A stretch of 64,000 nucleotides of DNA from positions 186,001 through 250,000 of the forward strand of contig NZ_JACJHY010000002.1 of assembly GCF_014138625.1 (NCBI RefSeq), written 5' to 3'. This DNA is from Aminobacter ciceronei. Lineage in GTDB: Bacteria > Pseudomonadota > Alphaproteobacteria > Rhizobiales > Rhizobiaceae. The position numbers and the translations under genes were made by a program. This document shows, piece after piece, positions 1 through 64,000 of the stretch. The stretch's first letter is position 1, and every line of letters begins with the position of its first letter. Below the pieces are notes generated by a model that had not been told where the DNA came from, made no database searches, and worked only from the letters and a program-made list of their open reading frames with translations.

Positions 1-1
1 G

Positions 2-1723
2 CCTTCCGGGCGCCTGAAGGAGCCGCTTGCCGCCGCGTTGAAGAAGACCGATTCAGGCGCGGCGCAGACCGCGCCGGCCAAACCGATGGCTGCCGCCTCG
101 CAGGCGGCCAAGGCGGAGGCAACAGCGGCAGCCGAAGAAGCTGATGTCATGAACGAGGCGGCGCCGGCCGTGCCGGCGCCGGCGCCGCTGGCCGACGCGG
201 CAGCGCAGATGAGCCGCATGTCCGCGCCGACGCTGACAACCGAGCTGCAGGGCGTGATCGCGCCCTCCGACATGCCGATGGCCCCGCCGGAAAACCGCGA
301 TCGCGTCGAGGATTTCAAGACCAATCCGGTGCGTTCGGCGCTTGAGGATCCGGTCTCGACCTTCTCCATCGATGTCGACACAGCCTCTTATTCCTTCGCT
401 CGCCGTTTGCTGAAGGAAGGGGTTCTGCCTCAGCCCGACACGGTACGGGTCGAGGAAATGATCAACTACTTCCCCTATGACTGGAAGGGGCCGGAGGCGA
501 TCGCCACGCCGTTCAACACCACCGTCAGCGTCATGCCGACGCCGTGGAACGAGCACAGCAAGCTGATGCACGTCGCGATCAAGGGCTATGACGTCAAGCC
601 GACCGAGCAGCCGAAGGCCAATCTGGTGTTCCTGATCGACGTGTCGGGCTCGATGGACGAGCCGGACAAGCTGCCGTTGCTGCGCTCGGCCTTCCGCCTC
701 CTGGTCAACAAGCTCAATGCCGACGACACGGTTTCGATCGTCACCTATGCCGGCAACGCGGGTACCGTGCTCGAACCGACCAAGGCGTCGGACCGGGAAA
801 AGATACTGTCGGCCATCGACACGCTGGCCCCTGGCGGCTCGACTGCCGGCGAAGCGGGCATTCGCGAAGCCTATCGGCTGGCGCAAAAATCCTTCGTCAA
901 GGACGGCATCAATCGTGTGATGCTGGCGACCGACGGCGACTTCAATGTCGGCCAGACCGATGACGACGAGCTCAAGCGGCTGATCGAGGACAAGCGCAAG
1001 TCGGGCGTGTTCCTGTCGGTGTTCGGCTTCGGCCGCGGCAATCTCAACGACCAGATGATGCAGACCATCGCCCAGAACGGCAACGGCACGGCGGCCTATA
1101 TCGACACGCTGGCCGAAGCCGAGAAGGTGCTGGTGCAGGATGCCTCCTCGACGCTGTTCCCGATTGCCAAGGACGTCAAGATACAGGTCGAGTTCAATCC
1201 GGCTGCCGTCGCCGAATATCGGCTCATCGGCTACGAGACCCGTGCGCTCAATCGCGAGGACTTCAACAACGATCGCGTCGATGCCGGCGAGATCGGCTCC
1301 GGCCATTCGGTGACGGCGATCTACGAGATCACGCCCAAGGGCAGCCCGTCGCTGGCGATGGACCCGTTGCGCTACGGCCAGGCTTCGACAGGCAATGGCG
1401 GCGTCGCCGATGCCGACGAGTATGCTTTCGTGAAGATCCGCTACAAGGCGCCTGATGGCGACGTGAGCAAGCTGATCACCACGCCGGTGACGAAGACGAA
1501 CGAAGTCGCGAGCTTCGACGGCGCCGGCACCGATCAGCGGTTCTCGGTGGCGGTTGCGGCCTTCGGCCAGAAACTGCGCGACGAGGACGCGACAGCCAGG
1601 TTCGGCTTTGACCGGATCGCCGAGATCGCCTCGGCGGCGCGCGGTGCCGATCCCTATGGCTATCGCGCCGAATTCCTGTCGCTGGTGCGGCTGGCATCGT
1701 CGCTCCAGGGCAACAAGCAGTAA
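2..1723 (+). CDS. VWA-domain protein, YfbK-like (5' end outside window)
   Basis: The frame is open from the left edge of the window, so the true start lies upstream; a TTG at 38 is only an internal codon. A low-complexity Ala/Pro-rich segment is followed by a conserved region (FSIDVDTASYSFARR) typical of the N-terminal domain of YfbK-type proteins. A von Willebrand A domain follows, with the MIDAS motif DVSGSM at nt 638-655 and the second metal-site Asp in LATDGDFN near nt 930. The C-terminal 150 residues match the DUF3520-type extension of the family. Such proteins are usually cell-envelope, metal-dependent adhesion or scaffold proteins of unknown substrate. A tandem hairpin follows about 30 bases downstream. 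Confidence 0.85.
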   Translation, partial: PSGRLKEPLAAALKKTDSGAAQTAPAKPMAAASQAAKAEATAAAEEADVMNEAAPAVPAPAPLADAAAQMSRMSAPTLTTELQGVIAPSDMPMAPPENRDRVEDFKTNPVRSALEDPVSTFSIDVDTASYSFARRLLKEGVLPQPDTVRVEEMINYFPYDWKGPEAIATPFNTTVSVMPTPWNEHSKLMHVAIKGYDVKPTEQPKANLVFLIDVSGSMDEPDKLPLLRSAFRLLVNKLNADDTVSIVTYAGNAGTVLEPTKASDREKILSAIDTLAPGGSTAGEAGIREAYRLAQKSFVKDGINRVMLATDGDFNVGQTDDDELKRLIEDKRKSGVFLSVFGFGRGNLNDQMMQTIAQNGNGTAAYIDTLAEAEKVLVQDASSTLFPIAKDVKIQVEFNPAAVAEYRLIGYETRALNREDFNNDRVDAGEIGSGHSVTAIYEITPKGSPSLAMDPLRYGQASTGNGGVADADEYAFVKIRYKAPDGDVSKLITTPVTKTNEVASFDGAGTDQRFSVAVAAFGQKLRDEDATARFGFDRIAEIASAARGADPYGYRAEFLSLVRLASSLQGNKQ

Positions 1724-1752
1724 GGCAACAGGCAAGGGCAGGTGGGCCGGCC

Positions 1753-1840
1753 GGCGGAAAGGGGGCTTTCCGCCGGCCATTCTTTTGTGATCTCCGGCGG
1801 CGGAAAGGGGGCTTTCCGCCGGCCGTTCTTTTGTGATCTC
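1753..1840. repeat. Tandem duplicated terminator-like hairpin
   Basis: Two 42-base copies, at 1753-1794 and 1799-1840, differ at a single base. Each starts with the self-complementary stem GGCGGAAAG/CTTTCCGCC around a GGGG loop, followed by a T-rich stretch (TTCTTTTGTG). The position just after the VWA gene fits a Rho-independent terminator that has been duplicated. The 46-base spacing and near identity point to recent duplication. Confidence 0.7.
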
Positions 1841-1887
1841 TAGGCGTCCACCCGAAAATCGCTGGGGTGGTGTTTCGGAGACTGGTG

Positions 1888-2334
1888 ATGGCCGACCGGC
1901 AACTGGACGAATGGGATATTGCGCATGGCGGGCTGCGCTCACTGTCGTCGCGCGAGATCAAGGTTTTCTGGGACGGTTATCTCGCCCGCCGCAACGATCC
2001 CAGGATACGCCATGGCAGCCTCTATTCGCGCTGGCGGCATATCGCCGACGATCTGGTGGTTTCGCTCTATTTGACCAATCGCAGCGTCGGGCTGTTCGTC
2101 AGGGGCCAACGCGGCGAGGGTTATGCCACAACCGCGAACCGGCTGATTGCCTTCGAGCCCGCATTGGGCAAGGCGCTTGGCGTCAGCCTGCGCGGCGAGT
2201 ACGCGCTGTGCTACCTGTCCAACCATCCGGTCGCGATGACAGATCCGGCCAACTGGCCGCGGGCTTACGCGTGGCTGGAACGGCAGGAAAAGCACTTCAG
2301 TCATGTTCTGAGCGACATGGTTGTCGGCGCCTAG
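1888..2334 (+). CDS. Conserved hypothetical protein
   Basis: Encodes 148 residues from ATG 1888, chosen because GGAG lies 8 bases upstream; an in-frame start at 1867 would add seven residues without a better ribosome site. The protein is soluble, rich in Arg and Trp, with no signal peptide or membrane segment. A stretch reading SVGLFVRGQRGEGY near residue 70 looks like a conserved core, but I cannot assign a family or a function. It stands alone between the VWA gene and the PadR regulator. Confidence 0.55.
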   Translation: MADRQLDEWDIAHGGLRSLSSREIKVFWDGYLARRNDPRIRHGSLYSRWRHIADDLVVSLYLTNRSVGLFVRGQRGEGYATTANRLIAFEPALGKALGVSLRGEYALCYLSNHPVAMTDPANWPRAYAWLERQEKHFSHVLSDMVVGA

Positions 2335-2512
2335 GTGCCGGACGGAGCGAAATTCCGTTACAACGGCGTGGCCCTGCGAGGACATCTCGATCCGGGCGTA
2401 AGCGGTTGAAAACAAGCTGAAATCGACTTTCATCGGACTGGGAGGGCGCTCCCTTCCGGGATGTTTCCGCACGCGTTCGCAGAGCGGCGCGAAAAATTCC
2501 CTACGTTCTATC

Positions 2513-2541
2513 TTGCAAAAGATATATCTTTGAATAGATAT
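2513..2541 (+). promoter_or_regulatory. padR promoter with inverted-repeat operator
   Basis: A sigma70-like promoter can be read as TTGCAA (2513-2518), a 16-base spacer and TAGATA (2535-2540). The inverted repeat ATATCT-N6-AGATAT (2524-2541) covers the -10 region, and the overlapping decamer AGATATATCT begins at 2520. PadR/YqjI proteins bind ATAT-rich palindromes and repress themselves, so this is a good candidate autoregulatory operator for the gene starting at 2578. Confidence 0.6.
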
Positions 2542-2577
2542 AGCGACATGAAACAAACATCCTGGAGAGGTACTCAC

Positions 2578-3168
2578 ATGTTCAACCACCCGAATTTCAA
2601 CGATCGTTGCCGTGGAGAATGGTCCATGTCGGGCCAGAATGAAGGCGGCAGGGGCGGCGGCCGGCATGGCCGCGGCGGTCCCTTCGGCCGTCATCGTGGC
2701 GGTCCCTTCGGCGGCCGCGGCCCGCGCATGTTCGATCCCGGCGCTCTGCGCCTGGTCGTGCTCGGCCTGATTGCCGAAGAGCCGCGCCACGGCTACGACA
2801 TCATCAAGGCGCTGGAGGCCAAGTTCCAGGGCGCCTACAGCCCGAGCCCGGGCGCGATCTATCCGATGCTGCAGATGCTGGAGGAGGCGGACCTCGTCGT
2901 CTCCGTCGCCAATGGCAACAAGAAGCTCTACTCGATCACCGAGGCGGGCCAGGCATATCTCGATGAAAACGCCGCCGAGCTCGCCAAGATCAATGGCCAG
3001 ATCGAGGAAAACTCGACGCAGGTCAGCGGTGTCGCCCTCGGCGACGAAGTCAAGGCGCTGAACTTCGCTGTGTTCAGCCGACTGCGCAGCGGTTCGCTGA
3101 CCGCCGTACAGGCTGAGAAGGCGCGCGAGATCCTGAAGAAGGCCCGTCGCGACCTCGAAGACCTTTGA
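2578..3168 (+). CDS. PadR-family regulator, YqjI-like
   Basis: Encodes 196 residues from ATG 2578, preceded by GGAGAGG. An upstream in-frame ATG at 2461 is rejected because it would place the promoter/operator inside the gene. Residues 20-50 are very rich in Gly, Arg and His, resembling the metal-responsive N-terminal tail of YqjI, though without its cysteines. The PadR winged helix follows (LRLVVLGLIAEEPRHGYDII, then SPSPGAIYPMLQMLEE), and a C-terminal helix likely dimerises. YqjI represses a ferric-reductase gene in response to nickel; here no reductase lies next door, so the target is unknown. A strong terminator follows. Confidence 0.85.
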   Translation: MFNHPNFNDRCRGEWSMSGQNEGGRGGGRHGRGGPFGRHRGGPFGGRGPRMFDPGALRLVVLGLIAEEPRHGYDIIKALEAKFQGAYSPSPGAIYPMLQMLEEADLVVSVANGNKKLYSITEAGQAYLDENAAELAKINGQIEENSTQVSGVALGDEVKALNFAVFSRLRSGSLTAVQAEKAREILKKARRDLEDL

Positions 3169-3192
3169 TTCCCCGAGGTCTTGTAACGTCTG

Positions 3193-3224
3193 AAGCTCCC
3201 GCCGCAAGGCGGGAGCTTTTTCTG
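3193..3224 (+). terminator. Rho-independent terminator of padR
   Basis: A stem of AGCTCCCGCC with GGCGGGAGCT around a GCAA tetraloop is followed directly by five T residues. It lies about 25 bases after the padR stop codon. Confidence 0.85.
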
Positions 3225-3356
3225 TGTGAAACCTAGGAAAAGGCCAGATTTGCGGGCCGTTTCCGACAATTTGAATCAAAAGCCAATTCGCCCCGGAACC
3301 CGATCGCAACGATCCCCGGCTAATACAGCTGCGGGTGTACAAGGGGTGGTTTGAGA

Positions 3357-3761
3357 ATGCTGGTTGGACGTGTGATGGCGGGTGCGGTATCAATTGCTCG
3401 CACCGCCGATGCCTTGGCGATGCCAACCCGGCCGGAGGCTGCCAACCGCAATAGCGACGCCGTGGCAGATGCTGCCGCACAGGCGCCGGCGCCTGCCACC
3501 AGCAGCCACATCTATGTGCCCGCCAAGCCTGTCCAGCAGGCGGTGCCGGTCTCAACCCCGAGTTCCTCGCGTTCCCGCGTGAGCGATGTCGATGACGCCC
3601 ATCGCACGGCATGGTCGGCGCTCAACAATGAGCGCTTCCGGCTGGCGATGGAGAAACTGGGCGATGTGCGCACATCGGACGCCGTGATGATGATGCGCCC
3701 GGTCGAAGGCGCGGGCACCGACATCAAGTCGGCACTCGCGCGATACGAAGAAAACAGCTGA
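3357..3761 (+). CDS. Hypothetical protein
   Basis: Encodes 134 residues from ATG 3357; a TTG six bases upstream is possible. The N-terminus is mildly hydrophobic, followed by an Ala/Pro-rich linker and a C-terminal part with no recognised fold. It converges on the homocysteine methyltransferase gene with a 12-base gap. I do not recognise a family. The reading frame has no competitor on either strand with better codon use, but coding status is only moderately supported. Confidence 0.5.
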   Translation: MLVGRVMAGAVSIARTADALAMPTRPEAANRNSDAVADAAAQAPAPATSSHIYVPAKPVQQAVPVSTPSSSRSRVSDVDDAHRTAWSALNNERFRLAMEKLGDVRTSDAVMMMRPVEGAGTDIKSALARYEENS

Positions 3762-3773
3762 TCAGAAGAAGCC

Positions 3774-4790
3774 TCAGCTGCGGCGACGGCGTTCGCGGCG
3801 GCCTTCGCTGGTTTCCGTGGTGTTCGGCGCCGCCAGCTTGTTGCGCATCGGGCCGATGCGCTCGACGATTGCCTCGACGGTCGGACGAACGTCCTTCTTG
3901 TGGGCGTCGAGCGCCTTGCGCATGGCGGCCAGATGCTCGAACGAGGTGCCGCAGCAGCCGCCGATGATCCTGGCGCCGCCATCGACAGCGAGGCGGACAT
4001 AGTCCGACATCAGTTCCGGCGTGCCCGAATAGTGAATCTCGGTGCCGCGGAATTCCGGGATGCCGCAATTGCCCTTGATGATGATCGTTGCATCCGGTTT
4101 GGCGTCGCTCATGTCGAGCAGCGAAGCCAGGATATCGGACGCACCGACACCGCAATTGGCGCCAACGCCAAGCGGCGTCTGGGCAAGGCCGTCAACGACA
4201 CCGTGGATGTCCTTGGGCAGCAGGCCCATCATGGTGCGGCCGGCGGTGTCGAACGAGCCGGTGTAGGTGTAGGGCAGGCCGACGCGAATGGCAGCTTCCG
4301 CCGCCGCACGGATTTCGTCCGGCGCGGACATCGTTTCAATCCATGCGACTTCGGCGCCGCCGGCCTTGAGGCCTTCGATCTGTTCGGCGAATGCATCGAC
4401 CGCCTCGTCATAGGTCATGGCACCAAGCGGAACCAGAAGCTCGCCCGTCGGGCCGACGGAGCCGGCGACGATAACTTTGCGGCCGGCCTTGTCGGCAACG
4501 CCACGGGCGATTTCGGCAGCGCGCTTGTTGAGCTCGTGCACGCGATCCTGGGCGTGATGCAGCTTGAGCCGGTGACGGGTGCCGCCAAACGAATTGGTAA
4601 GGATGATGTCGGCGCCGGCCTCGACGAATTTCCGGTGCAGCGTCGAAATCTTCTCGGGCGCGCTTTCATTCCACAGCTCGGGTGCTTCGCCGGCCTCGAG
4701 GCCCATGGCAAACAGGTTTGTGCCGGTTGCGCCATCGGCGAGCAGCACGCCCTTTTCGGCCAGCAGGGCATCGATCGGATTGGTCGTCAT
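3774..4790 (-). CDS. bmt: Betaine/homocysteine S-methyltransferase
   Basis: Encodes about 338 residues of the homocysteine S-methyltransferase (pfam02574) barrel, transferring a methyl group from betaine or a related donor to homocysteine to make methionine. The N-terminal LLADGATGTNL motif, the GANCG motif and the zinc-ligand motif GGCCGT near the C-terminus are all present, so the three zinc cysteines appear intact. The C-terminal tail is Arg-rich. ATG 4790 is chosen by similarity to homologues; ATG 4805 is possible. A SahR-like palindrome 37 bases upstream suggests control by S-adenosylhomocysteine. Before prophage insertion it lay about 6 kb from the betaine cluster. Confidence 0.85.
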   Translation of the reverse strand: MTTNPIDALLAEKGVLLADGATGTNLFAMGLEAGEAPELWNESAPEKISTLHRKFVEAGADIILTNSFGGTRHRLKLHHAQDRVHELNKRAAEIARGVADKAGRKVIVAGSVGPTGELLVPLGAMTYDEAVDAFAEQIEGLKAGGAEVAWIETMSAPDEIRAAAEAAIRVGLPYTYTGSFDTAGRTMMGLLPKDIHGVVDGLAQTPLGVGANCGVGASDILASLLDMSDAKPDATIIIKGNCGIPEFRGTEIHYSGTPELMSDYVRLAVDGGARIIGGCCGTSFEHLAAMRKALDAHKKDVRPTVEAIVERIGPMRNKLAAPNTTETSEGRRERRRRS

Positions 4791-4826
4791 CGCAGCGACT
4801 TTCATATCAGGAGATTAGATAAGGAT

Positions 4827-4842
4827 ATAAAGAAGTCTTTAT
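4827..4842 (-). promoter_or_regulatory. SahR-like operator upstream of bmt
   Basis: The palindrome ATAAAGA-N2-TCTTTAT fits the site recalled for SahR, an ArsR-family S-adenosylhomocysteine sensor that controls methionine-cycle genes in proteobacteria. It lies in the short gap between the bmt start and the end of the next gene, where only the bmt promoter is expected. No sahR gene is in the window. Confidence 0.6.
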
Positions 4843-4848
4843 GTCCAG

Positions 4849-5469
4849 TCAACGCGTTTGCTTGGCCGACCATGCTGCCGGCGTCACCTCGACCGCGATC
4901 TCGGTGCAGACGCCGCCATTGGTCGGATAATGATCGACCGAGCAGGCGGTGACGACGAGCAGCAGGTCGCATTCGGCGCGCAAAGCGACGTAGCCGCCGG
5001 GCGGATTGATCGAGGCGAAGACGTCGATGCTGCCATCGGGCTGCGGCAGCGAGTTCTGGAACAGGTCGACCGGGTCTGGCGTGAAGGGCAAGGCGAGCCC
5101 TTCCGAGGCAAGGGCCTTGTGCAGATTGTCCTGGCAACTGGGATGCTCGTCGAAGCCGGCGCGGACATAAAGCGCGTGGTTGCAGGCGGGGTAGAGCATG
5201 TCGTGCGGGCCGGGCGAGGCGTCTTCGACCAAGGTCAGCAATTTGTTTCCCGTCGTGCCGTAGAAATGTTCGCCTGTCTTGGGAAACAGCCGCTCGCCGA
5301 TATCGCGGGTGTTGGAAGTGCTCAGCCAGTCCTTCATATCAGGCGTGAACGCCCAGAGGTCGGCGACCTGCTGGCCCTTGATGTCGATGATGCGGACCAG
5401 GTCACCGCTGGAGACGCGGATGGAACGGCCCGACTGGGCAGGTATGACGACACGCTTCTGATCTGGCAT
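4849..5469 (-). CDS. DUF1989 (urea carboxylase-associated) family protein
   Basis: Encodes 206 residues from ATG 5469, which has GAGGAAACCC before it; the longer frame to 5544 has no ribosome site. The motifs SGDLVRIIDIKGQQVADLW and the CSVDHYPTNGG end identify the DUF1989 family, whose members accompany urea carboxylase or aminomethyltransferases and are thought to be involved in urea, guanidine or glycine-type amine metabolism. It is downstream of the XRE gene on the same strand (65-base gap) and upstream of bmt, so it may belong to the same one-carbon setting. Confidence 0.8.
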   Translation of the reverse strand: MPDQKRVVIPAQSGRSIRVSSGDLVRIIDIKGQQVADLWAFTPDMKDWLSTSNTRDIGERLFPKTGEHFYGTTGNKLLTLVEDASPGPHDMLYPACNHALYVRAGFDEHPSCQDNLHKALASEGLALPFTPDPVDLFQNSLPQPDGSIDVFASINPPGGYVALRAECDLLLVVTACSVDHYPTNGGVCTEIAVEVTPAAWSAKQTR

Positions 5470-5534
5470 GGGTTTCCTCGGGGATCGCGGCGCACGCTGC
5501 CGTATCGCGGCGGCAAATTCAACCAGAGCGCCAG

Positions 5535-6392
5535 TCAGCCCCAACTGGCCGGGAACGAAGCCACAGCCAGCCGTCGCGCGAAGGCCGCGGTCTCGTGGGC
5601 GTTGATGTCGGCGGCGCGGATCAGATTGTCGAAATGGCGGGTCAGCGTCCTGATCGGGTCGGTGGCATAGAGCACAAGGTACATGTCGCCGACATAGATC
5701 GCCGCGCGGGAATGGCCGAAGATCGTGTAGGGCACGGAATAGCGCATGCGGCCGTCATACAGGAACAGCCGGAATGTCGGGTAGAGATCGTCGAGCAAGT
5801 CAGCCATGTGGCGCAGCTGCTGCTTGCGGTCCTTGTCTGGAAAACCCGACCAGACGCCCAGGCCGCGCGCGAAAATCTCGAGCGTGTGACGCGGCATGCA
5901 GACTTCCATGTCGGTCTCGGGCCGGCGGTTGTAGTCGATGCGATACTGCGTCTCGCCGGCCTGGCTCTCGCGGCTCTTGTTGGAGATGCCGGCCTCGTAG
6001 TCGATGAGTGCTTCGGTGCGCAGCAGGTCAGGAATGCCCGCGGGCACATAGCGGATCTTGGTGCCGGCGGCCTCGGCATGCCATTTCGCGATCAGCGTGC
6101 GTTCGAAACCGCCCGATGCCTCCTCGATCTCGAGGCTTTCGCGGATTTCGCCTGTAACCCCTTCGTCCTGGCTGAGGCCAAGCAGCCAGTCGAGCGAAAC
6201 CTTGTGAGCGGATGCGATTGTCAGCAGGGTTTCGGCGCGAGGGAGCCTTATCGTTGCCCCCGAAAGCAACTGCGACAGCGCCGAGCGGTCGATGCCGACC
6301 GATGTGGCAAAGGCCGACTGATTGAGGCCGGAGCGTTGGACCAACGCCTTGAGACGCTCGCGGAAAACTTCGGATAGATCGCGTTTGTCCAT
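5535..6392 (-). CDS. XRE-family transcriptional regulator
   Basis: Encodes 285 residues from ATG 6392. The first 70 residues form a helix-turn-helix of the Cro/C1 type (SGLNQSAFATSVGIDRSALS). The remaining 200 residues form a sensor-like domain with no recognised ligand motif. It is transcribed away from the desaturase and toward the DUF1989 gene, and the divergent intergenic region holds two nested palindromes that may be its operator. Local regulation of the amine genes downstream is the simplest inference. Confidence 0.75.
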   Translation of the reverse strand: MDKRDLSEVFRERLKALVQRSGLNQSAFATSVGIDRSALSQLLSGATIRLPRAETLLTIASAHKVSLDWLLGLSQDEGVTGEIRESLEIEEASGGFERTLIAKWHAEAAGTKIRYVPAGIPDLLRTEALIDYEAGISNKSRESQAGETQYRIDYNRRPETDMEVCMPRHTLEIFARGLGVWSGFPDKDRKQQLRHMADLLDDLYPTFRLFLYDGRMRYSVPYTIFGHSRAAIYVGDMYLVLYATDPIRTLTRHFDNLIRAADINAHETAAFARRLAVASFPASWG

Positions 6393-6465
6393 GGCCTGCC
6401 CAAAGGTGGAATGGTTTTGCGGAACGCAGGCAAGGCGCCCGCGGGAAATAGATTCATCTTCCAGC

Positions 6466-6514
6466 TTGTTTACTAAGTGTAACACTTGCGGCTTAAGCAG
6501 CGCAATGTAAACAA
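6466..6514. promoter_or_regulatory. Nested palindromes in the XRE/desaturase divergent promoter region
   Basis: AAGTGT-A-ACACTT (6475-6487) sits inside a wider inverted repeat TTGTTTAC (6466-6473) / GTAAACAA (6507-6514). This is the only such structure between the divergent genes and is a candidate operator for the adjacent XRE protein. The rest of the 219-base gap shows nothing else clear. Confidence 0.45.
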
Positions 6515-6611
6515 TCTGTGCGCATTGTCTCGTTGCAGAAACGCAAGGCTACTGACAGCATTATGTCAGGAATCATCGAGTTCCAGGCATCCAAGGACAG
6601 CAGGCAGCAGC

Positions 6612-7622
6612 ATGGCTAACAGGGGAAACAAACGCGGCACGACCACCAGGGTCGAATGGCCGACGGTGTTTCTGATCGCCGCCTGCTACGGTGCCTGGCT
6701 TTTGGTGGGACTGCTGGTGTGGCCCAGCTATCCGGTTGCTGCGCTGGTGCTGATGGTGCTGACGGTGGCGTTGCAATCGTCGCTGGTGCATGAGGTGCTG
6801 CACGGCCACCCAACCCGCAACGCGCGCATCAACGAAGCGCTGGTTTCTCTGCCCATCGGTCTGCTTTGGCCCTACCGTCGTTTCAAAACCATTCACCTGC
6901 GCCACCACGCCGACGAGAAGCTGACCGACCCGTTCGACGATCCCGAGAGCTACTACCGCTCACTTTGGCAGCATGACGACCTGCCTGAGGCGATGAAGCT
7001 GGTGCTCAGGATCAACAACACCATGGCCGGTCGTTTCGTGCTCGGGCCGTTGCTGTCCTGCATCGGCTTTGTCATCGACGACGCCAAGGCGATCGCCGGC
7101 GGCGACAAGGCAGTCCGCACTGCCTGGCTGCTGCACGCGGCGGGGCTGGTCATCGTCCTGCCGGTCATCCAGTTCGGCTTCGGCCTGCCGCTCTGGCTCT
7201 ATGTTCTGGTGCCGGTCTGGCTCGGCCATTCGTTGATCTCGATCCGCACCTTTGCCGAGCATCAATGGTCGGAGCATCCGGAAGGGCGCACCGTCATCGT
7301 CGAACGCTCGCCGCTTTCGATCCTGTTCCTCAACAACAACCTGCATTTCGTGCACCACAAGAGCCCGACCGTCGCCTGGTACAAGCTGCCGGAACTGTTC
7401 CGCGCGCGCCGCGAAGAGTGGCTCCGGATGAACAAGGGCTATGCCTATCCGAACTATCTCGCGCTGGTCAAAGCCTATGCCTTCCGCGCCAAGGAACCGG
7501 TGTGCCACCCGGCGCTGCGCCGCGCGCCCGAGCCGGGCAGGGCGTTCGTGCCGCGCGTCAGGGCGCGCAACGTCAATGGGCTGGGCACAGCACCTGTGCC
7601 TGCTGAGCCGCCGAAGGAATGA
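6612..7622 (+). CDS. Membrane fatty acid desaturase
   Basis: Encodes 336 residues from ATG 6612; the frame extends upstream but lacks conserved sequence there. The three histidine boxes of the diiron desaturase superfamily are present: HEVLHGH (60-66), HLRHH (95-99) and HFVHH (245-249). Hydrophobic segments surround them, as expected for an integral inner-membrane enzyme that oxidises an acyl or related chain. The region around residues 120-240 carries additional membrane segments. The substrate cannot be told from sequence; it could also be a hydroxylase or carotenoid-type oxygenase. It was originally the gene just upstream of the PhnD-like gene in which the prophage inserted. Confidence 0.8.
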   Translation: MANRGNKRGTTTRVEWPTVFLIAACYGAWLLVGLLVWPSYPVAALVLMVLTVALQSSLVHEVLHGHPTRNARINEALVSLPIGLLWPYRRFKTIHLRHHADEKLTDPFDDPESYYRSLWQHDDLPEAMKLVLRINNTMAGRFVLGPLLSCIGFVIDDAKAIAGGDKAVRTAWLLHAAGLVIVLPVIQFGFGLPLWLYVLVPVWLGHSLISIRTFAEHQWSEHPEGRTVIVERSPLSILFLNNNLHFVHHKSPTVAWYKLPELFRARREEWLRMNKGYAYPNYLALVKAYAFRAKEPVCHPALRRAPEPGRAFVPRVRARNVNGLGTAPVPAEPPKE

Positions 7623-7669
7623 TCCTTTCAGACCTTGCCAATTCCCGCGCTCTAGCCTGAAATGTTGCA

Positions 7670-7750
7670 ATGAGCGACTTCATCGCCGCACTGCCCATGT
7701 ATGATGGGACGGAAGTGCATGAAGCGCATGGTGTTGCGGGCGTCTTGTAA
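7670..7750 (+). pseudogene. Severed 5' end of the PhnD-like host gene, fused to phage DNA
   Basis: The original ATG of the host gene is probably at 7670, giving MSDFIAALPMYD, identical after three residues to the right-hand copy. After the 26-bp att core the frame runs into phage sequence (GTEVHEAHGVAGVL) and stops at 7750, leaving a 26-residue peptide. The remainder of the gene is 46.6 kb away at 54309-55139, where the phage supplies a new start. Confidence 0.7.
7679..7704 (+). repeat. attL: attL core (26-bp direct repeat)
   Basis: These 26 bases are identical to 54336-54361 and start with TTCATCGCCGCACTGCCC. They mark the left prophage boundary, within codons 4-12 of the interrupted PhnD-like gene. 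The flanking bases differ on both sides (C and T here, G and C at the right copy). Confidence 0.9.
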
Positions 7751-7760
7751 CACTGGTGTA

Positions 7761-8078
7761 CTACTCGGATTTAAGGAGGTCGGCGCTCGGGATCGTCATT
7801 GTTATCGGCCGCAGCATGATCTCAAGCCGCAGCCGTTCCATCGCCACGATCTCCTGAGCCGTCCAACCATCCTCGCCGCGAGGCGGTAAGCCAAGCTCCA
7901 TGCGGTTAAAGTCGCTCAGAACTTCGATGCCGGCATCAGCCAAGAGTTCTCTGAGTAAGCCGCAAAACTCCCGCTTGTCATCGACGAGATGCCCGACTTT
8001 ATCCATAATCGCTGCCACGAGCACGTCAGCTCGCCGCCTGCGGAAATTGATGCGGTCCATTGCTTCAGTGGCTTTCAT
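7761..8078 (-). CDS. Phage hypothetical protein
   Basis: Encodes 105 residues, predominantly helical and charged. It is the last gene of the leftward accessory operon, overlapping the PrtN-like gene by 4 bases (ATGA). I do not recognise a family; the terminal position beside attL is typical of lysogenic or accessory genes. Confidence 0.6.
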   Translation of the reverse strand: MKATEAMDRINFRRRRADVLVAAIMDKVGHLVDDKREFCGLLRELLADAGIEVLSDFNRMELGLPPRGEDGWTAQEIVAMERLRLEIMLRPITMTIPSADLLKSE

Positions 8079-8332
8079 CCGTGTATCTTCCTGATTTCCT
8101 CGACGGCCTCAGCGTGGCGATCGTCGATCCATTTTGCAAGGTCGCTGAGCATAATGCCCCGCGCGGCCTTCTGCCCCTCGTCGATCCTGATTACGGGAAG
8201 TTTGATCTCGCCGGCCAGCGACTTGCGCATGAACGTCGTCGGCGTCAGGTGCTGGAAGTAGTCCTTGCAGACGGTTTCGAGCGGGATAACGGCTCGCTCG
8301 TACTGGGCCATGAGGATGAAGGCGGTGTTCAT
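8075..8332 (-). CDS. PrtN-like (pyocin activator family) protein
   Basis: Encodes 85 residues. The opening NTAFILMAQYERAVIPLETV and the following KDYFQHLTPTTFMRK match the pattern of pyocin activator PrtN, a small DNA-binding protein that turns on pyocin genes in Pseudomonas after DNA damage. Members of this family are common in alphaproteobacterial prophages, where their role is not established. It overlaps its neighbours by four bases on both sides, so it is translationally coupled. It could act as an activator of phage genes or simply as an excisionase-like DNA-binding protein, given the helix-turn-helix-like fold. Confidence 0.75.
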   Translation of the reverse strand: MNTAFILMAQYERAVIPLETVCKDYFQHLTPTTFMRKSLAGEIKLPVIRIDEGQKAARGIMLSDLAKWIDDRHAEAVEEIRKIHG

Positions 8333-8544
8333 TTCTGGCCTCGGATGCTCTGCGCGATGTGCTCTGCGGTAGAGGCGCGCTCGCCGCGCTCACGCTCGGC
8401 GATGCCGTCAGCGACCATTGCGCAACGCTCGCGCTCGGCAAAGATGGCGCGGGCGATCGCTCCGGTGTCGGCCAGACTTCCGCGCCCGAGTGCATCATAA
8501 ACCGCGTCGGCTTTGGCGGCGATATCCTTGGGGATCGTGCTCAA
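8329..8544 (-). CDS. Phage hypothetical protein
   Basis: Encodes 71 residues, helical, with a repeated AERERC/AERERG pattern. It overlaps the PrtN-like gene and the next upstream gene by four bases each, which supports coding. No family recognised. Confidence 0.55.
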   Translation of the reverse strand: MSTIPKDIAAKADAVYDALGRGSLADTGAIARAIFAERERCAMVADGIAERERGERASTAEHIAQSIRGQK

Positions 8545-8924
8545 ATCTCCCTCCTGTACGTGAACCCATTGATCACCAGCACGTCGGGCACTGGCGGCGG
8601 AATGTCGACGGCATCAATGCCGATTTCCTTCATGCACGCGGCGAGGTGCGGCGCTTGGGATGCAGTAGCCAGATCGAGGCTGTATTCCGTCCAAGGCCGC
8701 TCGGCGCCTACTGCGCCGCCGCGCTCGCTGATCTCCAGCACGCCGCCGAACTCGCGGACCACGATGACGCGTGTTAGAACGTCGTCGCCGCCGATGTTGC
8801 CGCGCCAGAAGCGGATAGCCGACTTGCGCGCCTGGGTGGCGGTGTCCGAGCGTTCCTTGCGCGGCGGCTTGAACGTCAGCTTGCCGGCGCGCTTGAACAG
8901 GGCGACTGATGCGAAAGGGGTCAA
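8541..8924 (-). CDS. Phage hypothetical protein
   Basis: Encodes 127 residues, with a basic N-terminus (TFKPPRKERSDTATQARKSA) and a beta-rich centre. It starts 3 bases after the sliding-clamp stop and is clearly in the same transcript. No family recognised. Confidence 0.55.
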   Translation of the reverse strand: MTPFASVALFKRAGKLTFKPPRKERSDTATQARKSAIRFWRGNIGGDDVLTRVIVVREFGGVLEISERGGAVGAERPWTEYSLDLATASQAPHLAACMKEIGIDAVDIPPPVPDVLVINGFTYRREI

Positions 8925-8926
8925 TT

Positions 8927-10027
8927 CTAAACCCTCATCGGCATGATGACGCGTGTCATGGTCTTATCCATGTCGGCGACCATGAACGGCGCGCTGGCAT
9001 CTTGCATAAGCAGTTCGGTGGGGCCGGCTACCGTCGCTAGCACCTCGCGCAGATATTTCGCATTGAAGCCGAAGCTCGTCGCCCCCTCGGGCCACGTTGC
9101 TGAAGTCTGGATCTCGGCCGTTCCACAGTCTGGCGACCTTCTGGCAACTGCGAGTTTGCCGTCTTTCGGTTTGATCTCGACCGCCCTATTCGCCTCGCCG
9201 AAGACCTGGGCGCGTTGGACAGCGAGATCGATCTCTGCCGGCGTGATCTCGAACTTGTATTGCAGTGCCTCGGACTTCGGGACAACGCGGGTCCAGTCGG
9301 GGAAAGTGCCGTCGATCAGCTTGGTCCGGAGGCGGCGGCCGGGCGAAACGATGTCTATAGCCAGGGGCTTCGATGTTGAGAAAATCTCAACATCTCTGCC
9401 GCGGAAATGAGACACGACGTGCGTGACGGCCTTCCGGGGGATGATCATGTTGATGCCAGGGACGGCATCTTGATCGTACCGGCAAACTGATAGGCGATGC
9501 CCGTCTGTGGCAACAAATACGTGCCCGTCCTCGCGGCTCTGCCAACACACGCCGTTAAGGTAGTAGCGCGTTTCTTCTGTCGAGATGCACCACGCGACCT
9601 TACTCAGGAGATCAGAGATCGAGCCGTTTCCGAACCTGTCGAGCACGGTGTCGGCCGTCGCCTCGATCAGTGGGAAATCCGAAACGGGCATCGTGGGAAT
9701 TTCATACGACGCGTCGCCATCTCCAACGGAGAGCTTTGCTTTGTCGCCCTCAACAGATATCCGAACCGGGGAGGCGCCGCTTAACCTGGCGATGTTCGAA
9801 AGGGTGTCGGCCGAAAGGCAAGCCTTCCAAGCGCCGTCGCCGTCGATAACGTCGATGTCGACGCGCATCTCCATATCGAGATCGGTGCCTGTGATGATCA
9901 GAGCGTTTCCGTTGAACTCCAAAAGAAGAGTTCCCAGGATCGGGATGGTATTCCGGCGTTCCACGATGGGCGTGATGCATTTCAACGCATCCCGAAGCGA
10001 GCGGCCTTCTACAGTTACGAAATCCAT
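8927..10027 (-). CDS. dnaN: Phage-encoded DNA polymerase III beta subunit (sliding clamp)
   Basis: Encodes 366 residues, the usual length of bacterial DnaN, with GGAG before the ATG. The family signatures are readable along the protein: an N-terminal segment RRNTIPILGTLLLE, the middle-domain motif TRYYLNGVC, ATDGHRLSVC, FPDWTRVVP, and the C-terminal VIMPMRV, which forms the clamp-binding pocket end. It would encircle DNA and tether polymerase or other clamp-binding proteins. The phage has no recognisable polymerase in this window, so it probably recruits host Pol III or other host factors. It is directly behind a 17-bp operator. It is unlikely to be the host copy because it lies in the phage operon. 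Confidence 0.93.
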   Translation of the reverse strand: MDFVTVEGRSLRDALKCITPIVERRNTIPILGTLLLEFNGNALIITGTDLDMEMRVDIDVIDGDGAWKACLSADTLSNIARLSGASPVRISVEGDKAKLSVGDGDASYEIPTMPVSDFPLIEATADTVLDRFGNGSISDLLSKVAWCISTEETRYYLNGVCWQSREDGHVFVATDGHRLSVCRYDQDAVPGINMIIPRKAVTHVVSHFRGRDVEIFSTSKPLAIDIVSPGRRLRTKLIDGTFPDWTRVVPKSEALQYKFEITPAEIDLAVQRAQVFGEANRAVEIKPKDGKLAVARRSPDCGTAEIQTSATWPEGATSFGFNAKYLREVLATVAGPTELLMQDASAPFMVADMDKTMTRVIMPMRV

Positions 10028-10048
10028 GGTGTGATCTCCGTTGCTATC

Positions 10049-10065
10049 GTTGCTTTAATCGCAAC
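10049..10065. promoter_or_regulatory. 17-bp dispersed operator, upstream of phage dnaN
   Basis: GTTGC-TTTAATC-GCAAC, a perfect match to the dispersed palindrome of this prophage, in the 49-base gap ahead of dnaN. A further GTTGC half site precedes it at 10040-10044. Confidence 0.7.
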
Positions 10066-10076
10066 ACTACAGGCAG

Positions 10077-10325
10077 TTATAAACCGCTGTCAACATCGTT
10101 AATGCGCACGAGCGTCAGCTTATAGCCAATGGCCTGGGCGGCATTCTCGAAATTTATAAGCGTCGGCGATCTCATGCCTGATCGCCAGTACGAGAGGTTG
10201 TTCGGGTGGATGCCGACGACCTTGCCGATCGTCTCCATTGATCGAGGATCTTGGTCGATGATCTCCATCATGTCGCGGATGATCGCCGATGCCGTGCGTG
10301 GCGGCTTGCGCTGAAACTTCGCCAT
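10077..10325 (-). CDS. Small helix-turn-helix protein
   Basis: Encodes 82 residues from ATG 10325, which forms a TAATG overlap with the upstream gene. The segment SMETIGKVVGIHPNNLSYWR reads as a Cro/C1-type recognition motif. It probably binds DNA, perhaps the operator 12 bases beyond its stop codon, and could be a secondary regulator of the clamp operon. No catalytic features. Confidence 0.65.
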   Translation of the reverse strand: MAKFQRKPPRTASAIIRDMMEIIDQDPRSMETIGKVVGIHPNNLSYWRSGMRSPTLINFENAAQAIGYKLTLVRINDVDSGL

Positions 10326-10702
10326 TACGGGCGCCCCCGCGTCTCTGCTAGAAGGGCGGGGAGGGAAGCAGGGTCGGTTGAGGGGGCGAGAGCCGGCCCA
10401 ATCCCCGAGCAAACACAACCACCTTCGGCGGTCAAATCCAGACGGCAGCCGATAGGGCCACATTCCAGATCGTAGCCCATGTCGTGCGGACAATTGGTCA
10501 GCGAGACATACACAGCCGCAATCCGTGCCTCTGCTGCTGCAAGAGCCTGTTGGAGGCGCGAAAGCTCGGATGCGGCTTCCTCAGCAGTCTGGAATGTCCG
10601 GTCGTCAAAGCCGCACGAGCAACTGTAGGTACGCCCCTCGCAGCCCCTGGCATGGTCATCGTTGGCGTAGATATCGCGTAGCCGCTCCACAAGCTCACTC
10701 AT
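10325..10702 (-). CDS. Cys-rich phage hypothetical protein
   Basis: Encodes 125 residues. A cluster of cysteines (CEGRTYSCSCGF, then NCPHDMGYDLECGPIGC) suggests metal binding, with a coiled helix between residues 40 and 65. It overlaps both neighbours by 1-4 bases. No family recognised. Confidence 0.5.
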   Translation of the reverse strand: MSELVERLRDIYANDDHARGCEGRTYSCSCGFDDRTFQTAEEAASELSRLQQALAAAEARIAAVYVSLTNCPHDMGYDLECGPIGCRLDLTAEGGCVCSGIGPALAPSTDPASLPALLAETRGRP

Positions 10703-11268
10703 GGCTGCGTTCCCCCTTGCGCGCTGGCACTAGGGGCGATCGCGGCGGGCCAATCGACAAGAGGCGTGTCATAGCCAAGCATCAATGGGTGCTTCGGATC
10801 GCCAGACGATGTGAAACCGAAGACCTTGATTGGCTTGCCGCTGGCGAACAACAGCTCGCGTAGATCATCAAGATGATGCCGCAGGCGCTCCGGTATCTTG
10901 TCGCGGCTTCCCCAGCAGGGGACTAGGATATCAGCCTCGGCTATTATCTCGCGAAGATAACGGGCGTTCTCAGGGCCGACCGGGTCGTCAACCTCGGCAA
11001 GCCGTCTGACATCCTTTGCGCGGTATCCGAACGGATTGGCGGCGATGTATCGACACCCACCGTTCCGAAGAGTGAAGCCTCGCCACTTCTTCGTTGTCTG
11101 GTCTTCCTCGACGGGGCCAGCAGTCGAGCCGTTGACGCCGAAGAAGGCGAACACCAGCCCACGTTCCTGGACCTCCCGATCCAGTCGGTAGCGGTAGTCT
11201 GTGCAGTCTGAGATGACCGCTGAGCTATGCAGAGCAAGCAGACTTTCGATCATGAGCTGGTTCGCCAT
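10699..11268 (-). CDS. DUF1643 family protein
   Basis: Encodes 189 residues from ATG 11268, two bases after the upstream stop; an extension to 11322 would lie in the neighbouring gene. The family features are clear: GVNGSTAGPVEEDQT in place of the usual NPSTAD motif, RYIAANPFGYRAKDVRRL, DPVGPENARYL, and the C-terminal PKHPLMLGYDTPL. DUF1643 proteins are frequent in phages and are of unknown function, possibly nucleotide or nucleic-acid related. The N-terminal motif is slightly divergent (VNGSTA rather than LNPSTA). Confidence 0.85.
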   Translation of the reverse strand: MANQLMIESLLALHSSAVISDCTDYRYRLDREVQERGLVFAFFGVNGSTAGPVEEDQTTKKWRGFTLRNGGCRYIAANPFGYRAKDVRRLAEVDDPVGPENARYLREIIAEADILVPCWGSRDKIPERLRHHLDDLRELLFASGKPIKVFGFTSSGDPKHPLMLGYDTPLVDWPAAIAPSASAQGGTQP

Positions 11269-11269
11269 G

Positions 11270-12415
11270 CTACTTGCCCTCCACAGCCGGGGAGCGGAGG
11301 GAAGCGACAGCCTTGCGGGCACGGCGGATATGGCCGAATGTCATCGCCAATGGCTTGCCATCGCCGTCCCAGCCGACTGTTTCATCATCGGGATCATCAA
11401 GTGTGGATGGGCCCAAGCACTGGTCGGCTACCAATTCGACTAGTTCGTGCAGCTCCTCCACCACCCCCACAGGCGCTGAGACTGGCGTAGGAGAAATCTT
11501 GCCCTCGCCGTTGCAATCGGGGCATTCGGCGGTGGCATGCTCGTCATCGTCGCCGTGCAAGTAGGTTTCCCAATCGGTGACGATCTCACCGTTACCCTGA
11601 CACGTCGCACAGGTCTCGTCGGAGACTGGCGTAGGAGAAGGATGGAGCGCAGAGCGGATGGACCGTTCGTGGTTCCTGTTTGCGGCTCGGATAGCGGCCT
11701 CGTCGTCGGCGTAAAAGCCGAAGTCGTGCATCGCTGCTGGCACCCACATCAGGAAACTTCCGGTCGCGATATGGTAGCTACCGCCGATGCTCTTTGCGGT
11801 TCGGTTCTCGTTCCACTCCAGCGCCTTGATCCCCACCGGCTCTACGGCAGGTGCTGGGGAGGGGGATGATGCGCGAACTTTGTTCATCCGCGCGTCCTCA
11901 GTCCGAGCGCGAACCACCCAGTATTTTGCCGGGTTGGTCATGTCCTTGCGGATGGCCTCTGCGTCCTGCCACGAGGTGTAGAAGGCATGGACCGCAGGGA
12001 AGATGTTTTTGCCGGGCTCCCAGCGGTGCTCTTGCCCTTCCCTTGGTGGGCCCCAGTCATGCAGATAGCAGAGCGCCCACAATTCATCGTTGACCGGCAC
12101 CGCCTCTTTCTGGCTGACTGGAGCTACCCGAGAGACGAAAGCGGCTTCGAGGGCGGCGCGCATCCATTTGCGAGTGATCGTGTTCCGGCAATAGTCAGCC
12201 GCGTCGAGGGCGTGGTCTACCTGCTCCTCCGTCACTCCTGCTGAAGTGGTGGAGGCCCGACGGTTCCAATCGAACCGGCTGTTGTAGTGGTTGGGGCCGG
12301 TGGCCTCGCATGTGCGGCAGCGGTATCCGACAATCTTGTCATCGCCTTCGGACACCAGGTCTTTGCCACCGCAGAACGGGCAGGGCTCCAGTCCCGTCTT
12401 GTCGAGCGCACTCAT
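11270..12415 (-). CDS. Multi-zinc-ribbon phage protein with Lar-like N-terminus
   Basis: Encodes 381 residues. The N-terminus (LEPCPFCGGKDL with a second CRTC pair) matches the Lar restriction-alleviation zinc ribbon, the middle (about residues 90-170) contains an aromatic-rich region, and residues 265-310 hold two CxxCxGxG-type motifs (CATCQGNGEI and CPDCNGEGKI) like the DnaJ zinc finger. Lar proteins protect DNA from type I restriction, but the single domain alone does not prove this role. The combination looks like a mosaic of short phage segments. It joins the next gene through TGATG. Confidence 0.6.
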   Translation of the reverse strand: MSALDKTGLEPCPFCGGKDLVSEGDDKIVGYRCRTCEATGPNHYNSRFDWNRRASTTSAGVTEEQVDHALDAADYCRNTITRKWMRAALEAAFVSRVAPVSQKEAVPVNDELWALCYLHDWGPPREGQEHRWEPGKNIFPAVHAFYTSWQDAEAIRKDMTNPAKYWVVRARTEDARMNKVRASSPSPAPAVEPVGIKALEWNENRTAKSIGGSYHIATGSFLMWVPAAMHDFGFYADDEAAIRAANRNHERSIRSALHPSPTPVSDETCATCQGNGEIVTDWETYLHGDDDEHATAECPDCNGEGKISPTPVSAPVGVVEELHELVELVADQCLGPSTLDDPDDETVGWDGDGKPLAMTFGHIRRARKAVASLRSPAVEGK

Positions 12416-12609
12416 CAGCGGTCCTCCCGAAGGTCGCGGAGATAGTCAGGATCGGGCTCGGGCTGGCTTTCCTCCCAAGGGCAAACACCGCCGCTCTCTT
12501 CCTCAATCTCGCAACTGCGGCGTGAATAGGCGCCACAGAACGGGCAGAGCGTGTCGCTGTCTTCGGGCGAAGCCAATTTCCATGCGTCGTAACCGGGGAT
12601 CGTGGTCAT
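12415..12609 (-). CDS. Small zinc-ribbon protein
   Basis: Encodes 64 residues with CPFCGAYSRRSC, resembling half of a zinc ribbon, and an acidic C-terminus. It overlaps the following gene by one base (TGATG) and the preceding gene by four. Function unknown. Confidence 0.5.
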   Translation of the reverse strand: MTTIPGYDAWKLASPEDSDTLCPFCGAYSRRSCEIEEESGGVCPWEESQPEPDPDYLRDLREDR

Positions 12610-12791
12610 GGGCGGTTCTCCTCAACTTCGGCGAGGACTGCACGCGCTTCCTGAACGCGCATAGCCAGCACCTCCCAATTAGTGTTTCCGATGATGGCTT
12701 TGATCTCGGGGCCGAACATGCCCAAACCGGCAACCTCATTCACAAGCTTGCGCAGGGCCGCTTCCAGTCCCGTCTTGTCGAGTTCATGCAT
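12606..12791 (-). CDS. Phage hypothetical protein
   Basis: Encodes 61 residues, mainly helical. Its first residues (ELDKTGLE) resemble those of the Lar-like protein downstream (ALDKTGLE), suggesting a shared leader segment copied between genes. No family recognised. Confidence 0.5.
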   Translation of the reverse strand: MHELDKTGLEAALRKLVNEVAGLGMFGPEIKAIIGNTNWEVLAMRVQEARAVLAEVEENRP

Positions 12792-13212
12792 GGGAGGAGC
12801 CCTCCGTCAGGCTGCCAGGCTTTTCGAGCCGAAGCCTATCGCCTCTGATGCGCTGGACATGGACTGTGCCGTAATGCCATGGCGCTGGCGGGTCGTAGCT
12901 AAGATCATAGGTCCAATAGCGGCGGTCTGTGTCGCTATCCATGTGACAACCGACGATGTAGAAATGGACCCACTGCTTCAGCGTCTTGCCACTAGCCTCT
13001 GCCGTGATCTCGAAAAAGACGCCTTGGCCGGGCCAAAACTCGGGGCCAATTTTTGCCGCGCCAACCAGCCAGCGCCATGCATCGTTATTCGCGAGTGGGC
13101 CACCTTCGCACTCGAAAGCGCACTTCTCGACTTGCTCAATGGCGGTTGCCATAGACCAATGCTTGACCGGTGCTAGGTTCACAGTCTCCGCCGTATGCTT
13201 TGTTCCAGCCAT
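12784..13212 (-). CDS. Phage hypothetical protein
   Basis: Encodes 142 residues from ATG 13212, two bases after the upstream stop with GGAG nine bases before; the longer frame to 13254 lacks a ribosome site. The protein is soluble with many aromatic residues (WAFLA-like segments are absent). I see no known domain. Confidence 0.5.
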   Translation of the reverse strand: MAGTKHTAETVNLAPVKHWSMATAIEQVEKCAFECEGGPLANNDAWRWLVGAAKIGPEFWPGQGVFFEITAEASGKTLKQWVHFYIVGCHMDSDTDRRYWTYDLSYDPPAPWHYGTVHVQRIRGDRLRLEKPGSLTEGSSHA

Positions 13213-13214
13213 AG

Positions 13215-13595
13215 CTAAGCGCTCCTGGCTGGGGAGCGAGCCAAGAATGCCCATGCGCGGGCCAAAGCCTCGACGCTGGGGCTAATGTCTTTGCTATCAA
13301 AGCCGCCGCCCTCTCGCTCGGACACAAGCTCGTCAAAAGCTAGCTGCCGGGGCGCTCCTGGGTCGGCGCCGAGGTCGGGCCACCAGTTGGCGCGGATAGA
13401 GCCAGCGGTCGTTGCATCGCCGCCCTGTTCGACGAAGCGAGCCATGTACTCGCGGCACGCCAGCAAGCCAGCGCGGAAATAGACCTGATGGATGGGGTTG
13501 TGGGTCAGAACGGCGTCTAGGTCGGGCACCATGCGATGCAGTTCGACTAGGTCGGCTTCGTCCCACTGTACGACGTGATTGGTGTTCGTGCTCAT
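13215..13595 (-). CDS. Phage hypothetical protein
   Basis: Encodes 126 residues. The N-terminal half contains HNPIHQVYFRAGLLACREYMARF, seen in several phage hypothetical proteins. It overlaps the upstream gene by four bases. No function can be assigned. Confidence 0.55.
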   Translation of the reverse strand: MSTNTNHVVQWDEADLVELHRMVPDLDAVLTHNPIHQVYFRAGLLACREYMARFVEQGGDATTAGSIRANWWPDLGADPGAPRQLAFDELVSEREGGGFDSKDISPSVEALARAWAFLARSPARSA

Positions 13596-13786
13596 GGCTG
13601 CTGCCTCGCTTGTGCGAACAAGGGGCGGGCGGCCTCAATCTCCGCGGCGTTGTCGTAGAGGCACGCGGACGCATCAGCGTATTCGCGTGCCAGGTTCATC
13701 TGGCCGGCAGTTGCCAGCGCCTCGGATTGCCGCCATAGCTTGGCGGCCTCGGTACGGAGTTCGTTCGGGTCGAGACGGGCGAGCAT
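13592..13786 (-). CDS. Phage hypothetical protein
   Basis: Encodes 64 residues from ATG 13786, with GGAG shortly upstream. It is helical and charged (NELRTEAAKLWRQSEAL), perhaps a coiled coil. A longer reading frame to 14020 would run through two other genes and is not supported. Confidence 0.5.
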   Translation of the reverse strand: MLARLDPNELRTEAAKLWRQSEALATAGQMNLAREYADASACLYDNAAEIEAARPLFAQARQQP

Positions 13787-13788
13787 CT

Positions 13789-13884
13789 TCAGGCTCCCAT
13801 CTGGCCGATCACGAGGGCGGCGAGCAGCAATGCCACGCCGACGCGCTCGAACGGCTTGAGATCGTTGATCAAGCGGCGGATCAT
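13789..13884 (-). CDS. 31-residue single-pass membrane peptide
   Basis: A short frame starts at ATG 13884, fused to the upstream stop as TAATG, and ends at 13789, two bases before the next start. The peptide has a basic N-terminus (MIRRLINDLKPFERV) followed by the hydrophobic run GVALLLAALVIG. Position, coupling and composition all suit a real microprotein of the inner membrane. No homologue is known to me. Confidence 0.5.
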   Translation of the reverse strand: MIRRLINDLKPFERVGVALLLAALVIGQMGA

Positions 13885-14093
13885 TACGCAGCCTCCTTAA
13901 CGGGTGATGTGATTTTCTCAACACGATAGCCAAGCGCAGCCGCGAGCTTGTCGAGTTTCGCCTCGGCCGTAGCGACGTGGTGCGCGACCGTGAGCGGATC
14001 CGCATGTCCGTTAAGCGCATATGCCATGAGCAGCGACTTGCTGATCTCGTCGGCGTACAGGTGCGCGCGATAGGCGTCCATTCTGTTCATCAC
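13884..14093 (-). CDS. Phage hypothetical protein
   Basis: Encodes 69 residues, helical, with an Ala-rich centre and a C-terminal KITSPVKEAA. It is coupled by TAATG to the membrane peptide and overlaps the upstream gene by four bases. Function unknown. Confidence 0.5.
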   Translation of the reverse strand: MMNRMDAYRAHLYADEISKSLLMAYALNGHADPLTVAHHVATAEAKLDKLAAALGYRVEKITSPVKEAA

Positions 14094-14308
14094 AGCATGT
14101 CCTCATCGATAATTTCGGGATCGATTTCGAGCTCGGCCGGGGTCAGTCCGCGCTGCAAGTCTGCAAGGAGATGCTTGCCGACCACGTAGTATTCGCCGTC
14201 GAACAGGACCGTCGCGCGCATGTCGCCGCCAACGTGGGCGACAGCGCAGATCATGCGTCCGGTGCCCGGCTGCAGTGCGTTTTCGGTGACGGTTACGTGG
14301 GCGTTCAT
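14090..14308 (-). CDS. Phage hypothetical protein
   Basis: Encodes 72 residues, beta-rich (RATVLFDGEYYVVGKHLL) with an acidic tail. It is the first gene after the operator cluster at 14332-14391, so it probably begins a transcript that runs left through to 10077 or beyond. Confidence 0.55.
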   Translation of the reverse strand: MNAHVTVTENALQPGTGRMICAVAHVGGDMRATVLFDGEYYVVGKHLLADLQRGLTPAELEIDPEIIDEDML

Positions 14309-14331
14309 CGCTGATTTCCCGGTGCTCTTAT

Positions 14332-14391
14332 GTTGCGACTATCGCAACGCATGTGGCGCATGTCAACACTAATCGCAACACATATCGCAAC
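14332..14391. promoter_or_regulatory. Dispersed operator cluster, leftward promoter region
   Basis: GTTGC-GACTATC-GCAAC (14332-14348) is a perfect operator. Two more ATCGCAAC half sites lie at 14372-14379 and 14384-14391, 12 bases apart in the same orientation. The segment is the only non-coding gap between the exonuclease gene and 14308, so it likely controls the leftward genes. Confidence 0.65.
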
Positions 14392-14394
14392 ATT

Positions 14395-15081
14395 TTAGGT
14401 TCGCTTCTTCAGCCAGTACCGCGCCGAGAATTTTGTATCCTCGTCCATCTCGGACTTGTCGCGTATCCATTCGAGGTAATCGATGGGCGCCGCCTCGAAC
14501 GTCGTGCCGCGGTGCTTCCCGAAATTCATCACTTTCAGGAGTGCCGGGTACTTCGATATCAGGATCATCTCGTCGGGCGTCTTCTCGGCGAGCAGCCGCA
14601 CGAATAGGTGCGCTGTCACGTAGGCGTCGGGCAAAGCGCGGTGTGGCGGCGTAGCCTCGGCGGGGTCTACGGCCAGGTCGAGCCAGTACCTCAGCCCCTG
14701 GTTCGAATGCGTCGGCGCATCGGGCCATACGACGCGCGCCACCTTGTAAGTATCGATCCATGGTCGACCGTCGCCGGCATGGAAATGCATCTCGAATTTC
14801 GCGTTATGCGCCACGAGAACGTCAGTCTCGGCGCATCCGTCATAGAATGCATCCCAGAGCTCGCGCGCATCGGGCGCATTCACGACCTCGTCCTCGGTGA
14901 TGTGGTGGACGGCCTTTGTCACGGCCGGGATAGGACCGCGTGGTCGAGCGAATGATCGCCAGCCGTTGCCTATCTCGCGTGTAACCAGGTCGACATCGAT
15001 CCGGCCGAACTCGATGATCTCGGCGCCGGCATCTTCGGGCGTTCCGGTCGTCTCATAATCTATCACCCTCGCGATTTTCAT
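14395..15081 (-). CDS. DEDDh 3'-5' exonuclease (DnaQ/ExoX-like)
   Basis: Encodes 228 residues. The first motif D8-x-E10 (VIDYETTG) and the last motif H147-x4-D152 (HRALPDA) are intact. The middle motif reads HNAKFE, with Glu97 where the family usually has Asp, which may be tolerated. A C-terminal segment MNFGKHRGTTFE matches the short domain found after the exonuclease core in ExoX-like proteins. It would remove 3' nucleotides from DNA or RNA, as expected in phage replication or recombination. It overlaps the upstream gene by four bases. Confidence 0.85.
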   Translation of the reverse strand: MKIARVIDYETTGTPEDAGAEIIEFGRIDVDLVTREIGNGWRSFARPRGPIPAVTKAVHHITEDEVVNAPDARELWDAFYDGCAETDVLVAHNAKFEMHFHAGDGRPWIDTYKVARVVWPDAPTHSNQGLRYWLDLAVDPAEATPPHRALPDAYVTAHLFVRLLAEKTPDEMILISKYPALLKVMNFGKHRGTTFEAAPIDYLEWIRDKSEMDEDTKFSARYWLKKRT

Positions 15082-15566
15082 CTCGCCTGCTCCTTTTTCT
15101 TCCTACGCGGCAATACCCCAGCCTCGGCGCGGCGCTGCCTGACGCCTTTCGCCAGCCCTGCCGCGCGTATCTCGTCGAGAACGATCGCCTCGTCGTTCAA
15201 ATAATACTCGGTCGACCAGCACAGGCGGTCACCTCGCTTGCCGGCCCATGGCCTGCGCCAGATCACAGCGCGGAACATGCCTATCGGCGTCTCAATGCCC
15301 GCAACGGCGTCAGCGGTCACGCCTGACAACCCTGATCCATGGCCGTGCTTGTCGAACCAGGCGCGCTGCGCCAAGCGCTGCAATTGCTCCAGATAGTTCA
15401 CCTGAACCGGCTGGAGTACCCGAACCGATTTCTCCGGCATGACGGAGCGTAGCGCCCTGAACACGTCGACCAGGACGTCAGCCTCATTCCCATCGGTCGC
15501 GCGGCTGACGGCCCGAATGCAATCCTCGACCGCGTTTTCGTAGGCTATTCGCTCCGCTATCAGCAT
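15078..15566 (-). CDS. Phage hypothetical protein
   Basis: Encodes 162 residues from ATG 15566, preceded by GAGG at 9 bases; the TTG at 15581 adds five residues. It ends in a basic tail (RRAEAGVLPRRKKKEQ), which suggests nucleic-acid contact. It is the first gene of the leftward block, next to an operator. Function unknown. Confidence 0.55.
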   Translation of the reverse strand: MLIAERIAYENAVEDCIRAVSRATDGNEADVLVDVFRALRSVMPEKSVRVLQPVQVNYLEQLQRLAQRAWFDKHGHGSGLSGVTADAVAGIETPIGMFRAVIWRRPWAGKRGDRLCWSTEYYLNDEAIVLDEIRAAGLAKGVRQRRAEAGVLPRRKKKEQAR

Positions 15567-15582
15567 GTGCGATTTCCTCAAT

Positions 15583-15603
15583 ATGTTGCGTATATGGCAA
15601 CAT
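15583..15603. promoter_or_regulatory. Dispersed operator at the leftward/rightward divide
   Basis: GTTGC-GTATATG-GCAAC (15585-15601) lies inside a slightly longer palindrome, ATGTTGC...GCAACAT. It is immediately upstream of the leftward block. Confidence 0.65.
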
Positions 15604-16002
15604 ACACCAGTTCGAAACTGGAAATCAAATCTCTTTCTTTGCCGCAGTATAAATCAACGATCATGGTGTGAACGATTTCCGTAGCCTGTTCACAGCGTAC
15701 TGAACAATCGACCATTTCAAGCCAAATCAAAACCTCATTGCAGACCAAGAAATCCAATATTCCCCTTATAAATCAATATCTTATCTATTCGAAATAGAAT
15801 GGAAGATAGGTTTTAATAGAGACATCAAAAACTCTATGGTTTGAGGAGTACAGCAGTATTAACAGCGCTAACCCTCATCAAATACGAGTTTTTGACCTCT
15901 TTTTGAAAACACCAAATACAAACCTCGCCCGTCCTGCAATTCACCCGCTCAACCATCCGCGCGCTATCTGATGCGGAAATTACAACGCAGCGAGACAGGC
16001 GA
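15604..16002. other. AT-rich divergent control region without a clear gene
   Basis: About 400 bases of clearly lower GC than the flanks separate the leftward early block from the rightward terminase genes. It holds the hairpin TCTATT-CGA-AATAGA (15784-15798) inside a longer imperfect palindrome, and several AT tracts that could be late promoters, a packaging site or a replication origin. A 40-codon leftward frame at 15834-15956 exists but has no support. I cannot assign a function. Confidence 0.45.
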
Positions 16003-16539
16003 ATGGCCGGAAATATCAGGGAGAAAAAACTCACTCCAAAGCAGGAGCGATTTGTCGCGGAATACCTGATCGATTTGAACGCGACACAGGCGGCTATCAG
16101 GGCGGGATATTCGAAGAAGACGGCCGAAAAGATCGGTAGCGAAAACCTCAGCAAACCAGAGGTACGCGCACACATCGACGCGGCCACAGGCAAGCGCCTT
16201 CAGAAAGCCGAGATAACGGGCGAGCGCGTCCTGAATGCAATCGCTGAAATCGCATTCGGCGACATCCGCAAAATGTTCAACGCAGACGGCGCGCTTACCC
16301 GGCCGCAAGACTGGGACGACGAGACGGCTGCGGCTGTTGCCGGCCTGGAGGTGGTCACGGTCAATAAGGGTGAGGGCGTTGTCGAGCACGTTGCCAAGAT
16401 CAAGCGAGCCGATAGGCTGCGCGCTCTCGATATGCTCGCGCGTCACCACTCGCTCTACAACGACAAGTTGGAAGTTAATGTGATTGACAACCTAGCTGAG
16501 CGCGTTGCTCGCGCCAAGAAGCGTGCGACGAATGGCTAA
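16003..16539 (+). CDS. terS: Terminase small subunit
   Basis: Encodes 178 residues. The opening LTPKQERFVAEYLIDLNATQ and AAIRAGYSKKTAEKIGSENL match the Terminase_2 (pfam03592) DNA-binding domain, which recognises the phage packaging site. The C-terminal half, which contacts the large subunit, is more variable. It overlaps the large-subunit gene by eight bases. Confidence 0.92.
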   Translation: MAGNIREKKLTPKQERFVAEYLIDLNATQAAIRAGYSKKTAEKIGSENLSKPEVRAHIDAATGKRLQKAEITGERVLNAIAEIAFGDIRKMFNADGALTRPQDWDDETAAAVAGLEVVTVNKGEGVVEHVAKIKRADRLRALDMLARHHSLYNDKLEVNVIDNLAERVARAKKRATNG

Positions 16540-18013
16540 GGCTGAGCGCACGCCAGACGACGACATCCTCGATGCGGTCGGCCGATACCAGTACGATCCC
16601 GATGGGTGGGCGCGGTTTGCGTTCGATTGGGGCCAGGGGGACCTCAAGGATTATGACGGGCCGCGTGAATGGCAGTCTGATATCAACGGCGTCATCCGCG
16701 ACCATCTGAGTGACCCGACGAAACGATACCAGCCGCTTCAGATTGCGGTCGCGTCCGGCCACGGTATCGGCAAATCTGCCGAGATGGGCATGATCTCGAA
16801 CTGGGCAATGTCCTGCTTCGACGATTGCAAGATCGTCACGACCGCCAACACCGATGGACAGCTGCGCACCAAGACGGCGCCGGAGATCGGCAAGTGGTTT
16901 CGCATGTCGATCACGTCGCATTGGTTCGATGTTCAGTCGACGTCGATTAAGAGCCGCGACAAAAAGCACGCGAACGACTGGCGGCAGGATTTCATACCGT
17001 GGTCAGAACACAACACCGAGGCATTTGCCGGCCTGCACAACAAAGACAAGATCATTGTTCTGCTGTTTGATGAGGCGTCGAAGATCCATGATAAGGTCTG
17101 GGAGGTCGCAGAAGGCGCGCTGACTGACGAAAACACGATCATCATTTGGATCGTGTTCGGCAACCCGACGCGCAACTCAGGCCGATTTCGTGAGTGCTTC
17201 AGGCGGTTTCGCCACCGCTGGGTCAAGCGACAGATCGACAGCCGCACCGTCCCGGGCACGAACAAGGCGTATCTGCAGAAGCTTGTCGACGATAACGGCG
17301 AGGACAGCGACAAGGTAAAGATCCGCGTTCGCGGTCAATTCCCGTCGACCAGTGCCCGACAGATGCTGAACGGCGAGGATATCGAAGCGGCAAGGACGCG
17401 CCATCTTCGGCCAGAGCAATACAACTTTGCCCCCGTCATCTTGGGCGTAGACCCAGCATGGACAGGTGATGACAATCTGGAAATCTATCTAAGGCAGGGG
17501 CTCTACTCCAAGCACTTGCTGACGATCCCCAAGAACGACAACGACGTCCACGTCGCGAATATCATCGCGCGCCTTGAGGACGAGCACCAGGCCGATGCTG
17601 TTTTCGTCGATGGCGGGTATGGGACAGGCATCGTGTCGGCGGGTCGGACGATGGGCCGGTCGTGGCAGCTCGTGTGGTTTGGCGGCGGATCGAGCGACCC
17701 AGGCTTCCTAAACAAGCGAGCTCAGATGTGGGGGCAGGGCATCAAGGACTGGCTCAAGGAAGGCGGCGCGATCGACCCGAAGGACGAGGACCTGTATCAG
17801 GATCTGATCGGACCTGAGACTGTCCCGAGGATCGACGGCAAGATCCAGATGGAGAGCAAGGAAGACATGAAGGAACGCGGCCTACCATCGCCGAACAAGG
17901 GAGATGCGCTCGCGCTGACGTTTGCGCAGCCTGTGGTGAAGAAGGATCGGTCACAGCGCGCCGCCGCTGTTGGCGCCCCGCTGATGGACGAGGATTACAA
18001 CCCGTTCGGGTGA
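16532..18013 (+). CDS. terL: Terminase large subunit
   Basis: Encodes 493 residues from ATG 16532. The N-terminal ATPase carries Walker A GHGIGKS (76-82) and Walker B LLFDEAS (Asp180, Glu181). The C-terminal nuclease domain begins with GVDPAW (Asp307) and includes further acidic residues (FVDGGYGTG). It powers DNA translocation into the procapsid and cuts the concatemer. The start upstream at 16505 lies inside the small-subunit gene and is rejected. Confidence 0.92.
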   Translation: MAKAERTPDDDILDAVGRYQYDPDGWARFAFDWGQGDLKDYDGPREWQSDINGVIRDHLSDPTKRYQPLQIAVASGHGIGKSAEMGMISNWAMSCFDDCKIVTTANTDGQLRTKTAPEIGKWFRMSITSHWFDVQSTSIKSRDKKHANDWRQDFIPWSEHNTEAFAGLHNKDKIIVLLFDEASKIHDKVWEVAEGALTDENTIIIWIVFGNPTRNSGRFRECFRRFRHRWVKRQIDSRTVPGTNKAYLQKLVDDNGEDSDKVKIRVRGQFPSTSARQMLNGEDIEAARTRHLRPEQYNFAPVILGVDPAWTGDDNLEIYLRQGLYSKHLLTIPKNDNDVHVANIIARLEDEHQADAVFVDGGYGTGIVSAGRTMGRSWQLVWFGGGSSDPGFLNKRAQMWGQGIKDWLKEGGAIDPKDEDLYQDLIGPETVPRIDGKIQMESKEDMKERGLPSPNKGDALALTFAQPVVKKDRSQRAAAVGAPLMDEDYNPFG

Positions 18014-18179
18014 GAGTGCGCCCGCTCTCCCTATCTGCCCGATCGGGCAGCACGCCAACCATCCGGCGACAGTTCGGGAGAGCGTGGCGACTTTGCGCTG
18101 TCAGGATTAACACCACCCGTTCAGCCAATCAACCATCGGCGAGTAAGCATCGCGGGATCGTCACCGTAGGATGCTCCTC

Positions 18180-18392
18180 ATGTGCATGTTCGATACGCCT
18201 AAGGCCCCTGACAAGCCGCAGCTGCCGCCTGAGTATGCGGCCATGCGTCAGCCCGACCGCTCCCAGGTGGCCGGCGACGTGTCGAGCCGCGTCAGGGATC
18301 GCGCACGCGCTGCAACCGGGACGCTGCTCACCTCGGGCTCTGGCGTCACGTCGGCTGCACCGACCCAGAAAAAGACGCTGCTCGGCGCCTGA
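18180..18392 (+). CDS. Small virion-region protein
   Basis: Encodes 70 residues from ATG 18180, with AGGA ten bases before; three more codons are possible upstream. It begins MCMFDTPKAP and ends TSAAPTQKKTLLGA, a pattern found in short podovirus proteins encoded next to the portal gene. It is likely a minor structural protein; the exact role is unknown. Confidence 0.6.
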   Translation: MCMFDTPKAPDKPQLPPEYAAMRQPDRSQVAGDVSSRVRDRARAATGTLLTSGSGVTSAAPTQKKTLLGA

Positions 18393-18403
18393 GGTCATCG
18401 TTC

Positions 18404-20080
18404 GTGGAAACCAAGCGCCAGTACCATGACCGCCGTCTCCAGTCTCTGAAGGAGATGCGCAACCCGTGGGAGGCGCATTGGAGCGAGCTTGCCGAGTTCA
18501 ACGCACCGTCGCGCCTGCGCTTGACGCTGAACCACAGCGAAGGCCGACCGTCGCGCAAGAAGATCGTCGACAGCACCGGCACGTTCGGCCTGCGCACGCT
18601 CGCCAGCGGCATGCATTCGGGCATCACGTCGCCTGCTCGCCCTTGGTTCCGGCTCACCACCTATGACCCGGAGATGCGCGATTTTGCCCCGGTTAAGACT
18701 TACCTGAGCTCCGTCGAAACCCGGATGCGAGAGGTGTTCCAGTCGTCGAACATCTACAATTCGTTCCATTGGGGATACGGGGATCTCGGACTGTTCGGCC
18801 AGTCCTGCGGCCTGCTGGTCGAGGATGCCGACAAGGTTATCCGCATGATCCAGCTGCTGCACGGATCGTTCTGGATAGCGCGTGATGATGCGGGCAGGGC
18901 ATCGACGCTCTATCGTCAATTCTCGTGGTCGGTCGAGCGCATCGTCAAACGGTTCGGCCTGGACAAGGTCAGCAACACGGTCAAGCGCTGCTACGACAAG
19001 GGCGATTACGACGAACGGTTCACGATCAATCACGCGGTCGAGCCGCGCCACGATCGAGATGTCACCAAGATCGATAAGCGCAACAAGCCGTGGACTTCCA
19101 ATTATTGGGAGGACGGCGCGCGGCCGATCTATGGCAGCGGAATGCTTGAAGAAAGCGGCTTCGATAGCAATCCGATCATCTCGCCGCCGTGGGAGCTCGT
19201 CGCCGAAGATCACTACGCGACATCACCTGGCATGGATGCGCTGCCCGATGTGAAGATGCTGCAGACGATGCAGCTGCGGTCTGGCGAGGCGATCGAGAAG
19301 AAGGTGCGCCCGCCCATGAAAGGGCCGATGTCACTGAAGAACAACCCGGCATCGCTCATGCCTGGCTCGGTGACCTATGTCGATGACCCTACCGGGCGCG
19401 GCTATACCGCGGCGATCGAGGTCAACCTGTCGCTGGCGGAACTGGAAAACAAGATCCAGACGACGAGCCAGCGTATCGAGCGCGCGTACTATGCAGACCT
19501 GTTCCTGATGCTGTCGCAGATGGAAGGCATCCAGCCGCGCAACCAGTTCGAGATCGCAGAGCGCAAGGAAGAAAAACTGCTCGCGCTCGGGCCGGTCCTC
19601 GAAAACATCTACGGCGGCCAGTTGGCGCCGACGATCGACCGCACCTACGACATCATGGAGGCGCGCCGCCTGTTCCCGCCTGCGCCACCTGAATTACAGG
19701 GGCAGGATCTCAAGATTGAGTATATCTCGATGCTCGCCCAGGCGCAGAAGGCGGTTTCGACCGGCTCGATCGAGCGCCTGTTCTCGTTTGCCGGCAACCT
19801 GGCCGCCGTCAACCCCGAAGTCCTCGACAAGATCGATATGGACGAGGGTGTCGACATTTACGGCGATATGCTCGGCTCGCCTCCGTCCGTCATCGTTCCT
19901 GACGAGGAGGTCGCGAAGAAGCGCGAAGCCCGCGCCCAGCGCAAGGCCCAGGCTGAGAACGCCGCGAATGCTGCTGCTATGGCGCCGGCTGTCAAGCAGG
20001 GCGCCGATGCTGCGCGCCTGCTGAGCGAGGTCGACACGGGCGGCGGTGGCTCCGTGCTGCAGCAACTGGGGATAGGGTGA
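18404..20080 (+). CDS. Head-to-tail connector (portal) protein
   Basis: Encodes 558 residues from GTG 18404. Similarity to the Head-tail connector family (pfam12236) of T7/BPP-1-type podoviruses is evident in TFGLRTLASGMHSGITSPARP, HWGYGDLGLFGQSCGLLVE and NPIISPPWELVAEDHYATSPG. Twelve copies form the ring through which DNA enters and leaves the head and to which the tail attaches. The C-terminal tail is Ala/Gln-rich. It overlaps the next start as TGATG. Confidence 0.92.
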   Translation: METKRQYHDRRLQSLKEMRNPWEAHWSELAEFNAPSRLRLTLNHSEGRPSRKKIVDSTGTFGLRTLASGMHSGITSPARPWFRLTTYDPEMRDFAPVKTYLSSVETRMREVFQSSNIYNSFHWGYGDLGLFGQSCGLLVEDADKVIRMIQLLHGSFWIARDDAGRASTLYRQFSWSVERIVKRFGLDKVSNTVKRCYDKGDYDERFTINHAVEPRHDRDVTKIDKRNKPWTSNYWEDGARPIYGSGMLEESGFDSNPIISPPWELVAEDHYATSPGMDALPDVKMLQTMQLRSGEAIEKKVRPPMKGPMSLKNNPASLMPGSVTYVDDPTGRGYTAAIEVNLSLAELENKIQTTSQRIERAYYADLFLMLSQMEGIQPRNQFEIAERKEEKLLALGPVLENIYGGQLAPTIDRTYDIMEARRLFPPAPPELQGQDLKIEYISMLAQAQKAVSTGSIERLFSFAGNLAAVNPEVLDKIDMDEGVDIYGDMLGSPPSVIVPDEEVAKKREARAQRKAQAENAANAAAMAPAVKQGADAARLLSEVDTGGGGSVLQQLGIG

Positions 20081-20301
20081 TGTTTCCGCCGAAGCCGGTC
20101 CCGACAGTTGAGATCGTGAACCACAGCGAGCGGTACGTACTGTTTTCGGATGGCGTCACATCTCCGATCACGACCTATTTCGACGATGAAGGCGAGGAAT
20201 GCGACTACGACGACGCTGTCGTTTTCGTCGCCGGGGATGACGCACATGGGTGGTGGACGATCACCATACCGGACGACGAGGTCGAGGTGGTGCTGCATTG
20301 A
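20080..20301 (+). CDS. Phage hypothetical protein
   Basis: Encodes 73 residues, strongly acidic (DDEGEECDYDDAV and DDEVEVV), beta-rich. Its start fuses with the portal stop and its stop with the following TTG start. No known family. Confidence 0.55.
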   Translation: MFPPKPVPTVEIVNHSERYVLFSDGVTSPITTYFDDEGEECDYDDAVVFVAGDDAHGWWTITIPDDEVEVVLH

Positions 20302-20633
20302 GCGACCAGGCCAATTTGACCGAACAACTATCTAAGGACCAAGGATTGCAGCGCGACCAGGTCATCAGTGATTTGGAAGCAGTGTTGCGATTACCGCATG
20401 GCAGGCGAGTTATGTTGCGGGTTCTGGAGCGATGCGGCGTTTATCGCACTGCATTCACGGGCGACAGAGCGACGACTGACCTGAGGCTAGGCGAGCAGAA
20501 CATCGGTTTGTGGCTGATCGCTCAGATGGATTTGGTGGACCTGACCGAGTACCCGCGCCTGATCTTGGAGAGGGCGCAGAAAAAGGCGGAAGACAAGGGA
20601 ACGGTGCATGTTTCTGAATTGGATGAAGAATAA
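20298..20633 (+). CDS. Bbp19-like phage protein
   Basis: Encodes 111 residues, starting at TTG 20298, which overlaps the preceding stop (TTGA). The segment RRVMLRVLERCGVYRTAF and GEQNIGLWLI match the Bbp19 family named after Bordetella phage BPP-1. Its position after the portal gene agrees with that phage. The precise function in the head is not established. Confidence 0.75.
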   Translation: MSDQANLTEQLSKDQGLQRDQVISDLEAVLRLPHGRRVMLRVLERCGVYRTAFTGDRATTDLRLGEQNIGLWLIAQMDLVDLTEYPRLILERAQKKAEDKGTVHVSELDEE

Positions 20634-21384
20634 GCCGGTTTACGGCGCGGAAGATGGAACCGGCGCGGGCGATCCGCCTGCCGTCGTCGTCACGCCGCCT
20701 GCCGATGCCGGCTCGGTTCTGTATCCCGATGACCCCAAGGTCGAGCCTACGGTTGAGCCCGGCACCGAAAAGCCTGCCGGCGATGCGCCCACCGAGTGGA
20801 AGGAATACGCTCCCGATCCGGCGAAGACGGACGAGGAGAACGCCGCCGCCAAGGCTGAGCACGACAAGACCAAGCCCGCCGCCGACGATCCCGCTGACAA
20901 GGTGCCTGAGGATGGCAAATACGTCCTCAAGATGCCCGAAGGCGTCGAGGTCGATCAGGAATTGCTCGACGAGCTGTCGCCCGAGTTCAAGGCGGCTGGT
21001 CTGACTGGCAAGCAGGCCCAGGCCCTGACCGACAAGTTCATCGCCAAGCAGCAGGCTCGCATGAAGGCGCAGGGCGAGGGCTGGGCCAAGACGGTTTCCG
21101 ACTGGGTCGACGAGGCCAAGAAGGACCCAGAGATCGGCGGCGCCAACTGGGACGGCACGGTGAAGACCGCCAGCGGCGTCGTTGGCCGGTTCGGTAACGA
21201 TGCACTCAAAGAATACCTGAACGCTTCGGGGGCAGGCAACCATCCCGAAATGATCCGTTTCATGGCGAAGGTCGGTGCCGTGATCGGTGAAGACAACCCG
21301 GCCATCAGCGAAACCCCTGGGAAAAAGGTCGCGGCTGACACCGCCTCGATCCTCTATCCCGATGACAAACCGAAGGGCAAATAA
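20608..21384 (+). CDS. Putative scaffolding protein
   Basis: Encodes 258 residues, acidic, with long Pro/Lys/Ala-rich disordered stretches and a helical C-terminal half, the usual layout of scaffolds that lie between portal and capsid genes. AAGGGAA precedes ATG 20608, although the gene overlaps the Bbp19-like gene by 26 bases. A short motif recurs at both ends: SVLYPDD near residue 36 and TASILYPDD at the C-terminus, and again at the end of the gene at 23621. Confidence 0.75.
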   Translation: MFLNWMKNKPVYGAEDGTGAGDPPAVVVTPPADAGSVLYPDDPKVEPTVEPGTEKPAGDAPTEWKEYAPDPAKTDEENAAAKAEHDKTKPAADDPADKVPEDGKYVLKMPEGVEVDQELLDELSPEFKAAGLTGKQAQALTDKFIAKQQARMKAQGEGWAKTVSDWVDEAKKDPEIGGANWDGTVKTASGVVGRFGNDALKEYLNASGAGNHPEMIRFMAKVGAVIGEDNPAISETPGKKVAADTASILYPDDKPKGK

Positions 21385-21386
21385 CG

Positions 21387-22394
21387 ATGGCAACTCTGTC
21401 GTCCACCTACATCAACCTGATCGACGTTCACAAGCAGAACGACCCGGCCATCGGCGAAGTGATCGAAGTTCTGAAGCATCAGAACCCGATCCTCGACGAC
21501 GCTGTTGCCATGGAGTGCAACAACGGCTCCTCGCACAAGCACGCGATCCGCACCGGCCTTCCGACCCCGGCATGGGGCGCGCTCTACAAGGGCATCCCTC
21601 AGTCCAAGTCCTCGCTGCAGGCTGTCGAAGACACCACTGGTTTCCTTGAAGCCCGTTCGGGTGTCGACACGCGCGTACTGAAGATGTCGAAGAACCCAGC
21701 CCAGCTTCGGCTTGGCGAGGCGAATTCGCACCTTGAGGCGATGAACCAGGAGATGGCAACCGGCCTGTTCTACCATGACACGGCGACCACCCCGGAGAAG
21801 TTCAAGGGTCTGGCGGCGCGCTACGGCGTGATCGGCGGCGGCGGCGCTGGGAACCAGATCGTCGACGCAGGTGGCGGCGCTGGTGCCGATAAGACTTCGA
21901 TCTGGTTCGTCACGTGGGGCGACCATGCCACGCACCTCCTTTTCCCAGAGGGCAGCAAGGCAGGCGTGCAGCGTGAGGACAAGGGCGAACAGCGCGTTCT
22001 CGACGACCAGAACAATGCCTTCTACGTCAAGGAGGAGGTGTTCACCTGGCACATGGGTGTTGCCGTCAAGGACTGGCGCTACAACGCGCGCATCGCCAAC
22101 CTGAAGGCGGCCGATGTCGCTGCCGGCTCGGTCGATCTCTACAAGTGGATGCGTCTCGCATACTGGAAGCTCCAGTCTCGCCGCATGGACGGCAAGACCA
22201 GCCGCATCGCGATCTATTGCAACCGAGACACCCTTGCCGCTCTCGACGGCCTGTCGACCGGCAACGGCACTGCGGCAAACGCAGCGCTCCAGCTGCAGCG
22301 CCGCGAACTGGAAGGGCAGGAAGTGCTGACGTATCGCGGCATCCCGATCCGCGAAACGGACGCCATCCTGAACACTGAAGCTCAGGTCGTTTGA
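21387..22394 (+). CDS. Major capsid protein (BPP-1-like)
   Basis: Encodes 335 residues, with a consistent position two bases after the scaffold. Features such as ILDDAVAMECNNGSSHKHAIR, SKNPAQLRLGEANSHLEAM and YCNRDTLAALDG recur in BPP-1-like major capsid proteins of the HK97 fold. It builds the icosahedral shell. A strong hairpin follows the stop, which may reduce expression of downstream genes relative to the shell protein. Confidence 0.85.
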   Translation: MATLSSTYINLIDVHKQNDPAIGEVIEVLKHQNPILDDAVAMECNNGSSHKHAIRTGLPTPAWGALYKGIPQSKSSLQAVEDTTGFLEARSGVDTRVLKMSKNPAQLRLGEANSHLEAMNQEMATGLFYHDTATTPEKFKGLAARYGVIGGGGAGNQIVDAGGGAGADKTSIWFVTWGDHATHLLFPEGSKAGVQREDKGEQRVLDDQNNAFYVKEEVFTWHMGVAVKDWRYNARIANLKAADVAAGSVDLYKWMRLAYWKLQSRRMDGKTSRIAIYCNRDTLAALDGLSTGNGTAANAALQLQRRELEGQEVLTYRGIPIRETDAILNTEAQVV

Positions 22395-22419
22395 TCTGAG
22401 TGATGTGATTTGCGCAATG

Positions 22420-22442
22420 CCCGGTGCGATGGTCGCACCGGG
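22420..22442 (+). terminator. Perfect hairpin after the major capsid gene
   Basis: CCCGGTGCGA pairs with TCGCACCGGG around a 3-base loop. No T tract follows, so it is more likely an attenuator or mRNA-stabilising element than a full terminator. Confidence 0.55.
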
Positions 22443-22472
22443 AACCCTGATTTGCTGAGGAAGGCAATCAAA

Positions 22473-22916
22473 ATGATCTTCGACAAAACCCTCCAGTTCT
22501 CCGACGCCCAGGCGGTCACCGTCTCGGCGAAGTCGACGAACGCGATCAACTTCAACGCTGTTGGCCGCGTCTATGGCGCCGCGGCCGATCTGTCGCGCGA
22601 TGTCGCCAAGTCGCTGAAGATCCCGCTGCTGATCCAGGTCGTCGAGACTTTCGACACGGCTGCGGAAGACGGCACGCTGAAGATCGATATTCAGCTCGAC
22701 AGCACTGACACGTTCACGCCCGACAAGACGATCACGATCGGCACGTTCACCGAGGCCGAGCTCGTCGCCGGCTTTCAGGTTCCGTGGACGCTGCTGCCCC
22801 AGGGCATCAATCTCCAGTACGCCCAGCTGTATTTCACGGTTGGCGGCGCTGGTGCGTTCACGGCTGGCAAGATCACGGCGGGCATCGTCGGGTCCGTCCA
22901 GACGAACGGGGTCTAA
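22473..22916 (+). CDS. Bbp16-like capsid cement protein
   Basis: Encodes 147 residues from ATG 22473 after GAGGAAGG. The N-terminal MIFDKTLQFSDAQAVT resembles the cement protein Bbp16 of phage BPP-1, which decorates the capsid and stabilises its joints. The C-terminus ends in a Gly-rich beta region. A longer frame from 22410 would start inside the hairpin and is rejected. Confidence 0.8.
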   Translation: MIFDKTLQFSDAQAVTVSAKSTNAINFNAVGRVYGAAADLSRDVAKSLKIPLLIQVVETFDTAAEDGTLKIDIQLDSTDTFTPDKTITIGTFTEAELVAGFQVPWTLLPQGINLQYAQLYFTVGGAGAFTAGKITAGIVGSVQTNGV

Positions 22917-22919
22917 GCC

Positions 22920-23270
22920 ATGAAGGTCCGCGCAACCCAGCGGGGCTACTACGGCGGCATGATCCGCGAGGAGGGGGCAAAATTCTCCCTCGCTCAGCCC
23001 GAAGACTTCAGCAAGTCGTGGATGGAAAAGACCGGCTCCGCCGATCCGCTCGACCATGACGACGACGGCAAGAAGGGCGGATCGCTGCCGGCCGGCAAGC
23101 CGACCGCCGCCGAACGTATCGCCCTCGCGAAGGAACTGACCGGCCGCGACGACATCAAGACGGCGAAGGAAGCCGACGCGATCCTCGCCGCTGCTGGCGA
23201 TCCTGATCCCGCCATCGACGAGCCGGCGCCGTTCTCGGACGACACGCCGATCGAGGCCGTCGAGGACTGA
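22920..23270 (+). CDS. Phage structural-region hypothetical protein
   Basis: Encodes 116 residues. The start KVRATQRGYYGGMIREEGAKF and SWMEK resemble a short beta-barrel found in many phage head-region proteins. The C-terminal half is acidic and Ala-rich. Precise role unknown. Confidence 0.6.
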   Translation: MKVRATQRGYYGGMIREEGAKFSLAQPEDFSKSWMEKTGSADPLDHDDDGKKGGSLPAGKPTAAERIALAKELTGRDDIKTAKEADAILAAAGDPDPAIDEPAPFSDDTPIEAVED

Positions 23271-23276
23271 CCAGCG

Positions 23277-23294
23277 GGGCGGCTTCGGCCGCCC
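23277..23294 (+). terminator. UUCG-type hairpin between head genes
   Basis: GGGCGGC-TTCG-GCCGCCC forms a very stable tetraloop stem in the 51-base gap after the gene at 22920. The following bases (TGTTCTCC) are only weakly T-rich, so attenuation or RNA stabilisation is as likely as termination. Confidence 0.5.
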
Positions 23295-23321
23295 TGTTCT
23301 CCTTCCATGTGAGGATCACGG

Positions 23322-23615
23322 ATGCCCGCTTCCCAAATCGATCTGCTCGTCAACGTCGCCGCGTCAGGCTCTGCGAAAGCTGTAGCCTTTGGCGGGCGTT
23401 ATCTCATGGTTGCAACCGGCACGTTCAGCGGCGCGACAGTCAAGGTCCAGATGCTTGGCCCTGACGGCGTGACGTATGTCGATGTTCCGAGCGCGAGCCT
23501 GACCGCAGCTGGTAGCGCCGTGGTCTATCTGCCGTGGGGCTGCACCGTAAAGGGCGTGATCTCCAGTGGCCCGCCTACCGGGATTTATCTGTCGCTCTAC
23601 CGCATGGAGGACTGA
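23322..23615 (+). CDS. Phage structural-region hypothetical protein
   Basis: Encodes 97 residues, beta-rich and Gly/Val-rich, with an opening SQIDLLVNVAASGS, seen in small head-decoration-type proteins. Its place between the cement and tail tubular genes supports a structural role, but none is proven. Confidence 0.55.
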   Translation: MPASQIDLLVNVAASGSAKAVAFGGRYLMVATGTFSGATVKVQMLGPDGVTYVDVPSASLTAAGSAVVYLPWGCTVKGVISSGPPTGIYLSLYRMED

Positions 23616-23620
23616 TCTCC

Positions 23621-23914
23621 ATGAAGATGCAGGATCTCGGCAGGAAATACAGCGAGCCGTCCGTCGTCTCCGACAAGCCGTCGAGCGAGAAATACTATCC
23701 GTCCATCTACCTCGACAAGGAGCAGATGAGCGCGGCCGGCCTGAGCCGATCGCAGGCGGGCGACGAACTGCAGATGATTGCCAAGGTGCGCGTGCGCTCG
23801 AAAAGCGACAGCATCAGCGGCGGCGGCAGCGTCGACCTGGAAATCGTCGAGGCGGCGTTTGAGGCGGCGCCCGAGGGCAAGGACACTGCCTCTATCCTGT
23901 ACGGTGACGACTGA
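23621..23914 (+). CDS. Putative capsid staple-like protein
   Basis: Encodes 97 residues from ATG 23621, with GGAGG ten bases before. The pattern YYPSIYLDKEQM...VRSKSDSISGGGSVDLEI resembles small capsid staple proteins described in other tailed phages. It ends in TASILYGDD, almost the same as the C-terminus of the scaffold (TASILYPDD), hinting at a shared docking tail. It overlaps the next gene by one base. Confidence 0.55.
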   Translation: MKMQDLGRKYSEPSVVSDKPSSEKYYPSIYLDKEQMSAAGLSRSQAGDELQMIAKVRVRSKSDSISGGGSVDLEIVEAAFEAAPEGKDTASILYGDD

Positions 23915-24516
23915 TGACCTCCGTCGTCTCGATCTGCAATCTCGCCCTGTCGAACCTCGCCAAGGACAACATCCAAGACCTGGACGAGGCCAGCACCGAG
24001 GCCAAGCTCTGCAAGCAGTTCTATGAGCATTCGCGCGACACGCTGCTGCAGGCGTTCCCGTGGCGGTTTGCTCGCAAGACTAGCTCGCTCGCCGAAGTCA
24101 CGAACACCAAGGATAGGCGCTGGGCCTACGCCTACAAGCGCCCGACCGACTGCCTCAAGGTTCGCCGGGTCACTGACGAGGGGCAAGGTGACTATCTGGA
24201 CTACGGCGACGGTGCCGTCGCTGGCGGCTATGCCTACGACATCGAGGGCACAACGCTGTTCTGCGATCTGTCGCCCGCGTTCCTCGACTACACCTGCCGC
24301 GTCGACGACGTGACGAAATTCCCGCCGCTATTTGTCGAGGCGCTTGCTTGGCACCTGGCCGTTCGCCTTGCCATGCCACTCACCCGCGACCCGAAGATCC
24401 GCGCCGACGCATTCCAGCTTGCGACCAGGATGCAGAGCGAGGCCGCCGCGGCTGACGCGAACGAGGTCCGAGAGACTTCGGATTATCCGGCTGAGATGAT
24501 GGAAGCGCGTTCCTGA
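23914..24516 (+). CDS. Tail tubular protein A-like head-tail adaptor
   Basis: Encodes 200 residues. The segment SICNLALSNLAKDNIQDLDEAS, then LLQAFPWRFARK, is characteristic of the T7 gp11 / P22 gp4-like adaptor family, which binds below the portal. It overlaps the preceding gene by 1 base and the next gene by 1 base. Confidence 0.82.
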   Translation: MTSVVSICNLALSNLAKDNIQDLDEASTEAKLCKQFYEHSRDTLLQAFPWRFARKTSSLAEVTNTKDRRWAYAYKRPTDCLKVRRVTDEGQGDYLDYGDGAVAGGYAYDIEGTTLFCDLSPAFLDYTCRVDDVTKFPPLFVEALAWHLAVRLAMPLTRDPKIRADAFQLATRMQSEAAAADANEVRETSDYPAEMMEARS

Positions 24517-26912
24517 TGGCTGACCTGCGCGCATACCAGCCGGCGTTCACGGGCGGCGAGCTGTCGCCAGCGCTGTGGGCTCGCGTCGATCTGGCGAAAT
24601 ACGGATCCGGGCTGAAGTCCGCGCTCAACTTGTTCATTCACGCCCATGGTGGCGCGTCAAACCGGGCTGGCTTTGAGTTCATTGGCGAGGTCAAGGACAG
24701 CACCAAGAAAACGCGGCTGATCTCATTTCAGTTCAACACCGAGCAATCCTACGTGCTGGAGTTCGGCCACCTCTCCATGCGCGTTTACCGCAACGGCGGG
24801 TTGGTGCTGTCGGGGCCGAGCGCGTATGAAGCTGTGACGCCCTACACTCAGGACGACGTTGACGATCTGGTTCTGACGCAAGAGGCGGACGTGATGTATA
24901 TCACGCACGTACTGTATGCGCCTCGCAAGCTCTCGCGCCTGGCTGACGACAACTGGTCGCTGACGACGCCGACGTTCACGCCGACGATGACTGTGCCCAC
25001 GGGCGTTGCCGGCTCTGAGTATTTCCAGCGCAAAAACGGGGATAGCGGCTCGGCAAGCTTTGTCGTGACTGCGGTCGGCGCTGGCGGCGAACAGAGCGCG
25101 GTTTCGTCCTCCATCACGCGAACCTTGCAGTGGGGCAAGGAAGACGGGCGCACCTATAGATTTTCATGGAACCCGGTCGTCGGTGCAGTTTCATATCGCT
25201 TGTACCGCTCGGCCACGGCCGATGTCGGCCTGCTTGTGGAAGTGACAGGAACTGAAGCGATCATCGGCCAGTTCGGCATCAACGGCGTTTCTCCGTCACC
25301 TCCTGGCGGGGCTGACCCCGGCGCTCCTTCTGCGCCAACAGGCTTGGCTTTCGAGACGCTTTGGGGATCTAATATGCGGTACAAGGTTGCCGCTATCTCT
25401 GGCAGCACAGGCGAGGAAAGCCTTCCATCTGCGGCTGTCACGCTGACGAATGATCTCACTTACAAGGGCAACAAGAATACGATCACGTGGAGCGCTGTCG
25501 CGGGCGCGGCCTACTACGTCGTATATAAAGAGAGCAACGGCGTTTACGGGTACATCGGGAAGACCGAAACGACGAGCTTCACCGATGAGAATATCGTGGC
25601 CGATACGGCTGATGCGCCGCAATCCGCGAACAATCCATTCGTCGGCGCCGGAAATTACCCGCGCTGCTCGACGTTTGTTGAACAGCGTTTTGCGCTCGGC
25701 GGCACGCTAAACGACCCCCAAGCGATCTGGATGTCTCAGTCGGCGAACTATGAGAATTTCGGCTACGCGAACCCTCGCAAGGCCAGTGACGCGCTGGAGT
25801 TCCGTATTCGCTCGCGGCAAGTGAATGAGGTCCGCTCTCTGCTGGCCCTGCGCGGCATGATGGTCCTGACCTCGGGCGCCGAATGGACGGTGACGGGCGG
25901 CCAGGCTGATTTCATTGCGCCTGATGCGATCGTGATCAAATCACAGGGCTACCGCGGCGCGTCCAAGGTGCAGCCCGTGGTGGTCGGCAACACGGTGTTG
26001 TTCGCCCAAGAACGCGGCGGCGTGGTGCGCGATTTCTCCTACGAGTTCACCGAAGACAGCTTCACCGGCAAAGACCTGACGATCCTCTCCCGCCACCTGT
26101 TCGAGGATCGCGAGATCAAGGCTTGGGGATATGCTCAGGCTCCGTATTCGATCGTCTGGGTCGTGATGGATGACGGTTCGCTCCGATCGCTGACCTACAT
26201 GAAAGAGCACGATGTCTGGGCGTGGACGCGCCACGAAACGGACGGGGTTTTCGAAGACGTAGCAGTGATTGGCGAGGGGATGGAGGATGTTCCTTACTTC
26301 CTGATTAAGCGCACGATCGGCGGCGTCACCAAGCGGTACATCGAGCGGCTGCACTCGCGGTCGTTCACGAACGTCGAGGATGCATTTTTCGTCGATAGCG
26401 GCCTGACCTACAGCGGCGCAGCGACGACGACGATCTCAGGTCTTGGGCATCTGGAGGGCAAGCAGGTCGTGGCACTGGCGGATGGCAATGTCGTCCGTAA
26501 CCTGACCGTCGCAGGCGGCTCGATCACGCTCCAGAATGCGGCGCAAAAGGTTCATGTCGGCCTCCCGTATGAGGCGATGCTGAAGACGCTCGATCTCGAT
26601 CTTGGTGAGGTTCGCGGCTTGGGCACGGTGCAAGGCCGCAAGAAATCCGTCTCGAATGTGACGATGCGCGTTGAGCGAACGCGCGGCATCTGGCTTGGCA
26701 CCGACGACTACACCCGCGATAGCGGCAAGATGATCGAATACAAGCAGCGCGAAACGGAAGCCTGGAACGAGGCAATTCAGGCGTATACCGGGGATCTTGC
26801 GATAACGCCGATGCCGACCTGGCGCGACGGCGGCAACGTGGTCGTGAAGCAGTTCGATCCGCTGCCGATGACGATCCTTGCGGTGATGCCTGATGTCACG
26901 CTGGGGGCCTGA
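24516..26912 (+). CDS. Tail tubular protein B-like (tail nozzle) protein
   Basis: Encodes 798 residues. The N-terminus (QPAFTGGELSPALWARVDLA) and the HGGASNRAGFEFIGEVKD stretch match large tail-nozzle proteins of podoviruses. Two fibronectin-like, Gly/Ser-rich stretches lie at about residues 150-370 (DPGAPSAPTGLAF and similar), followed by a beta-rich body. It would form the terminal tube of the short tail. Very long continuous frame with no disruptions. Confidence 0.82.
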   Translation: MADLRAYQPAFTGGELSPALWARVDLAKYGSGLKSALNLFIHAHGGASNRAGFEFIGEVKDSTKKTRLISFQFNTEQSYVLEFGHLSMRVYRNGGLVLSGPSAYEAVTPYTQDDVDDLVLTQEADVMYITHVLYAPRKLSRLADDNWSLTTPTFTPTMTVPTGVAGSEYFQRKNGDSGSASFVVTAVGAGGEQSAVSSSITRTLQWGKEDGRTYRFSWNPVVGAVSYRLYRSATADVGLLVEVTGTEAIIGQFGINGVSPSPPGGADPGAPSAPTGLAFETLWGSNMRYKVAAISGSTGEESLPSAAVTLTNDLTYKGNKNTITWSAVAGAAYYVVYKESNGVYGYIGKTETTSFTDENIVADTADAPQSANNPFVGAGNYPRCSTFVEQRFALGGTLNDPQAIWMSQSANYENFGYANPRKASDALEFRIRSRQVNEVRSLLALRGMMVLTSGAEWTVTGGQADFIAPDAIVIKSQGYRGASKVQPVVVGNTVLFAQERGGVVRDFSYEFTEDSFTGKDLTILSRHLFEDREIKAWGYAQAPYSIVWVVMDDGSLRSLTYMKEHDVWAWTRHETDGVFEDVAVIGEGMEDVPYFLIKRTIGGVTKRYIERLHSRSFTNVEDAFFVDSGLTYSGAATTTISGLGHLEGKQVVALADGNVVRNLTVAGGSITLQNAAQKVHVGLPYEAMLKTLDLDLGEVRGLGTVQGRKKSVSNVTMRVERTRGIWLGTDDYTRDSGKMIEYKQRETEAWNEAIQAYTGDLAITPMPTWRDGGNVVVKQFDPLPMTILAVMPDVTLGA

Positions 26913-27366
26913 TGTCGAATTTGTTCCGGCAGATGCATCGCATATCGCGACCATCGCGGAACGGATGCGCCCTGCCGACCGGCTGGAAGTGCTGGCGGCT
27001 TCGGGCTTCTCTCCAACAGAGGCCCTTGAAAGGTCACTGCAGAAATCGTCACGCGCGTGGACCACGCTGGTAGACGGCAACCCTGAAGTGATGTTCGGCG
27101 TCGGCGATCTGAACGTCCTGACATTGACCGGCGCGCCGTGGCTGCTCGGCACCGATGCTGTCGAGCGGCATTTCCGCGTGTTCCTTCGCCAGTCGCTCGA
27201 TTGGAGGGAACAACTATTGCAGCGGTATGCAGTGCTGAGGAACGTCGTTGATGACCGGAACGAGGTTTCCAAGCGCTGGCTGCAGTGGATGGGCTTCGAA
27301 CTGTCCAGTCCTGCGGCTCTCGGCGTCAACGGAGAGATGTTCCGGCTGTTCGAAATGAGGCGCTGA
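26893..27366 (+). CDS. DUF2833 internal virion protein
   Basis: Encodes 157 residues. The order MRPADRLEVLAASGFSPTEA, LVDGNPEVMFGVGDL, TGAPWLLGTD, LRNVVDDRN and WLQWMGFE matches DUF2833, a GNAT-related phage family seen in T7-like genomes next to internal virion genes. Acetyl-CoA binding residues are not evident. It overlaps the previous gene by 20 bases. Confidence 0.78.
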   Translation: MSRWGPDVEFVPADASHIATIAERMRPADRLEVLAASGFSPTEALERSLQKSSRAWTTLVDGNPEVMFGVGDLNVLTLTGAPWLLGTDAVERHFRVFLRQSLDWREQLLQRYAVLRNVVDDRNEVSKRWLQWMGFELSSPAALGVNGEMFRLFEMRR

Positions 27367-27367
27367 C

Positions 27368-27886
27368 ATGTGCGATCTTGGTATTGCTTTGACGCTCGGG
27401 GCGAGCCTGCTCGGCGCGGCAGGCCAGATCCAGCAGGGCAAAGCCCAGGCTGCGGCCTCGAACTACAATGCCCAGGTCGCAGAGATGAACGCCCAGCTGG
27501 CGGACCGTCGCGCGCGCGATGCGCTGGAACGCGGCGCGATCGAGGAGCAGCAGAAGCGGCAGGAGGTCGCACAGCTTCAGGGCAGGCAGAAAGCCGCCAT
27601 GGCCGCGAACGGCGTGGATCTGACCTTTGGCTCGCCTCTGGACACGCTGGTCGACACTGCCGTCCTCGGCGAGCTCGACGCCCTGACGATCCGCCGCAAC
27701 ACCGCACGTGAAGCGTATGACTACGAGGTTCAGGGCGTGAACGGTCGCGCCGATGCCACACTGAACCGGATGAACGCCAAGGCCGCCAAGTCGGGCAGCT
27801 ATCTCGCCGCGGCCGGCACGGTGCTCGGTGGTTTCGGTAAGGCGTACACGGATTACAAGGCGCCGAAGATCGGGAGCATCTATTAA
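27368..27886 (+). CDS. Internal virion protein B-like (gp14-like)
   Basis: Encodes 172 residues. A Gly/Leu-rich N-terminal segment (GIALTLGASLLGAAGQ) is followed by a long Ala/Gln-rich helix and a C-terminal hydrophobic stretch (SYLAAAGTVLGGFGK), which is the layout of T7 gp14, an ejected protein that forms a channel in the host outer membrane. It fuses to the next start (TAATG). Confidence 0.75.
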   Translation: MCDLGIALTLGASLLGAAGQIQQGKAQAAASNYNAQVAEMNAQLADRRARDALERGAIEEQQKRQEVAQLQGRQKAAMAANGVDLTFGSPLDTLVDTAVLGELDALTIRRNTAREAYDYEVQGVNGRADATLNRMNAKAAKSGSYLAAAGTVLGGFGKAYTDYKAPKIGSIY

Positions 27887-30060
27887 TGCCCGTCGTCCCT
27901 CAGTATCAGCCCAACGTTGCCAATCGGCCGATCCATCAACAGGGCATCAACGTCAACGCGACCGCCGATGACATGGGCGCTGCGATCGGCCGTGGCATGC
28001 AGGGTCTTGCCGCTGGCGTGTCCCAGATGGGCGATGCGCTCGCACGCGTCCGCGAGCTTGAGGATATCGCCAAGGCCAAGGAAGCCGACAACGAGCTCGC
28101 AGCCTGGGACCGCGAAGCGAAGTACGGCGAAAACGGCTTCATGACGCTGGAAGGCAAGGCCGCCGTCGACGGCCGCGCCGATTATGAAAAGCGCCTGGCT
28201 GACAAGCAGCGCGAGATCGGCAAGGGCCTGTCGCCGTCCGCTCAGCAGAAATATTCGCAGGCGTCTCAGGCGCGCGTGAACTCGTCGCTCGATCAGTCGA
28301 TCCTGCATACGGCTCAGTCGCGCAAGAAGTGGTTCGCGGATGCGTCGACGGCTCGGATCGATACGTTCGCCGAGGATGCCCTTGCCGGCTACCAGAACCC
28401 GGCGCTCGTGAACAAGAACATCGCAGCCGGTCAGGCTGAGTTGCGGGAGATGGGCGCGCTGCAGGGCTGGGATGCTGACACGCTGAAAAACCGCGAAGTC
28501 GAATTCATCTCGGGCGTACACAAGAACATCGCCCTCAGGATGGCGCAGACTGATCCTGTCGCTGCGAAGAAGTACGAGGACGAGAACAAGAAGATGCTGA
28601 CCGGCCCGCACCAGACTGACCTGGAGGGTGTGTTTGCGCCGTTGGTTATCGAGGAAGAAGCCAAGCGGAAGACGAACGAGTTCTTCGATAGCGGTAAGGT
28701 GCCGGCGACGAAATTCGCCGCGGCTGACCTTCCGCAGCAGGCATATTCGCTGCTCGGCGTCATCGCCGGGACTGAGGCGCCGGATTATCGTACCATCAAC
28801 GGCGGGGCGAAATTCTCTGATTTCTCCGATCACCCGAGGCAGAAGGGCGCGGGCGGTACGTCGACGGCGGCGGGCAGGTATCAGTTCGTCAAAGGGACGT
28901 GGGACCGCGTTCGCTCGGCGCTTGGCCTGCCAGACTTCACTCCAGAGAGCCAGGACCGCGGCGCATGGTGGCTGGCGCAGGCCGACTATAAGTCGCGCAC
29001 TGGCCGCGAATTGAGCGACGACCTTGCTGCCGGCCGGTACTCTGATGTTCGCAACGGCCTCGCTCCGACGTGGGAAGGCATCGCAAAACTGTCGAATGCC
29101 CAGTTCGCTGCCCGTATGTCGAAGGCAAGCGGCGTGGCTGTGTCTGCCGACCCGACCGAGTTTCTTGACGGGATCAGCAACCCGTCCGTCCGAGACGCCA
29201 CGATGCAGCGGATCAAGGCTATCACGTCGGTGCGTGAGGCCCAGGCGAAAGCCCAGATGGATGCTCTGAAGTCGCAGGCATTCGGGTTCGTAGATGCCGG
29301 ATCAAGCCCAGATGCCATCCCGGCCGAGGTCCGCGCGCAGCTCGGCCGCGAGGAGATGTCTGGCCTGTGGTCGTATTTCGAGGCCCGGGCGAAAGGCGGA
29401 CAGCCAAAGACGGATGACCGGACGCTCTATGATCTTCAGACGATGTATGCCGAAGACCCGGCCGCGTTCGCTGACATAGACATGTTCAAATACCGCGACC
29501 GCCTCAGCGACGATGATTGGAAGCAGGTGAACGGCTGGCGTCAGTCCGCGCTCACCGATGAGCGCAAGGCTCGTGAAGACGGGATGACGATCACCGCCGC
29601 GTTCTCCCAAGCTCAGACGCAGCTTGAGGCGCTTGGGATCACGACGGTCGGCACCGATGGTTCGAAGCGCCAGGCACAGGCCGCGCGTATCGCCGAGTTC
29701 AACAACGCCCTGTCGCGCCAGATGGAGGAGTTCAAGAAGGCAGAGAACAAGAACCCGACGCAGATCGACATTCAGTCGATGATCAACCGCATGCTGCTGC
29801 CGATTGTCATCGAGGAAGAAAAGTCGATGTGGAACCCGACGAAAACGCCGTGGTCGTCAACGTCGAAGCGGGAGGGCTTCCTGTTCGAGGCTGGCAAGAT
29901 CGGCGACGGGCTCTCGGTCGATGTCGCCGTCGAGTATCAGGATATTCCGGTCGATCTGCGCCGCGGAATTTCGACGCGCCTCGAAACGGAGCTTGGCCGT
30001 AAGCCGAGCGAGGATGAAATCGTGACTGAGTACGAGGCGTATATCTTAAACGGAGGGTAG
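27886..30060 (+). CDS. Internal virion protein with lambda R-type transglycosylase domain
   Basis: Encodes 724 residues. A helical N-terminal half precedes a domain at about 285-375 that closely follows the GH104 family of phage lambda R: LLGVIAGTEAPDYRT with Glu297 as the expected catalytic acid, then FSDFSDHPR, TSTAAGRYQFVKGTWD and LGLPDFTPESQDRGAW. Lambda R cleaves the MurNAc-GlcNAc bond by transglycosylation. Being inside an ejected virion protein, the domain would locally open the peptidoglycan during DNA entry. T7 uses an SLT-type domain in gp16 for this; here it is in the gp15 position. Confidence 0.88.
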   Translation: MPVVPQYQPNVANRPIHQQGINVNATADDMGAAIGRGMQGLAAGVSQMGDALARVRELEDIAKAKEADNELAAWDREAKYGENGFMTLEGKAAVDGRADYEKRLADKQREIGKGLSPSAQQKYSQASQARVNSSLDQSILHTAQSRKKWFADASTARIDTFAEDALAGYQNPALVNKNIAAGQAELREMGALQGWDADTLKNREVEFISGVHKNIALRMAQTDPVAAKKYEDENKKMLTGPHQTDLEGVFAPLVIEEEAKRKTNEFFDSGKVPATKFAAADLPQQAYSLLGVIAGTEAPDYRTINGGAKFSDFSDHPRQKGAGGTSTAAGRYQFVKGTWDRVRSALGLPDFTPESQDRGAWWLAQADYKSRTGRELSDDLAAGRYSDVRNGLAPTWEGIAKLSNAQFAARMSKASGVAVSADPTEFLDGISNPSVRDATMQRIKAITSVREAQAKAQMDALKSQAFGFVDAGSSPDAIPAEVRAQLGREEMSGLWSYFEARAKGGQPKTDDRTLYDLQTMYAEDPAAFADIDMFKYRDRLSDDDWKQVNGWRQSALTDERKAREDGMTITAAFSQAQTQLEALGITTVGTDGSKRQAQAARIAEFNNALSRQMEEFKKAENKNPTQIDIQSMINRMLLPIVIEEEKSMWNPTKTPWSSTSKREGFLFEAGKIGDGLSVDVAVEYQDIPVDLRRGISTRLETELGRKPSEDEIVTEYEAYILNGG

Positions 30061-30080
30061 GGCCGGGAGTGACCCGGCCC
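30060..30080. terminator. Convergent hairpin between virion operon and rha
   Basis: GGGCCGGG pairs with CCCGGCCC around AGTGA; there is no T tract. It is the only structure in the 27-base gap between two converging genes, so it probably serves both. Confidence 0.55.
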
Positions 30081-30087
30081 GCCTTGA

Positions 30088-30747
30088 TTACCCTGCCATC
30101 GAATAGAGCAGGGCGCGCACCTGATCTTTCCTCATGTCGCCGCCTAATGTAGGCGCTGCGGCGATATATCCTGCCTTCTGGCGCAACTCCTCCAGTGTCC
30201 GGCACTGATACCGAATGAGTTCGTCCGCCGTCCGATCCTCAGCGTCTTCATCCATGTTGTATTCCGCCGCCGTCTGGATGATATCGACGTGGGTCAGAAA
30301 GCGCTCGTATGCTCTCCGGTGCGCGTCGATCAGAGTTTGGAGTGATCCTTTCGGCGCCTGCGCGCGCTCTCGGTTTGCAAGCTTTTCCTCCATCGCGTTG
30401 AAGGCGGCGATATACTTGAGCTTCCAGTTCAGGGCGCGCTTGCCCGTGAAGCCCATTGTCAGCAGCGTGAACCCGTCGCGGTTCATGTTGTAGATCGCGA
30501 TGTCTCGGGTTCCACCGCTCGGCATTTTCATGGGGCGGGATGATTCACCAAAATTGGATGCACATAAAACATTGTTGGAAATCAACGCCTTGATGTCACG
30601 CATAACATGATAGTGCGACTTGCCGAAAAAGGCAGCAACATCCTCGCTGCTGGCGTAGACGTTGCCGTCGCACACGAACACGACGGGCTGGTCCAGGCCG
30701 CGAACGGTGCGAGCATGGCAGGGGATGAGGGTGGTGATGTCGTTCAT
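30088..30747 (-). CDS. rha: Rha family phage regulatory protein
   Basis: Encodes 219 residues. The N-terminal VVFVCDGNVYASSEDVAAFFGKS and NFGESSRPM, and FTLLTMGFTGKRALNWK, match the phage_pRha (pfam09669) domain of phi80/P22-type Rha. Rha interferes with growth of some phages when the host lacks integration host factor, and the domain often accompanies antirepressors. AAGGA lies 8 bases before ATG 30747. It reads against the surrounding virion genes and is therefore likely expressed separately. A long folded leader lies upstream. Confidence 0.88.
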   Translation of the reverse strand: MNDITTLIPCHARTVRGLDQPVVFVCDGNVYASSEDVAAFFGKSHYHVMRDIKALISNNVLCASNFGESSRPMKMPSGGTRDIAIYNMNRDGFTLLTMGFTGKRALNWKLKYIAAFNAMEEKLANRERAQAPKGSLQTLIDAHRRAYERFLTHVDIIQTAAEYNMDEDAEDRTADELIRYQCRTLEELRQKAGYIAAAPTLGGDMRKDQVRALLYSMAG

Positions 30748-30750
30748 TTG

Positions 30751-30927
30751 TGCATTCCTTGTTCAAAAGGATAGTTTGATCCAGGGTTTGAACAACCGTG
30801 CACGACGGCTCTACGCGCCTTTAGGCTTTCGCCTTGGACATATCACGTAGACCCTGGACCAATTCTTAAAGCGGGACGAAAGCCTAACGGATGCTCTCAA
30901 ACCGCGTGCACAAGGGTGTTCAAACCC
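30751..30927 (-). ncRNA. Structured leader of rha with alternative pairings
   Basis: Read as the rha leader (leftward), GGGTTTGAACA (30927 to 30917) pairs perfectly with TGTTCAAACCC (30794 to 30784); inside it, GTGCACG pairs with CGTGCAC (30905-30911 with 30798-30804) and TTAGGCTTTCG pairs with CGAAAGCCTAA (30877-30887 with 30821-30831). The same TTGTTCAAA can instead pair with TTTGAACAA next to the ribosome site at about 30755-30765, and a loop CCAGGGT (30851-30857) can pair with ACCCTGG (30781-30787). These pairings exclude each other, as in a riboswitch or attenuator. No known RNA family was recognised. Confidence 0.55.
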
Positions 30928-30964
30928 AAGCGCACTATGGAGGATAAACCAGCCTCCGTCAATA

Positions 30965-30991
30965 GTTGTGATTATCGCAACATGTTGCGAT
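30965..30991. promoter_or_regulatory. Dispersed operator pair upstream of rha
   Basis: GTTGT-GATTATC-GCAAC (30965-30981, one mismatch) overlaps the perfect 18-bp palindrome ATCGCAAC-AT-GTTGCGAT (30974-30991). Its position fits the promoter of the rha leader. Confidence 0.65.
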
Positions 30992-31006
30992 TGTCAACAG
31001 TGACGT

Positions 31007-31252
31007 TCATGGAAGCATCTGCTTGACCGCCCTCGCATCATCGGCCGCCTCACGAGATGAATTTGCTGCGTCTCTCGCTTGGCTGTACGCGTCCGCAGCC
31101 CATATTGCCGCGCTATTCGCTTCAGACAGAGCCGAGTAGGCAAGAATGGCAGTCGCCAATTGTAGCGCCATGACAGCATAGAGGGCGGCCAAAATGGGTT
31201 TTGACCTAACCCAGTTCAAGGCCAACCTCGTGCGCACCCCTAATACTTCCAT
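31007..31252 (-). CDS. Small membrane protein with cytoplasmic/periplasmic helix
   Basis: Encodes about 81 residues from ATG 31252; the frame extends to 31306 without support. A single hydrophobic segment (KPILAALYAVMALQLATAIL) near residues 18-37 is followed by an Ala/Ser-rich amphipathic helix. It is located between an operator and the promoter of the giant virion gene, away from the lysis module, which suggests a lysogenic function such as superinfection exclusion. That remains unproven. Confidence 0.5.
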   Translation of the reverse strand: MEVLGVRTRLALNWVRSKPILAALYAVMALQLATAILAYSALSEANSAAIWAADAYSQARDAANSSREAADDARAVKQMLP

Positions 31253-31288
31253 TGCTAAAATCTCAACATCCGTGGCATAAATCACAAC
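31252..31288 (+). promoter_or_regulatory. Promoter and operator for the polyvalent protein gene
   Basis: TTGCTA (31252-31257), an 18-base spacer and CATAAA (31276-31281) read as a sigma70 promoter. The variant operator GTGGC-ATAAATC-ACAAC (31272-31288) overlaps the -10 box. The same GTGGCATAAATC occurs before the endolysin at 52302, so both late genes may be co-regulated. Confidence 0.55.
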
Positions 31289-31319
31289 GGTCGCACATCC
31301 CGGCACAGGAGCACGTCAG

Positions 31320-34300
31320 TTGGATACTCTCGCGGACTATGATGCATGGAAGTCAAAGCAGCAACAGGCCACCGCTGCGGCGGCGGGGATAGTTCTCGAT
31401 ACGATTAACGTCAAGCCAGACGAAATCGCGGGCGACCTGCAGCTTGCGCAGGAGTACGCAAGGACGACGGGGCGCCCGACGCCGCCGTTGCCTTTGGTGC
31501 AGGAAAACCGCTCGATTTTTCAGCAGCAGATTGAGCGCAAGCGGAATTCGTCGATCCTGTCATCCTCACCCATGCTGGCCGAATGGCTGCGGAAGCCTGA
31601 AAACTCAGCCTTGGCCCGCGACGATCTTGAGGGGTTGTCGCTCTGGGAGATTATCGGCTCCAACATCAAAGAAGCCGGCAAGGCCGTTCCTGGCGGCGCC
31701 GTCTCCAGCCTTGGCACAGCCATGGAGGGGGCGGGGCAAATATTGACCCCACGCGACCCTTCCGATCGGGCGCCGCTGGCGCAGTCGATTGCGGGAGCGG
31801 GGCGGAAGACACCCGAAGAAATCGCAGCTCTACGGGCTGAGATTTTTCAGCAAGGCGTGATCAATCCCCAAGTGGCGCAAAGTGTCCTGTCTGACGTGAT
31901 CGCCGGCGACATGACCATGGAGGAGGCGTTGACGGCGCTGGAGCCGGCCCTTGCCCCGGCGTTGGGCGCGGCGTCGGAGGCCCTGCAATCTGGCGGGGAG
32001 GCCGTCCAGGATTTTGGGGCAGGCATTCTGCCGGCTGCACAGGGGATGGAAGACAGTTTCGGGCGTGACGTTGGCTCTGGCCTCGGCTCCCTGCTGACTA
32101 TCCTTGGCGTTGGTCTTGTCACGGGCGGATCGGGAGCGGCTGTGTTCGGCGGCGCGGCAGGAGCCGGTGAGGCCGCGTCTCGCGCTCGGAGGGGCGGCCA
32201 AGATGAGGATACGCAAACAATCGCGGCTCTCTACGGCATTTTCCCCGGCATGACCGACGCGATCCCGATCGAGCGTCTAATTGCAAACCCGGTCGTAAAG
32301 TCGGGGCTGGCATCTATTCTCCGGTCCATTGGCAAGCAAGTTGCGCTGGAGGGCGGGCAGGAGGCGGTTCAGAATATCCTCCAGAATGCGATCGCCAAGA
32401 ACTTGTATGCTCCAGATCAAGACCCATTCGATGGTGTGATGCGCGCCATACAGACAGGTGGGTTCGTCGGAGGCTTGGTTGAGGCTGGCCGTATCGGCTT
32501 GAATGCGATCATGCCAGGCCGTTACAGGCGGGCGCAACAGGCCGCGGGCCGCGCCGAGGAGGCCGAAGCTAAGATCAAGGAAATTCAGTCGGCGTCGGTC
32601 ACGTCCGTTCTGCGCAACCGCATGCCCGACGCATTCCGCGATTTCGTCGCCCGCGCCACTGCGAATGGCCCGGTCGAGAACGTGTATGTGCCTGCGTCGG
32701 AGTGGGTCGAGTACTTCCAGAGTTCGGGTGTCGATCCGTTCCTGTTGGCCGACGAACTCGACGGCGTGAACTCCGACGATCTTAGGACGGCGCTCGCGAC
32801 CGGTGGCGATCTGCAGATCCCGACTGCGACCTATGCGGCGAAAATGGCCGGGTCGGACCATGATGCCTTCCTGATGGAGAACATGCGGTTCGACCCTGAT
32901 GAGATGACCGCGCGCGAGGCTCGGGAGTTCAATGAACGCGCCGAAGACGCCATGCAGGAGGCATTCGAGGAAGCCGATCGCATGCGCCAGGACGATGAGC
33001 AGTACCGCTCATTCGAGGCAAAGATTTATGACGAGATGGTTTCGCGCCTGCGTGTCTCAGGCCGATCGACCGATGTCGCGACCAGTGAGGCGATGCTGTA
33101 CCCGGCGTTTTACCGCGTCATGGCTGAGCGTTCTGGCCTGACGACCGAGGAATTCATCGCCCGGTATCCGCTGCCACAGGTGCGCGGCGATGTCCCTCAG
33201 GGCATGCAGCTGAAGAATGTCGACGCGTTGACGCGGACGCTGGCCGAGGCACGTGCTCAGAAGGCGGTCGGCGTCGATCGGCGTCAGACGCTGTTGGAGT
33301 TCATCTCGGATTACGGCGGCATCGTTGATCGCGGCGGCGAGTTGAAGGCGCGCGATGCCGAGGTCGTTGACCGTGGCCGCGGCAAGAAGAAGCTCAGGCT
33401 TGCGCGTAAGGGCGTGGCGGCGGGCATGCGCGACATGTTCGGCAATGCGGGGAGGAAATTCGGCCCCGATGACGTGGCGCTCGCCGCGATCGAGGCCGGG
33501 TTCATGGCCGATCATCCTGTCGTGCTTGCGTACAAGGAAGCGCTGACGAACGGCGGACAGGTGCCCGATATCGGAGCTGCGCTGTGGGATGCGATCGACG
33601 CTGAGATCGGCGGCATACAGCAGTTCTCCGTTGATCAGGCTGCGCCTGAGGCCGGAACCGACGCTGATGAGATCGAGCGGTATCTGTCGGCGATCGGGCT
33701 GTCGCTCGATGACAGCGACGACGCGATCCGTGCGGCGGTCGAGGCAGATCAGGCCGAGGAGGTGCGGCGGTACGGGCAGTCCGGTGACGTGCGCGGTGCT
33801 CGCGGCTCGGTGCAGTTTCCGCTTGCCGGCGTAGGTAACGGCGACAGTGTGATCTCGCTGTTCAAGTCGGCTGATCTGTCGACGTTCATCCATGAAAGCG
33901 GTCACTATTTCCTGACCGTGATGCAGGATTTGTCGGCGCGCGGCGAGATTGCCAGTGCTCAGGACTTCGCTGCGATCAAGGAATGGTGGCGTTCGAACGC
34001 GGACGACGTTGTGAAAGACGCAGCGCGCGTCATGCCCGATGTGAAACTGACATCGGAGGACGTGATTGCCGCACTGGAAAACGGTTCGACCGGCGATCTT
34101 ATGAAGGACGCCGCCGTCGATGTCGGCATGCAGGAGCAGTGGGCTCGGGCTTTCGAGGCGTATCTTCTGGAGGGCAAGGCACCTTCGATCGAACTCCGCG
34201 GCGCATTCGAGAAGTTCCGCGCCTGGCTGATTTCGATCTACAAGAATCTGGCCGGCCTGAATATCTCACCGTCCGACGAGCTGCGCGCGGTGTTCGACCG

Positions 34301-37300
34301 CATGCTTGCGACCGATGACGAGATCGCCAAGGCTCGGCAGTCTTCGGCTGACGTGACAGTGTTCGCGACCGCCGAGGAAATGGGTCTGTCTCCCGAGGAT
34401 TATGCCGCGTTCCTGAAGCTCCGCGACCAGTCGACCGACGAGGCGCATGCGAAATTGCTCGCCGAGACCATGGCGCCGATCAAGCGCGAGCGCGAGAAAT
34501 GGTATCGCGAGGAGCGCGCCAAGGTTCGGGATGATGTCGAGATCGATGTCAGCTCGCAGCGGGTGTATCGCGCGATCGAGTGGATGGGCAACCGCCGTTG
34601 GTTCGGCGAGGCCCAGCCCGAGACCATGGGCGACATCCGTCTGTCGAAGGATATCCTGGTTGACCGCTATGGCGCGGGCGTCCTGAAAACCCTGCCGCGT
34701 GGCAAGCAGACTGTTTACGCGGTCGAGGGCGGGCTTGATCCTGACGATGCCGCTGGCGTCTTCGGCTACGGATCGGGCGACGAGCTCGTGAAGGCTATGG
34801 AGCAAGCGCCCGGCCGGAAGCAGGCGATTGAGGATCAAACCGATCGTGTGATGTTTGAACGTCATGGTGACGTGCTGCGCGACGGCTCGATCGAAGCGGC
34901 GGCGATGGACGCAGTTCATGGTGATAAGCGCGCTCGCGTGCTCGCCCTGGAGCTGGACGCGCTGAACAGGCGCGCCGGCCGGCCGGGTGGCAAAACCAGT
35001 GTTGCCGAAATCCGTGAAATCGCTCGGCGCACGACTGCGAGGATGCGCGTTCGCGATGCCATGAACTCGAACCGATACCTCGCTGCAGAGCGCAAGACGG
35101 GCGAGCAGGCGTATCGCATGGCCTCGGCCGATGACCTGGCGGGCGCTTCCGAGGCCAAGCGCCGGCAGTTGCTGAACCACGCCCTTTATTCGGAGGCGCG
35201 GCGTATTGGCGATGAGGTCGAGGCGGCCGAGAGGTTGGTCTCGCGGCTGCAGAAGAAATCGACGCGGCAGAACCTGGCGGGCCGATACCTGGAAGCCATC
35301 GACGAATTGCTGTTCCGATACGACTTCCGCCGCATCTCCGGGCGCAAGGAAGATATGCGTGGTGCGCTGGAAGCCTACGTTGAGCAGATGAAGGCGGACG
35401 GTCGGGAGAATGAAATCTCTATCCCCGACGACGTTTTGAAGGATGTAGGGCGGACGCCTTACAAATCCCTTTCGGTCGAGCATCTGCGCGGCGTGGTCGA
35501 CAGCCTGAAGAACATCGCCCATACCGCGCGCCACGAAAAGAAACTGACTGACGCTCAGTCTCAGCGTGAACTCGACGAGGTTGTCGGCGACATCATCGCG
35601 GCGTTCGACGCCAACGTGAAGAAGCGCCCACCGTCGCGTGTGGCAACCAAGGCAGAGCAGCGCCGTGGCAAGGTGCGACAGTTCCTCGATCTGGTGCTGA
35701 ATGCGGGCACGATCCTGCGTGAGATCGATGGGTTTGCGGACATGGGCGCCACCTATCGGAACATCAAGGCGCCGCTCGACGACGCCATGAACCGGCTTCA
35801 GGTGCGCCGCCGCAACGCTGCTGTCGCCCTCGATGACCTGTACTCGGTGTATTCGAAGGATGAACGTCGCCGCATGGCTGTGCGCGAACTCGTGCCTGAA
35901 CTCGGCTATGCTCTGTCGAAGTGGGAGAAGATCGCCGTCGCCCTGAATACGGGCAACGAGGGCAACTATCAGCGCCTCACCGATCAGAATATCCGTGGGT
36001 CTATGTCGGAGGATCAGGTCGAGGCGATTGTCCAGTCGCTCGACGAGCGCGATGCGAAATTCGTGCAGTCGGTCTGGGATTACCTGGAGACGTTCCGCGC
36101 GGACATCGAGGCTCGGGAGAAACGGGCAACGGGCATCTCGCCGAAATGGGTTGAGGCCCGGCCGGTCGAGATCGCCGGCAAGGTTCGCCGCGGCGGGTAT
36201 TATCCGCTGCGCTACGATCCGCGCCTGTCGTCGTTGGCTCGCGATGATGCCGCCCAGGATATCGCTACGTCGCTGCAGGCTGGCCGCTTCGGCAAGGCTC
36301 AGACGCGCAACGGCCACCTGAAAGAGCGCGCGTCGTCGTCGGGTCGCGCGATTGAGATCGATATCGCCGTGCTGCACAAGCACGTCAATCAGGTCGTGTA
36401 TGATCTCGAACTGAGCGAGCCTGTTGCCGCCTCGTGGCGGATATTGCAGGATGCGCGTGTTCGTGGGCAGTTCATCGACGCAGGCAAGCAGGCCGATTTC
36501 GACGCGCTGGAAATCTGGCTCAAGGACGTTGCCGAGGGTGAGGTGAAATCAGCCGACTGGGTTGGGCAGGCTGCGCGCCGGTTCAAGTCGAACTTCACCG
36601 CGGCGAAGCTGGCGTTCAACCTCGGGACGGTGGCGGTCCAGATCACCGGCTTGTCGCAGACGATGGTTGTCGTCGGCAAGAAGGATTTCCTCGCCGGCCT
36701 GATGATGATGCGCCGGCCGGCTGTCGTCGGCGAGGTCGCGGCGAAGTCGACGTTCATGTCCGATCGCCAGACGACGTTCAACAAGGATATCTTCGATCTG
36801 TACAACGATCCGAAGCTCGGGCCGACGATGGGACGTTGGGCCGAATTCAGGAACGAATGGCTGGCGCCGCTCGGCCTTTGGCTGATGACCAAGGTCCAGT
36901 TCTACGCCGTCGACGTGCCCACCTGGCTTGCCGGCTATCAGCAGGGCCTGCGGAGGTTTGGCGGCGACGAGGATAAGGCTGTCGCCCATGCCGACGCCAT
37001 CGTGAAGCGTGCCCAGGCGTCGGGCGTATTCTCGGACCGCTCGGCGATCGAACGCGGGTCCGTATCGCAGCGGACGCGTCAGAACGATGTTGTGCGCCTG
37101 TTCACGACGCTCGGGTCGTACATGTTCGCGAAGTTCAACGTCGCCTATGAGCGCACGGCGAAGGCCGGCAAGGTGATCGAGCAGGAAGGCGCATCCGGCA
37201 GATCGGCGGTCGAGGTGATGTCGTGGACGCTCGACATGGCGTTCCTGTTCGCGTTGGAGGCAGTCCTGTATGCCGCGATCAAGGGCGGTCTGCCCGATGA

Positions 37301-37640
37301 TGAGGATGACGATGATAGCTGGACGAAATTCCTCATGCGCGAAACGGCGCTGTCGGTTGTCAGCACGATCCCATTTGTTCGCGATATCGGCGGTTCGCTG
37401 AGCGGGTTCTCTGGCGGTGGTGCGTATGGCTCGATGACTGAGGAGCTGGCCAAGCCTCTGAAGGAGATGGCTCAGGGCGATGTCGATCGGGCGTTCGTGA
37501 AGTCGGTTATCAGTGCGACCGGACTGTTCACAGGCATCCCATCGTCCCAGATCAACCGCGCAGTCGACGCCGGCTGGCGAGAGATGGAAGGCGATGACGT
37601 GTCGCCAGTCGAATACGTGATGGGCCGCGCGAAGAAGTAG
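31320..37640 (+). CDS. Giant polyvalent internal virion protein with HExxH motif
   Basis: Encodes 2,106 residues from TTG 31320, with AGGAG 8 bases before. The protein is unbroken, mostly helical and charged, with hydrophobic patches near residues 259-290 (TILGVGLVTGGSGAAVFGG) and 1968-1986 (LDMAFLFALEAVLYAAIKGG). A zincin-type HESGH (858-862) in FIHESGHYFLTVMQDL suggests a metallopeptidase domain, a known component of large polyvalent phage proteins. The gene position after the internal virion proteins corresponds to T7 gp16, so ejection with the DNA is likely. Other enzymatic domains are not recognised; residues 1600-1750 include Gly/Arg-rich motifs of unknown role. Confidence 0.75.
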   Translation: MDTLADYDAWKSKQQQATAAAAGIVLDTINVKPDEIAGDLQLAQEYARTTGRPTPPLPLVQENRSIFQQQIERKRNSSILSSSPMLAEWLRKPENSALARDDLEGLSLWEIIGSNIKEAGKAVPGGAVSSLGTAMEGAGQILTPRDPSDRAPLAQSIAGAGRKTPEEIAALRAEIFQQGVINPQVAQSVLSDVIAGDMTMEEALTALEPALAPALGAASEALQSGGEAVQDFGAGILPAAQGMEDSFGRDVGSGLGSLLTILGVGLVTGGSGAAVFGGAAGAGEAASRARRGGQDEDTQTIAALYGIFPGMTDAIPIERLIANPVVKSGLASILRSIGKQVALEGGQEAVQNILQNAIAKNLYAPDQDPFDGVMRAIQTGGFVGGLVEAGRIGLNAIMPGRYRRAQQAAGRAEEAEAKIKEIQSASVTSVLRNRMPDAFRDFVARATANGPVENVYVPASEWVEYFQSSGVDPFLLADELDGVNSDDLRTALATGGDLQIPTATYAAKMAGSDHDAFLMENMRFDPDEMTAREAREFNERAEDAMQEAFEEADRMRQDDEQYRSFEAKIYDEMVSRLRVSGRSTDVATSEAMLYPAFYRVMAERSGLTTEEFIARYPLPQVRGDVPQGMQLKNVDALTRTLAEARAQKAVGVDRRQTLLEFISDYGGIVDRGGELKARDAEVVDRGRGKKKLRLARKGVAAGMRDMFGNAGRKFGPDDVALAAIEAGFMADHPVVLAYKEALTNGGQVPDIGAALWDAIDAEIGGIQQFSVDQAAPEAGTDADEIERYLSAIGLSLDDSDDAIRAAVEADQAEEVRRYGQSGDVRGARGSVQFPLAGVGNGDSVISLFKSADLSTFIHESGHYFLTVMQDLSARGEIASAQDFAAIKEWWRSNADDVVKDAARVMPDVKLTSEDVIAALENGSTGDLMKDAAVDVGMQEQWARAFEAYLLEGKAPSIELRGAFEKFRAWLISIYKNLAGLNISPSDELRAVFDRMLATDDEIAKARQSSADVTVFATAEEMGLSPEDYAAFLKLRDQSTDEAHAKLLAETMAPIKREREKWYREERAKVRDDVEIDVSSQRVYRAIEWMGNRRWFGEAQPETMGDIRLSKDILVDRYGAGVLKTLPRGKQTVYAVEGGLDPDDAAGVFGYGSGDELVKAMEQAPGRKQAIEDQTDRVMFERHGDVLRDGSIEAAAMDAVHGDKRARVLALELDALNRRAGRPGGKTSVAEIREIARRTTARMRVRDAMNSNRYLAAERKTGEQAYRMASADDLAGASEAKRRQLLNHALYSEARRIGDEVEAAERLVSRLQKKSTRQNLAGRYLEAIDELLFRYDFRRISGRKEDMRGALEAYVEQMKADGRENEISIPDDVLKDVGRTPYKSLSVEHLRGVVDSLKNIAHTARHEKKLTDAQSQRELDEVVGDIIAAFDANVKKRPPSRVATKAEQRRGKVRQFLDLVLNAGTILREIDGFADMGATYRNIKAPLDDAMNRLQVRRRNAAVALDDLYSVYSKDERRRMAVRELVPELGYALSKWEKIAVALNTGNEGNYQRLTDQNIRGSMSEDQVEAIVQSLDERDAKFVQSVWDYLETFRADIEAREKRATGISPKWVEARPVEIAGKVRRGGYYPLRYDPRLSSLARDDAAQDIATSLQAGRFGKAQTRNGHLKERASSSGRAIEIDIAVLHKHVNQVVYDLELSEPVAASWRILQDARVRGQFIDAGKQADFDALEIWLKDVAEGEVKSADWVGQAARRFKSNFTAAKLAFNLGTVAVQITGLSQTMVVVGKKDFLAGLMMMRRPAVVGEVAAKSTFMSDRQTTFNKDIFDLYNDPKLGPTMGRWAEFRNEWLAPLGLWLMTKVQFYAVDVPTWLAGYQQGLRRFGGDEDKAVAHADAIVKRAQASGVFSDRSAIERGSVSQRTRQNDVVRLFTTLGSYMFAKFNVAYERTAKAGKVIEQEGASGRSAVEVMSWTLDMAFLFALEAVLYAAIKGGLPDDEDDDDSWTKFLMRETALSVVSTIPFVRDIGGSLSGFSGGGAYGSMTEELAKPLKEMAQGDVDRAFVKSVISATGLFTGIPSSQINRAVDAGWREMEGDDVSPVEYVMGRAKK

Positions 37641-37719
37641 CGCCGTTCAGCGTTCAGCGGGGCAACCATCGAAGGGTAGGGTGTGGCGAAAATCACACCT
37701 TATTCAACGATGGGCGCCC

Positions 37720-40047
37720 ATGACCGTTTCCAGCACGACGAACAAATCCGGCCCGTACCTTGGCAACGGCTCGACGGTCGAATTCGACTATGAGTTCCGC
37801 ATTCTGGACCCGTCGCACCTCACTGTGATCATGACACAAAGCGGCGTCGACACGATTGTCTCGCCCTCGGATTACACGGTTGCCGGCGTCGGCGCATCGG
37901 GTGGCGGGTCGCTCACGTTCCTCGTTGCCCCCGTGACGGGGCAGTCGATCACCATTGTTCGCAACGCCCCGTTTACGCAGCCGACCGACCTTGAAAATCA
38001 GGGCGCGTACTACGCCGAGACCGTCGAGGGCGCTCTCGATCTGGGCGTTATGCGCGATCAGCAGTTGGCCGAGGGGCTGTCGCGCGCTGTCCAGATCCCG
38101 ATTGGCGCCGACCCTTCGGCCCTGACCGGCTTGATCGAGGATATCATCCGTCTCAGCGACAGCGCCGACGAGATCGATACGGTCGCTGGTATCGCGGCCA
38201 ATGTGACCACTGTCGCGGGCATCGCTGCCAACGTCACGACGGTTGCCGGCATCGCCGCCGATGTGACGACCGTCGCAGGCATCGCGGCCGATGTAACCGC
38301 GGTAGCTGACATCGCAGCCGACGTAACGGTCGCCGCCGACAACATCGCGGCGATTGTCGCGGCCCCTGGGCACGCAGCGGCGGCAATTGCTGCTGAGGAC
38401 GGAGCGGAAGCGGCACAAGCGGCGGCCGAAGCCGCTGCGGCGTCTGTCAGCCTGCCGGACCCGGTTTCGTCGACTTTCTTGCAGCGGAACGCGGAGAACA
38501 CGTCATACGAGACGAAAACACCAGCGCAGGTCTACTCTGCGCTGGTGTTTTCGTCCTTCGAAGCAAAAAACTACGGGGCGACGGGCGACGGCGTGACGAA
38601 CGACACCGCCGCGGTACAGGCGGCAATCGATGCCTGTAATGCGGCAGGCGGCGGAAATGTGCTGTTGCAGGCCGGTACGTTCCTTGTGTCGGTGACGTCG
38701 GGGGCAGTCGCGCTTTGGGCTAAAACCGGCGTACAAATCGTTGGTGCAGGCGTAGATGCCACAATAATCAAACTCGCCGACGCAGGTGAAGCGCATGTTG
38801 TTAATGCCGTGTCGGGCACAAACAATTGGTCCCTTCGTGACATGACCATCGATGGCAATCGCGACAATCAAATCAGTTCAGGGTATCATTGCGTCAGGCT
38901 GGCCGGATGTGAAAACGTACTTCTGGACAACCTGATCATCAAGAACGCGCACCACTACAATATCGGCTTGCAAGGCGGCACGAATAACAACATCCGCATC
39001 CAGAATATCCGGATGCAGGGGTCTGGCGGCGATGCCGTTGACATCAAGACGATCGGATCGGTGACGAGCGGACTGGCAACCAATGCAGGCGTATCCCTAC
39101 ATAACATCTTCATCGAGAGCTTCGGCGTGGATGCGGCTATCGTCGCCGCAAGCCCGCAAGCCGGCATAGACATCCGAGGGCCGGTCCATCTTTCCAACAT
39201 CGTAGTGGCCGGCGTGTCGAACAATAAGTTAGGCGTTCGCTTCAGGTGGGGCGAAAGTGAAGACGCCATAAACTACCCGAATGGTCGAGGGGGCGCTCGT
39301 TCGGCGATGTCCAACTTCTTTGTGAGTGGTGACGGAGGCGGCACAGGTGTCGCAATCGAACACTATTATGTCCATGTAGCCAACGGTCAGGTCGAGGCCG
39401 TGGCCGTTGGCGTTGATGTGTACCAACGCGAATGTACAGTTTCAGATGTCGACGCGGTTGGTTGCCCTGTGGCTTTCCGCGCGAACTCGGCTACGACGCT
39501 GCTAACTGATGCGGATAATACGCTGTTCGCCAACTGCTTCTCTCGGAGCGCCACTACGGTCGCCTTCGACTTGGAGAGCGACCGGAACACACTCGTCGGC
39601 TGCGCCTCGCGTTCTGCCGGGATAGCCGTCCGCGTCAACGCCGGCTCTGATGACAATGTTATTGTCGGGGGAGGGCATTCATCCGCCACGACAGCCTTGC
39701 TGAATGACGGAGCGCGCACCATCGTCAACGGCGTATCGTTGCTACCAAATCTCGGAGTTGCCGCGCGGACAGTCACAGCGGACACGACCCTGCTGTCGCA
39801 GGACGAGTACATCATAAACAACAAGTCGGGGTCCAGCCATACGATGACACTGCCCGATGCGGCGAAGAACGGCGGGCGCTCGATCACCATCACCAACTAC
39901 CAAGCTCAAACTGTGGTCTCAGCATCGTCCAACGTCGTGCCGATCACGGGTGGCGCTGCGGGCACTGCCATCCTTCCGGCGACGGCCGGCAAGTGGGTTG
40001 AGCTTCGAAGCAACGCCGTCAACTGGCTCATCGTCAAGGGGAACTAG
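37720..40047 (+). CDS. Tailspike with T7-type N-terminus and pectate-lyase fold
   Basis: Encodes 775 residues from ATG 37720. Residues 1-130 match the T7 tail-fibre N-terminal domain (NKSGPYLGNGSTVEFDYEFR and DLENQGAYY), which anchors the fibre to the tail. About residues 153-204 are tandem ten-residue repeats based on VAGIAADVTT. A pectate-lyase-3-type right-handed beta-helix begins near residue 279 (NYGATGDGVTNDTAAVQAAI), predicted to bind and cleave a surface polysaccharide. The C-terminal Ser/Gly-rich part may trimerise. It is the likely host-range determinant. Confidence 0.9.
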   Translation: MTVSSTTNKSGPYLGNGSTVEFDYEFRILDPSHLTVIMTQSGVDTIVSPSDYTVAGVGASGGGSLTFLVAPVTGQSITIVRNAPFTQPTDLENQGAYYAETVEGALDLGVMRDQQLAEGLSRAVQIPIGADPSALTGLIEDIIRLSDSADEIDTVAGIAANVTTVAGIAANVTTVAGIAADVTTVAGIAADVTAVADIAADVTVAADNIAAIVAAPGHAAAAIAAEDGAEAAQAAAEAAAASVSLPDPVSSTFLQRNAENTSYETKTPAQVYSALVFSSFEAKNYGATGDGVTNDTAAVQAAIDACNAAGGGNVLLQAGTFLVSVTSGAVALWAKTGVQIVGAGVDATIIKLADAGEAHVVNAVSGTNNWSLRDMTIDGNRDNQISSGYHCVRLAGCENVLLDNLIIKNAHHYNIGLQGGTNNNIRIQNIRMQGSGGDAVDIKTIGSVTSGLATNAGVSLHNIFIESFGVDAAIVAASPQAGIDIRGPVHLSNIVVAGVSNNKLGVRFRWGESEDAINYPNGRGGARSAMSNFFVSGDGGGTGVAIEHYYVHVANGQVEAVAVGVDVYQRECTVSDVDAVGCPVAFRANSATTLLTDADNTLFANCFSRSATTVAFDLESDRNTLVGCASRSAGIAVRVNAGSDDNVIVGGGHSSATTALLNDGARTIVNGVSLLPNLGVAARTVTADTTLLSQDEYIINNKSGSSHTMTLPDAAKNGGRSITITNYQAQTVVSASSNVVPITGGAAGTAILPATAGKWVELRSNAVNWLIVKGN

Positions 40048-40898
40048 GTCGGTACGCGCGGGATCGCCAGATCGCCGCCTGGGATGTTGTAGGCAAAGTT
40101 CCTTCCACCCGGGCGGTATATCCCGACCATTTCGGAGAATGTCGAGCGGGTCAACCCGATGTACGCGGGCGAATTCACCGCGACGGCAAAGTCGATGGCC
40201 GACCGTGTTAGGCGATGGGCTGGATACGCTAGATGGCTTGGTAAGTCCGACTTGAAAACAAGCCGAAGACCATATTTCTCGGCAATGCGCTTTAGGGTGT
40301 CCTTTGGCTCGACGAGATCATCCTCGTCGCAGCAAGCCCAAATGGTCTCCGAGATGTCAGGCGTGAATGTGACCCGTACGAAAATATCATCGGGATCTGT
40401 AGTAAGATACTCCCCATCTGAGTAAACGCCGTCAGCCCCAAATTTGCGTAGGACGTATTCTCTCCAGTCTCGCTCGATACGGAGCTGTAGGGCGGTAAAG
40501 TCGCCCAGCCAGGCTACGACGCGGTTGGCGTGCTCCGTCACGATCTTCGACGGCCTGAAAGCTCGTAGGATCGCGCTCGATCGCTCATAGTCTGACTTCA
40601 GTGCGTCGGATCCTCGCCGAAAACATTCCTGCATCGTCAGCATGTCGGCGGTCCCTTCGAAGGACACGGCCAAATCCGACAGCCCATCCTCGACGGCCTC
40701 TCGATCAAAAATATCCCAGATCGGAAGCCGACCTGTATGGCGTACTTGCCCGCGCTTCGGCACTGGCGTGAAGTCGACCAGTTCGGAAGGGATAACCGCC
40801 TCGGCATCCTGGTCAGCGGCAGAACGAACGAGGCCGAGCAAGCATAGCCGCTGGTTGTTGAGACCCGTAACCAAGGGCTCGACTGTAAGTTTTTTCAT
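40044..40898 (-). CDS. O-fucosyltransferase-like protein (cargo gene)
   Basis: Encodes 284 residues. The N-terminal GLNNQR (12-17) in a context of hydrophobic residues and an acidic PSE closely matches the first conserved motif of the O-FucT / GDP-fucose transferase superfamily, and the C-terminal RSAIDFAVAVNSP (232-244) with GRNFAYNI (265-272) resembles the sugar-nucleotide region. It would transfer fucose, or a similar sugar, to a glycan, perhaps altering the host surface. It is transcribed against the late genes and shares the palindromic stop CTAG with the tailspike. Typical of lysogenic conversion cargo. The activity has not been verified. Confidence 0.6.
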   Translation of the reverse strand: MKKLTVEPLVTGLNNQRLCLLGLVRSAADQDAEAVIPSELVDFTPVPKRGQVRHTGRLPIWDIFDREAVEDGLSDLAVSFEGTADMLTMQECFRRGSDALKSDYERSSAILRAFRPSKIVTEHANRVVAWLGDFTALQLRIERDWREYVLRKFGADGVYSDGEYLTTDPDDIFVRVTFTPDISETIWACCDEDDLVEPKDTLKRIAEKYGLRLVFKSDLPSHLAYPAHRLTRSAIDFAVAVNSPAYIGLTRSTFSEMVGIYRPGGRNFAYNIPGGDLAIPRVPT

Positions 40899-41014
40899 TC
40901 CACATCCCCGTGCTGCCGGTCTTGTTATGGCACCGCGACTTCACCCGCTCAACCAACGCCGTGTATTTTCCGACAAACTTCCGGCGAAGGGCTTCGAAAT
41001 TGGCAGGGCACGAT

Positions 41015-41377
41015 ATGCAGGTGAGCGCGCCGAAATTCCGATGGGAATGGAACGTCAACACGGTTGCGGTTCTCGTCGGGTTCGCTGCCGGGTTTGTTGC
41101 CTGGGGCTATACCTTGGCCGAGATCCAAGCCGGCCGATCGTTGAACTCCCTGAATATCGAGAAGCTCGAAAACCGTATCGTCTCGCTGGAGACGAACGCC
41201 CGCCGCCTCGACAATCACGAGCTCCGAATTAATGGCGTCGAGAAGCAGTCGAGCGATGCGTCTGTCGCGCTGCGGGCGGTTGAAGCCTCGATCAACTCGC
41301 TGGCGTCAGATATGCGGCTGACAAGAGAAATCCTAGAGCGGCTTGAGAAGGCCCAGGGTGTTCGCCCGGTCAACTGA
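41015..41377 (+). CDS. Inner-membrane coiled-coil protein
   Basis: Encodes 120 residues from ATG 41015. One membrane segment (VNTVAVLVGFAAGFVAWGYTL) precedes a long heptad-patterned helix (NIEKLENRIVSLETNARRLD). This resembles a lysis or holin-accessory protein, such as an extra inner-membrane spanin-like protein. It lies directly before the holin. Specific role uncertain. Confidence 0.6.
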   Translation: MQVSAPKFRWEWNVNTVAVLVGFAAGFVAWGYTLAEIQAGRSLNSLNIEKLENRIVSLETNARRLDNHELRINGVEKQSSDASVALRAVEASINSLASDMRLTREILERLEKAQGVRPVN

Positions 41378-41412
41378 GCAAGGCGTACAGTCTCCGAAAC
41401 ATGAGGCTGACC

Positions 41413-41661
41413 ATGCTGACCACCGTAATGAAAACCCTAGCTCGCTGGCGGACGTGGCTGTTCAACACCATTGCCGCAATCATCGTTCTTATGCCCGACA
41501 TCGCGACCGCGCTCGTCGGGTATAATTGGGGCGATATCGTTCCTCCGAAATACATGCCGCTGGTGACGCTCGGCATCATCGTCGCGAATATCTGGATGCG
41601 GCCCCGGCCTGCCGTCCTTGCAGGCGATGTTGAGGCTCGTCCGCCGCGAGATGAACCGTGA
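41413..41661 (+). CDS. Putative holin
   Basis: Encodes 82 residues, taking ATG 41413 with GAGG seven bases before; ATG 41401 would add four residues. Two hydrophobic segments (FNTIAAIIVLMPDIATALVG and YMPLVTLGIIVANIWM) with a charged tail fit a short phage holin that triggers membrane permeabilisation. It overlaps the spanin gene by four bases. Confidence 0.7.
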   Translation: MLTTVMKTLARWRTWLFNTIAAIIVLMPDIATALVGYNWGDIVPPKYMPLVTLGIIVANIWMRPRPAVLAGDVEARPPRDEP

Positions 41662-41939
41662 CGGCCTGGCTGTGGCGGCTTGGGGCTGCGGTCGCCGTGA
41701 TCGCTGCGGTGTTCGCTGCGGGGTACACCAAGGGCAAGAGCGACGGCCGCGTTGCTGCCCTGAAGGATACCGTCGCGGCCTATCAGAAGCGGGGTGATGT
41801 CGATGCGACTGTTCGCAACATGGATGCTGTTGATTTGTGCGTCGATCTTGGCGGCCTGCCAGACGAGTGCACAGGGCTGCGCGGGCTGGCATCGGATACC
41901 AGTGAAGCCGGCGACGGCGGTATATCTGGCCGGCAGTGA
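41658..41939 (+). CDS. i-spanin (Rz-like)
   Basis: Encodes 93 residues. An N-terminal membrane anchor (LWRLGAAVAVIAAVFAAG) is followed by a helical periplasmic part (GRVAALKDTVAAYQK). It overlaps an out-of-frame lipoprotein gene, the classic nested Rz/Rz1 layout. It disrupts the outer membrane together with the o-spanin. Confidence 0.72.
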   Translation: MTAWLWRLGAAVAVIAAVFAAGYTKGKSDGRVAALKDTVAAYQKRGDVDATVRNMDAVDLCVDLGGLPDECTGLRGLASDTSEAGDGGISGRQ

Positions 41940-42006
41940 CGCCGAGGCGGGGCGGGGCATCGCGGGACATAACAGGTTCGGCGCCGCGCAAGGCTGCTGG
42001 AAATAG
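41797..42006 (+). CDS. o-spanin lipoprotein (Rz1-like), nested in the i-spanin gene
   Basis: Encodes 69 residues in the frame +1 relative to the i-spanin, from ATG 41797 (41803 possible). The signal peptide ends in the lipobox SILAAC, so cysteine is lipidated after cleavage. The tail HNRFGAAQGCWK matches rhizobial o-spanins. It runs 67 bases beyond the i-spanin stop. Confidence 0.78.
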   Translation: MSMRLFATWMLLICASILAACQTSAQGCAGWHRIPVKPATAVYLAGSDAEAGRGIAGHNRFGAAQGCWK

Positions 42007-42008
42007 AA

Positions 42009-42030
42009 ACGGCGGCACGATGGCCGCCGT
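42009..42030. terminator. Bidirectional hairpin at the end of the lysis genes
   Basis: ACGGCGGC pairs with GCCGCCGT around a 6-base loop. A T-rich GTTTCTATTT follows in the leftward direction only, so it would best stop transcription from the 42-45 kb leftward operon. Confidence 0.6.
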
Positions 42031-42033
42031 CTG

Positions 42034-42050
42034 AATGCGATAATCGCAAC
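42034..42050. promoter_or_regulatory. Dispersed operator at a convergent 3' junction
   Basis: AATGC-GATAATC-GCAAC has two mismatches to the consensus but carries a full ATCGCAAC half site. It sits between the ends of two convergent operons, where a promoter operator is not expected, which suggests a roadblock-type (stoperator) role. Confidence 0.45.
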
Positions 42051-42054
42051 GCTG

Positions 42055-42411
42055 TTAAGCTGCCTTGGCGGATTTCTTGGACTTGAGAAACGCCGGGATG
42101 TCTTCGGCGTCGGCAACGTCATCGGTCCCGTTTTCGTCCTGAGCGAGGACTTCCTCTGCCGTCTCGACGCCCTCGATCTCGTCAAAATCTGGGTCTCTCT
42201 CGGCGAGCGGCGTTACCGCCTCCTCGACGCGCCGCGTCTTCTGCTCGGTCTTAACCTCATCGATCTTGGCGATCGACAGCAGTGGCGCATAATCGCCCGT
42301 CTCGTGCGCCGTCTTGACGACGGTGAGCGCCGCATAGGTTTCGTCGAGCGTCTTGCCGGTCGGCAGGAACGCCTTGATCACGATTGCAATTCCGGTCTGG
42401 TTGGTGGCCAT
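42055..42411 (-). CDS. Phage hypothetical protein
   Basis: Encodes 118 residues, with an acidic middle and a basic, Ala/Lys-rich tail (FLKSKKSAKAA). It is the last gene of the leftward recombination operon, with 3 bases before the next gene. No family recognised. Confidence 0.55.
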   Translation of the reverse strand: MATNQTGIAIVIKAFLPTGKTLDETYAALTVVKTAHETGDYAPLLSIAKIDEVKTEQKTRRVEEAVTPLAERDPDFDEIEGVETAEEVLAQDENGTDDVADAEDIPAFLKSKKSAKAA

Positions 42412-42414
42412 GGC

Positions 42415-42615
42415 TTAAGCCTCCTCGCTTGGCTTGAATGTGACGCTGTCGACGGATGGGAAAAACCCGACGAGCTCCCCGCTTTCATTCTCGACGAAAA
42501 CAGCGTCGTCGACGTAGAACTGCGCTTTGGTGAAGGTTACGCCTGAGGCGCCATGTGAGGCGTCGGTGTGGGTTCTGACGGTCACCGTTCCGTACCTTTT
42601 GTCCTTTGCTGCCAT
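42415..42615 (-). CDS. Phage hypothetical protein
   Basis: Encodes 66 residues, beta-rich (VTVRTHTDASHGASGVTFTK and VFVENESGELVGFF). It resembles an OB- or SH3-like small barrel, but no family is assigned. Confidence 0.5.
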   Translation of the reverse strand: MAAKDKRYGTVTVRTHTDASHGASGVTFTKAQFYVDDAVFVENESGELVGFFPSVDSVTFKPSEEA

Positions 42616-42625
42616 GTTCCTATCC

Positions 42626-42826
42626 TTACTTGGCGATGAAGGCGCGGACCGCCGCGTCCTTGGCTTCGAGGAGCTTGCGGAGGGCGACGGTGCGCTCCGG
42701 GTTGCGTGGGGTGGTGTTGATGATGCTCTGCGCCAGGCCTGTGAACGGGCTGCTGATGGCCTGCAGGTGCGGAGGCAGGTGCTTGTATTCGAAGAATTGC
42801 AGGATGTGTTCCTGTGCCTCGTCCAT
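42626..42826 (-). CDS. Acb2/Tad1-like small helical protein (candidate anti-CBASS)
   Basis: Encodes 66 residues. The pattern FFEYKHLPPHLQ, a central SSPFTGLAQSI and PRNPERTVALRKLLEAKDAA matches a widespread group of small phage proteins that I associate with the Acb2/Tad1 helical-hairpin family. Acb2 hexamers bind cyclic nucleotides made by CBASS, and some homologues bind Thoeris signals. It is encoded within the recombination operon, as early anti-defence genes often are. The function is inferred from family pattern only; this branch has not been tested to my knowledge. Confidence 0.55.
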   Translation of the reverse strand: MDEAQEHILQFFEYKHLPPHLQAISSPFTGLAQSIINTTPRNPERTVALRKLLEAKDAAVRAFIAK

Positions 42827-42829
42827 GTC

Positions 42830-43216
42830 TTATCCTTCCCTTGGGTTCATTTCGCGGATCAGTTTCACGGCCGCCGCCGCATAGACGATGGTGCCAAGCA
42901 ATTCCCGCTGCGCCGCGTCGAACTGGTCGCGCGATTGCATGGTCATTGCCTCCTGTGCCTTCTTCATCAGTTGGCCGATGGCGTACCCCGGCCCAACCAT
43001 GCGGCCGATCTCCATGATAGGCTGGCGGTCGAACGGCTTGGCGTTGGCATGGCGCTCCTTGCCTTTGCCGTGCGCGGACTGCGCGTAGGCGTCGGCGAGG
43101 ATGGCGTAGAGGTCGGCATACCCCGCGTCGAGCGAGGTGGTGAGTTCGACGGGGTCGAGCGTCACGTCGGCGTCATCGTATTGGATGCTGCCCGGCAAAA
43201 TCTTTTCCGCCTTCAT
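42830..43216 (-). CDS. Phage hypothetical protein upstream of the Acb2-like gene
   Basis: Encodes 128 residues. The segment FDRQPIMEIGRMVGPGYAIG and a long helix ending in TIVYAAAAVKLIREM are conserved in phages but have no function known to me. It is separated from the Acb2-like gene by three bases and overlaps recT by one base. Both genes may form one accessory unit. Confidence 0.55.
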   Translation of the reverse strand: MKAEKILPGSIQYDDADVTLDPVELTTSLDAGYADLYAILADAYAQSAHGKGKERHANAKPFDRQPIMEIGRMVGPGYAIGQLMKKAQEAMTMQSRDQFDAAQRELLGTIVYAAAAVKLIREMNPREG

Positions 43217-44124
43217 TAGATGTCATCTCCTGGCTGCTGATCTGGGCCGTCGTACTCGACGATCTCCCCGGTTTCACGGTCGTGTGGCGGCTCGTCCTCT
43301 GCCGGCTCCTGGGCGCGCGACTGCGGCGTGATGTCCTTTAGTGCTGCCGCTGCAGCACCGCGCTTCTTGGTGGCCGGCAGCGGGTCGGCTGGCGCGGCCT
43401 CGGCCTCAATCTCGTGCGAGTAATCCTCGTCGATGCGCTCGACGGCCTGATGGAACGTGTCGCGCTCGCTGCTCGACGGCAGGTACTTCGACAGGCGGCG
43501 GAACGCGGTCTTGCGCGCCATCTCCGACCAATCGGTATGCCATGGCGTGGACTTGATCTTCTTTGCCTGGAACGCCTTCCATGCGTCGGATCGGTCGCGG
43601 ATACGGTTCACGTCTTCAAGCGTCATCACCTCATGGAGGATGCCGCCGTCGATCAGTGTTGCGAGCGCATACACAGCGTAGATATCGCCGCGCTTGGACT
43701 TCAGGTCGATCTTGTGAATGAGGGGCTCGGCCGCCCGTGTCGGCTGATAGTCGAAAAAGTCGGCATCGCGAACGACCTCGACGACAAGGCTTTTGATCTT
43801 GCCGCTGTTGTAGGCCAGCTTGAGAAGCCCACGCATCATCGGCCGGTATTGAACCTCGCCGTTATGGTCGACAACGAGCGCGGCCTCTCGGCCATCGAGG
43901 ATAAGGCCGTCTGCCGCCGCCTTTGAACAGGCCGCGAGAAGGCTTTGCGGGTCCCGCACCTTGTCGATGTTGCGGGTTAGGGCGATGGCCGTCTGCGCCG
44001 TGCGGACGAACCTTTCGGCGGTGATGTGGCCGGGAAGCGCCTTCCCGAATTCACCCTGCATCCGCGCAATCTGCGTCTTCAGGGATGTCAGCCTGTTATC
44101 CTGTGTAGCTAGTGCCTGTGACAT
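43216..44124 (-). CDS. recT: RecT single-strand annealing protein
   Basis: Encodes 302 residues. RecT family motifs are readable: LLAACSKAAADGLILDGREA, VQYRPMMRGLLKLAYNSGKIK, and WSEMARKTAFRRLSKYLP. It anneals complementary single strands during phage replication and recombination. A Pro/Ala-rich, acidic C-terminal tail ends in PDQQPGDDI and may contact SSB. It is in an operon with a RecE-like exonuclease. Confidence 0.93.
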   Translation of the reverse strand: MSQALATQDNRLTSLKTQIARMQGEFGKALPGHITAERFVRTAQTAIALTRNIDKVRDPQSLLAACSKAAADGLILDGREAALVVDHNGEVQYRPMMRGLLKLAYNSGKIKSLVVEVVRDADFFDYQPTRAAEPLIHKIDLKSKRGDIYAVYALATLIDGGILHEVMTLEDVNRIRDRSDAWKAFQAKKIKSTPWHTDWSEMARKTAFRRLSKYLPSSSERDTFHQAVERIDEDYSHEIEAEAAPADPLPATKKRGAAAAALKDITPQSRAQEPAEDEPPHDRETGEIVEYDGPDQQPGDDI

Positions 44125-44290
44125 CGTTGTCGTCCTTGATGAGGTCGATGGCGCGCTGGCGTAGATTGCCGGTTGCGTGTCTGGCGATGAGCCTCAGGAC
44201 GCGCTGCGCTATTTCTTGGGGCCGATCAGGACAGCGGCGTGTGAATTTCGCCGCCGCCCAAAATCGGGAGGTGAGTTCGCTGCGGGTCAC
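44096..44290 (-). CDS. Small basic phage protein
   Basis: Encodes 64 residues, Arg-rich (SRFWAAAKFTRRCPDRPQE). It overlaps recT by 29 bases and the next gene by four. No family recognised. Coding is supported by the dense overlaps but not by homology. Confidence 0.45.
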   Translation of the reverse strand: MTRSELTSRFWAAAKFTRRCPDRPQEIAQRVLRLIARHATGNLRQRAIDLIKDDNDVTGTSYTG

Positions 44291-44511
44291 GCGGCTTCGG
44301 CCGTTGTCTGGCGCTCAACCATATTCCTGAGCGCAGCGGCGAATGCCTGATCGAAAGTTTCAGCACTGCTGCTGGTGCATTCGCCTGATCCAGTCTCGCC
44401 CCAGTGGATGTAAACGGTGAGCGGGAGGGATTTATGTCCGGTGATCAGCATGACAGAGATTGCTCTGAGCCCGTGCCTCGCACAGAGACGCTTGAGTTTC
44501 CTCTCCATCAC
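44287..44511 (-). CDS. Phage hypothetical protein
   Basis: Encodes 74 residues, starting with a basic helix and continuing with a beta region (VMLITGHKSLPLTVYIHWG). It lies between the exonuclease gene and recT with four-base overlaps. No function assigned. Confidence 0.5.
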   Translation of the reverse strand: MMERKLKRLCARHGLRAISVMLITGHKSLPLTVYIHWGETGSGECTSSSAETFDQAFAAALRNMVERQTTAEAA

Positions 44512-45374
44512 GCGGCCTCCTCAATCGGCGCGTCGATCTCCTGATAGCTCCAGCGCTTGAACTGGAGCTCGGTGATCTCGCCGGAGTAGCCCGGCCACTC
44601 ATCGGCCTTGGCGCACTCGGCGTAGCGCTGCAGCGCCTTGCGGCAGATCGCGCGGCCCTCGTCGACGATCGACGGCGGCAGTTCGTAGCGGGCGGTCACG
44701 AACGGGTGCTTGTCTTCCCATGTGAGGAACACAAAGCCGTTGACGGCCTGGCCGTTGGCAAGGTGCCCATCCGTGTACCAGGGCTCCTGCGCGTGATAGC
44801 CGTACTCGATCACGCTGCGGGCGAAGGCGTCGGGGTGCGCGCTGCGGGTCTTCTTCACATCGACCATGACGCCGAGATCGGAGCGATAGAGGTCGGGACG
44901 TGACCGGCAGAGGACGCCGGTCTCGGGGTCGATCCAGTATGACGACGTTTCCACCTGCGAATGAGGGCTGACGATCAGCGCACTAATCCATGCGTCGGCG
45001 TGCACAGTGTCGCGGATCACGAGCGCGTCGTCGTAGTCTCCCTGTGTCAGCAGGAGGCGCTTGGTGTTCTTCGCCTCTGCGACTGCGTCTTTCCAGTTGT
45101 TGCCGCGCCGGTCTTCGGGGCCGCGCATGGCCCGCGCTTCGAACGTGTTCGGCTCAAGGATGGCCCAGTGGAACGCCGTGCCCTTGTCCTTGGCGGCCGT
45201 CGCCTGGGTGCTTTCTTCCCTCGGCGCCGGGAATTTGAAATGCCGCGGCGTCTGCTTGTAGATCGTCCAAAGCCCAGACTTCGAAATGCCGGGGCCGGAA
45301 TGATAGGCGTCGTTTTCGATGTCGGCGTAGACGCCGGGTCCGATAGTCGCCAGGTCGGCGGGAACTTCATCCAT
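44508..45374 (-). CDS. RecE-like PD-(D/E)xK exonuclease
   Basis: Encodes 288 residues. Features of the RecE/DUF3799 nuclease fold are the His69 in GTAFHWAILEP, Asp161 in CRSRPDLYR, and Asp172 with Lys174 in VMVDVKKT. It would resect one DNA strand to load RecT. The operon order exonuclease then annealing protein is that of the Rac RecE/RecT system. The conserved VDVKK motif deviates from the usual VDWKTT type. Confidence 0.88.
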   Translation of the reverse strand: MDEVPADLATIGPGVYADIENDAYHSGPGISKSGLWTIYKQTPRHFKFPAPREESTQATAAKDKGTAFHWAILEPNTFEARAMRGPEDRRGNNWKDAVAEAKNTKRLLLTQGDYDDALVIRDTVHADAWISALIVSPHSQVETSSYWIDPETGVLCRSRPDLYRSDLGVMVDVKKTRSAHPDAFARSVIEYGYHAQEPWYTDGHLANGQAVNGFVFLTWEDKHPFVTARYELPPSIVDEGRAICRKALQRYAECAKADEWPGYSGEITELQFKRWSYQEIDAPIEEAA

Positions 45375-45473
45375 GTTGATCTCTCCAGATTTACGATGTG
45401 GGCGGTGGTTCTGAGGCGCACCGCCCGGGGATCGAAGGTTGGGGCTGCTTGTTGTGTTGCTGCCTCCGTATTC

Positions 45474-45518
45474 GTTGCGATAAACACAACACTGCCGATA
45501 CGATGCGAAAATGTCAAC
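45474..45518. promoter_or_regulatory. Operators upstream of the recombination operon
   Basis: GTTGC-GATAAAC-ACAAC (45474-45490, one mismatch) and a weaker GATGC-N7-TCAAC (45502-45518) lie ahead of the RecE-like gene. This fits repression of the leftward operon by the phage repressor. The rest of the gap between 45375 and 45649 holds only the repressor terminator. Confidence 0.6.
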
Positions 45519-45558
45519 AGGGATTTTACGGCGTTGTTTAATTCACATTTCGACGATT

Positions 45559-45580
45559 AAAAAACCGGCACAAAGGCCGG
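45559..45580 (-). terminator. Terminator of the repressor gene
   Basis: Read leftward, CCGGCC-TTTG-TGCCGG forms a stem followed by six T residues. It lies 70 bases after the repressor stop and insulates the leftward recombination operon. Confidence 0.75.
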
Positions 45581-45649
45581 TAGATCGCGCCATAAAATCG
45601 ACGCCTAATAGGCTTGGGAATAGAACCCTGGCAGGAGCGTGAATTTTGG

Positions 45650-46273
45650 CTACGGGAGGACGGCCAAAACAGGGGTCGCAGTCTGCAACACAACTTCGCG
45701 GGTTTCGTTCGTGAAGGTCACGACGCGCGCCTCGCCGGTTTTTCTGGCGCGCTCAATCTTGGCGATCATTTGCGTCCCCTCGTGGAGACGGCAGACCGAT
45801 AGAGCCCCGATCGCTGCCGGCTCTACGCTTTCGGTGTAGCCAAAGAGAACGACAGCATCATCCCACGGAGCGAGAGGGCCGCTCGACGCGCGAACTTGCG
45901 CCGCTATTACAGATGAGTTGCCGCCGACGTGTATCGCCGCCTTGGCGCGGTCGATCACCCCCTGGGGTAAGGGTTTGGGCTGCATAAGTCTTTCGATTAC
46001 GCCGTCCTCTCCAATAGTCGCCGCTAGTAGAATTCGGGTCGGAATTCCCTCGGTATCAAGTGCCACTCCTGCGTGGCTCAATACTTCGCTGACCGGGGCT
46101 CCAAGAAACCGCGCGATCAAAGTTGCCTCTTCCATTTTCATTCTCCGTTTGCCTGCCAGCATGCGGGAGACAGCGGAAGGGTCTATTTCCAAGTGCCGCG
46201 CCAATCCCCTTACGGATCGGTTGTTTTTCTCCAGCTGCTGGAAGAACCAATCCTTGTCGATAGGCGCCTGCAT
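45650..46273 (-). CDS. cI: Phage repressor with LexA-like C-terminal domain
   Basis: Encodes 207 residues. The first 60 residues form a helix-turn-helix (VRGLARHLEIDPSAVSRMLAGK). The C-terminus, beginning about residue 110, follows the S24/LexA fold: VRASSGPLAPWDDAVVLF carries the candidate nucleophile Ser130/131 and Lys172 in QMIAKIE is the candidate base; Ala68-Gly69 is a possible cleavage bond. The motif is somewhat divergent, so auto-cleavage is plausible but not certain. It is oriented opposite to the Cro-like gene with operators between, like a lambda-type switch. Confidence 0.82.
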   Translation of the reverse strand: MQAPIDKDWFFQQLEKNNRSVRGLARHLEIDPSAVSRMLAGKRRMKMEEATLIARFLGAPVSEVLSHAGVALDTEGIPTRILLAATIGEDGVIERLMQPKPLPQGVIDRAKAAIHVGGNSSVIAAQVRASSGPLAPWDDAVVLFGYTESVEPAAIGALSVCRLHEGTQMIAKIERARKTGEARVVTFTNETREVVLQTATPVLAVLP

Positions 46274-46334
46274 AATGCTTAATCCCTAATGTATCGCGAT
46301 GACGTTTTGACTCAGTGCCCCGTTTGCCACAGTT

Positions 46335-46438
46335 GTTGCGGAAGTTGCAACAAATCGCAATACAATCATTCGATGTAGTTAACGCAACGCTGTGCTTGAC
46401 GATGTGAAATCCGCAACGTATGTTGCGGTAACTACATC
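46335..46438. promoter_or_regulatory. Divergent repressor/cro-like control region with four operators
   Basis: A perfect GTTGC-GGAAGTT-GCAAC (46335-46351) and three variants of the form GATGT-N7-GCAAC or its inverse (46372-46388, 46401-46417, 46422-46438) fill the gap. The rightward promoter reads TTGACG (46396-46401), 17 bases, TATGTT (46419-46424); one operator lies between its boxes and one overlaps the -10. The outer pair (46372-46388 / 46422-46438) forms a near-perfect inverted repeat. Confidence 0.75.
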
Positions 46439-46456
46439 AATTAAGGATAGCGACCG

Positions 46457-46675
46457 GTGCATCAGCAGATGACCCCCTGGCAGAAGGTCCATTCGAAGTT
46501 CGGCATTAACTCTGCCGGCCTTGCGAAGTTGCTGGGCCGCCACCGCTCCAAGATCAGCCGCGCGCTGAAGGACGAGAAGGGCCTTATCAGTGGTCGCGAC
46601 CAGGAATTGATCCTGAACACGGCGCGAGAGAACGGCGTCGAGATTACCCCGAACGATCTAATGCCGGGGTATTGA
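46457..46675 (+). CDS. Cro-like helix-turn-helix protein
   Basis: Encodes 72 residues from GTG 46457, with AAGGA nine bases before. The segment NSAGLAKLLGRHRSKISRAL is a helix-turn-helix. As the first gene to the right of the divergent operators, it is probably the lytic regulator that competes with the repressor. Confidence 0.7.
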   Translation: MHQQMTPWQKVHSKFGINSAGLAKLLGRHRSKISRALKDEKGLISGRDQELILNTARENGVEITPNDLMPGY

Positions 46676-46677
46676 GC

Positions 46678-46887
46678 ATGGCCGCGCGCGTCCACTCGAT
46701 CAAGGATCAGGCGGATTTCCTCCGGTCGCTCGTGACGCGGACCAAGATGCGCGACGGCACTGCATCGGCCGAGGCGATGCTCGTTCTGTCTCCCGAGGAC
46801 GCCGACGCGTTCGATGCGCTGGCGATGCGCCTGGATCGGATGGCGCCGTTCGAAAATGAGATCCGGCGCATGGTGACAGGCAAGTGA
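46678..46887 (+). CDS. Phage hypothetical protein
   Basis: Encodes 69 residues from ATG 46678; TTG 46672 is possible but overlaps the previous stop. It is helical, with an acidic centre (VLSPEDADAFDALAMRLD). It overlaps the helicase start (GTGA). No family recognised. Confidence 0.5.
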   Translation: MAARVHSIKDQADFLRSLVTRTKMRDGTASAEAMLVLSPEDADAFDALAMRLDRMAPFENEIRRMVTGK

Positions 46888-48344
46888 TCGTCCTTCGCGA
46901 AGATCAGGAGGACGTGCGGACAAAGCTGCGCGTTGCGCTGCGGTCGCATGGCTCGGTGCTGGCATATGCGCCGACCGGGTTCGGGAAGACGGTGCTGGCG
47001 TCAGCTTTGATCAGGATGATCGCCGGGGCTGGCAAGCGGGTGATCTTCTGCGTCCATCGGATTGCGCTGCTGAAGCAGACGGCGGTTACGCTCGACGGCT
47101 TCGACATTCCGTACTCGTATATCGCCGACGGATACCACCACAATATTTATCGTAAGGTGCAGATTGCGTCGATCGACACGCTCAAGAACCGGCTCGGGAA
47201 ATACCCGGCTGATTACGTGTTCATCGACGAGGCGCATCTGTCGGCGTCTGCCGGATGGGCAAAGGTCGTCGACTACTACAAGTCCATCGGAGCCAAGATC
47301 ATCGGGCTATCCGGTTCTCCGATCCGTCTCGACGGCAAGCCGCTCGGCTCCGTGTGGGATACGATGGTCATGGGGCCGACGCCTCGGTGGCTGATCGAAA
47401 ACGGGTTCCTGTCGAAATACCGGGCGTTCTCGCCCAAGGGCATTGACCTATCGGGCTTGCACACACGCAACGGCGACTACATCGGCTCCGAGCTAGACGA
47501 CCTGATTGCCGGCAAGGCCGTGATGTCTGGCGCCGTTCGTCATTGGCGCAAGTACGCTGCGGGCAAGCGCACGATTGCATTCGCCCCGTCAGTAAAGCGC
47601 GCCGAAGAAATGGCCGCCGAATTCCGGGCGAGCGGCGAGACGTTCGTCGCGCTCGACGGGAACACGCCCCAGACGGATCGAGACAAGGCGTTCTTGGCAC
47701 TGGCCGACCGTCAGATCAGCGGCATCGTGAATTGCAACCTGTTCAGCGAAGGGTTCGACATGTCAGCTCAGGTCGGCCGCGACGTGCCGATCGAATGCGT
47801 GCTCGATCTCTACCCGACGCAGTCGCTGGCACGCCACCTGCAGAAACATGGGCGAGGCCTGCGCCGCAAGCCTGAGCCGGCCATATTGCTGGATCTCGTC
47901 GGCGGGTTTGCGCGAAACGGCCTGCCCGACGATGATCGCGAATGGTCTCTCGATGGCGTGCTGAAGGGCAAGAAGGCTGCGGGCGAGGAAGCCGTGCGCG
48001 TCTGCCCGTCATGCTTTGCTGCTCATGGACCGGCGCCGCGCTGCCCTGGTTGCGGGCACGTATACGAGGTCAAGGCGCGCACAGTCGATGAGATCGACGG
48101 CGAGCTTGAGGAGGTCGATGTCGAAGCTGTGCGCCGTGCCAAGAAAATCGAGCACGACAAGATGGCTCGCGATCTGGCTGACAAACTCATTCGCGGCGTC
48201 GATCTGAAAGACCCGACCTTAGAGAAGGAGGTCGAATACCTCCTGAAAACCTCGACGGCGAAGCAATCAAAATCCCCTGAGAAATGGGCGGCCCATGTCA
48301 TCAGCGCGCGGCTGCAGAAGCGGAATGAGAGGCGGGCGGGATGA
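46884..48344 (+). CDS. SF2 DEAH-type helicase
   Basis: Encodes 486 residues from GTG 46884. Walker A is APTGFGKT (29-36) and the Walker B box is DEAH (115-118), with motif LSGSPIRLDG and the late motifs YPTQSLARHLQKHGRGLR. A C-terminal zinc ribbon with CPSC and CPGC pairs lies near 374-390. It would unwind DNA or remodel branched DNA in phage replication or repair. It leads a block of DNA-metabolism genes. Confidence 0.88.
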   Translation: MIVLREDQEDVRTKLRVALRSHGSVLAYAPTGFGKTVLASALIRMIAGAGKRVIFCVHRIALLKQTAVTLDGFDIPYSYIADGYHHNIYRKVQIASIDTLKNRLGKYPADYVFIDEAHLSASAGWAKVVDYYKSIGAKIIGLSGSPIRLDGKPLGSVWDTMVMGPTPRWLIENGFLSKYRAFSPKGIDLSGLHTRNGDYIGSELDDLIAGKAVMSGAVRHWRKYAAGKRTIAFAPSVKRAEEMAAEFRASGETFVALDGNTPQTDRDKAFLALADRQISGIVNCNLFSEGFDMSAQVGRDVPIECVLDLYPTQSLARHLQKHGRGLRRKPEPAILLDLVGGFARNGLPDDDREWSLDGVLKGKKAAGEEAVRVCPSCFAAHGPAPRCPGCGHVYEVKARTVDEIDGELEEVDVEAVRRAKKIEHDKMARDLADKLIRGVDLKDPTLEKEVEYLLKTSTAKQSKSPEKWAAHVISARLQKRNERRAG

Positions 48345-48712
48345 ACGTCGTCGAGCAATTTCAGGCGGTCAATGCGCGTGAGTTTGTGCCGATGGGTTGC
48401 CCATGCTGCGGTCAGCCGGTGGCAACGCCGTCGCTCGAAATCGTCGTGCAGAGCTACGGCATCAGCGAGTTCGAGGCGCGCATTCTCGGCGCGATCTGGC
48501 GGGGCAAGGGCAGGCCGGTCGCGACCGAACGCATCTTCGATGCGATGTACGCCGATGATCCTGACGGCGGGCCGTCTCACACGAAAATGTATCAGGCGTT
48601 CAAGTTCGGCCTTCACCGGCTGCGCGGTCGTCTGACTGGTTCCGGCGTCATCATCGAGAACGTCGGGTATCGCCGGGGCTACCGGCTGCTGCTGAAGGAG
48701 AACGACGCATGA
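48341..48712 (+). CDS. Winged-helix DNA-binding protein
   Basis: Encodes 123 residues. A CPCC motif near residue 20 may bind zinc, and the C-terminus (VIIENVGYRRGYRLLL) reads as an OmpR/PhoB-type winged helix, without a receiver domain. It overlaps the helicase by four bases and probably binds DNA, perhaps as a transcription factor. Confidence 0.68.
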   Translation: MNVVEQFQAVNAREFVPMGCPCCGQPVATPSLEIVVQSYGISEFEARILGAIWRGKGRPVATERIFDAMYADDPDGGPSHTKMYQAFKFGLHRLRGRLTGSGVIIENVGYRRGYRLLLKENDA

Positions 48713-48777
48713 AATGGTTCTGGAAGATGATAATCGACGCGGGCAATGGCCTGCTGCGTCTGGCGGGGGCGAAGTAG
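48709..48777 (+). CDS. 22-residue peptide, possible microprotein
   Basis: ATG 48709 overlaps the preceding stop (ATGA), and the TAG ends at 48777, directly before the SSB start. The sequence MKWFWKMIIDAGNGLLRLAG is amphipathic and could be membrane-active. It may only serve translational coupling. Confidence 0.35.
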   Translation: MKWFWKMIIDAGNGLLRLAGAK

Positions 48778-49227
48778 ATGGCTGGTTCCGTGAACAAGGT
48801 AATCCTCGTCGGCAACCTCGGCGCCGATCCAGAAGTCCGGCGCCTCAACAACGGAAACCCTGTCGTCAATCTACGCATCGCGACATCTGAAAGCTGGCGC
48901 GACAAGAACTCGGGCGAGCGCAAGGAAAAGACCGAGTGGCACCAGGTCGTCATCTTCAACGACAACCTCGCCAAGGTCGCCGAGCAGTACCTCAAGAAGG
49001 GCGCAAAGGTTTTTATCGAAGGCCAGCTTCAGACCCGGAAATGGGAGAAGGATGGCGTCGAGCGCTACACGACTGAGATTGTGCTGCAGAACTTCCGGGG
49101 CGAGTTGCAGATGCTCGACACTCGCGGGCAGGGCGGCGGCGGTGACGCTGGCGGCACTGACCGGAACGACAGCGGTGGCGATGGGAATTCTGCCGGCCAG
49201 CATGACGGAGAGGAAATTCCGTTCTGA
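48778..49227 (+). CDS. ssb: Single-stranded DNA-binding protein
   Basis: Encodes 149 residues with the OB fold ([19 protein letters not shown] and [15 protein letters not shown]) and a Gly/Asp-rich tail ending EEIPF, the protein-interaction tip of bacterial SSB. It covers single-stranded DNA and recruits partners. It overlaps the following gene by one base. Confidence 0.95.
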
Positions 49228-49688
49228 TGCTTGAAGCTGATTTCATGCGGCGCTGCATGAAGCGCGCGACCGATCTCGGGGCGAGGCTTTTCCGCATCAA
49301 CGTGGGCATGGCGTGGACCGGCAAGGTCGAGAAGATCGAGCGGACGAAAACCGTTGTCGTCAATTCCGGCGATGTCGTTGTTCGCGAGGCTCGCCCGTTC
49401 AAATCCGGCGTACCTGGCATGTCTGACCTGATCGGATGGGCGCCAGTCGTCGTGACGCCGGATATGGTCGGCAGGACGGTCGCGGTTTACTTGGCGGTCG
49501 AGACGAAATCGGCTCGCGGCCGCGCTTCGGATGAACAAAAGAACTTCATTGCAGCCGTCCACAACGCAGGCGGCAGGGCAGGGGTCGCGCGAACCGACGA
49601 GGATCTATCAGCTATCTTGTGCGGCGATCTTTTTGACGCCCAAGGTGTTGATAAAATCACCACACTTGGCCACAGTTCCAAGCGTTGA
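49227..49688 (+). CDS. VRR-NUC domain nuclease
   Basis: Encodes 153 residues. The PD-(D/E)xK residues Asp67 (GMSDLIGW), Glu92 and Lys94 (VETKSARG) with Gln104 mark the VRR-NUC family, in which small phage members are likely Holliday junction or flap nucleases. The gene is followed by a strong terminator, ending the cluster that begins with the Cro-like gene. Confidence 0.88.
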   Translation: MLEADFMRRCMKRATDLGARLFRINVGMAWTGKVEKIERTKTVVVNSGDVVVREARPFKSGVPGMSDLIGWAPVVVTPDMVGRTVAVYLAVETKSARGRASDEQKNFIAAVHNAGGRAGVARTDEDLSAILCGDLFDAQGVDKITTLGHSSKR

Positions 49689-49710
49689 TCCTCCCAGATC
49701 GTGTTACTAG

Positions 49711-49736
49711 CCGGCCCTTCGGGGCCGGTTTTTTCT
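49711..49736 (+). terminator. Rho-independent terminator
   Basis: CCGGCCC-TTCG-GGGCCGG type stem followed by TTTTTTC. It closes the 46.4-49.7 kb operon just ahead of the primase operator. Confidence 0.9.
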
Positions 49737-49756
49737 TGCAATGACTGTTGCGATGT

Positions 49757-49773
49757 GTTGTGGTTAACGCAAC
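49757..49773. promoter_or_regulatory. Dispersed operator before the primase gene
   Basis: GTTGT-GGTTAAC-GCAAC (one mismatch) lies between the terminator and ATG 49793, with a GTTGCGAT half site at 49747. Confidence 0.6.
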
Positions 49774-49792
49774 ACCGATTTGGGAAATCATA

Positions 49793-52150
49793 ATGTCAGA
49801 AATCGACCGCCTTCGCCGGGAAGTTTCCTTATCGGACACTGCCCGCGGCTATGGCGTGGATCTGCAGGAAAACGGCAACGAGTGGGAGGCTTGCTGCCCG
49901 TTCCATTCTGAGAATACGCCGTCATTTACGATCTTCACCGGCAATGATCACACCGAGCGGTACCACTGCTTCGGGTGCGGCTCTGCCGGCGATGTCGTCG
50001 ACTTCGTCAAGAAGATCAAAGGCGTTAGCACCCGTGAGGCGATCGGCATCCTGGGCGGCGGTACCGCTGGCCCGAACATCCTGCCGCAGAAGATCGAGGT
50101 CGTCGACATCTATGCGCGTATCTTGCCGCTGCCAGCGCCGCGCGAGATCGAGGTCGGCAAGCGGATCAAGGTCTATAATCCGAAGCGCGCCGGCCACGAG
50201 TGGGAGTGGGGTAATTTTACGCCGTCCATGGTGTTCCCATATTTCACCGCGGACGGAGCAACGGTTGGCTACGTGCTGCGCCGCGAGTTCGACGGCGGTC
50301 GCAAGGAAACGCCTATGGTCTGCTGGGTGCGCCTGCCGACCGGCGAGGAGTGTTGGTCGCGTTTCCCGTTCCCTCGGCCTCGGCCTCTGTATGTAGGCGG
50401 CGGCAAGTCGTCGCTCCGCGACGGGCAGGTCGTTGTCGTCGAGGGCGAGAAGTGTGCCGACGCAATGGTCGCCGGGTCGTACCGGCAAGCAGTGTCGTGG
50501 GCTGGCGGCACGTTCGGCATCTGGCATACCGACTGGTCGCAGCTTGCGGGTCGCTCGGTGATTATCTGGCCCGACGCCGACGAGCCTGGGGTGAAGACGG
50601 CCAACGAGGTCGCGGCACTGCTTGCGGGCCTCGGCTGCTCGGTGAAAGTGCTCGACGTTTCGGGCGACCTGCCGAAGGGGTTTGATGTCGCCGACGCTGT
50701 GCGCGACAGATGGACCAAGGAGAATATCGACGCGTTCATGAAAGAGCGCGTTCGGGTCTGGACGCCAACGGCCGAGCGCGCCCCCGAGCCTGAGCCTGAG
50801 ATTGAGCGGGAGCCGGCCCCTGCTGGCGCTAGCCGCCCGATCGTCCAAGCCAAGACGACGCAGCAGGAACAGCCTCAGTCGGCGACAGTGACGAGCATTC
50901 AGACGCGGCGCACGGTTCAAGCTGACGATGCCTGGCAGGCCGAGCTCGTGTTCAACGAGGAAGGCAGGCCAAAGCCGGGCGTTGCGAAAAACTGGATGCT
51001 GTTTCTGGAGAACCATCCGAAGACGCGCGGCGTGTTCGGCTTCGATGCGTTCAAGATGAATATCATGCTGATGCGCTGCCCACCTTGGGAGGACGCCGGA
51101 TCGCACTGGGAGCCGAGAACGCTGCGCGATACCGACTATGCCAACGCCGCGATGTGGCTTGAGGGTATGCACCTGACGCCCAAGGCGACGACGATCCAGC
51201 CAGTGATCGCCGCGGTTGCCGAGAAATACCAGTTCGACCGGCTGCGCGAATATCTCGATGGCCTCACATGGGACGGCCAGCCGAGGATCAGGCAATGGTT
51301 GGCTGATTATGTCGGCTGCGCTGCCACGAATTACAACTCCGTTGTCGGGATGCGCTTCCTGATCTCGGCCGTCGCGCGCGGCCTTGAGCCTGGGTGCAAG
51401 GTCGATACGATGCCCATTCTTGAAGGCCCGCAAGGCGCGATGAAATCGACGGTCCTGCGCGACCTATTCGGGAAATCGTTCTTCACAGACGAGCTGTCCG
51501 ACATCGGCTCCAAAGACGCCATGATGGAAATGGCGGGCGTGTGGGGGATCGAGGTTGCAGAAATGCACCGCTTCAACGCAGCCGAGACGAACAACGTGAA
51601 GAAATTCCTCAGCCGACAGGCGGACAGATACCGTCCGCCATATGGCCGATCGGTGATCGAGGTCCATCGCCGCGTCGTCCTCGCCGGCACCATCAACCCG
51701 GAAGGCAATCCCTATCTGAGAGATAGCACGGGCGCGCGCCGGTTCTGGCCGGTGACGGTAGGGACCATCGACCTCGATGCAGTCAGCCGCGACAGAGATC
51801 AGCTATGGGCTGAGGCTGTCGCCGAGTTCCGCAAGAAAACTCCGCACTGGATCCAGCCCGACGAGGTTGCCGACGTTGAGGCAGAGCAGGCGAAGCGAAC
51901 CGACGTTGATGTATGGACGGATGCGATTGCCGATCTCGCGAAGACGCGCACCGCCGTCTACCAGAACGAAATCCTGAAAGACCTGGGCATTCCGCTGAAG
52001 GATGCAAACGACCGTCACGCTGCTCGCATCGGCCGCGTCATGAAGAAACTGGGGTGGGAGATGGTGCGCGATCGCACTGCTGGCGAGGACCGGGTGAAGT
52101 TCGTTCAACCGTCTTTGATTGTGCCAGAACAAGAAACCCTCGACTGGTGA
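49793..52150 (+). CDS. Phage primase-helicase with CHC2 and VirE-type ATPase domains
   Basis: Encodes 785 residues from ATG 49793. An N-terminal CHC2 zinc finger uses Cys35, His38, Cys59 and Cys62. A TOPRIM-type part follows, with VVVEGEKCAD near residue 212 and PDADEPG near 259. The C-terminal part is a VirE/VapE-like ATPase with a Walker A GPQGAMKST (545-553), which is a variant of GxxGxGKS. It likely makes primers and unwinds the phage template. An upstream frame to 49748 contains the operator and is rejected. Confidence 0.9.
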   Translation: MSEIDRLRREVSLSDTARGYGVDLQENGNEWEACCPFHSENTPSFTIFTGNDHTERYHCFGCGSAGDVVDFVKKIKGVSTREAIGILGGGTAGPNILPQKIEVVDIYARILPLPAPREIEVGKRIKVYNPKRAGHEWEWGNFTPSMVFPYFTADGATVGYVLRREFDGGRKETPMVCWVRLPTGEECWSRFPFPRPRPLYVGGGKSSLRDGQVVVVEGEKCADAMVAGSYRQAVSWAGGTFGIWHTDWSQLAGRSVIIWPDADEPGVKTANEVAALLAGLGCSVKVLDVSGDLPKGFDVADAVRDRWTKENIDAFMKERVRVWTPTAERAPEPEPEIEREPAPAGASRPIVQAKTTQQEQPQSATVTSIQTRRTVQADDAWQAELVFNEEGRPKPGVAKNWMLFLENHPKTRGVFGFDAFKMNIMLMRCPPWEDAGSHWEPRTLRDTDYANAAMWLEGMHLTPKATTIQPVIAAVAEKYQFDRLREYLDGLTWDGQPRIRQWLADYVGCAATNYNSVVGMRFLISAVARGLEPGCKVDTMPILEGPQGAMKSTVLRDLFGKSFFTDELSDIGSKDAMMEMAGVWGIEVAEMHRFNAAETNNVKKFLSRQADRYRPPYGRSVIEVHRRVVLAGTINPEGNPYLRDSTGARRFWPVTVGTIDLDAVSRDRDQLWAEAVAEFRKKTPHWIQPDEVADVEAEQAKRTDVDVWTDAIADLAKTRTAVYQNEILKDLGIPLKDANDRHAARIGRVMKKLGWEMVRDRTAGEDRVKFVQPSLIVPEQETLDW

Positions 52151-52159
52151 GGTCGAGGG
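52137..52159 (+). terminator. Stem overlapping the end of the primase gene
   Basis: CCCTCGAC pairs with GTCGAGGG with the stop codon in the loop. No T tract follows. The next 120 bases contain no gene and no other clear signal before the endolysin promoter. Confidence 0.4.
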
Positions 52160-52282
52160 TTCCGGCCTTGCCTGATTTCACCGCCTGAGCCATGAGCCTC
52201 CGGGGAGCGGTGCCTTTCCTCAAGGGTGATCAGCGCGGATTAGTCCTGGCCTCTCGGACTTCGGAGTACCCCCTTCGGCGTG

Positions 52283-52318
52283 TTGTGATAGTTGCATGAG
52301 TGTGGCATAAATCGCAAC
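52283..52318 (+). promoter_or_regulatory. Endolysin promoter with overlapping operator
   Basis: TTGTGA (52283-52288), 17 bases and CATAAA (52306-52311) read as a promoter. The operator GTGGC-ATAAATC-GCAAC (52302-52318, one mismatch) covers the -10 box, as at the polyvalent gene. Confidence 0.6.
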
Positions 52319-52340
52319 ATCGATTTTTGGAGAGGCGAAT

Positions 52341-53129
52341 ATGGCGAAGGGCAATCTCGCGGCGTGTCTGCCGGTCACTCTGGCATATGAGGGCGGGTGG
52401 GCCGACCACCCAAAAGACCCCGGCGGCGCGACCATGAAAGGTGTCACGCTCGCCGTTTATCGCAAGTATCGACCGGGCGCGTCGAAGGCCGATCTCCGCG
52501 CGATCTCTGACAAGGAAATCCAGAGCATCTACCGCGACGGCTATTGGACGCCTGTTCGCGGCGACGATCTGCCGTATGGCGTCGACCTGGTTGTGTTCGA
52601 CTTCGGTGTGAACTCAGGGCCGTCTCGCACCGCGAAGTATCTGCAGTCCGTCGCTGGCGTGGCTCAGGATGGCAAGATCGGGTCGGGAACGGTGAAAGCC
52701 GTCAAGGGCATGGTCGGCAAGACCATAATCCAGAAGTTCTGCGCCAAGCGCCTGGGCTTCGTGCAAGGGCTGTCGACGTTCAAGGTGTTCGGCAAGGGCT
52801 GGTCGCGGCGCATCGCCGATGTCGAGGCCAAGGCGGTCGCTATGTGGCTTCGTCACGCCACGACGGCCGAGCCCGACCGTCAGAGGGAAATCCTCAATGG
52901 CGAGGCAGAGCAGGCCAGCAAGACTGCGAAGCAGCAGGGCAAGACGGGCGGCACGGCGGCTGGCGGTGGTGCGGTCGTGAGTGGCGGCGATGCGGCCCTG
53001 AACGGCGCCGGGTGGGTTGCCGCTGCCGTTCTCGTGGCTGCAGTCGCGATCGCCGTCGTCGTGTTGGTGAAGGCGCGCCAGAATAAGCAGCGCGCCGAGG
53101 CTTATGCTACGGCTGCAGCGGCTGTGTAA
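52341..53129 (+). CDS. GH108-type endolysin with C-terminal membrane segment
   Basis: Encodes 262 residues. The catalytic Glu17 lies in YEGGWADHPKDPGG, the hallmark of glycoside hydrolase family 108 N-acetylmuramidases. The C-terminal third has a Gly/Ala-rich linker and a hydrophobic segment (AAAVLVAAVAIAVVVLV) with a short basic tail, unusual for phage endolysins. It may be membrane-held until lysis. It lies 10 kb from the holin and spanins and overlaps the integrase 3' end by 23 bases. Confidence 0.85.
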   Translation: MAKGNLAACLPVTLAYEGGWADHPKDPGGATMKGVTLAVYRKYRPGASKADLRAISDKEIQSIYRDGYWTPVRGDDLPYGVDLVVFDFGVNSGPSRTAKYLQSVAGVAQDGKIGSGTVKAVKGMVGKTIIQKFCAKRLGFVQGLSTFKVFGKGWSRRIADVEAKAVAMWLRHATTAEPDRQREILNGEAEQASKTAKQQGKTGGTAAGGGAVVSGGDAALNGAGWVAAAVLVAAVAIAVVVLVKARQNKQRAEAYATAAAAV

Positions 53130-54177
53130 CCGCGTCTAGCCACTTCCAGCCCTCGTATTTGTCGCCGCTCTGTCGGATGTGGGTGTACCGCTTCAGGTTC
53201 TGCCAGGAGCGATGCCCGCTGACGGTGGCGACGTGAGGGATGTTCAACCCCATCTCGAACAGCCTCGATATTCCCTCGTGCCTGAGGTCGTGAAATCTCA
53301 GGTCGTGGATCTGCAGCAGATCGCGGGCGTCTCTGAACGCAAATGCAATGCTGTCTGGCTTGTAGGGGAATATCCTCTCGCCAGTGCGCGGCATCGACTG
53401 GATGATCCTGAGCGCCGGCTCGGGCAGATCGCACCAGACATCATTGCCGGATTTTTCGGAGGGGTCTTTCATGTCGCGCACCAACACGCGGCTGTGCTTC
53501 TCGTCGAGGTCAGTCCACTTGATGCGGGTTATCTCCTCCTGGCGCCGGGTCGAGAACAGAGCGAACGCGACGATCTTCGCCATGGGGATGGCTTCCGCCT
53601 TTCTGCCGGCGAAGTGCGTCATGAGGCGGTCGAGTTCGTCGAGGGCAGGGCGCTTGTCCCTCCGGTTCGATCGGCCGACGATGCCGAGCCGGGCAAGGAC
53701 AACGCGCGCGGATCGCATGGCCTCGGTGTCGAGGGGGATATTCCACGCCGGCCCGGCGACGGCGAACACTGATCCGAGGTGTGACAGGTAATTGCTGACG
53801 GTCGTGGGCTGCTTGTCGAGGGCGAGTTCCTGGGCGAACTTCACGATCTCCTGCGATGTCACCGCGGCGCATGCCAGCTTGGCGAACTCGTATTCCTTGA
53901 TCGACTTCAGGACTTGCGTCTTCGTGCGGCCGAGCTTCTTCCGGCTGTCGGCGATGTAGGTGTCGATCGCCTTGGCAACCGTCACGCTCGACGTTGGCTT
54001 AACCGGGCCCTTCTCGCGGATCTCCGTTTCCCGCTTGGCGAGCCAGACGACGGCGGCGGCTCGACGATCGAAGGTCTTGCTTTCTTTATGGATGATCGTA
54101 CCGTCGCGCTTCAGCACGACCTTGCCCATATAGGCGGTGGTGCCGTCCGAGCGTTTGCGAGCGAGGATAGTTCCCAC
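53107..54177 (-). CDS. int: Tyrosine site-specific integrase
   Basis: Encodes about 356 residues, taking GTG 54177 with GGAGG upstream; a frame to 54309 would run into the divergent host-gene leader. Catalytic residues are Arg211/212 (STRRQEEI), His296 and Arg299 (HDLRH), His322 (SGHRSW) and Tyr331 (KRYTHI). The N-terminal SAM-like core-binding domain is present. It mediates integration at the 26-bp core and, with an unidentified excisionase, excision. Confidence 0.93.
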   Translation of the reverse strand: MGTILARKRSDGTTAYMGKVVLKRDGTIIHKESKTFDRRAAAVVWLAKRETEIREKGPVKPTSSVTVAKAIDTYIADSRKKLGRTKTQVLKSIKEYEFAKLACAAVTSQEIVKFAQELALDKQPTTVSNYLSHLGSVFAVAGPAWNIPLDTEAMRSARVVLARLGIVGRSNRRDKRPALDELDRLMTHFAGRKAEAIPMAKIVAFALFSTRRQEEITRIKWTDLDEKHSRVLVRDMKDPSEKSGNDVWCDLPEPALRIIQSMPRTGERIFPYKPDSIAFAFRDARDLLQIHDLRFHDLRHEGISRLFEMGLNIPHVATVSGHRSWQNLKRYTHIRQSGDKYEGWKWLDAVTQPLQP

Positions 54178-54308
54178 AGTGTTACACGCCTCCCTGAAGT
54201 GGTACTTTGTAATACCCAATGCGCAGGAATATGCAACCATGTGGCGGAAATCACATCGAAATGCGAAATGATGCGAGTGTGGCTCCACAAAAATCAACAG
54301 AAAGAACA

Positions 54309-55139
54309 ATGAAATCAGATAGTTCCGAAGCAGGGTTCATCGCCGCACTGCCCATGTATGACTGGCCCGAGATGCACGACGAGGTCGATGCGCAATGGGC
54401 AAGGTTGCGAACGGCATTGCGTCAGCTTGGTCTGGACGCGCCGGAACGCCTTGTCAGGCGCAATGCCGAACTGCCGGCGGTTCCAGGTGGTATTCGCGAC
54501 GCATCGGCTACGGTGATCGCGCCCGATCCGGCTACGCTGCCGCCCGAAGAATTCGACCTGCCGACGCTGTGGCGGCATCCCCAATTGCTGTTCGGCCAGA
54601 CCTGCTGGGGGCCGATGGAAAGCACGGGCCTTGCGGCTCAGGTCAAGGTGATTGGCCAGCCGAACTATGATGGCATCGAAGGCGGTCGTGGCGAACTCTA
54701 TTCCAGCGCCATCGTCGTGCGGCGCGGATCCGTGACCGCCGATCATGCGCATGCGCCTGATGGCGACGCGACGCTCATTCCGCTCGATCTGATCCGTGAC
54801 AAGCGCCTTGCCTTCAACAGCCACGATTCGATGTCGGGCTTCATCGGTATTTCGCGCGATCTTGCCGCCATGGGCGAAGGGTTGCGGATTTTTTCCGAAC
54901 GGATCGAAAGCGGCGGCCATCGCGCATCGATCGTCTCGATTGCCGAAGGCCGGGCCGACGTGGCGACCATCGATTGCCGGAGCTGGGCGCTGGCACAGCG
55001 CTTCGAGCCGGCTGCCCAGGACGTCGTGATCATCGGCTGGACGGCAAAGCGCAAGGGTTTGCCTTACATCACCGGGCTAAACACGCCTCCCGTTTCGGTG
55101 ACGTTGCTGAACCTGGCGCTGAGCCAGGCCGCACTTTGA
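54309..55139 (+). CDS. PhnD-like phosphate/phosphonate substrate-binding protein, phage-restarted
   Basis: Encodes 276 residues, starting at ATG 54309 in phage DNA (MKSDSSEAG) and continuing into host sequence at FIAALPMYDWPE. Core motifs (LIRDKRLAFNSHDSMSGF and IDCRSWALAQRFE) match the PhnD-like type 2 periplasmic binding family, although no signal peptide is seen, as in many members of this branch. The original start was at 7670. Prophage insertion therefore replaces only the first three residues with nine and places the gene behind a phage-supplied leader. The ligand is unknown. Confidence 0.8.
   Translation: MKSDSSEAGFIAALPMYDWPEMHDEVDAQWARLRTALRQLGLDAPERLVRRNAELPAVPGGIRDASATVIAPDPATLPPEEFDLPTLWRHPQLLFGQTCWGPMESTGLAAQVKVIGQPNYDGIEGGRGELYSSAIVVRRGSVTADHAHAPDGDATLIPLDLIRDKRLAFNSHDSMSGFIGISRDLAAMGEGLRIFSERIESGGHRASIVSIAEGRADVATIDCRSWALAQRFEPAAQDVVIIGWTAKRKGLPYITGLNTPPVSVTLLNLALSQAAL
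54336..54361 (+). repeat. attR: attR core (26-bp direct repeat)
   Basis: Identical to 7679-7704. It is in frame within the restarted PhnD-like gene, so integration at this core preserves the coding sequence. Confidence 0.9.
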
Positions 55140-55200
55140 ACGCCGCATTTTGAACAGGGCGGGCGGCCTGAACCGCCCGCCCTGCCTCGCTCTTTCGGGC

Positions 55201-56229
55201 CTATTCGGACGGAACGCCCTTTTCCCATTTCGTCCAATCGCCGGTGACCGCATCTGCAAAGGCTGCGCCGACACGATAGGCGTTGGTGGCTGCCGGGCCA
55301 AAACCGCCCGACTTGGCGCTCAGCGAATCGATGGGGCTCATGCCGGCGGGTTCGCGATCGAAGTTAGATGCCGTGCGCAGCAAGGCGATGCGGTCGAAAT
55401 CGAGCAGGCCGGCATCGGCGCCGCGCCGCAGCGCCGTCAGCGAGGCGTTGTCCTCCATCTGGGTCGTGCAATAGTTGCCCTTGCCCTCGGTCAGCAACGA
55501 TACCCAATCGCCCATGCTTCTGGCCGTCATTGAGCCATGCCAGTAGGTGTCGGTGGACAGCGTGTCACAGATGCTGACCTCAGGGGCGGCGCTGCCCGGT
55601 GCTGTCGCGTAGGCCACGCGATAGGCCTTCGCTTCGGGGCTGTCGGCAAGTTCGACGCTCCTGGTCAGGGCAAATGCCTTTTGCAGAAGCTGTTCGTTGA
55701 GCTGGTAAACCTCGGTTGCCGATCCCCAGCTCGGCTTTTCGCCGGGGCGCTTGGCGCCCAGCCCGACCACGCCATCAGGCCAGTCGGCGGGAATCTGGCG
55801 CGGATCGATTTCGTGGCGCAGGCCGGCATCGACGGCATAACGCGCCCAATGTGCCGAACCCAGCGTGCCATCGCTGGGATCGACGCCGGCAATGCCGGCA
55901 ATCACGATGTAGCTCTGCTTGAGGTCGACAAGACCGCTGTAGACGAGCGCTGAAACCGAGCTGGCCGCGTTGGCATAACCCATCGCCGTCGTCATGACGC
56001 ACAGGCCGGCAGCGTCACAGGCAAGTTCCGGATACTCCTTGGCGAAGCCCGGAATTGTTAGTCTGGTCTCCAGCTTGCGGCCCTCGAGCCATGGTTTTGC
56101 TTCGCCTCCGAACATCGTTATAACAAGCACTTTGGGGGCCAGCGGCTGCGCCGACGCCGCTGATGCATTCGAGGCGAGACCGCCGGCCAGGGCGAGGCCC
56201 GAAAGGCCAATCCGATAGAAGTGCGTCAT
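55201..56229 (-). CDS. Purine nucleoside permease-type protein
   Basis: Encodes 342 residues with an N-terminal signal peptide (GLSGLALAGGLASNASAASA) and the body of the NUP family (VLVITMFGGEAKPWLE, GIAGVDPSDGTLGSAHWARY and THWHGS-like TYWHGSM). NUP proteins are reported as purine nucleoside permeases in yeast and also occur as secreted proteins in bacteria, where the fold resembles nucleoside phosphorylases. It is likely periplasmic. Confidence 0.8.
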   Translation of the reverse strand: MTHFYRIGLSGLALAGGLASNASAASAQPLAPKVLVITMFGGEAKPWLEGRKLETRLTIPGFAKEYPELACDAAGLCVMTTAMGYANAASSVSALVYSGLVDLKQSYIVIAGIAGVDPSDGTLGSAHWARYAVDAGLRHEIDPRQIPADWPDGVVGLGAKRPGEKPSWGSATEVYQLNEQLLQKAFALTRSVELADSPEAKAYRVAYATAPGSAAPEVSICDTLSTDTYWHGSMTARSMGDWVSLLTEGKGNYCTTQMEDNASLTALRRGADAGLLDFDRIALLRTASNFDREPAGMSPIDSLSAKSGGFGPAATNAYRVGAAFADAVTGDWTKWEKGVPSE

Positions 56230-56456
56230 ATGCGATCCGATCTGATAAAGAAAAAGGGCGCCGTTTCAGGCCCATTTTCACTATCGGTGCAGCTTGCGGC
56301 GGAAGCCACTCGCGAACGCTCCTGTCCACACCAAATCCGGCAGGCCAGTGATCTTGCACCATCGCAGTAAAGTCGCCGGCGAGCGATTTCATCTGCCGAT
56401 CAATTGTTCTTCGCCGATGGAAGATCTCGAACAGAAAGCCGGGGCTTGGGGCGCGC

Positions 56457-57809
56457 CTAGCCGAGCAGGCGCTTGTCGAGCGGGTAACTCGACAGTTGTT
56501 CGTATCCGCTTTCCGTGATCAGGATCTGCTCCTCGAGCTTGACGCCGTCATGCCCGCCGAGGCGGCCGATATAGCTCTCGACGCAGACCACCATGCCGGG
56601 CTCGAGCACGCCGTCCGGCGTATCGGCCGTCCAGTCCGAGGCGTGGGGCAGGGTGGGATATTCGTCGGCCAGGCCGACGCCGTGAAACAGCACGCCATAA
56701 CGTGCCGCGAAGCAGTCGGGCGGCGGCACGGCCGCGCGTTCCACCAGTTCACGGAAACCGAGGCCGGGCCTGAGCAGCGCCGTATTGTAGGCGATCTGTT
56801 CGGCGGCAGTCCTGTAGAGGTCGCGCTGCTCGTCGGTCGGCGCGCCGTCACCGCACAGCCAGGTGCGCGACAGGTCGGCGCAGAAGCCGTAGGGCCCGAT
56901 CAGGTCGGTGTCGAAGGCGACGAGCTCGCCTGCCTCGACCACGCGCGAGGAGCACTCCTGGAACCAGGGATTGGTGCGCGGTCCGGATGCCAGGAGCCGT
57001 GTTTCGATCCATTCGCCGCCGCGGGCGATGTTGCCGCGATGCAGTTCGGCCCAGAGTTCGTTCTCGGAGATGCCCGGCCGGAGCGCCGCTTCCATCTCGC
57101 CCATCGCCGCTTCGCAGGCGACGATCGAACGACGCATGCAGAGGATTTCGTCAGGCGACTTGATCAGCCGGGCGTTCTCCATCACCGCCTCGCCATTGCC
57201 GACCGAAATGCCATGCCGTGCCAGAGCGTCGACGCCCTCATGGTCGAGATGGTCGACGGCAATACGCGTGATGCCGCCGCCGTGCTGGCGAACGACATCG
57301 GCGATGCCTTGCGCCCAACGCTCGACCTTCATCTCCGTCAGTTCGCCACTGTAGAGATACATCCACGACACTGCCGGGCGAACCTCGTTGACGACGCCGG
57401 AATGATCGGACAGGTGCTCGCAGGAAAAATAGTCGAACAGCACCACCGGGCCGTCTGTGGCGACGAAGCAGTGACGGGTCGGGTTGTGCGCCACCCACAG
57501 CTGCATGTTGGTGGAATCGGTGGCGTAGCGGATGTTGACGGGATCGTAGAGCAGGGCGCCGGCGTAGCCGCGCCGCGCGAGCTCGGCGCGGATGCGCTCC
57601 AGCCGGTATTTTCGCAGGGCCGGCATGTCAGGTGCCGCAATGCCTGCCGCCGCCCATTCGGCCTCGGCCTGCGCTCCATAACCCAGAACGTGGCTGTTGA
57701 GCCCAGCCGCCTTGGTGCGTGCCTGCGCGCGCAAATCGTCCGCGGAACCCGGCTCGAACGGCATGATCTTGCGGTGGCGGCCGAAATTGCCTTTTGCAGG
57801 GGTATCCAT
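56457..57809 (-). CDS. M24-family metalloprotein, DddP-like
   Basis: Encodes 450 residues from ATG 57809. Metal ligands follow the M24 pattern: FDTDLIG and CADLSRTW aspartates, HGVG histidine, and two glutamates in CVESYIG and LEEQI. The segment GVGLADEYP retains the aspartate proposed as catalytic in DddP, the DMSP lyase of Roseobacters. The family includes non-DMSP members, and its place next to betaine genes makes a role in DMSP or betaine-type sulfonium/ammonium metabolism plausible. The lyase activity is not proven. Confidence 0.72.
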   Translation of the reverse strand: MDTPAKGNFGRHRKIMPFEPGSADDLRAQARTKAAGLNSHVLGYGAQAEAEWAAAGIAAPDMPALRKYRLERIRAELARRGYAGALLYDPVNIRYATDSTNMQLWVAHNPTRHCFVATDGPVVLFDYFSCEHLSDHSGVVNEVRPAVSWMYLYSGELTEMKVERWAQGIADVVRQHGGGITRIAVDHLDHEGVDALARHGISVGNGEAVMENARLIKSPDEILCMRRSIVACEAAMGEMEAALRPGISENELWAELHRGNIARGGEWIETRLLASGPRTNPWFQECSSRVVEAGELVAFDTDLIGPYGFCADLSRTWLCGDGAPTDEQRDLYRTAAEQIAYNTALLRPGLGFRELVERAAVPPPDCFAARYGVLFHGVGLADEYPTLPHASDWTADTPDGVLEPGMVVCVESYIGRLGGHDGVKLEEQILITESGYEQLSSYPLDKRLLG

Positions 57810-57850
57810 CAGCAATGCCCCGCAAGTGGCCGAATGTGTGGTCCTTTCGC

Positions 57851-58006
57851 GCCCCCCTCTGTCGTGCCGGACATCTCCCCCACAAGGGGGGAGATCAGCA
57901 GTTGAGGTTTTGGCGCTCTTCTTGGATCGCTCGAATTCGGGCGAGAGGCATCTGACAGCCAATCTCCCCCCTTGTGGGGGAGATGTCCGGCACGACAGAG
58001 GGGGGC
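57851..58006. repeat. Perfect 45-bp inverted repeat (rhizobial intergenic element)
   Basis: The arms 57851-57895 and 57962-58006 are perfect reverse complements over 45 bases, and each also contains its own small palindrome (CTCCCCCACAAGGGGGGAG). They flank a 66-base unique segment between the M24 gene and the flavoprotein. This is like repeated intergenic elements of rhizobia and might end transcripts or form a cruciform. Confidence 0.8.
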
Positions 58007-58049
58007 AACGTAGAGCATGTGCGTTCCCAGTCTCTTGCTTGGAGCCGAA

Positions 58050-60623
58050 CTACCCCCGCATCTTGTCACCGCTCGGATCAAACGGCGGCTCGACATTGAT
58101 GCGGGCGGGACGGCGGTGGCCGAGGATCTCGATCTCGAACAGACCTTCCGCTTCGTTTTCGGCAAGCGCAGCTGGCACATAGCCTTGGGCCATCGACTTC
58201 TCGACATAATGGGCATAGCCGCCCGACGTCACCCAGCCGACCACACGCCAGTCGCCGTCGACGATGCCGCGCACCGCGGATGCGCCGGTGGCGGCGTCCG
58301 AACCGCGCACTTCCTTGCCAGTCTCATCGAAGCGCGGCGCACCATAGCCGTGCGGCTTTTCGATCGTGCCGAAATCCTTGGCGCCGACCTTGGCCCAGAT
58401 CGGCTCGTCGCCCATCACGTCGGCGTCCTGCGCATCGACATAGAAGGAGACACGGCGCAGCTTTGGCCCCTCGGCGTGCTCCCTGGCGGCTGCCTCGCGG
58501 CCGATGAAGTCGTTCTTTTCGAGCTTGATGAAGCGCTCCATCGAACCCTCGAACGGCCCATAGATCGGGCGAAGCTCGCGGAACCAGGTCGGGAAGTTCT
58601 TTTCTAGGCGCATCGACAAAAGTGCCCGCATGCCGAAATCGACGATGCCGAACTCTTCGCCGGCGTCCTTGATCGCCTTGTAGACGAGGCGCTGGTAGGC
58701 AGGCGCCATCCAGATCTCGTAGCCGAGGTCGCCGGTATAGGTGATGCGGTTGACCATGCAGGGCGCACCTCCGACGGCCATCTCGCGAAAATCCATGAAG
58801 CGGAAGGCCTTGCTGGAGACGTCCTCGTCGACCAGCTTGGCCAGCAGCGCCTGCGACTTCGGGCCTGCAATCGACAGGCCGACGAGGGTCTGGTCGAAGC
58901 GGTGGATGCGCACCGATCCGTCCTTGGGCAGGTGCTGTTCAAACCAGCGCATGTGATACTTCTGCGCCGCCGACGAGCCCCAGATCATGAACGTGTCGTC
59001 GCCAGTCTTGGCAATCGTGAAGTCGCCGATCAGCCGGCCGAACTCGTTCAGCATCGGCGTCAGCACGATGCGGCCGTTCTTCGGCATGCGGTTGGTCATC
59101 AGCCGGTTGAGGAAATCCTCCGATGCCGGGCCCGACACTTCGTATTTGGCGAAATTGGCGATCTCGGTCACGCCGACGCGGTCGCGTGTGGCGCGAACCT
59201 CATTGCCGATATGCTCGAAATCGTTGGAGCGGTGGAAGGAGACGATGTCCTTGGGCTCTGTACCCTTCGGAGCAAACCACAACGGCGTTTCCAGGCCCCA
59301 GCTGTCGCCCATGACGGCATTGTTGGCGACCATGGTGTCGTAGAGCGGGGTGGTCTGGGCCGGCCTGGCGGCGGGCAGTTCTTCATTCGGAAAACGGATC
59401 GAGAAGCGGCGCGAGTAGTTTTCGCGCACCTTGGCGTTGGTGTAGCGCAGGCTGGCCCATTCGCCCCAGCGCGCGACATCCATGCCCCAGACGTCGAAGC
59501 CCGGGTCGCCGTTGACCATCCAGTTCGACAGAGCGAGGCCGACACCGCCGCCCTGGCTGAAACCGGCCATGACGCCGCAGGCGACCCAGAAATTGGTCAG
59601 GCCCTGGACCGGGCCAACCAGCGGGTTTCCGTCGGGCGCGAAGGTGAAGGGTCCGTTGATGACCTGCTTGATGCCGGCGTTGGCGATGCCGGGGAAATGC
59701 TGGAAGCCGATTTCCAGCGACGGCGCGATGCGGTCGAGGTCGGGCGCGAGCAGTTCATGTCCGAAATCCCACGGCGTGTTGACAGGCGACCACGGCTTGC
59801 AGGCCTTCTCATAGGTGCCAAGCAGGATGCCGTTGCGTTCCTGGCGCGTGTAGATCTCGCCCTTGAAATCGAGCACGCCGATCATTTCCCGGCCGGTTTC
59901 CTTGTTGAAGGCCTCGACCTCCGGCATCGGCTCGGTCAGCAGGTACATGTGCTCCATGGCCAGGACCGGCAGCTCGACGCCGACCATACGGCCGACCTCG
60001 CGCGCCCACAGGCCACCGCAGTTGACCACGTGCTCTGCCCTGACGGTGCCCTGCTCGGTAACGACGTTCCAGGTGCCGTCGGGATCCTGCGTCAGTTCCT
60101 TGACCGGGTTGCGCAGCACGATCTCGGCGCCGAGCTTCTTCGCCGCCTTGGCGTAGGCATGGGTTGTGCCTGACGGGTCGAGATGGCCTTCGACGGGATC
60201 CCACATCGCGCCGACGAAGTGCTTTTCGTCCATCAGCGGGAACATCTTCTTGGCTTCGGACGGCGTGATGAGTTCGGTGTCCATGCCGAGATAACGGCCC
60301 TTGGCATGGGCCAGGCGCAGGAAGTCCATGCGCTCGGGGCTGTCGGCAAGCATGACGCCGCCGGTCAGGTGCAGCGAGCAGGACTGGCCGGAAATCTCCT
60401 CCAGCTCCTTGTAGAGCTGGACGGTGTAGGCCTGCAGCTTGGCGACGTTGGGGTCGCCGTTGAGCGTGTGGAAGCCGCCGGCGGCGTGCCAGGACGAGCC
60501 GGAGGTGAGCTCCGAGCGCTCGATCAGCATGATGTCGGTCCAGCCGGCGCGGGCGAGGTGATACACCACCGAGCAGCCCACAACGCCGCCGCCGATGACA
60601 ACTGCTTTCACATGGGATTTCAT
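58050..60623 (-). CDS. Dimethylglycine/sarcosine dehydrogenase-like flavoprotein with GcvT domain
   Basis: Encodes 857 residues. The N-terminal Rossmann motif GGGVVG (11-16) is followed by SSWHAAGG, with His46 in the position of the covalently bound FAD of dimethylglycine dehydrogenase. The C-terminal half has the GcvT/aminomethyltransferase fold that takes the released C1 unit to tetrahydrofolate (LNEFGRLIGDFTIAK and GDLGYEIWMAPAYQRL). It would demethylate dimethylglycine or sarcosine. It starts 45 bases after the MttB-like stop. Confidence 0.88.
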   Translation of the reverse strand: MKSHVKAVVIGGGVVGCSVVYHLARAGWTDIMLIERSELTSGSSWHAAGGFHTLNGDPNVAKLQAYTVQLYKELEEISGQSCSLHLTGGVMLADSPERMDFLRLAHAKGRYLGMDTELITPSEAKKMFPLMDEKHFVGAMWDPVEGHLDPSGTTHAYAKAAKKLGAEIVLRNPVKELTQDPDGTWNVVTEQGTVRAEHVVNCGGLWAREVGRMVGVELPVLAMEHMYLLTEPMPEVEAFNKETGREMIGVLDFKGEIYTRQERNGILLGTYEKACKPWSPVNTPWDFGHELLAPDLDRIAPSLEIGFQHFPGIANAGIKQVINGPFTFAPDGNPLVGPVQGLTNFWVACGVMAGFSQGGGVGLALSNWMVNGDPGFDVWGMDVARWGEWASLRYTNAKVRENYSRRFSIRFPNEELPAARPAQTTPLYDTMVANNAVMGDSWGLETPLWFAPKGTEPKDIVSFHRSNDFEHIGNEVRATRDRVGVTEIANFAKYEVSGPASEDFLNRLMTNRMPKNGRIVLTPMLNEFGRLIGDFTIAKTGDDTFMIWGSSAAQKYHMRWFEQHLPKDGSVRIHRFDQTLVGLSIAGPKSQALLAKLVDEDVSSKAFRFMDFREMAVGGAPCMVNRITYTGDLGYEIWMAPAYQRLVYKAIKDAGEEFGIVDFGMRALLSMRLEKNFPTWFRELRPIYGPFEGSMERFIKLEKNDFIGREAAAREHAEGPKLRRVSFYVDAQDADVMGDEPIWAKVGAKDFGTIEKPHGYGAPRFDETGKEVRGSDAATGASAVRGIVDGDWRVVGWVTSGGYAHYVEKSMAQGYVPAALAENEAEGLFEIEILGHRRPARINVEPPFDPSGDKMRG

Positions 60624-60668
60624 AAGGTTATGTCCGAGTTGTAAGAAATTGAATCGGCTTGATGGCGA

Positions 60669-62246
60669 TCAGAAGTCGGTCGGGGCGCCGCCTTCGGCCT
60701 TGCGCTTGTCGACGAAGGCGTTGAGCTCTTCGCGGATGGCGGGGTCCATCCAGGGCTCCTCGTAGGAGGCGAGGCGCTCCTTCCAGACGCGATTTGCCTT
60801 TTCCACCGCCGTCGGGCTGCCGGCCTCGGCCCAGGTCTCGAAATTGCGCCAGTCGGAGATGATGGGCGAATAGAAGGCATTCTTGTAGCGCGACTGGGTG
60901 TGCGCGGTGCCGAAGAAGTGGCCGCCGGGGCCGACGTCGCGGATCGCGTCGACGGCGAGCGCGTCTTCCGACAGGTCCAGCGGGGTCAGGAACTCGGCCA
61001 CCATCTGCAGCAGGTCGATGTCGAGGATCATCTTCTCGTAGGAGCAGCGAAGGCCGCCCTCGAGCCAGCCGGCGCCGTGCAACATGAAGTTGGCGCCGCC
61101 CTGGATCGCGCCCCACAAGGAGAAGACGCTCTCATAGGCTGCCTGAGCGTCGACGGCGTTGGCAGCGCAGACATTGGAGGTGCGGTAGGGGATGTTGTAG
61201 CGGCGGGCGAGCTGGCCGCCGACAAGCTGGGCCTTCATGTATTCGGGCGTGCCGAAGGCCGGGGCGCCCGATTTCATGTCGACGTTGGAGGTGAAACCGC
61301 CATAGCCGACCGGCGCGCCCTTCCTGACCATCTGGGTGAAGGCGAGGCCGGAGAGCGCCTCGGCATTCTGCTGCACCAGGGCGCCAGCGATGGTGACGGG
61401 CGCCATCGCACCTGACAGGGTGAAGGGGGTGACGATCACCACCTGGCCCATCGACGACATCTGGATGATGCCTTCCATCATCGGCACGTCGAGCTTCAGT
61501 GGCGAGTTGGTGTTGATGATGGTGTAGACCGAGGGCTCCACCATCATCTGCTCGCGGGAAATGCCGCGGGCGATGCGGGTGATCTCGATGCCGTCGACGT
61601 TGCGCTCCTTGCCGAGCGAATAGATGTGAAACACCTTGTCGGTCAAAGTCGCCAGATCGCGGATGCATTCGAGATGGCGGATCGAGGGATGGATGTCCAC
61701 CGGTTCGACAGGATAGCCGCCCGTCGTCTGCAAAATGTTGTGCATCTGGGCGAGCTTGAGGAAGTTGCGGTAGTCGGCCTGGTTGCCCGGGCGACGGCCA
61801 CGATCGAGATCGGAACAGTTGGGCGCCGACGCCATCTGCGAAATGACGAGATTGTTGCCGCCGAAGCGCACATTGTGGGCCGGATTGCGGGCATGCAGGG
61901 TGAACTCGGCCGGTGCATGCGAGATCAACTCGAGGATCATGTCGGAATCGAAGCGGACGCGCTCGGTGCCGTCGCGCACGTCGGCGCCATGTGCCTTCAT
62001 GATGCGGCGTGCCTCGTCGTGCAGCACGTCGACGCCGATCTCCTTGAGCACCCGCAATGAGGCAAGGTGGATGGACTCCAGCTCGTCGTCGGAGATCAGC
62101 CTGGTCGGTGCAAACGGGATCTTGAGCTGGCGGAAAGGCGGCTGCTCGAATGCCTGGGCGCCGCCGGCGCGCTTGCCGGCACGACCGCCGCGTCGAGCGC
62201 GGTCGGAGGCAGGAGCCTGTTCGGCTGTTTGCAGGGCCACGGTCAT
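60669..62246 (-). CDS. MttB-like methyltransferase (non-pyrrolysine)
   Basis: Encodes 525 residues from ATG 62246, preceded by GAGGATTCC. It has the trimethylamine methyltransferase (pfam06253) barrel, with a poorly conserved N-terminal extension. No in-frame TAG is present, so it lacks pyrrolysine; such non-Pyl homologues (MtgB type) demethylate glycine betaine, in methanogens or in rhizobia. A companion corrinoid protein is not adjacent. With the flavoprotein it suggests stepwise betaine breakdown. Confidence 0.88.
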   Translation of the reverse strand: MTVALQTAEQAPASDRARRGGRAGKRAGGAQAFEQPPFRQLKIPFAPTRLISDDELESIHLASLRVLKEIGVDVLHDEARRIMKAHGADVRDGTERVRFDSDMILELISHAPAEFTLHARNPAHNVRFGGNNLVISQMASAPNCSDLDRGRRPGNQADYRNFLKLAQMHNILQTTGGYPVEPVDIHPSIRHLECIRDLATLTDKVFHIYSLGKERNVDGIEITRIARGISREQMMVEPSVYTIINTNSPLKLDVPMMEGIIQMSSMGQVVIVTPFTLSGAMAPVTIAGALVQQNAEALSGLAFTQMVRKGAPVGYGGFTSNVDMKSGAPAFGTPEYMKAQLVGGQLARRYNIPYRTSNVCAANAVDAQAAYESVFSLWGAIQGGANFMLHGAGWLEGGLRCSYEKMILDIDLLQMVAEFLTPLDLSEDALAVDAIRDVGPGGHFFGTAHTQSRYKNAFYSPIISDWRNFETWAEAGSPTAVEKANRVWKERLASYEEPWMDPAIREELNAFVDKRKAEGGAPTDF

Positions 62247-62463
62247 GGAATCCTCACGGCAAGCTTCAGTGTCGGGAGGCATAATGGACCGGGGCAGTGC
62301 TGCTCATTGCGGAGGTGGCGACAAGTAGCGCGAGGGAAACGACATCGTCGACGGGTGCCGTGGGGACAGCGACCGATTGGGACTGGACCGACGTTCTCCG
62401 TCGTGGTGAGGCATCCGGCACAGGGCGCATCATCTATAGGATCGCCGTCATTCGATTCTCCTG

Positions 62464-63651
62464 GTGACTGCTTTGACCTCTCCCGCTTCCACCGCCGCCG
62501 AACCGCCTCTCAGGTGGGCACCGCTTGTCGGCGTCACCGCAGCACTTGCGATGTTTGGCGCAGCGCAAGGGCTGAGCTATCCGCTGTTTTCGTTGCTGAT
62601 GCAGAAACAGGGCATGCCGCCGGCGATGATCGGCCTGTCGGCGGCGATGATGCCGCTGGGCCTGATCGCCTCCGCCGCCTTCGTGCCTTGGGCCGTGCGC
62701 CTCGTCGGGGCGAGAAACCTGGCGGTCGGCTGCTCGATCGCGGCTGCCATCTGCTTCCTGCTCATCGGCTATCTCCAGGACTGGTTCGCCTGGTTCGTCC
62801 TGCGCTTCATGATCGGGGTGGTCATCAACCCGCTCTACATCCTCGGCGAGGTGTGGGCGCTGTCGATGGCCCCGCCGTCGCGGCGCGGGCGCGTCATGGG
62901 CGTGTTCAACACGCTGATGGGGGTCGGTTATGCCAGCGGGCCGCTGGTGCTGACCTTCGTCGGCACCGCAGGCTGGACGCCTTTCGTCATTGCAATCGTC
63001 GGCTTCCTCGCCTGTGCCACCGTCCTGCGCATCTTGTCGGATCTGTCGGGCTTCGAGGATGACGGCCAGTCCAAGGGCGGTGTGCTTGGCTTTGCGGCGC
63101 TCGCGCCGGCGCTGCTGTTTGCCGTGCTCGTGTCGGCGGCCAACCAGCAAAGCACCTATTCGCTGCTGCCGGTTTTCGGCGCCGGCCACGGGCTGCCCGA
63201 AGCCATGCTCGCCGCGATGCTGACGGCACTGTCGATGGGCAACATCCTGCTGCAAATTCCGCTTGGCCTGATGGCGGAACGGGTCGGCGGCCGTGCCATG
63301 ATCCTGTTTTGCGCCGCGGTGACGGCCATCTGCGCCGTGCTTTTGCCGCTGCTGATCGAGACGAGGCTGATCTGGCCCGTGCTCGTGGTGATGGGGGCCG
63401 TGGGCTATGGCGTCTACACCATGGCACTGGTCGAACTCGGCAACCGCTTCAACGGCAGTGTGCTCGTCGCCGGCAACGCGGCGTTTGCGCTGATGTGGGG
63501 CATGGGCGGCATTGTCGGGCCGCCAAGTTCGGGGCTGGTGATGCAGACTTTCGGCCCGATCGGGCTGCCGGCGGTGCTGGCGAGCCTGAATGTCACCCTG
63601 CTGGCCTTCGCCTTCTATCGCGCTGCAGTCCGGCGCCACAGGACGGATTAG
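62464..63651 (+). CDS. MFS transporter
   Basis: Encodes 395 residues from GTG 62464, divergent from the betaine operon. Twelve hydrophobic segments are readable, with the family loop between segments 2 and 3 (AARLVGARN-like FVPWAVRLVGARN). Major facilitator; the substrate is not identifiable, though a role linked to the adjacent methylated-amine genes is possible. Confidence 0.85.
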   Translation: MTALTSPASTAAEPPLRWAPLVGVTAALAMFGAAQGLSYPLFSLLMQKQGMPPAMIGLSAAMMPLGLIASAAFVPWAVRLVGARNLAVGCSIAAAICFLLIGYLQDWFAWFVLRFMIGVVINPLYILGEVWALSMAPPSRRGRVMGVFNTLMGVGYASGPLVLTFVGTAGWTPFVIAIVGFLACATVLRILSDLSGFEDDGQSKGGVLGFAALAPALLFAVLVSAANQQSTYSLLPVFGAGHGLPEAMLAAMLTALSMGNILLQIPLGLMAERVGGRAMILFCAAVTAICAVLLPLLIETRLIWPVLVVMGAVGYGVYTMALVELGNRFNGSVLVAGNAAFALMWGMGGIVGPPSSGLVMQTFGPIGLPAVLASLNVTLLAFAFYRAAVRRHRTD

Positions 63652-63709
63652 GGCGGGGGCGGACTGGGGCGGGCTGCGCGACGAGGTGGCCCCGTCGCGC
63701 AGCAAAAGG

Positions 63710-64000
63710 TCAGTCGGCCTTGGCGATGTGCCAGACGCCGCCCTTGCCCTCGCCGGTGACGTCGCCGGCCTTTTTGTCCTGGACGAAGGTGTAGAGCGGC
63801 TTGCCTTCATAGGCCCACATCTTGGAGCCGTCGTCGCGGGTGACGACGGTCCAGTCGCCTTCGTCCTTGGCGTCGGCCGCAGCCATCAGCGGCGGCCAGT
63901 TGACGGCACAGTCGCCATTGCAGGCCGACTTGCCGGCGCTGTCCTTGTCATAGGTGTAGAGCGTCATGCCGTTGGCGTCGGTGTACATCTTGCCGCCGGC
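63710..64000 (-). CDS. Secreted repeat protein (Lipoprotein_15 type), 5' end outside window
   Basis: The frame remains open at the right edge. The visible 97 residues contain two copies of the repeat of the COG4315/pfam03640 family: DANGMTLYTYDKDSAGKSAC and DDGSKMWAYEGKPLYTF. Such proteins are usually secreted or lipid-anchored and of unknown function. It converges on the MFS gene. Confidence 0.82.
   Translation of the reverse strand, partial: AGGKMYTDANGMTLYTYDKDSAGKSACNGDCAVNWPPLMAAADAKDEGDWTVVTRDDGSKMWAYEGKPLYTFVQDKKAGDVTGEGKGGVWHIAKAD

Follow-up and report, generated by a model that had tools for sequence, protein, structure and literature searches.

The window, a stretch of 64,000 nucleotides, contains a dormant, temperate prophage of the podovirus type in which a palindromic operator of about 19 bp, YGTTGYGAWWWTCRCAACR, is dispersed. 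Judged from sequence comparison, these sites are very probably the operators of one phage regulon run by a 207-aa HTH repressor, which would act by promoter occlusion and, at a minority class of sites, as a roadblock. Because the operator stands before most gene blocks, recurs in related viruses and is found beside toxin-antitoxin genes, one repressor probably silences the whole virus. The features are as follows (bits are matrix scores).

7679–7704: candidate left attachment site, a 26-bp direct repeat with a copy at 54336–54361
8927–10027 (−): beta-clamp gene
10049–10065: operator, exact core, 22 nt before the beta-clamp gene; TTGACA 28 nt before the operator
13906–13922: uncertain operator, 16.9 bits
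14090–14308 (−): frame
14332–14348: operator, exact core, 24 nt before frame 14090–14308; TTGACA 18 nt before the operator
15078–15581 (−): frame
15585–15601: operator, exact core, at the start of frame 15078–15581, between the early-left and late units
15970–15986: operator, 19.9 bits, shortly before the small terminase gene (start 16003, +)
20384: 17.1-bit match inside an unlisted gene, probably a coding coincidence
30088–30747 (−): Rha-type regulator (family match to PF09669), candidate antirepressor
30965–30981: operator, 26.8 bits, upstream of the Rha gene and closely preceded by TTGACA
31272–31288: operator, 19.1 bits, before a 2106-aa gene (start 31320, +); found in the window only (1/15)
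42007–42032 (−): hairpin adjoining operator 42034 at a convergent junction (single-sequence fold)
42034–42050: operator, 21.5 bits, directly behind the stop of the exo-recT operon, without a −35-like box; stoperator candidate
44508–45374 (−): exonuclease gene
45474–45490: operator, 26.0 bits, before the exonuclease gene; TTGACA 27 nt before the operator
45650–46273 (−): repressor, 207 aa, with N-terminal HTH_3/HTH_31
46335–46351: operator, exact core, on the repressor side of the rep-cro control region
46372–46388: operator, 20.6 bits, rep-cro control region
46401–46417: operator, 19.6 bits, filling the cro promoter between TTGACG and TATGTT
46422–46438: operator, 19.8 bits, overlapping the cro promoter −10, 21 bp from operator 46401
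46457–46675 (+): Cro-like small HTH protein (72 aa), with orthologues in relatives
49757–49773: operator, 24.2 bits, 20 nt before the primase gene (start 49793, +)
52302–52318: operator, 19.9 bits, 22 nt before the endolysin gene (start 52341, +)
53107–54309 (−): integrase, with an in-frame ATG at 54240
54241–54257: uncertain operator, 17.1 bits, abutting this in-frame ATG
54336–54361: candidate right attachment site, 26-bp direct repeat beside the integrase

Four operators thus share the gap between repressor and cro (46273 to 46457). The matches at 13906, 15970, 20384 and 54241 were absent from the original prediction, and no operator was found at the integrase position of 54241 in seven relatives. 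A base outside the 17-position matrix is conserved in relatives as T (0.69) or C (0.27).

The four perfect copies that had been predicted (10049, 14332, 15585 and 46335) all match in their coordinates, and compare with a mean of 0.085 and a maximum of 2 exact sites in 200 dinucleotide shuffles. With up to one mismatch, 9 sites were seen (shuffled mean 2.8, maximum 6); those predicted at 30965, 45474, 49757 and 52302 indeed lie inside the prophage, and a fifth, at 62592, lies outside. Allowing up to two mismatches brings the bare pattern down to the chance level (46 seen versus a mean of 38.8, with 14 of 100 shuffles reaching 46), so it cannot defend the two-mismatch sites and was discarded as evidence for them. 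The two-mismatch sites named earlier (31272, 42034 and three at 46372–46438) do exist, but it is a 17-position matrix and recurrence in relatives outside the matrix training that support them. In the matrix scan against shuffles that had been proposed as a check, 17 sites of at least 16 bits were found between 8900 and 54400 (45.5 kb) versus a shuffled mean of 0.09, the 13 window sites used for training all being among the 17. The same matrix gave no site of at least 16 bits in the flanks (1–8899 and 54400–64000). The whole 6.77-Mb genome has 16 exact sites, 4 of them in the prophage, and 28 places within two mismatches of GTTGYGAWNWTCRCAAC, 11 of them in the prophage, compared with 6 for a reversed-pattern control. 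Many near-identical sites spread over one prophage are what dispersed-operator immunity would call for.

In each of the 18 other phage contigs whose repressor is an orthologue at roughly 40% identity or above, sites of at least 16 bits were also found, 2–12 per contig against shuffled means of 0–0.2. These contigs are related and some are near duplicates (the repressors of G795 and G796 are identical, those of G787 and G794 nearly so), so that the counts are not independent. The G794 repressor frame is broken in its contig and was left out of the repressor alignment. Two records with distant repressors (26% and 34% identity) had no such sites, and the operator was absent from two records sharing only the sliding clamp. 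The motif emerged from a de novo search with exact arms for the window, G396 and G793, though not clearly for G394 or G787. The phage group is rare among the sampled genomes, since among 385 genomes of the class a five-row repressor profile matched, at E up to 1e-20, the own genome and just one further genome; as a single query, the repressor had no relative among genome contigs and, among viral contigs, matched only the prophage's own record. Relatives of the primase (35–43% identity) occur in 24 of 394 genomes of the family, including the own genome.

Placement at orthologous genes was assessed automatically, counting only genes with an extrapolable start. With the window included, operators were found at cro (18/18), exo (18/18) and primase (15/18), less consistently on the terminase side (11/15), at the repressor's own start (11/18) and at endolysin (6/13), and poorly at clamp (2/5) and dnaQ (1/12). 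Most genes inside operons had 0 or 1 matches, and the late structural operon showed little operator signal beyond the terminase side. Orthologous gene bodies contain 1 of the 116 sites that reach 18 bits. Because these bodies make up 55% of the sequence, unlisted genes may contain some of the sites found elsewhere, as is the case for 20384.

The expectation that most sites lie on candidate promoters is borne out by their fixed distance to a −35-like box at exo, cro, most early-left and primase sites. In promoter classes chosen by hand from matrix matches, TTGAC is found at −26 to −28 in 16 of 17 exo and all 11 cro sites and upstream in 17 of 22 early-left sites, and TTG at −20 to −22 in 13 of 16 primase sites; in G396 and G397, where no endolysin orthologue turned up, the two endolysin-class entries were assigned by their position. 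Combined −35/−10 scores of the exo, cro and early-left classes are 8.4–8.7. The fixed TTGAC spacing at exo, cro and most early-left sites fits the need of promoter occlusion. The repressor, probably a dimer, would bind the palindrome and keep RNA polymerase off the early units (cro-helicase-ssb, exo-recT, early-left/clamp and primase) and also off the Rha and endolysin genes. At exo and early-left, one site overlaps the −10 edge and the start, and at cro many phages have two sites 21–22 bp apart, one placed between −35 and −10 and the other over −10. The Cro-like protein probably uses the same operators, and an antirepressor would bring about induction. The earlier interpretation is partly supported: the proposal of one prophage-wide operator set holds, the sites being linked to the 45650–46273 repressor by co-occurrence and lying mostly at promoters.

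The class of site 42034 alone resembles a stoperator and is our candidate for one. Here the operator lies between the operon's last stop codon and a hairpin, with no promoter box, and would probably block or gate transcription leaving the operon. The site was correctly placed at a convergent 3′ junction: the opposing frame 41658–41939 (+) resembles Rz-like spanins, so 41437–42018 (−) is probably not a gene and was dropped as the gene behind the operator. The hairpins of this class are single-sequence folds obtained without shuffled controls. G786 has no hairpin comparable to those of the other zinc-finger leaders, a consensus RNA fold of these leaders had misaligned stems and a covariation term of −0.1 kcal/mol, and no Rfam family was found at them in five sources scanned.

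A serious competitor, to which we give somewhat less than even weight, holds that this class is an unusual promoter with a leader hairpin (an attenuator) before a zinc-finger gene, all operators then acting at promoters. The operator indeed lies at a constant 81–84 nt before the zinc-finger ATG in all nine phages having that gene, and 5 of 10 sites have a box under a lenient rule that accepts 5 of 6 bases of TTGACA/G anywhere between −42 and −6. However, the offsets at which the other classes have TTG are without it in all 10 sites, whichever strand is read; the combined −35/−10 score of 7.1 is slightly above the 6.3 of random DNA but below that of exo, cro and early-left; and the window, which has lost the zinc-finger gene, has kept operator and hairpin.

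It is improbable that the 72-aa Cro-like protein is the chief user of the dispersed sites, turning early genes down in lytic growth, while the repressor needs only the rep-cro cluster. In favor of this, the motif occurs together with Cro-like orthologues, whose HTH retains R[HD]RSK, the recognition helix of the G394 repressor differs while its operator is unchanged, and G789, whose repressor is 65% identical, reaches 16 bits at just two sites, which are both at rep/cro. Against it, the HTH common to host-family genes with the same motif is that of the repressor.

These host-family genes include XRE antitoxin/PIN operons, 17 of 26 of which have the operator upstream. With a cut-off of 12 bits, looser than the 14–18 bits used for phages, 18 of 29 host-family HTH genes have a site within 200 nt upstream, and 22 of 27 matches at these loci fall in that stretch, the 27 comparing with 1.75 in shuffles. 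If phage repressor and XRE antitoxins were one DNA-binding lineage with one operator, prophages and toxin-antitoxin operons could share a network; we put this forward tentatively, as a rather unlikely extension that also takes the exo-recT operator-hairpin for a repressor-gated terminator controlling the zinc-finger gene. It is very improbable, despite the shared operator, that the phage sites are bound mainly by a host regulator such as an XRE antitoxin, since a search of the own genome with the repressor sequence found only the phage repressor itself, and the sites cluster in the phage rep-cro region and track that repressor from contig to contig. That the matches arose by chance in GC-rich DNA, which would suit the unenriched two-mismatch pattern, is a negligible explanation given the exact-site and matrix enrichment and the conservation at orthologous places.

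The nearest named relatives of the repressor are Bcep22-like podoviruses (BcepMigl, BcepIL02 and JC1; 25–32% identity). No dispersed motif was found in the Bcep22-like record G800, and scanning the repressor surroundings gave no site in BcepMigl and one 17–18-bit site each in Itty13 and SopranoGao, away from the rep-cro gap. In the lambda-type CI/Cro switch, operators are confined to the repressor-cro region and the repressor has a self-cleaving S24 domain. In the prophage, too, operators lie between the repressor gene and a small HTH gene that diverges from it, but they extend beyond this region, and Pfam matches of the 207-aa repressor are HTH_3/HTH_31 only, with no S24 peptidase match at E up to 0.001. 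The repressor of Streptomyces phage phiC31 uses conserved inverted repeats, palindromes that occur repeatedly across the early region.

Dispersed-operator immunity is already known from P1, L5 and SPbeta. The P1 C1 repressor has 22 operators, each 17 bp long, at scattered genomic positions, represses lytic genes and has known antirepressors (PMC8546580); the predicted arrangement here is similar, except that the P1 consensus is asymmetric and ours palindromic. The likeness to L5 suggested earlier holds in part. L5/Bxb1 also have many repressor sites over the genome, some at promoters and some not, and blocking of elongation is shown there (PMC6550527), whereas here it is suspected for the stoperator-like 42034 class only; L5 itself has 20–30 sites, which lack symmetry, follow the direction of transcription and for the most part are not promoter-associated (PMC6550527), unlike our palindromes, most conserved classes of which keep a fixed offset to a box. 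MrpR, the master repressor of SPbeta, recognizes a repeated element, SPBRE, that marks promoters of its prophage (with ten ChAP-seq peaks and a 15-bp motif), as is predicted of the repressor here, but has a tyrosine-recombinase fold (PMC10516654) rather than the HTH_3/HTH_31 assigned by Pfam. The palindromic, promoter-locked design and the antitoxin link appear to be new, and no report of this operator was found in open-licence full texts.

The place of the operator relative to genes and promoter boxes is stable across repressors of 40–69% identity, and one repressor may occlude promoters at some sites and block elongation at others within one phage. For this group of temperate podoviruses, which has no close named relative in the phage collection searched, the operator map is now testable. 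The match with antitoxin operons raises the testable question of where phage repressors originated and whether toxin-antitoxin operons and prophages communicate; if they do, an antitoxin could help repress an incoming phage belonging to this group, and the phage repressor could silence a toxin-antitoxin operon.

The prophage in the window spans about 46.7 kb and is bounded by 26-bp direct repeats. Its head and tail genes are of podovirus type, and its portal shows less than 60% identity to any entry in the named-phage collection, with matches including epsilon15, phiV10, and BPP-1. Other genes encode RecT, an exonuclease, a helicase, SSB, a primase/VapE protein, an endolysin, and a phage-borne DNA polymerase III beta clamp (8927-10027, minus strand), which has relatives of 42–46% identity in other viral contigs. 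An Rfam match to RF02968 (DUF3800-IX RNA) lies at 18017-18086 on the minus strand (45.7 bits, cut-off 36.8).

Features of the prophage (window coordinates)
7679-7704 and 54336-54361, two copies of the 26-bp direct repeat, prophage edges
53107-54309, integrase, within the prophage

All site coordinates in the original prediction, which proposed 17-bp operators dispersed across the prophage, proved correct when the window was re-scanned. The motif exceeds its shuffled frequency as exact copies (4 versus a mean of 0.085 and a maximum of 2 in 200 shuffles) and with at most one mismatch (9 versus a mean of 2.8, maximum 6), but not with up to two mismatches (46 versus 38.8, equalled in 14 of 100 shuffles). 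In 8900-54400, a position-matrix scan returned 17 sites scoring 16 bits or more, where 100 shuffles averaged 0.09; this count is partly circular, as the symmetrised matrix was built from 13 window sites; the relatives lie outside this training set. In the flanks, 1-8899 and 54400-64000, the scan found no site of at least 16 bits.

A matrix-free search for repeated exact 5-bp arms ranked TGTTG-N9-CAACA and GTTGC-N7-GCAAC at the top in the window and recovered the same family in the related phage contigs G396 and G793; the family was unclear in G394 and absent from the results in G787. When only the relatives are considered, the position flanking the matrix carries T in 69% and C in 27% of cases (0.89 bits); with this outer base conserved, the operator can be described as a palindrome spanning about 19 bp, YGTTGYGAWWWTCRCAACR. 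Contig G793 (L134) also begins, at positions 2-308, with CCGGC-N12-GCCGG repeated 18 times with a period of 18 bp.

Related contigs were obtained by portal and clamp searches. Orthologues of the repressor, a 207-aa HTH protein (45650-46273, minus strand), occur at 41–66% identity in G394, G396, G397, and contig 44 of G395, each of which carries 6–9 sites of at least 16 bits. No site of at least 14 bits was found in G398 and G401, where the clamp is the sole match among window proteins. A five-repressor profile retrieved 19 loci from the viral collection, namely the prophage's own record, three known contigs, one distant record, and 14 new contigs. The latter, with repressors 48–69% identical, hold 2–12 sites of at least 16 bits each versus shuffled means of 0–0.2 (30 shuffles each), and include near-duplicates (identical repressors in G795/G796, nearly identical ones in G787/G794). 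Two records with repressors at 26% and 34% identity have no site of at least 16 bits. An exception is G789, with two such sites, both at rep/cro; a search for an exo orthologue there found none.

Placement was counted for genes with a placeable start in 20 records, including the window and treating the two G395 contigs separately. An operator accompanies the Cro-like gene cro (46457-46675, plus strand) in 18/18, exo in 18/18, primase in 15/18, and a small zinc-finger gene in 9/9. The counts are 11/15 on the terminase side, 11/18 for the repressor, 6/13 for endolysin, 2/5 for the clamp, 1/12 for dnaQ, 1/1 for Rha, and 0/7 for integrase. Among operon-internal genes, single operators accompany helicase (1/17), recT (1/18), tailA (1/15), and the 2106-aa gene (1/15, that one being the window), and none accompanies ssb (0/16), vrr (0/17), large terminase (0/14), portal (0/14), capsid (0/15), tailB (0/15), three internal virion genes (0/15 each), fibre (0/16), or the orthologues of window frames o48341 (0/18) and o22410 (0/15). 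Two genes depart from this pattern: frame o46672 (12/13), because it lies directly behind cro, and a protease-like gene (3/10), whose matches are probably a conserved coding stretch. Of the 116 sites scoring 18 bits or more, only 1 falls inside an orthologous gene body, though such bodies account for 55% of the sequence length; a binomial test gives p = 3e-39, which is overstated, since the records are related and the window's training sites are included.

Most conserved operator classes also stand at a fixed spacing from a −35-like box. On the gene strand, TTGAC starts 26–28 nt before the operator at 16/17 exo sites and 26–27 nt before it at 11/11 cro sites; at the leftward early unit near the clamp, it lies at most 45 nt upstream in 17/22, mostly at the same offset. 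Two cro sites stand 21–22 bp apart in 10/18 records, the upstream one within the −35/−10 spacer. Occlusion of RNA polymerase at these three classes would follow naturally from this geometry. It is less certain elsewhere: at primase, 13/16 sites show TTG between −20 and −22, as TTGAC in only 3/16, and endolysin-class sites have TTGAC in 0/8. In the leaders behind exo and early-left operators, [GA]CAAC half-sites are common (1.06 and 0.82 per 45 nt, background 0.105), and the GTTG[CT] form is absent from these leaders in the phage set.

A further class appears to lack a promoter. The zinc-finger gene (phrog_20494, a family annotated without function) has an operator of 21.5–27.6 bits starting 81–84 nt before its ATG in 9/9 phages with the gene, no more than about 150 nt from the 3′ end of an orthologue belonging to the exo-recT operon in 8/9, and followed by a strong hairpin in 8/9 (single-sequence folds). 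In the leader hairpins of the nine relatives (e.g. L129:14990-15089:-), the loop TTTA[AG]AC is kept and the stem varies, which is unusual for a plain terminator. The window, where the zinc-finger gene was not found, still has operator 42034 together with a hairpin (42007-42032), facing a spanin-like gene; in G394, G797, and G798, the orthologue of frame o42055 is present with no listed site behind it. TTG at −20 to −22 or −26 to −28 on either strand occurs in 0/10 sites of this class, including the window's, and we consider it somewhat likelier that such sites form a roadblock or a gated terminator. The reasonable but less favored alternative is a promoter with an attenuator; under a looser rule, a box occurs somewhere in 5/10.

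An HTH lies at the repressor's N terminus, and a search for the S24 family gave no match. Among solved structures, the repressor's profile matches HigA (E 9e-4) and then a VapI-named protein (E 1e-3) best, in both cases over the HTH only. Repressor-sequence matches occur in 43/394 host-family genomes, its own included, mostly in the HTH region alone. Across 93 kb of host-family loci, there are 27 site matches (20 shuffles: 1.75); 22 lie in the 200 nt upstream of an HTH gene and 5 elsewhere (one at 20.6 bits). In 18 of the 29 best non-self loci, that upstream stretch holds a site scoring 12 bits or more. A PIN-domain relative is encoded directly behind the HTH gene in 26 of these 29 (L006-L034), 17 of the 26 carrying the operator within 200 nt upstream, and Pfam names PIN in both relatives tested. 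From sequence, the loci resemble XRE antitoxin/PIN toxin operons, with an autoregulator that has its HTH and operator in common with the phage repressor; the argument is limited by lower site scores and by the nine PIN loci that lack a site.

The repressor's recognition helix is changed in G394 with the operator unchanged, and the Cro-like protein is conserved, which leaves room for a second binder besides the repressor. Since the repressor has no S24 match, it may be relieved by an antirepressor; a candidate for this role is the Rha-type gene at 30088-30747, which has operator 30965 upstream. A tRNA gene (L149, 8389-8461) lies near the repressor gene of phage G788, and in BcepMigl a serine tRNA is likewise near the repressor.

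The nearest named repressors, those of Bcep22-like podoviruses, are 25–32% identical to that of the window. Our search of open-licence full texts found no report of this operator; the main text of the JC1 paper contains neither "operator" nor "inverted repeat" (PMC9144972), and that on another rhizobial temperate phage family does not contain "operator" (PMC8631192). Dispersed-operator immunity as a kind is already known, dispersed repressor sites being established for P1 (PMC8546580), L5 (PMC6550527), and SPbeta (PMC10516654). What appears to be new is the phage lineage, the combination of palindromic, promoter-locked operators with an operator-hairpin element that lacks a promoter, and an operator common to phage and antitoxin operons.
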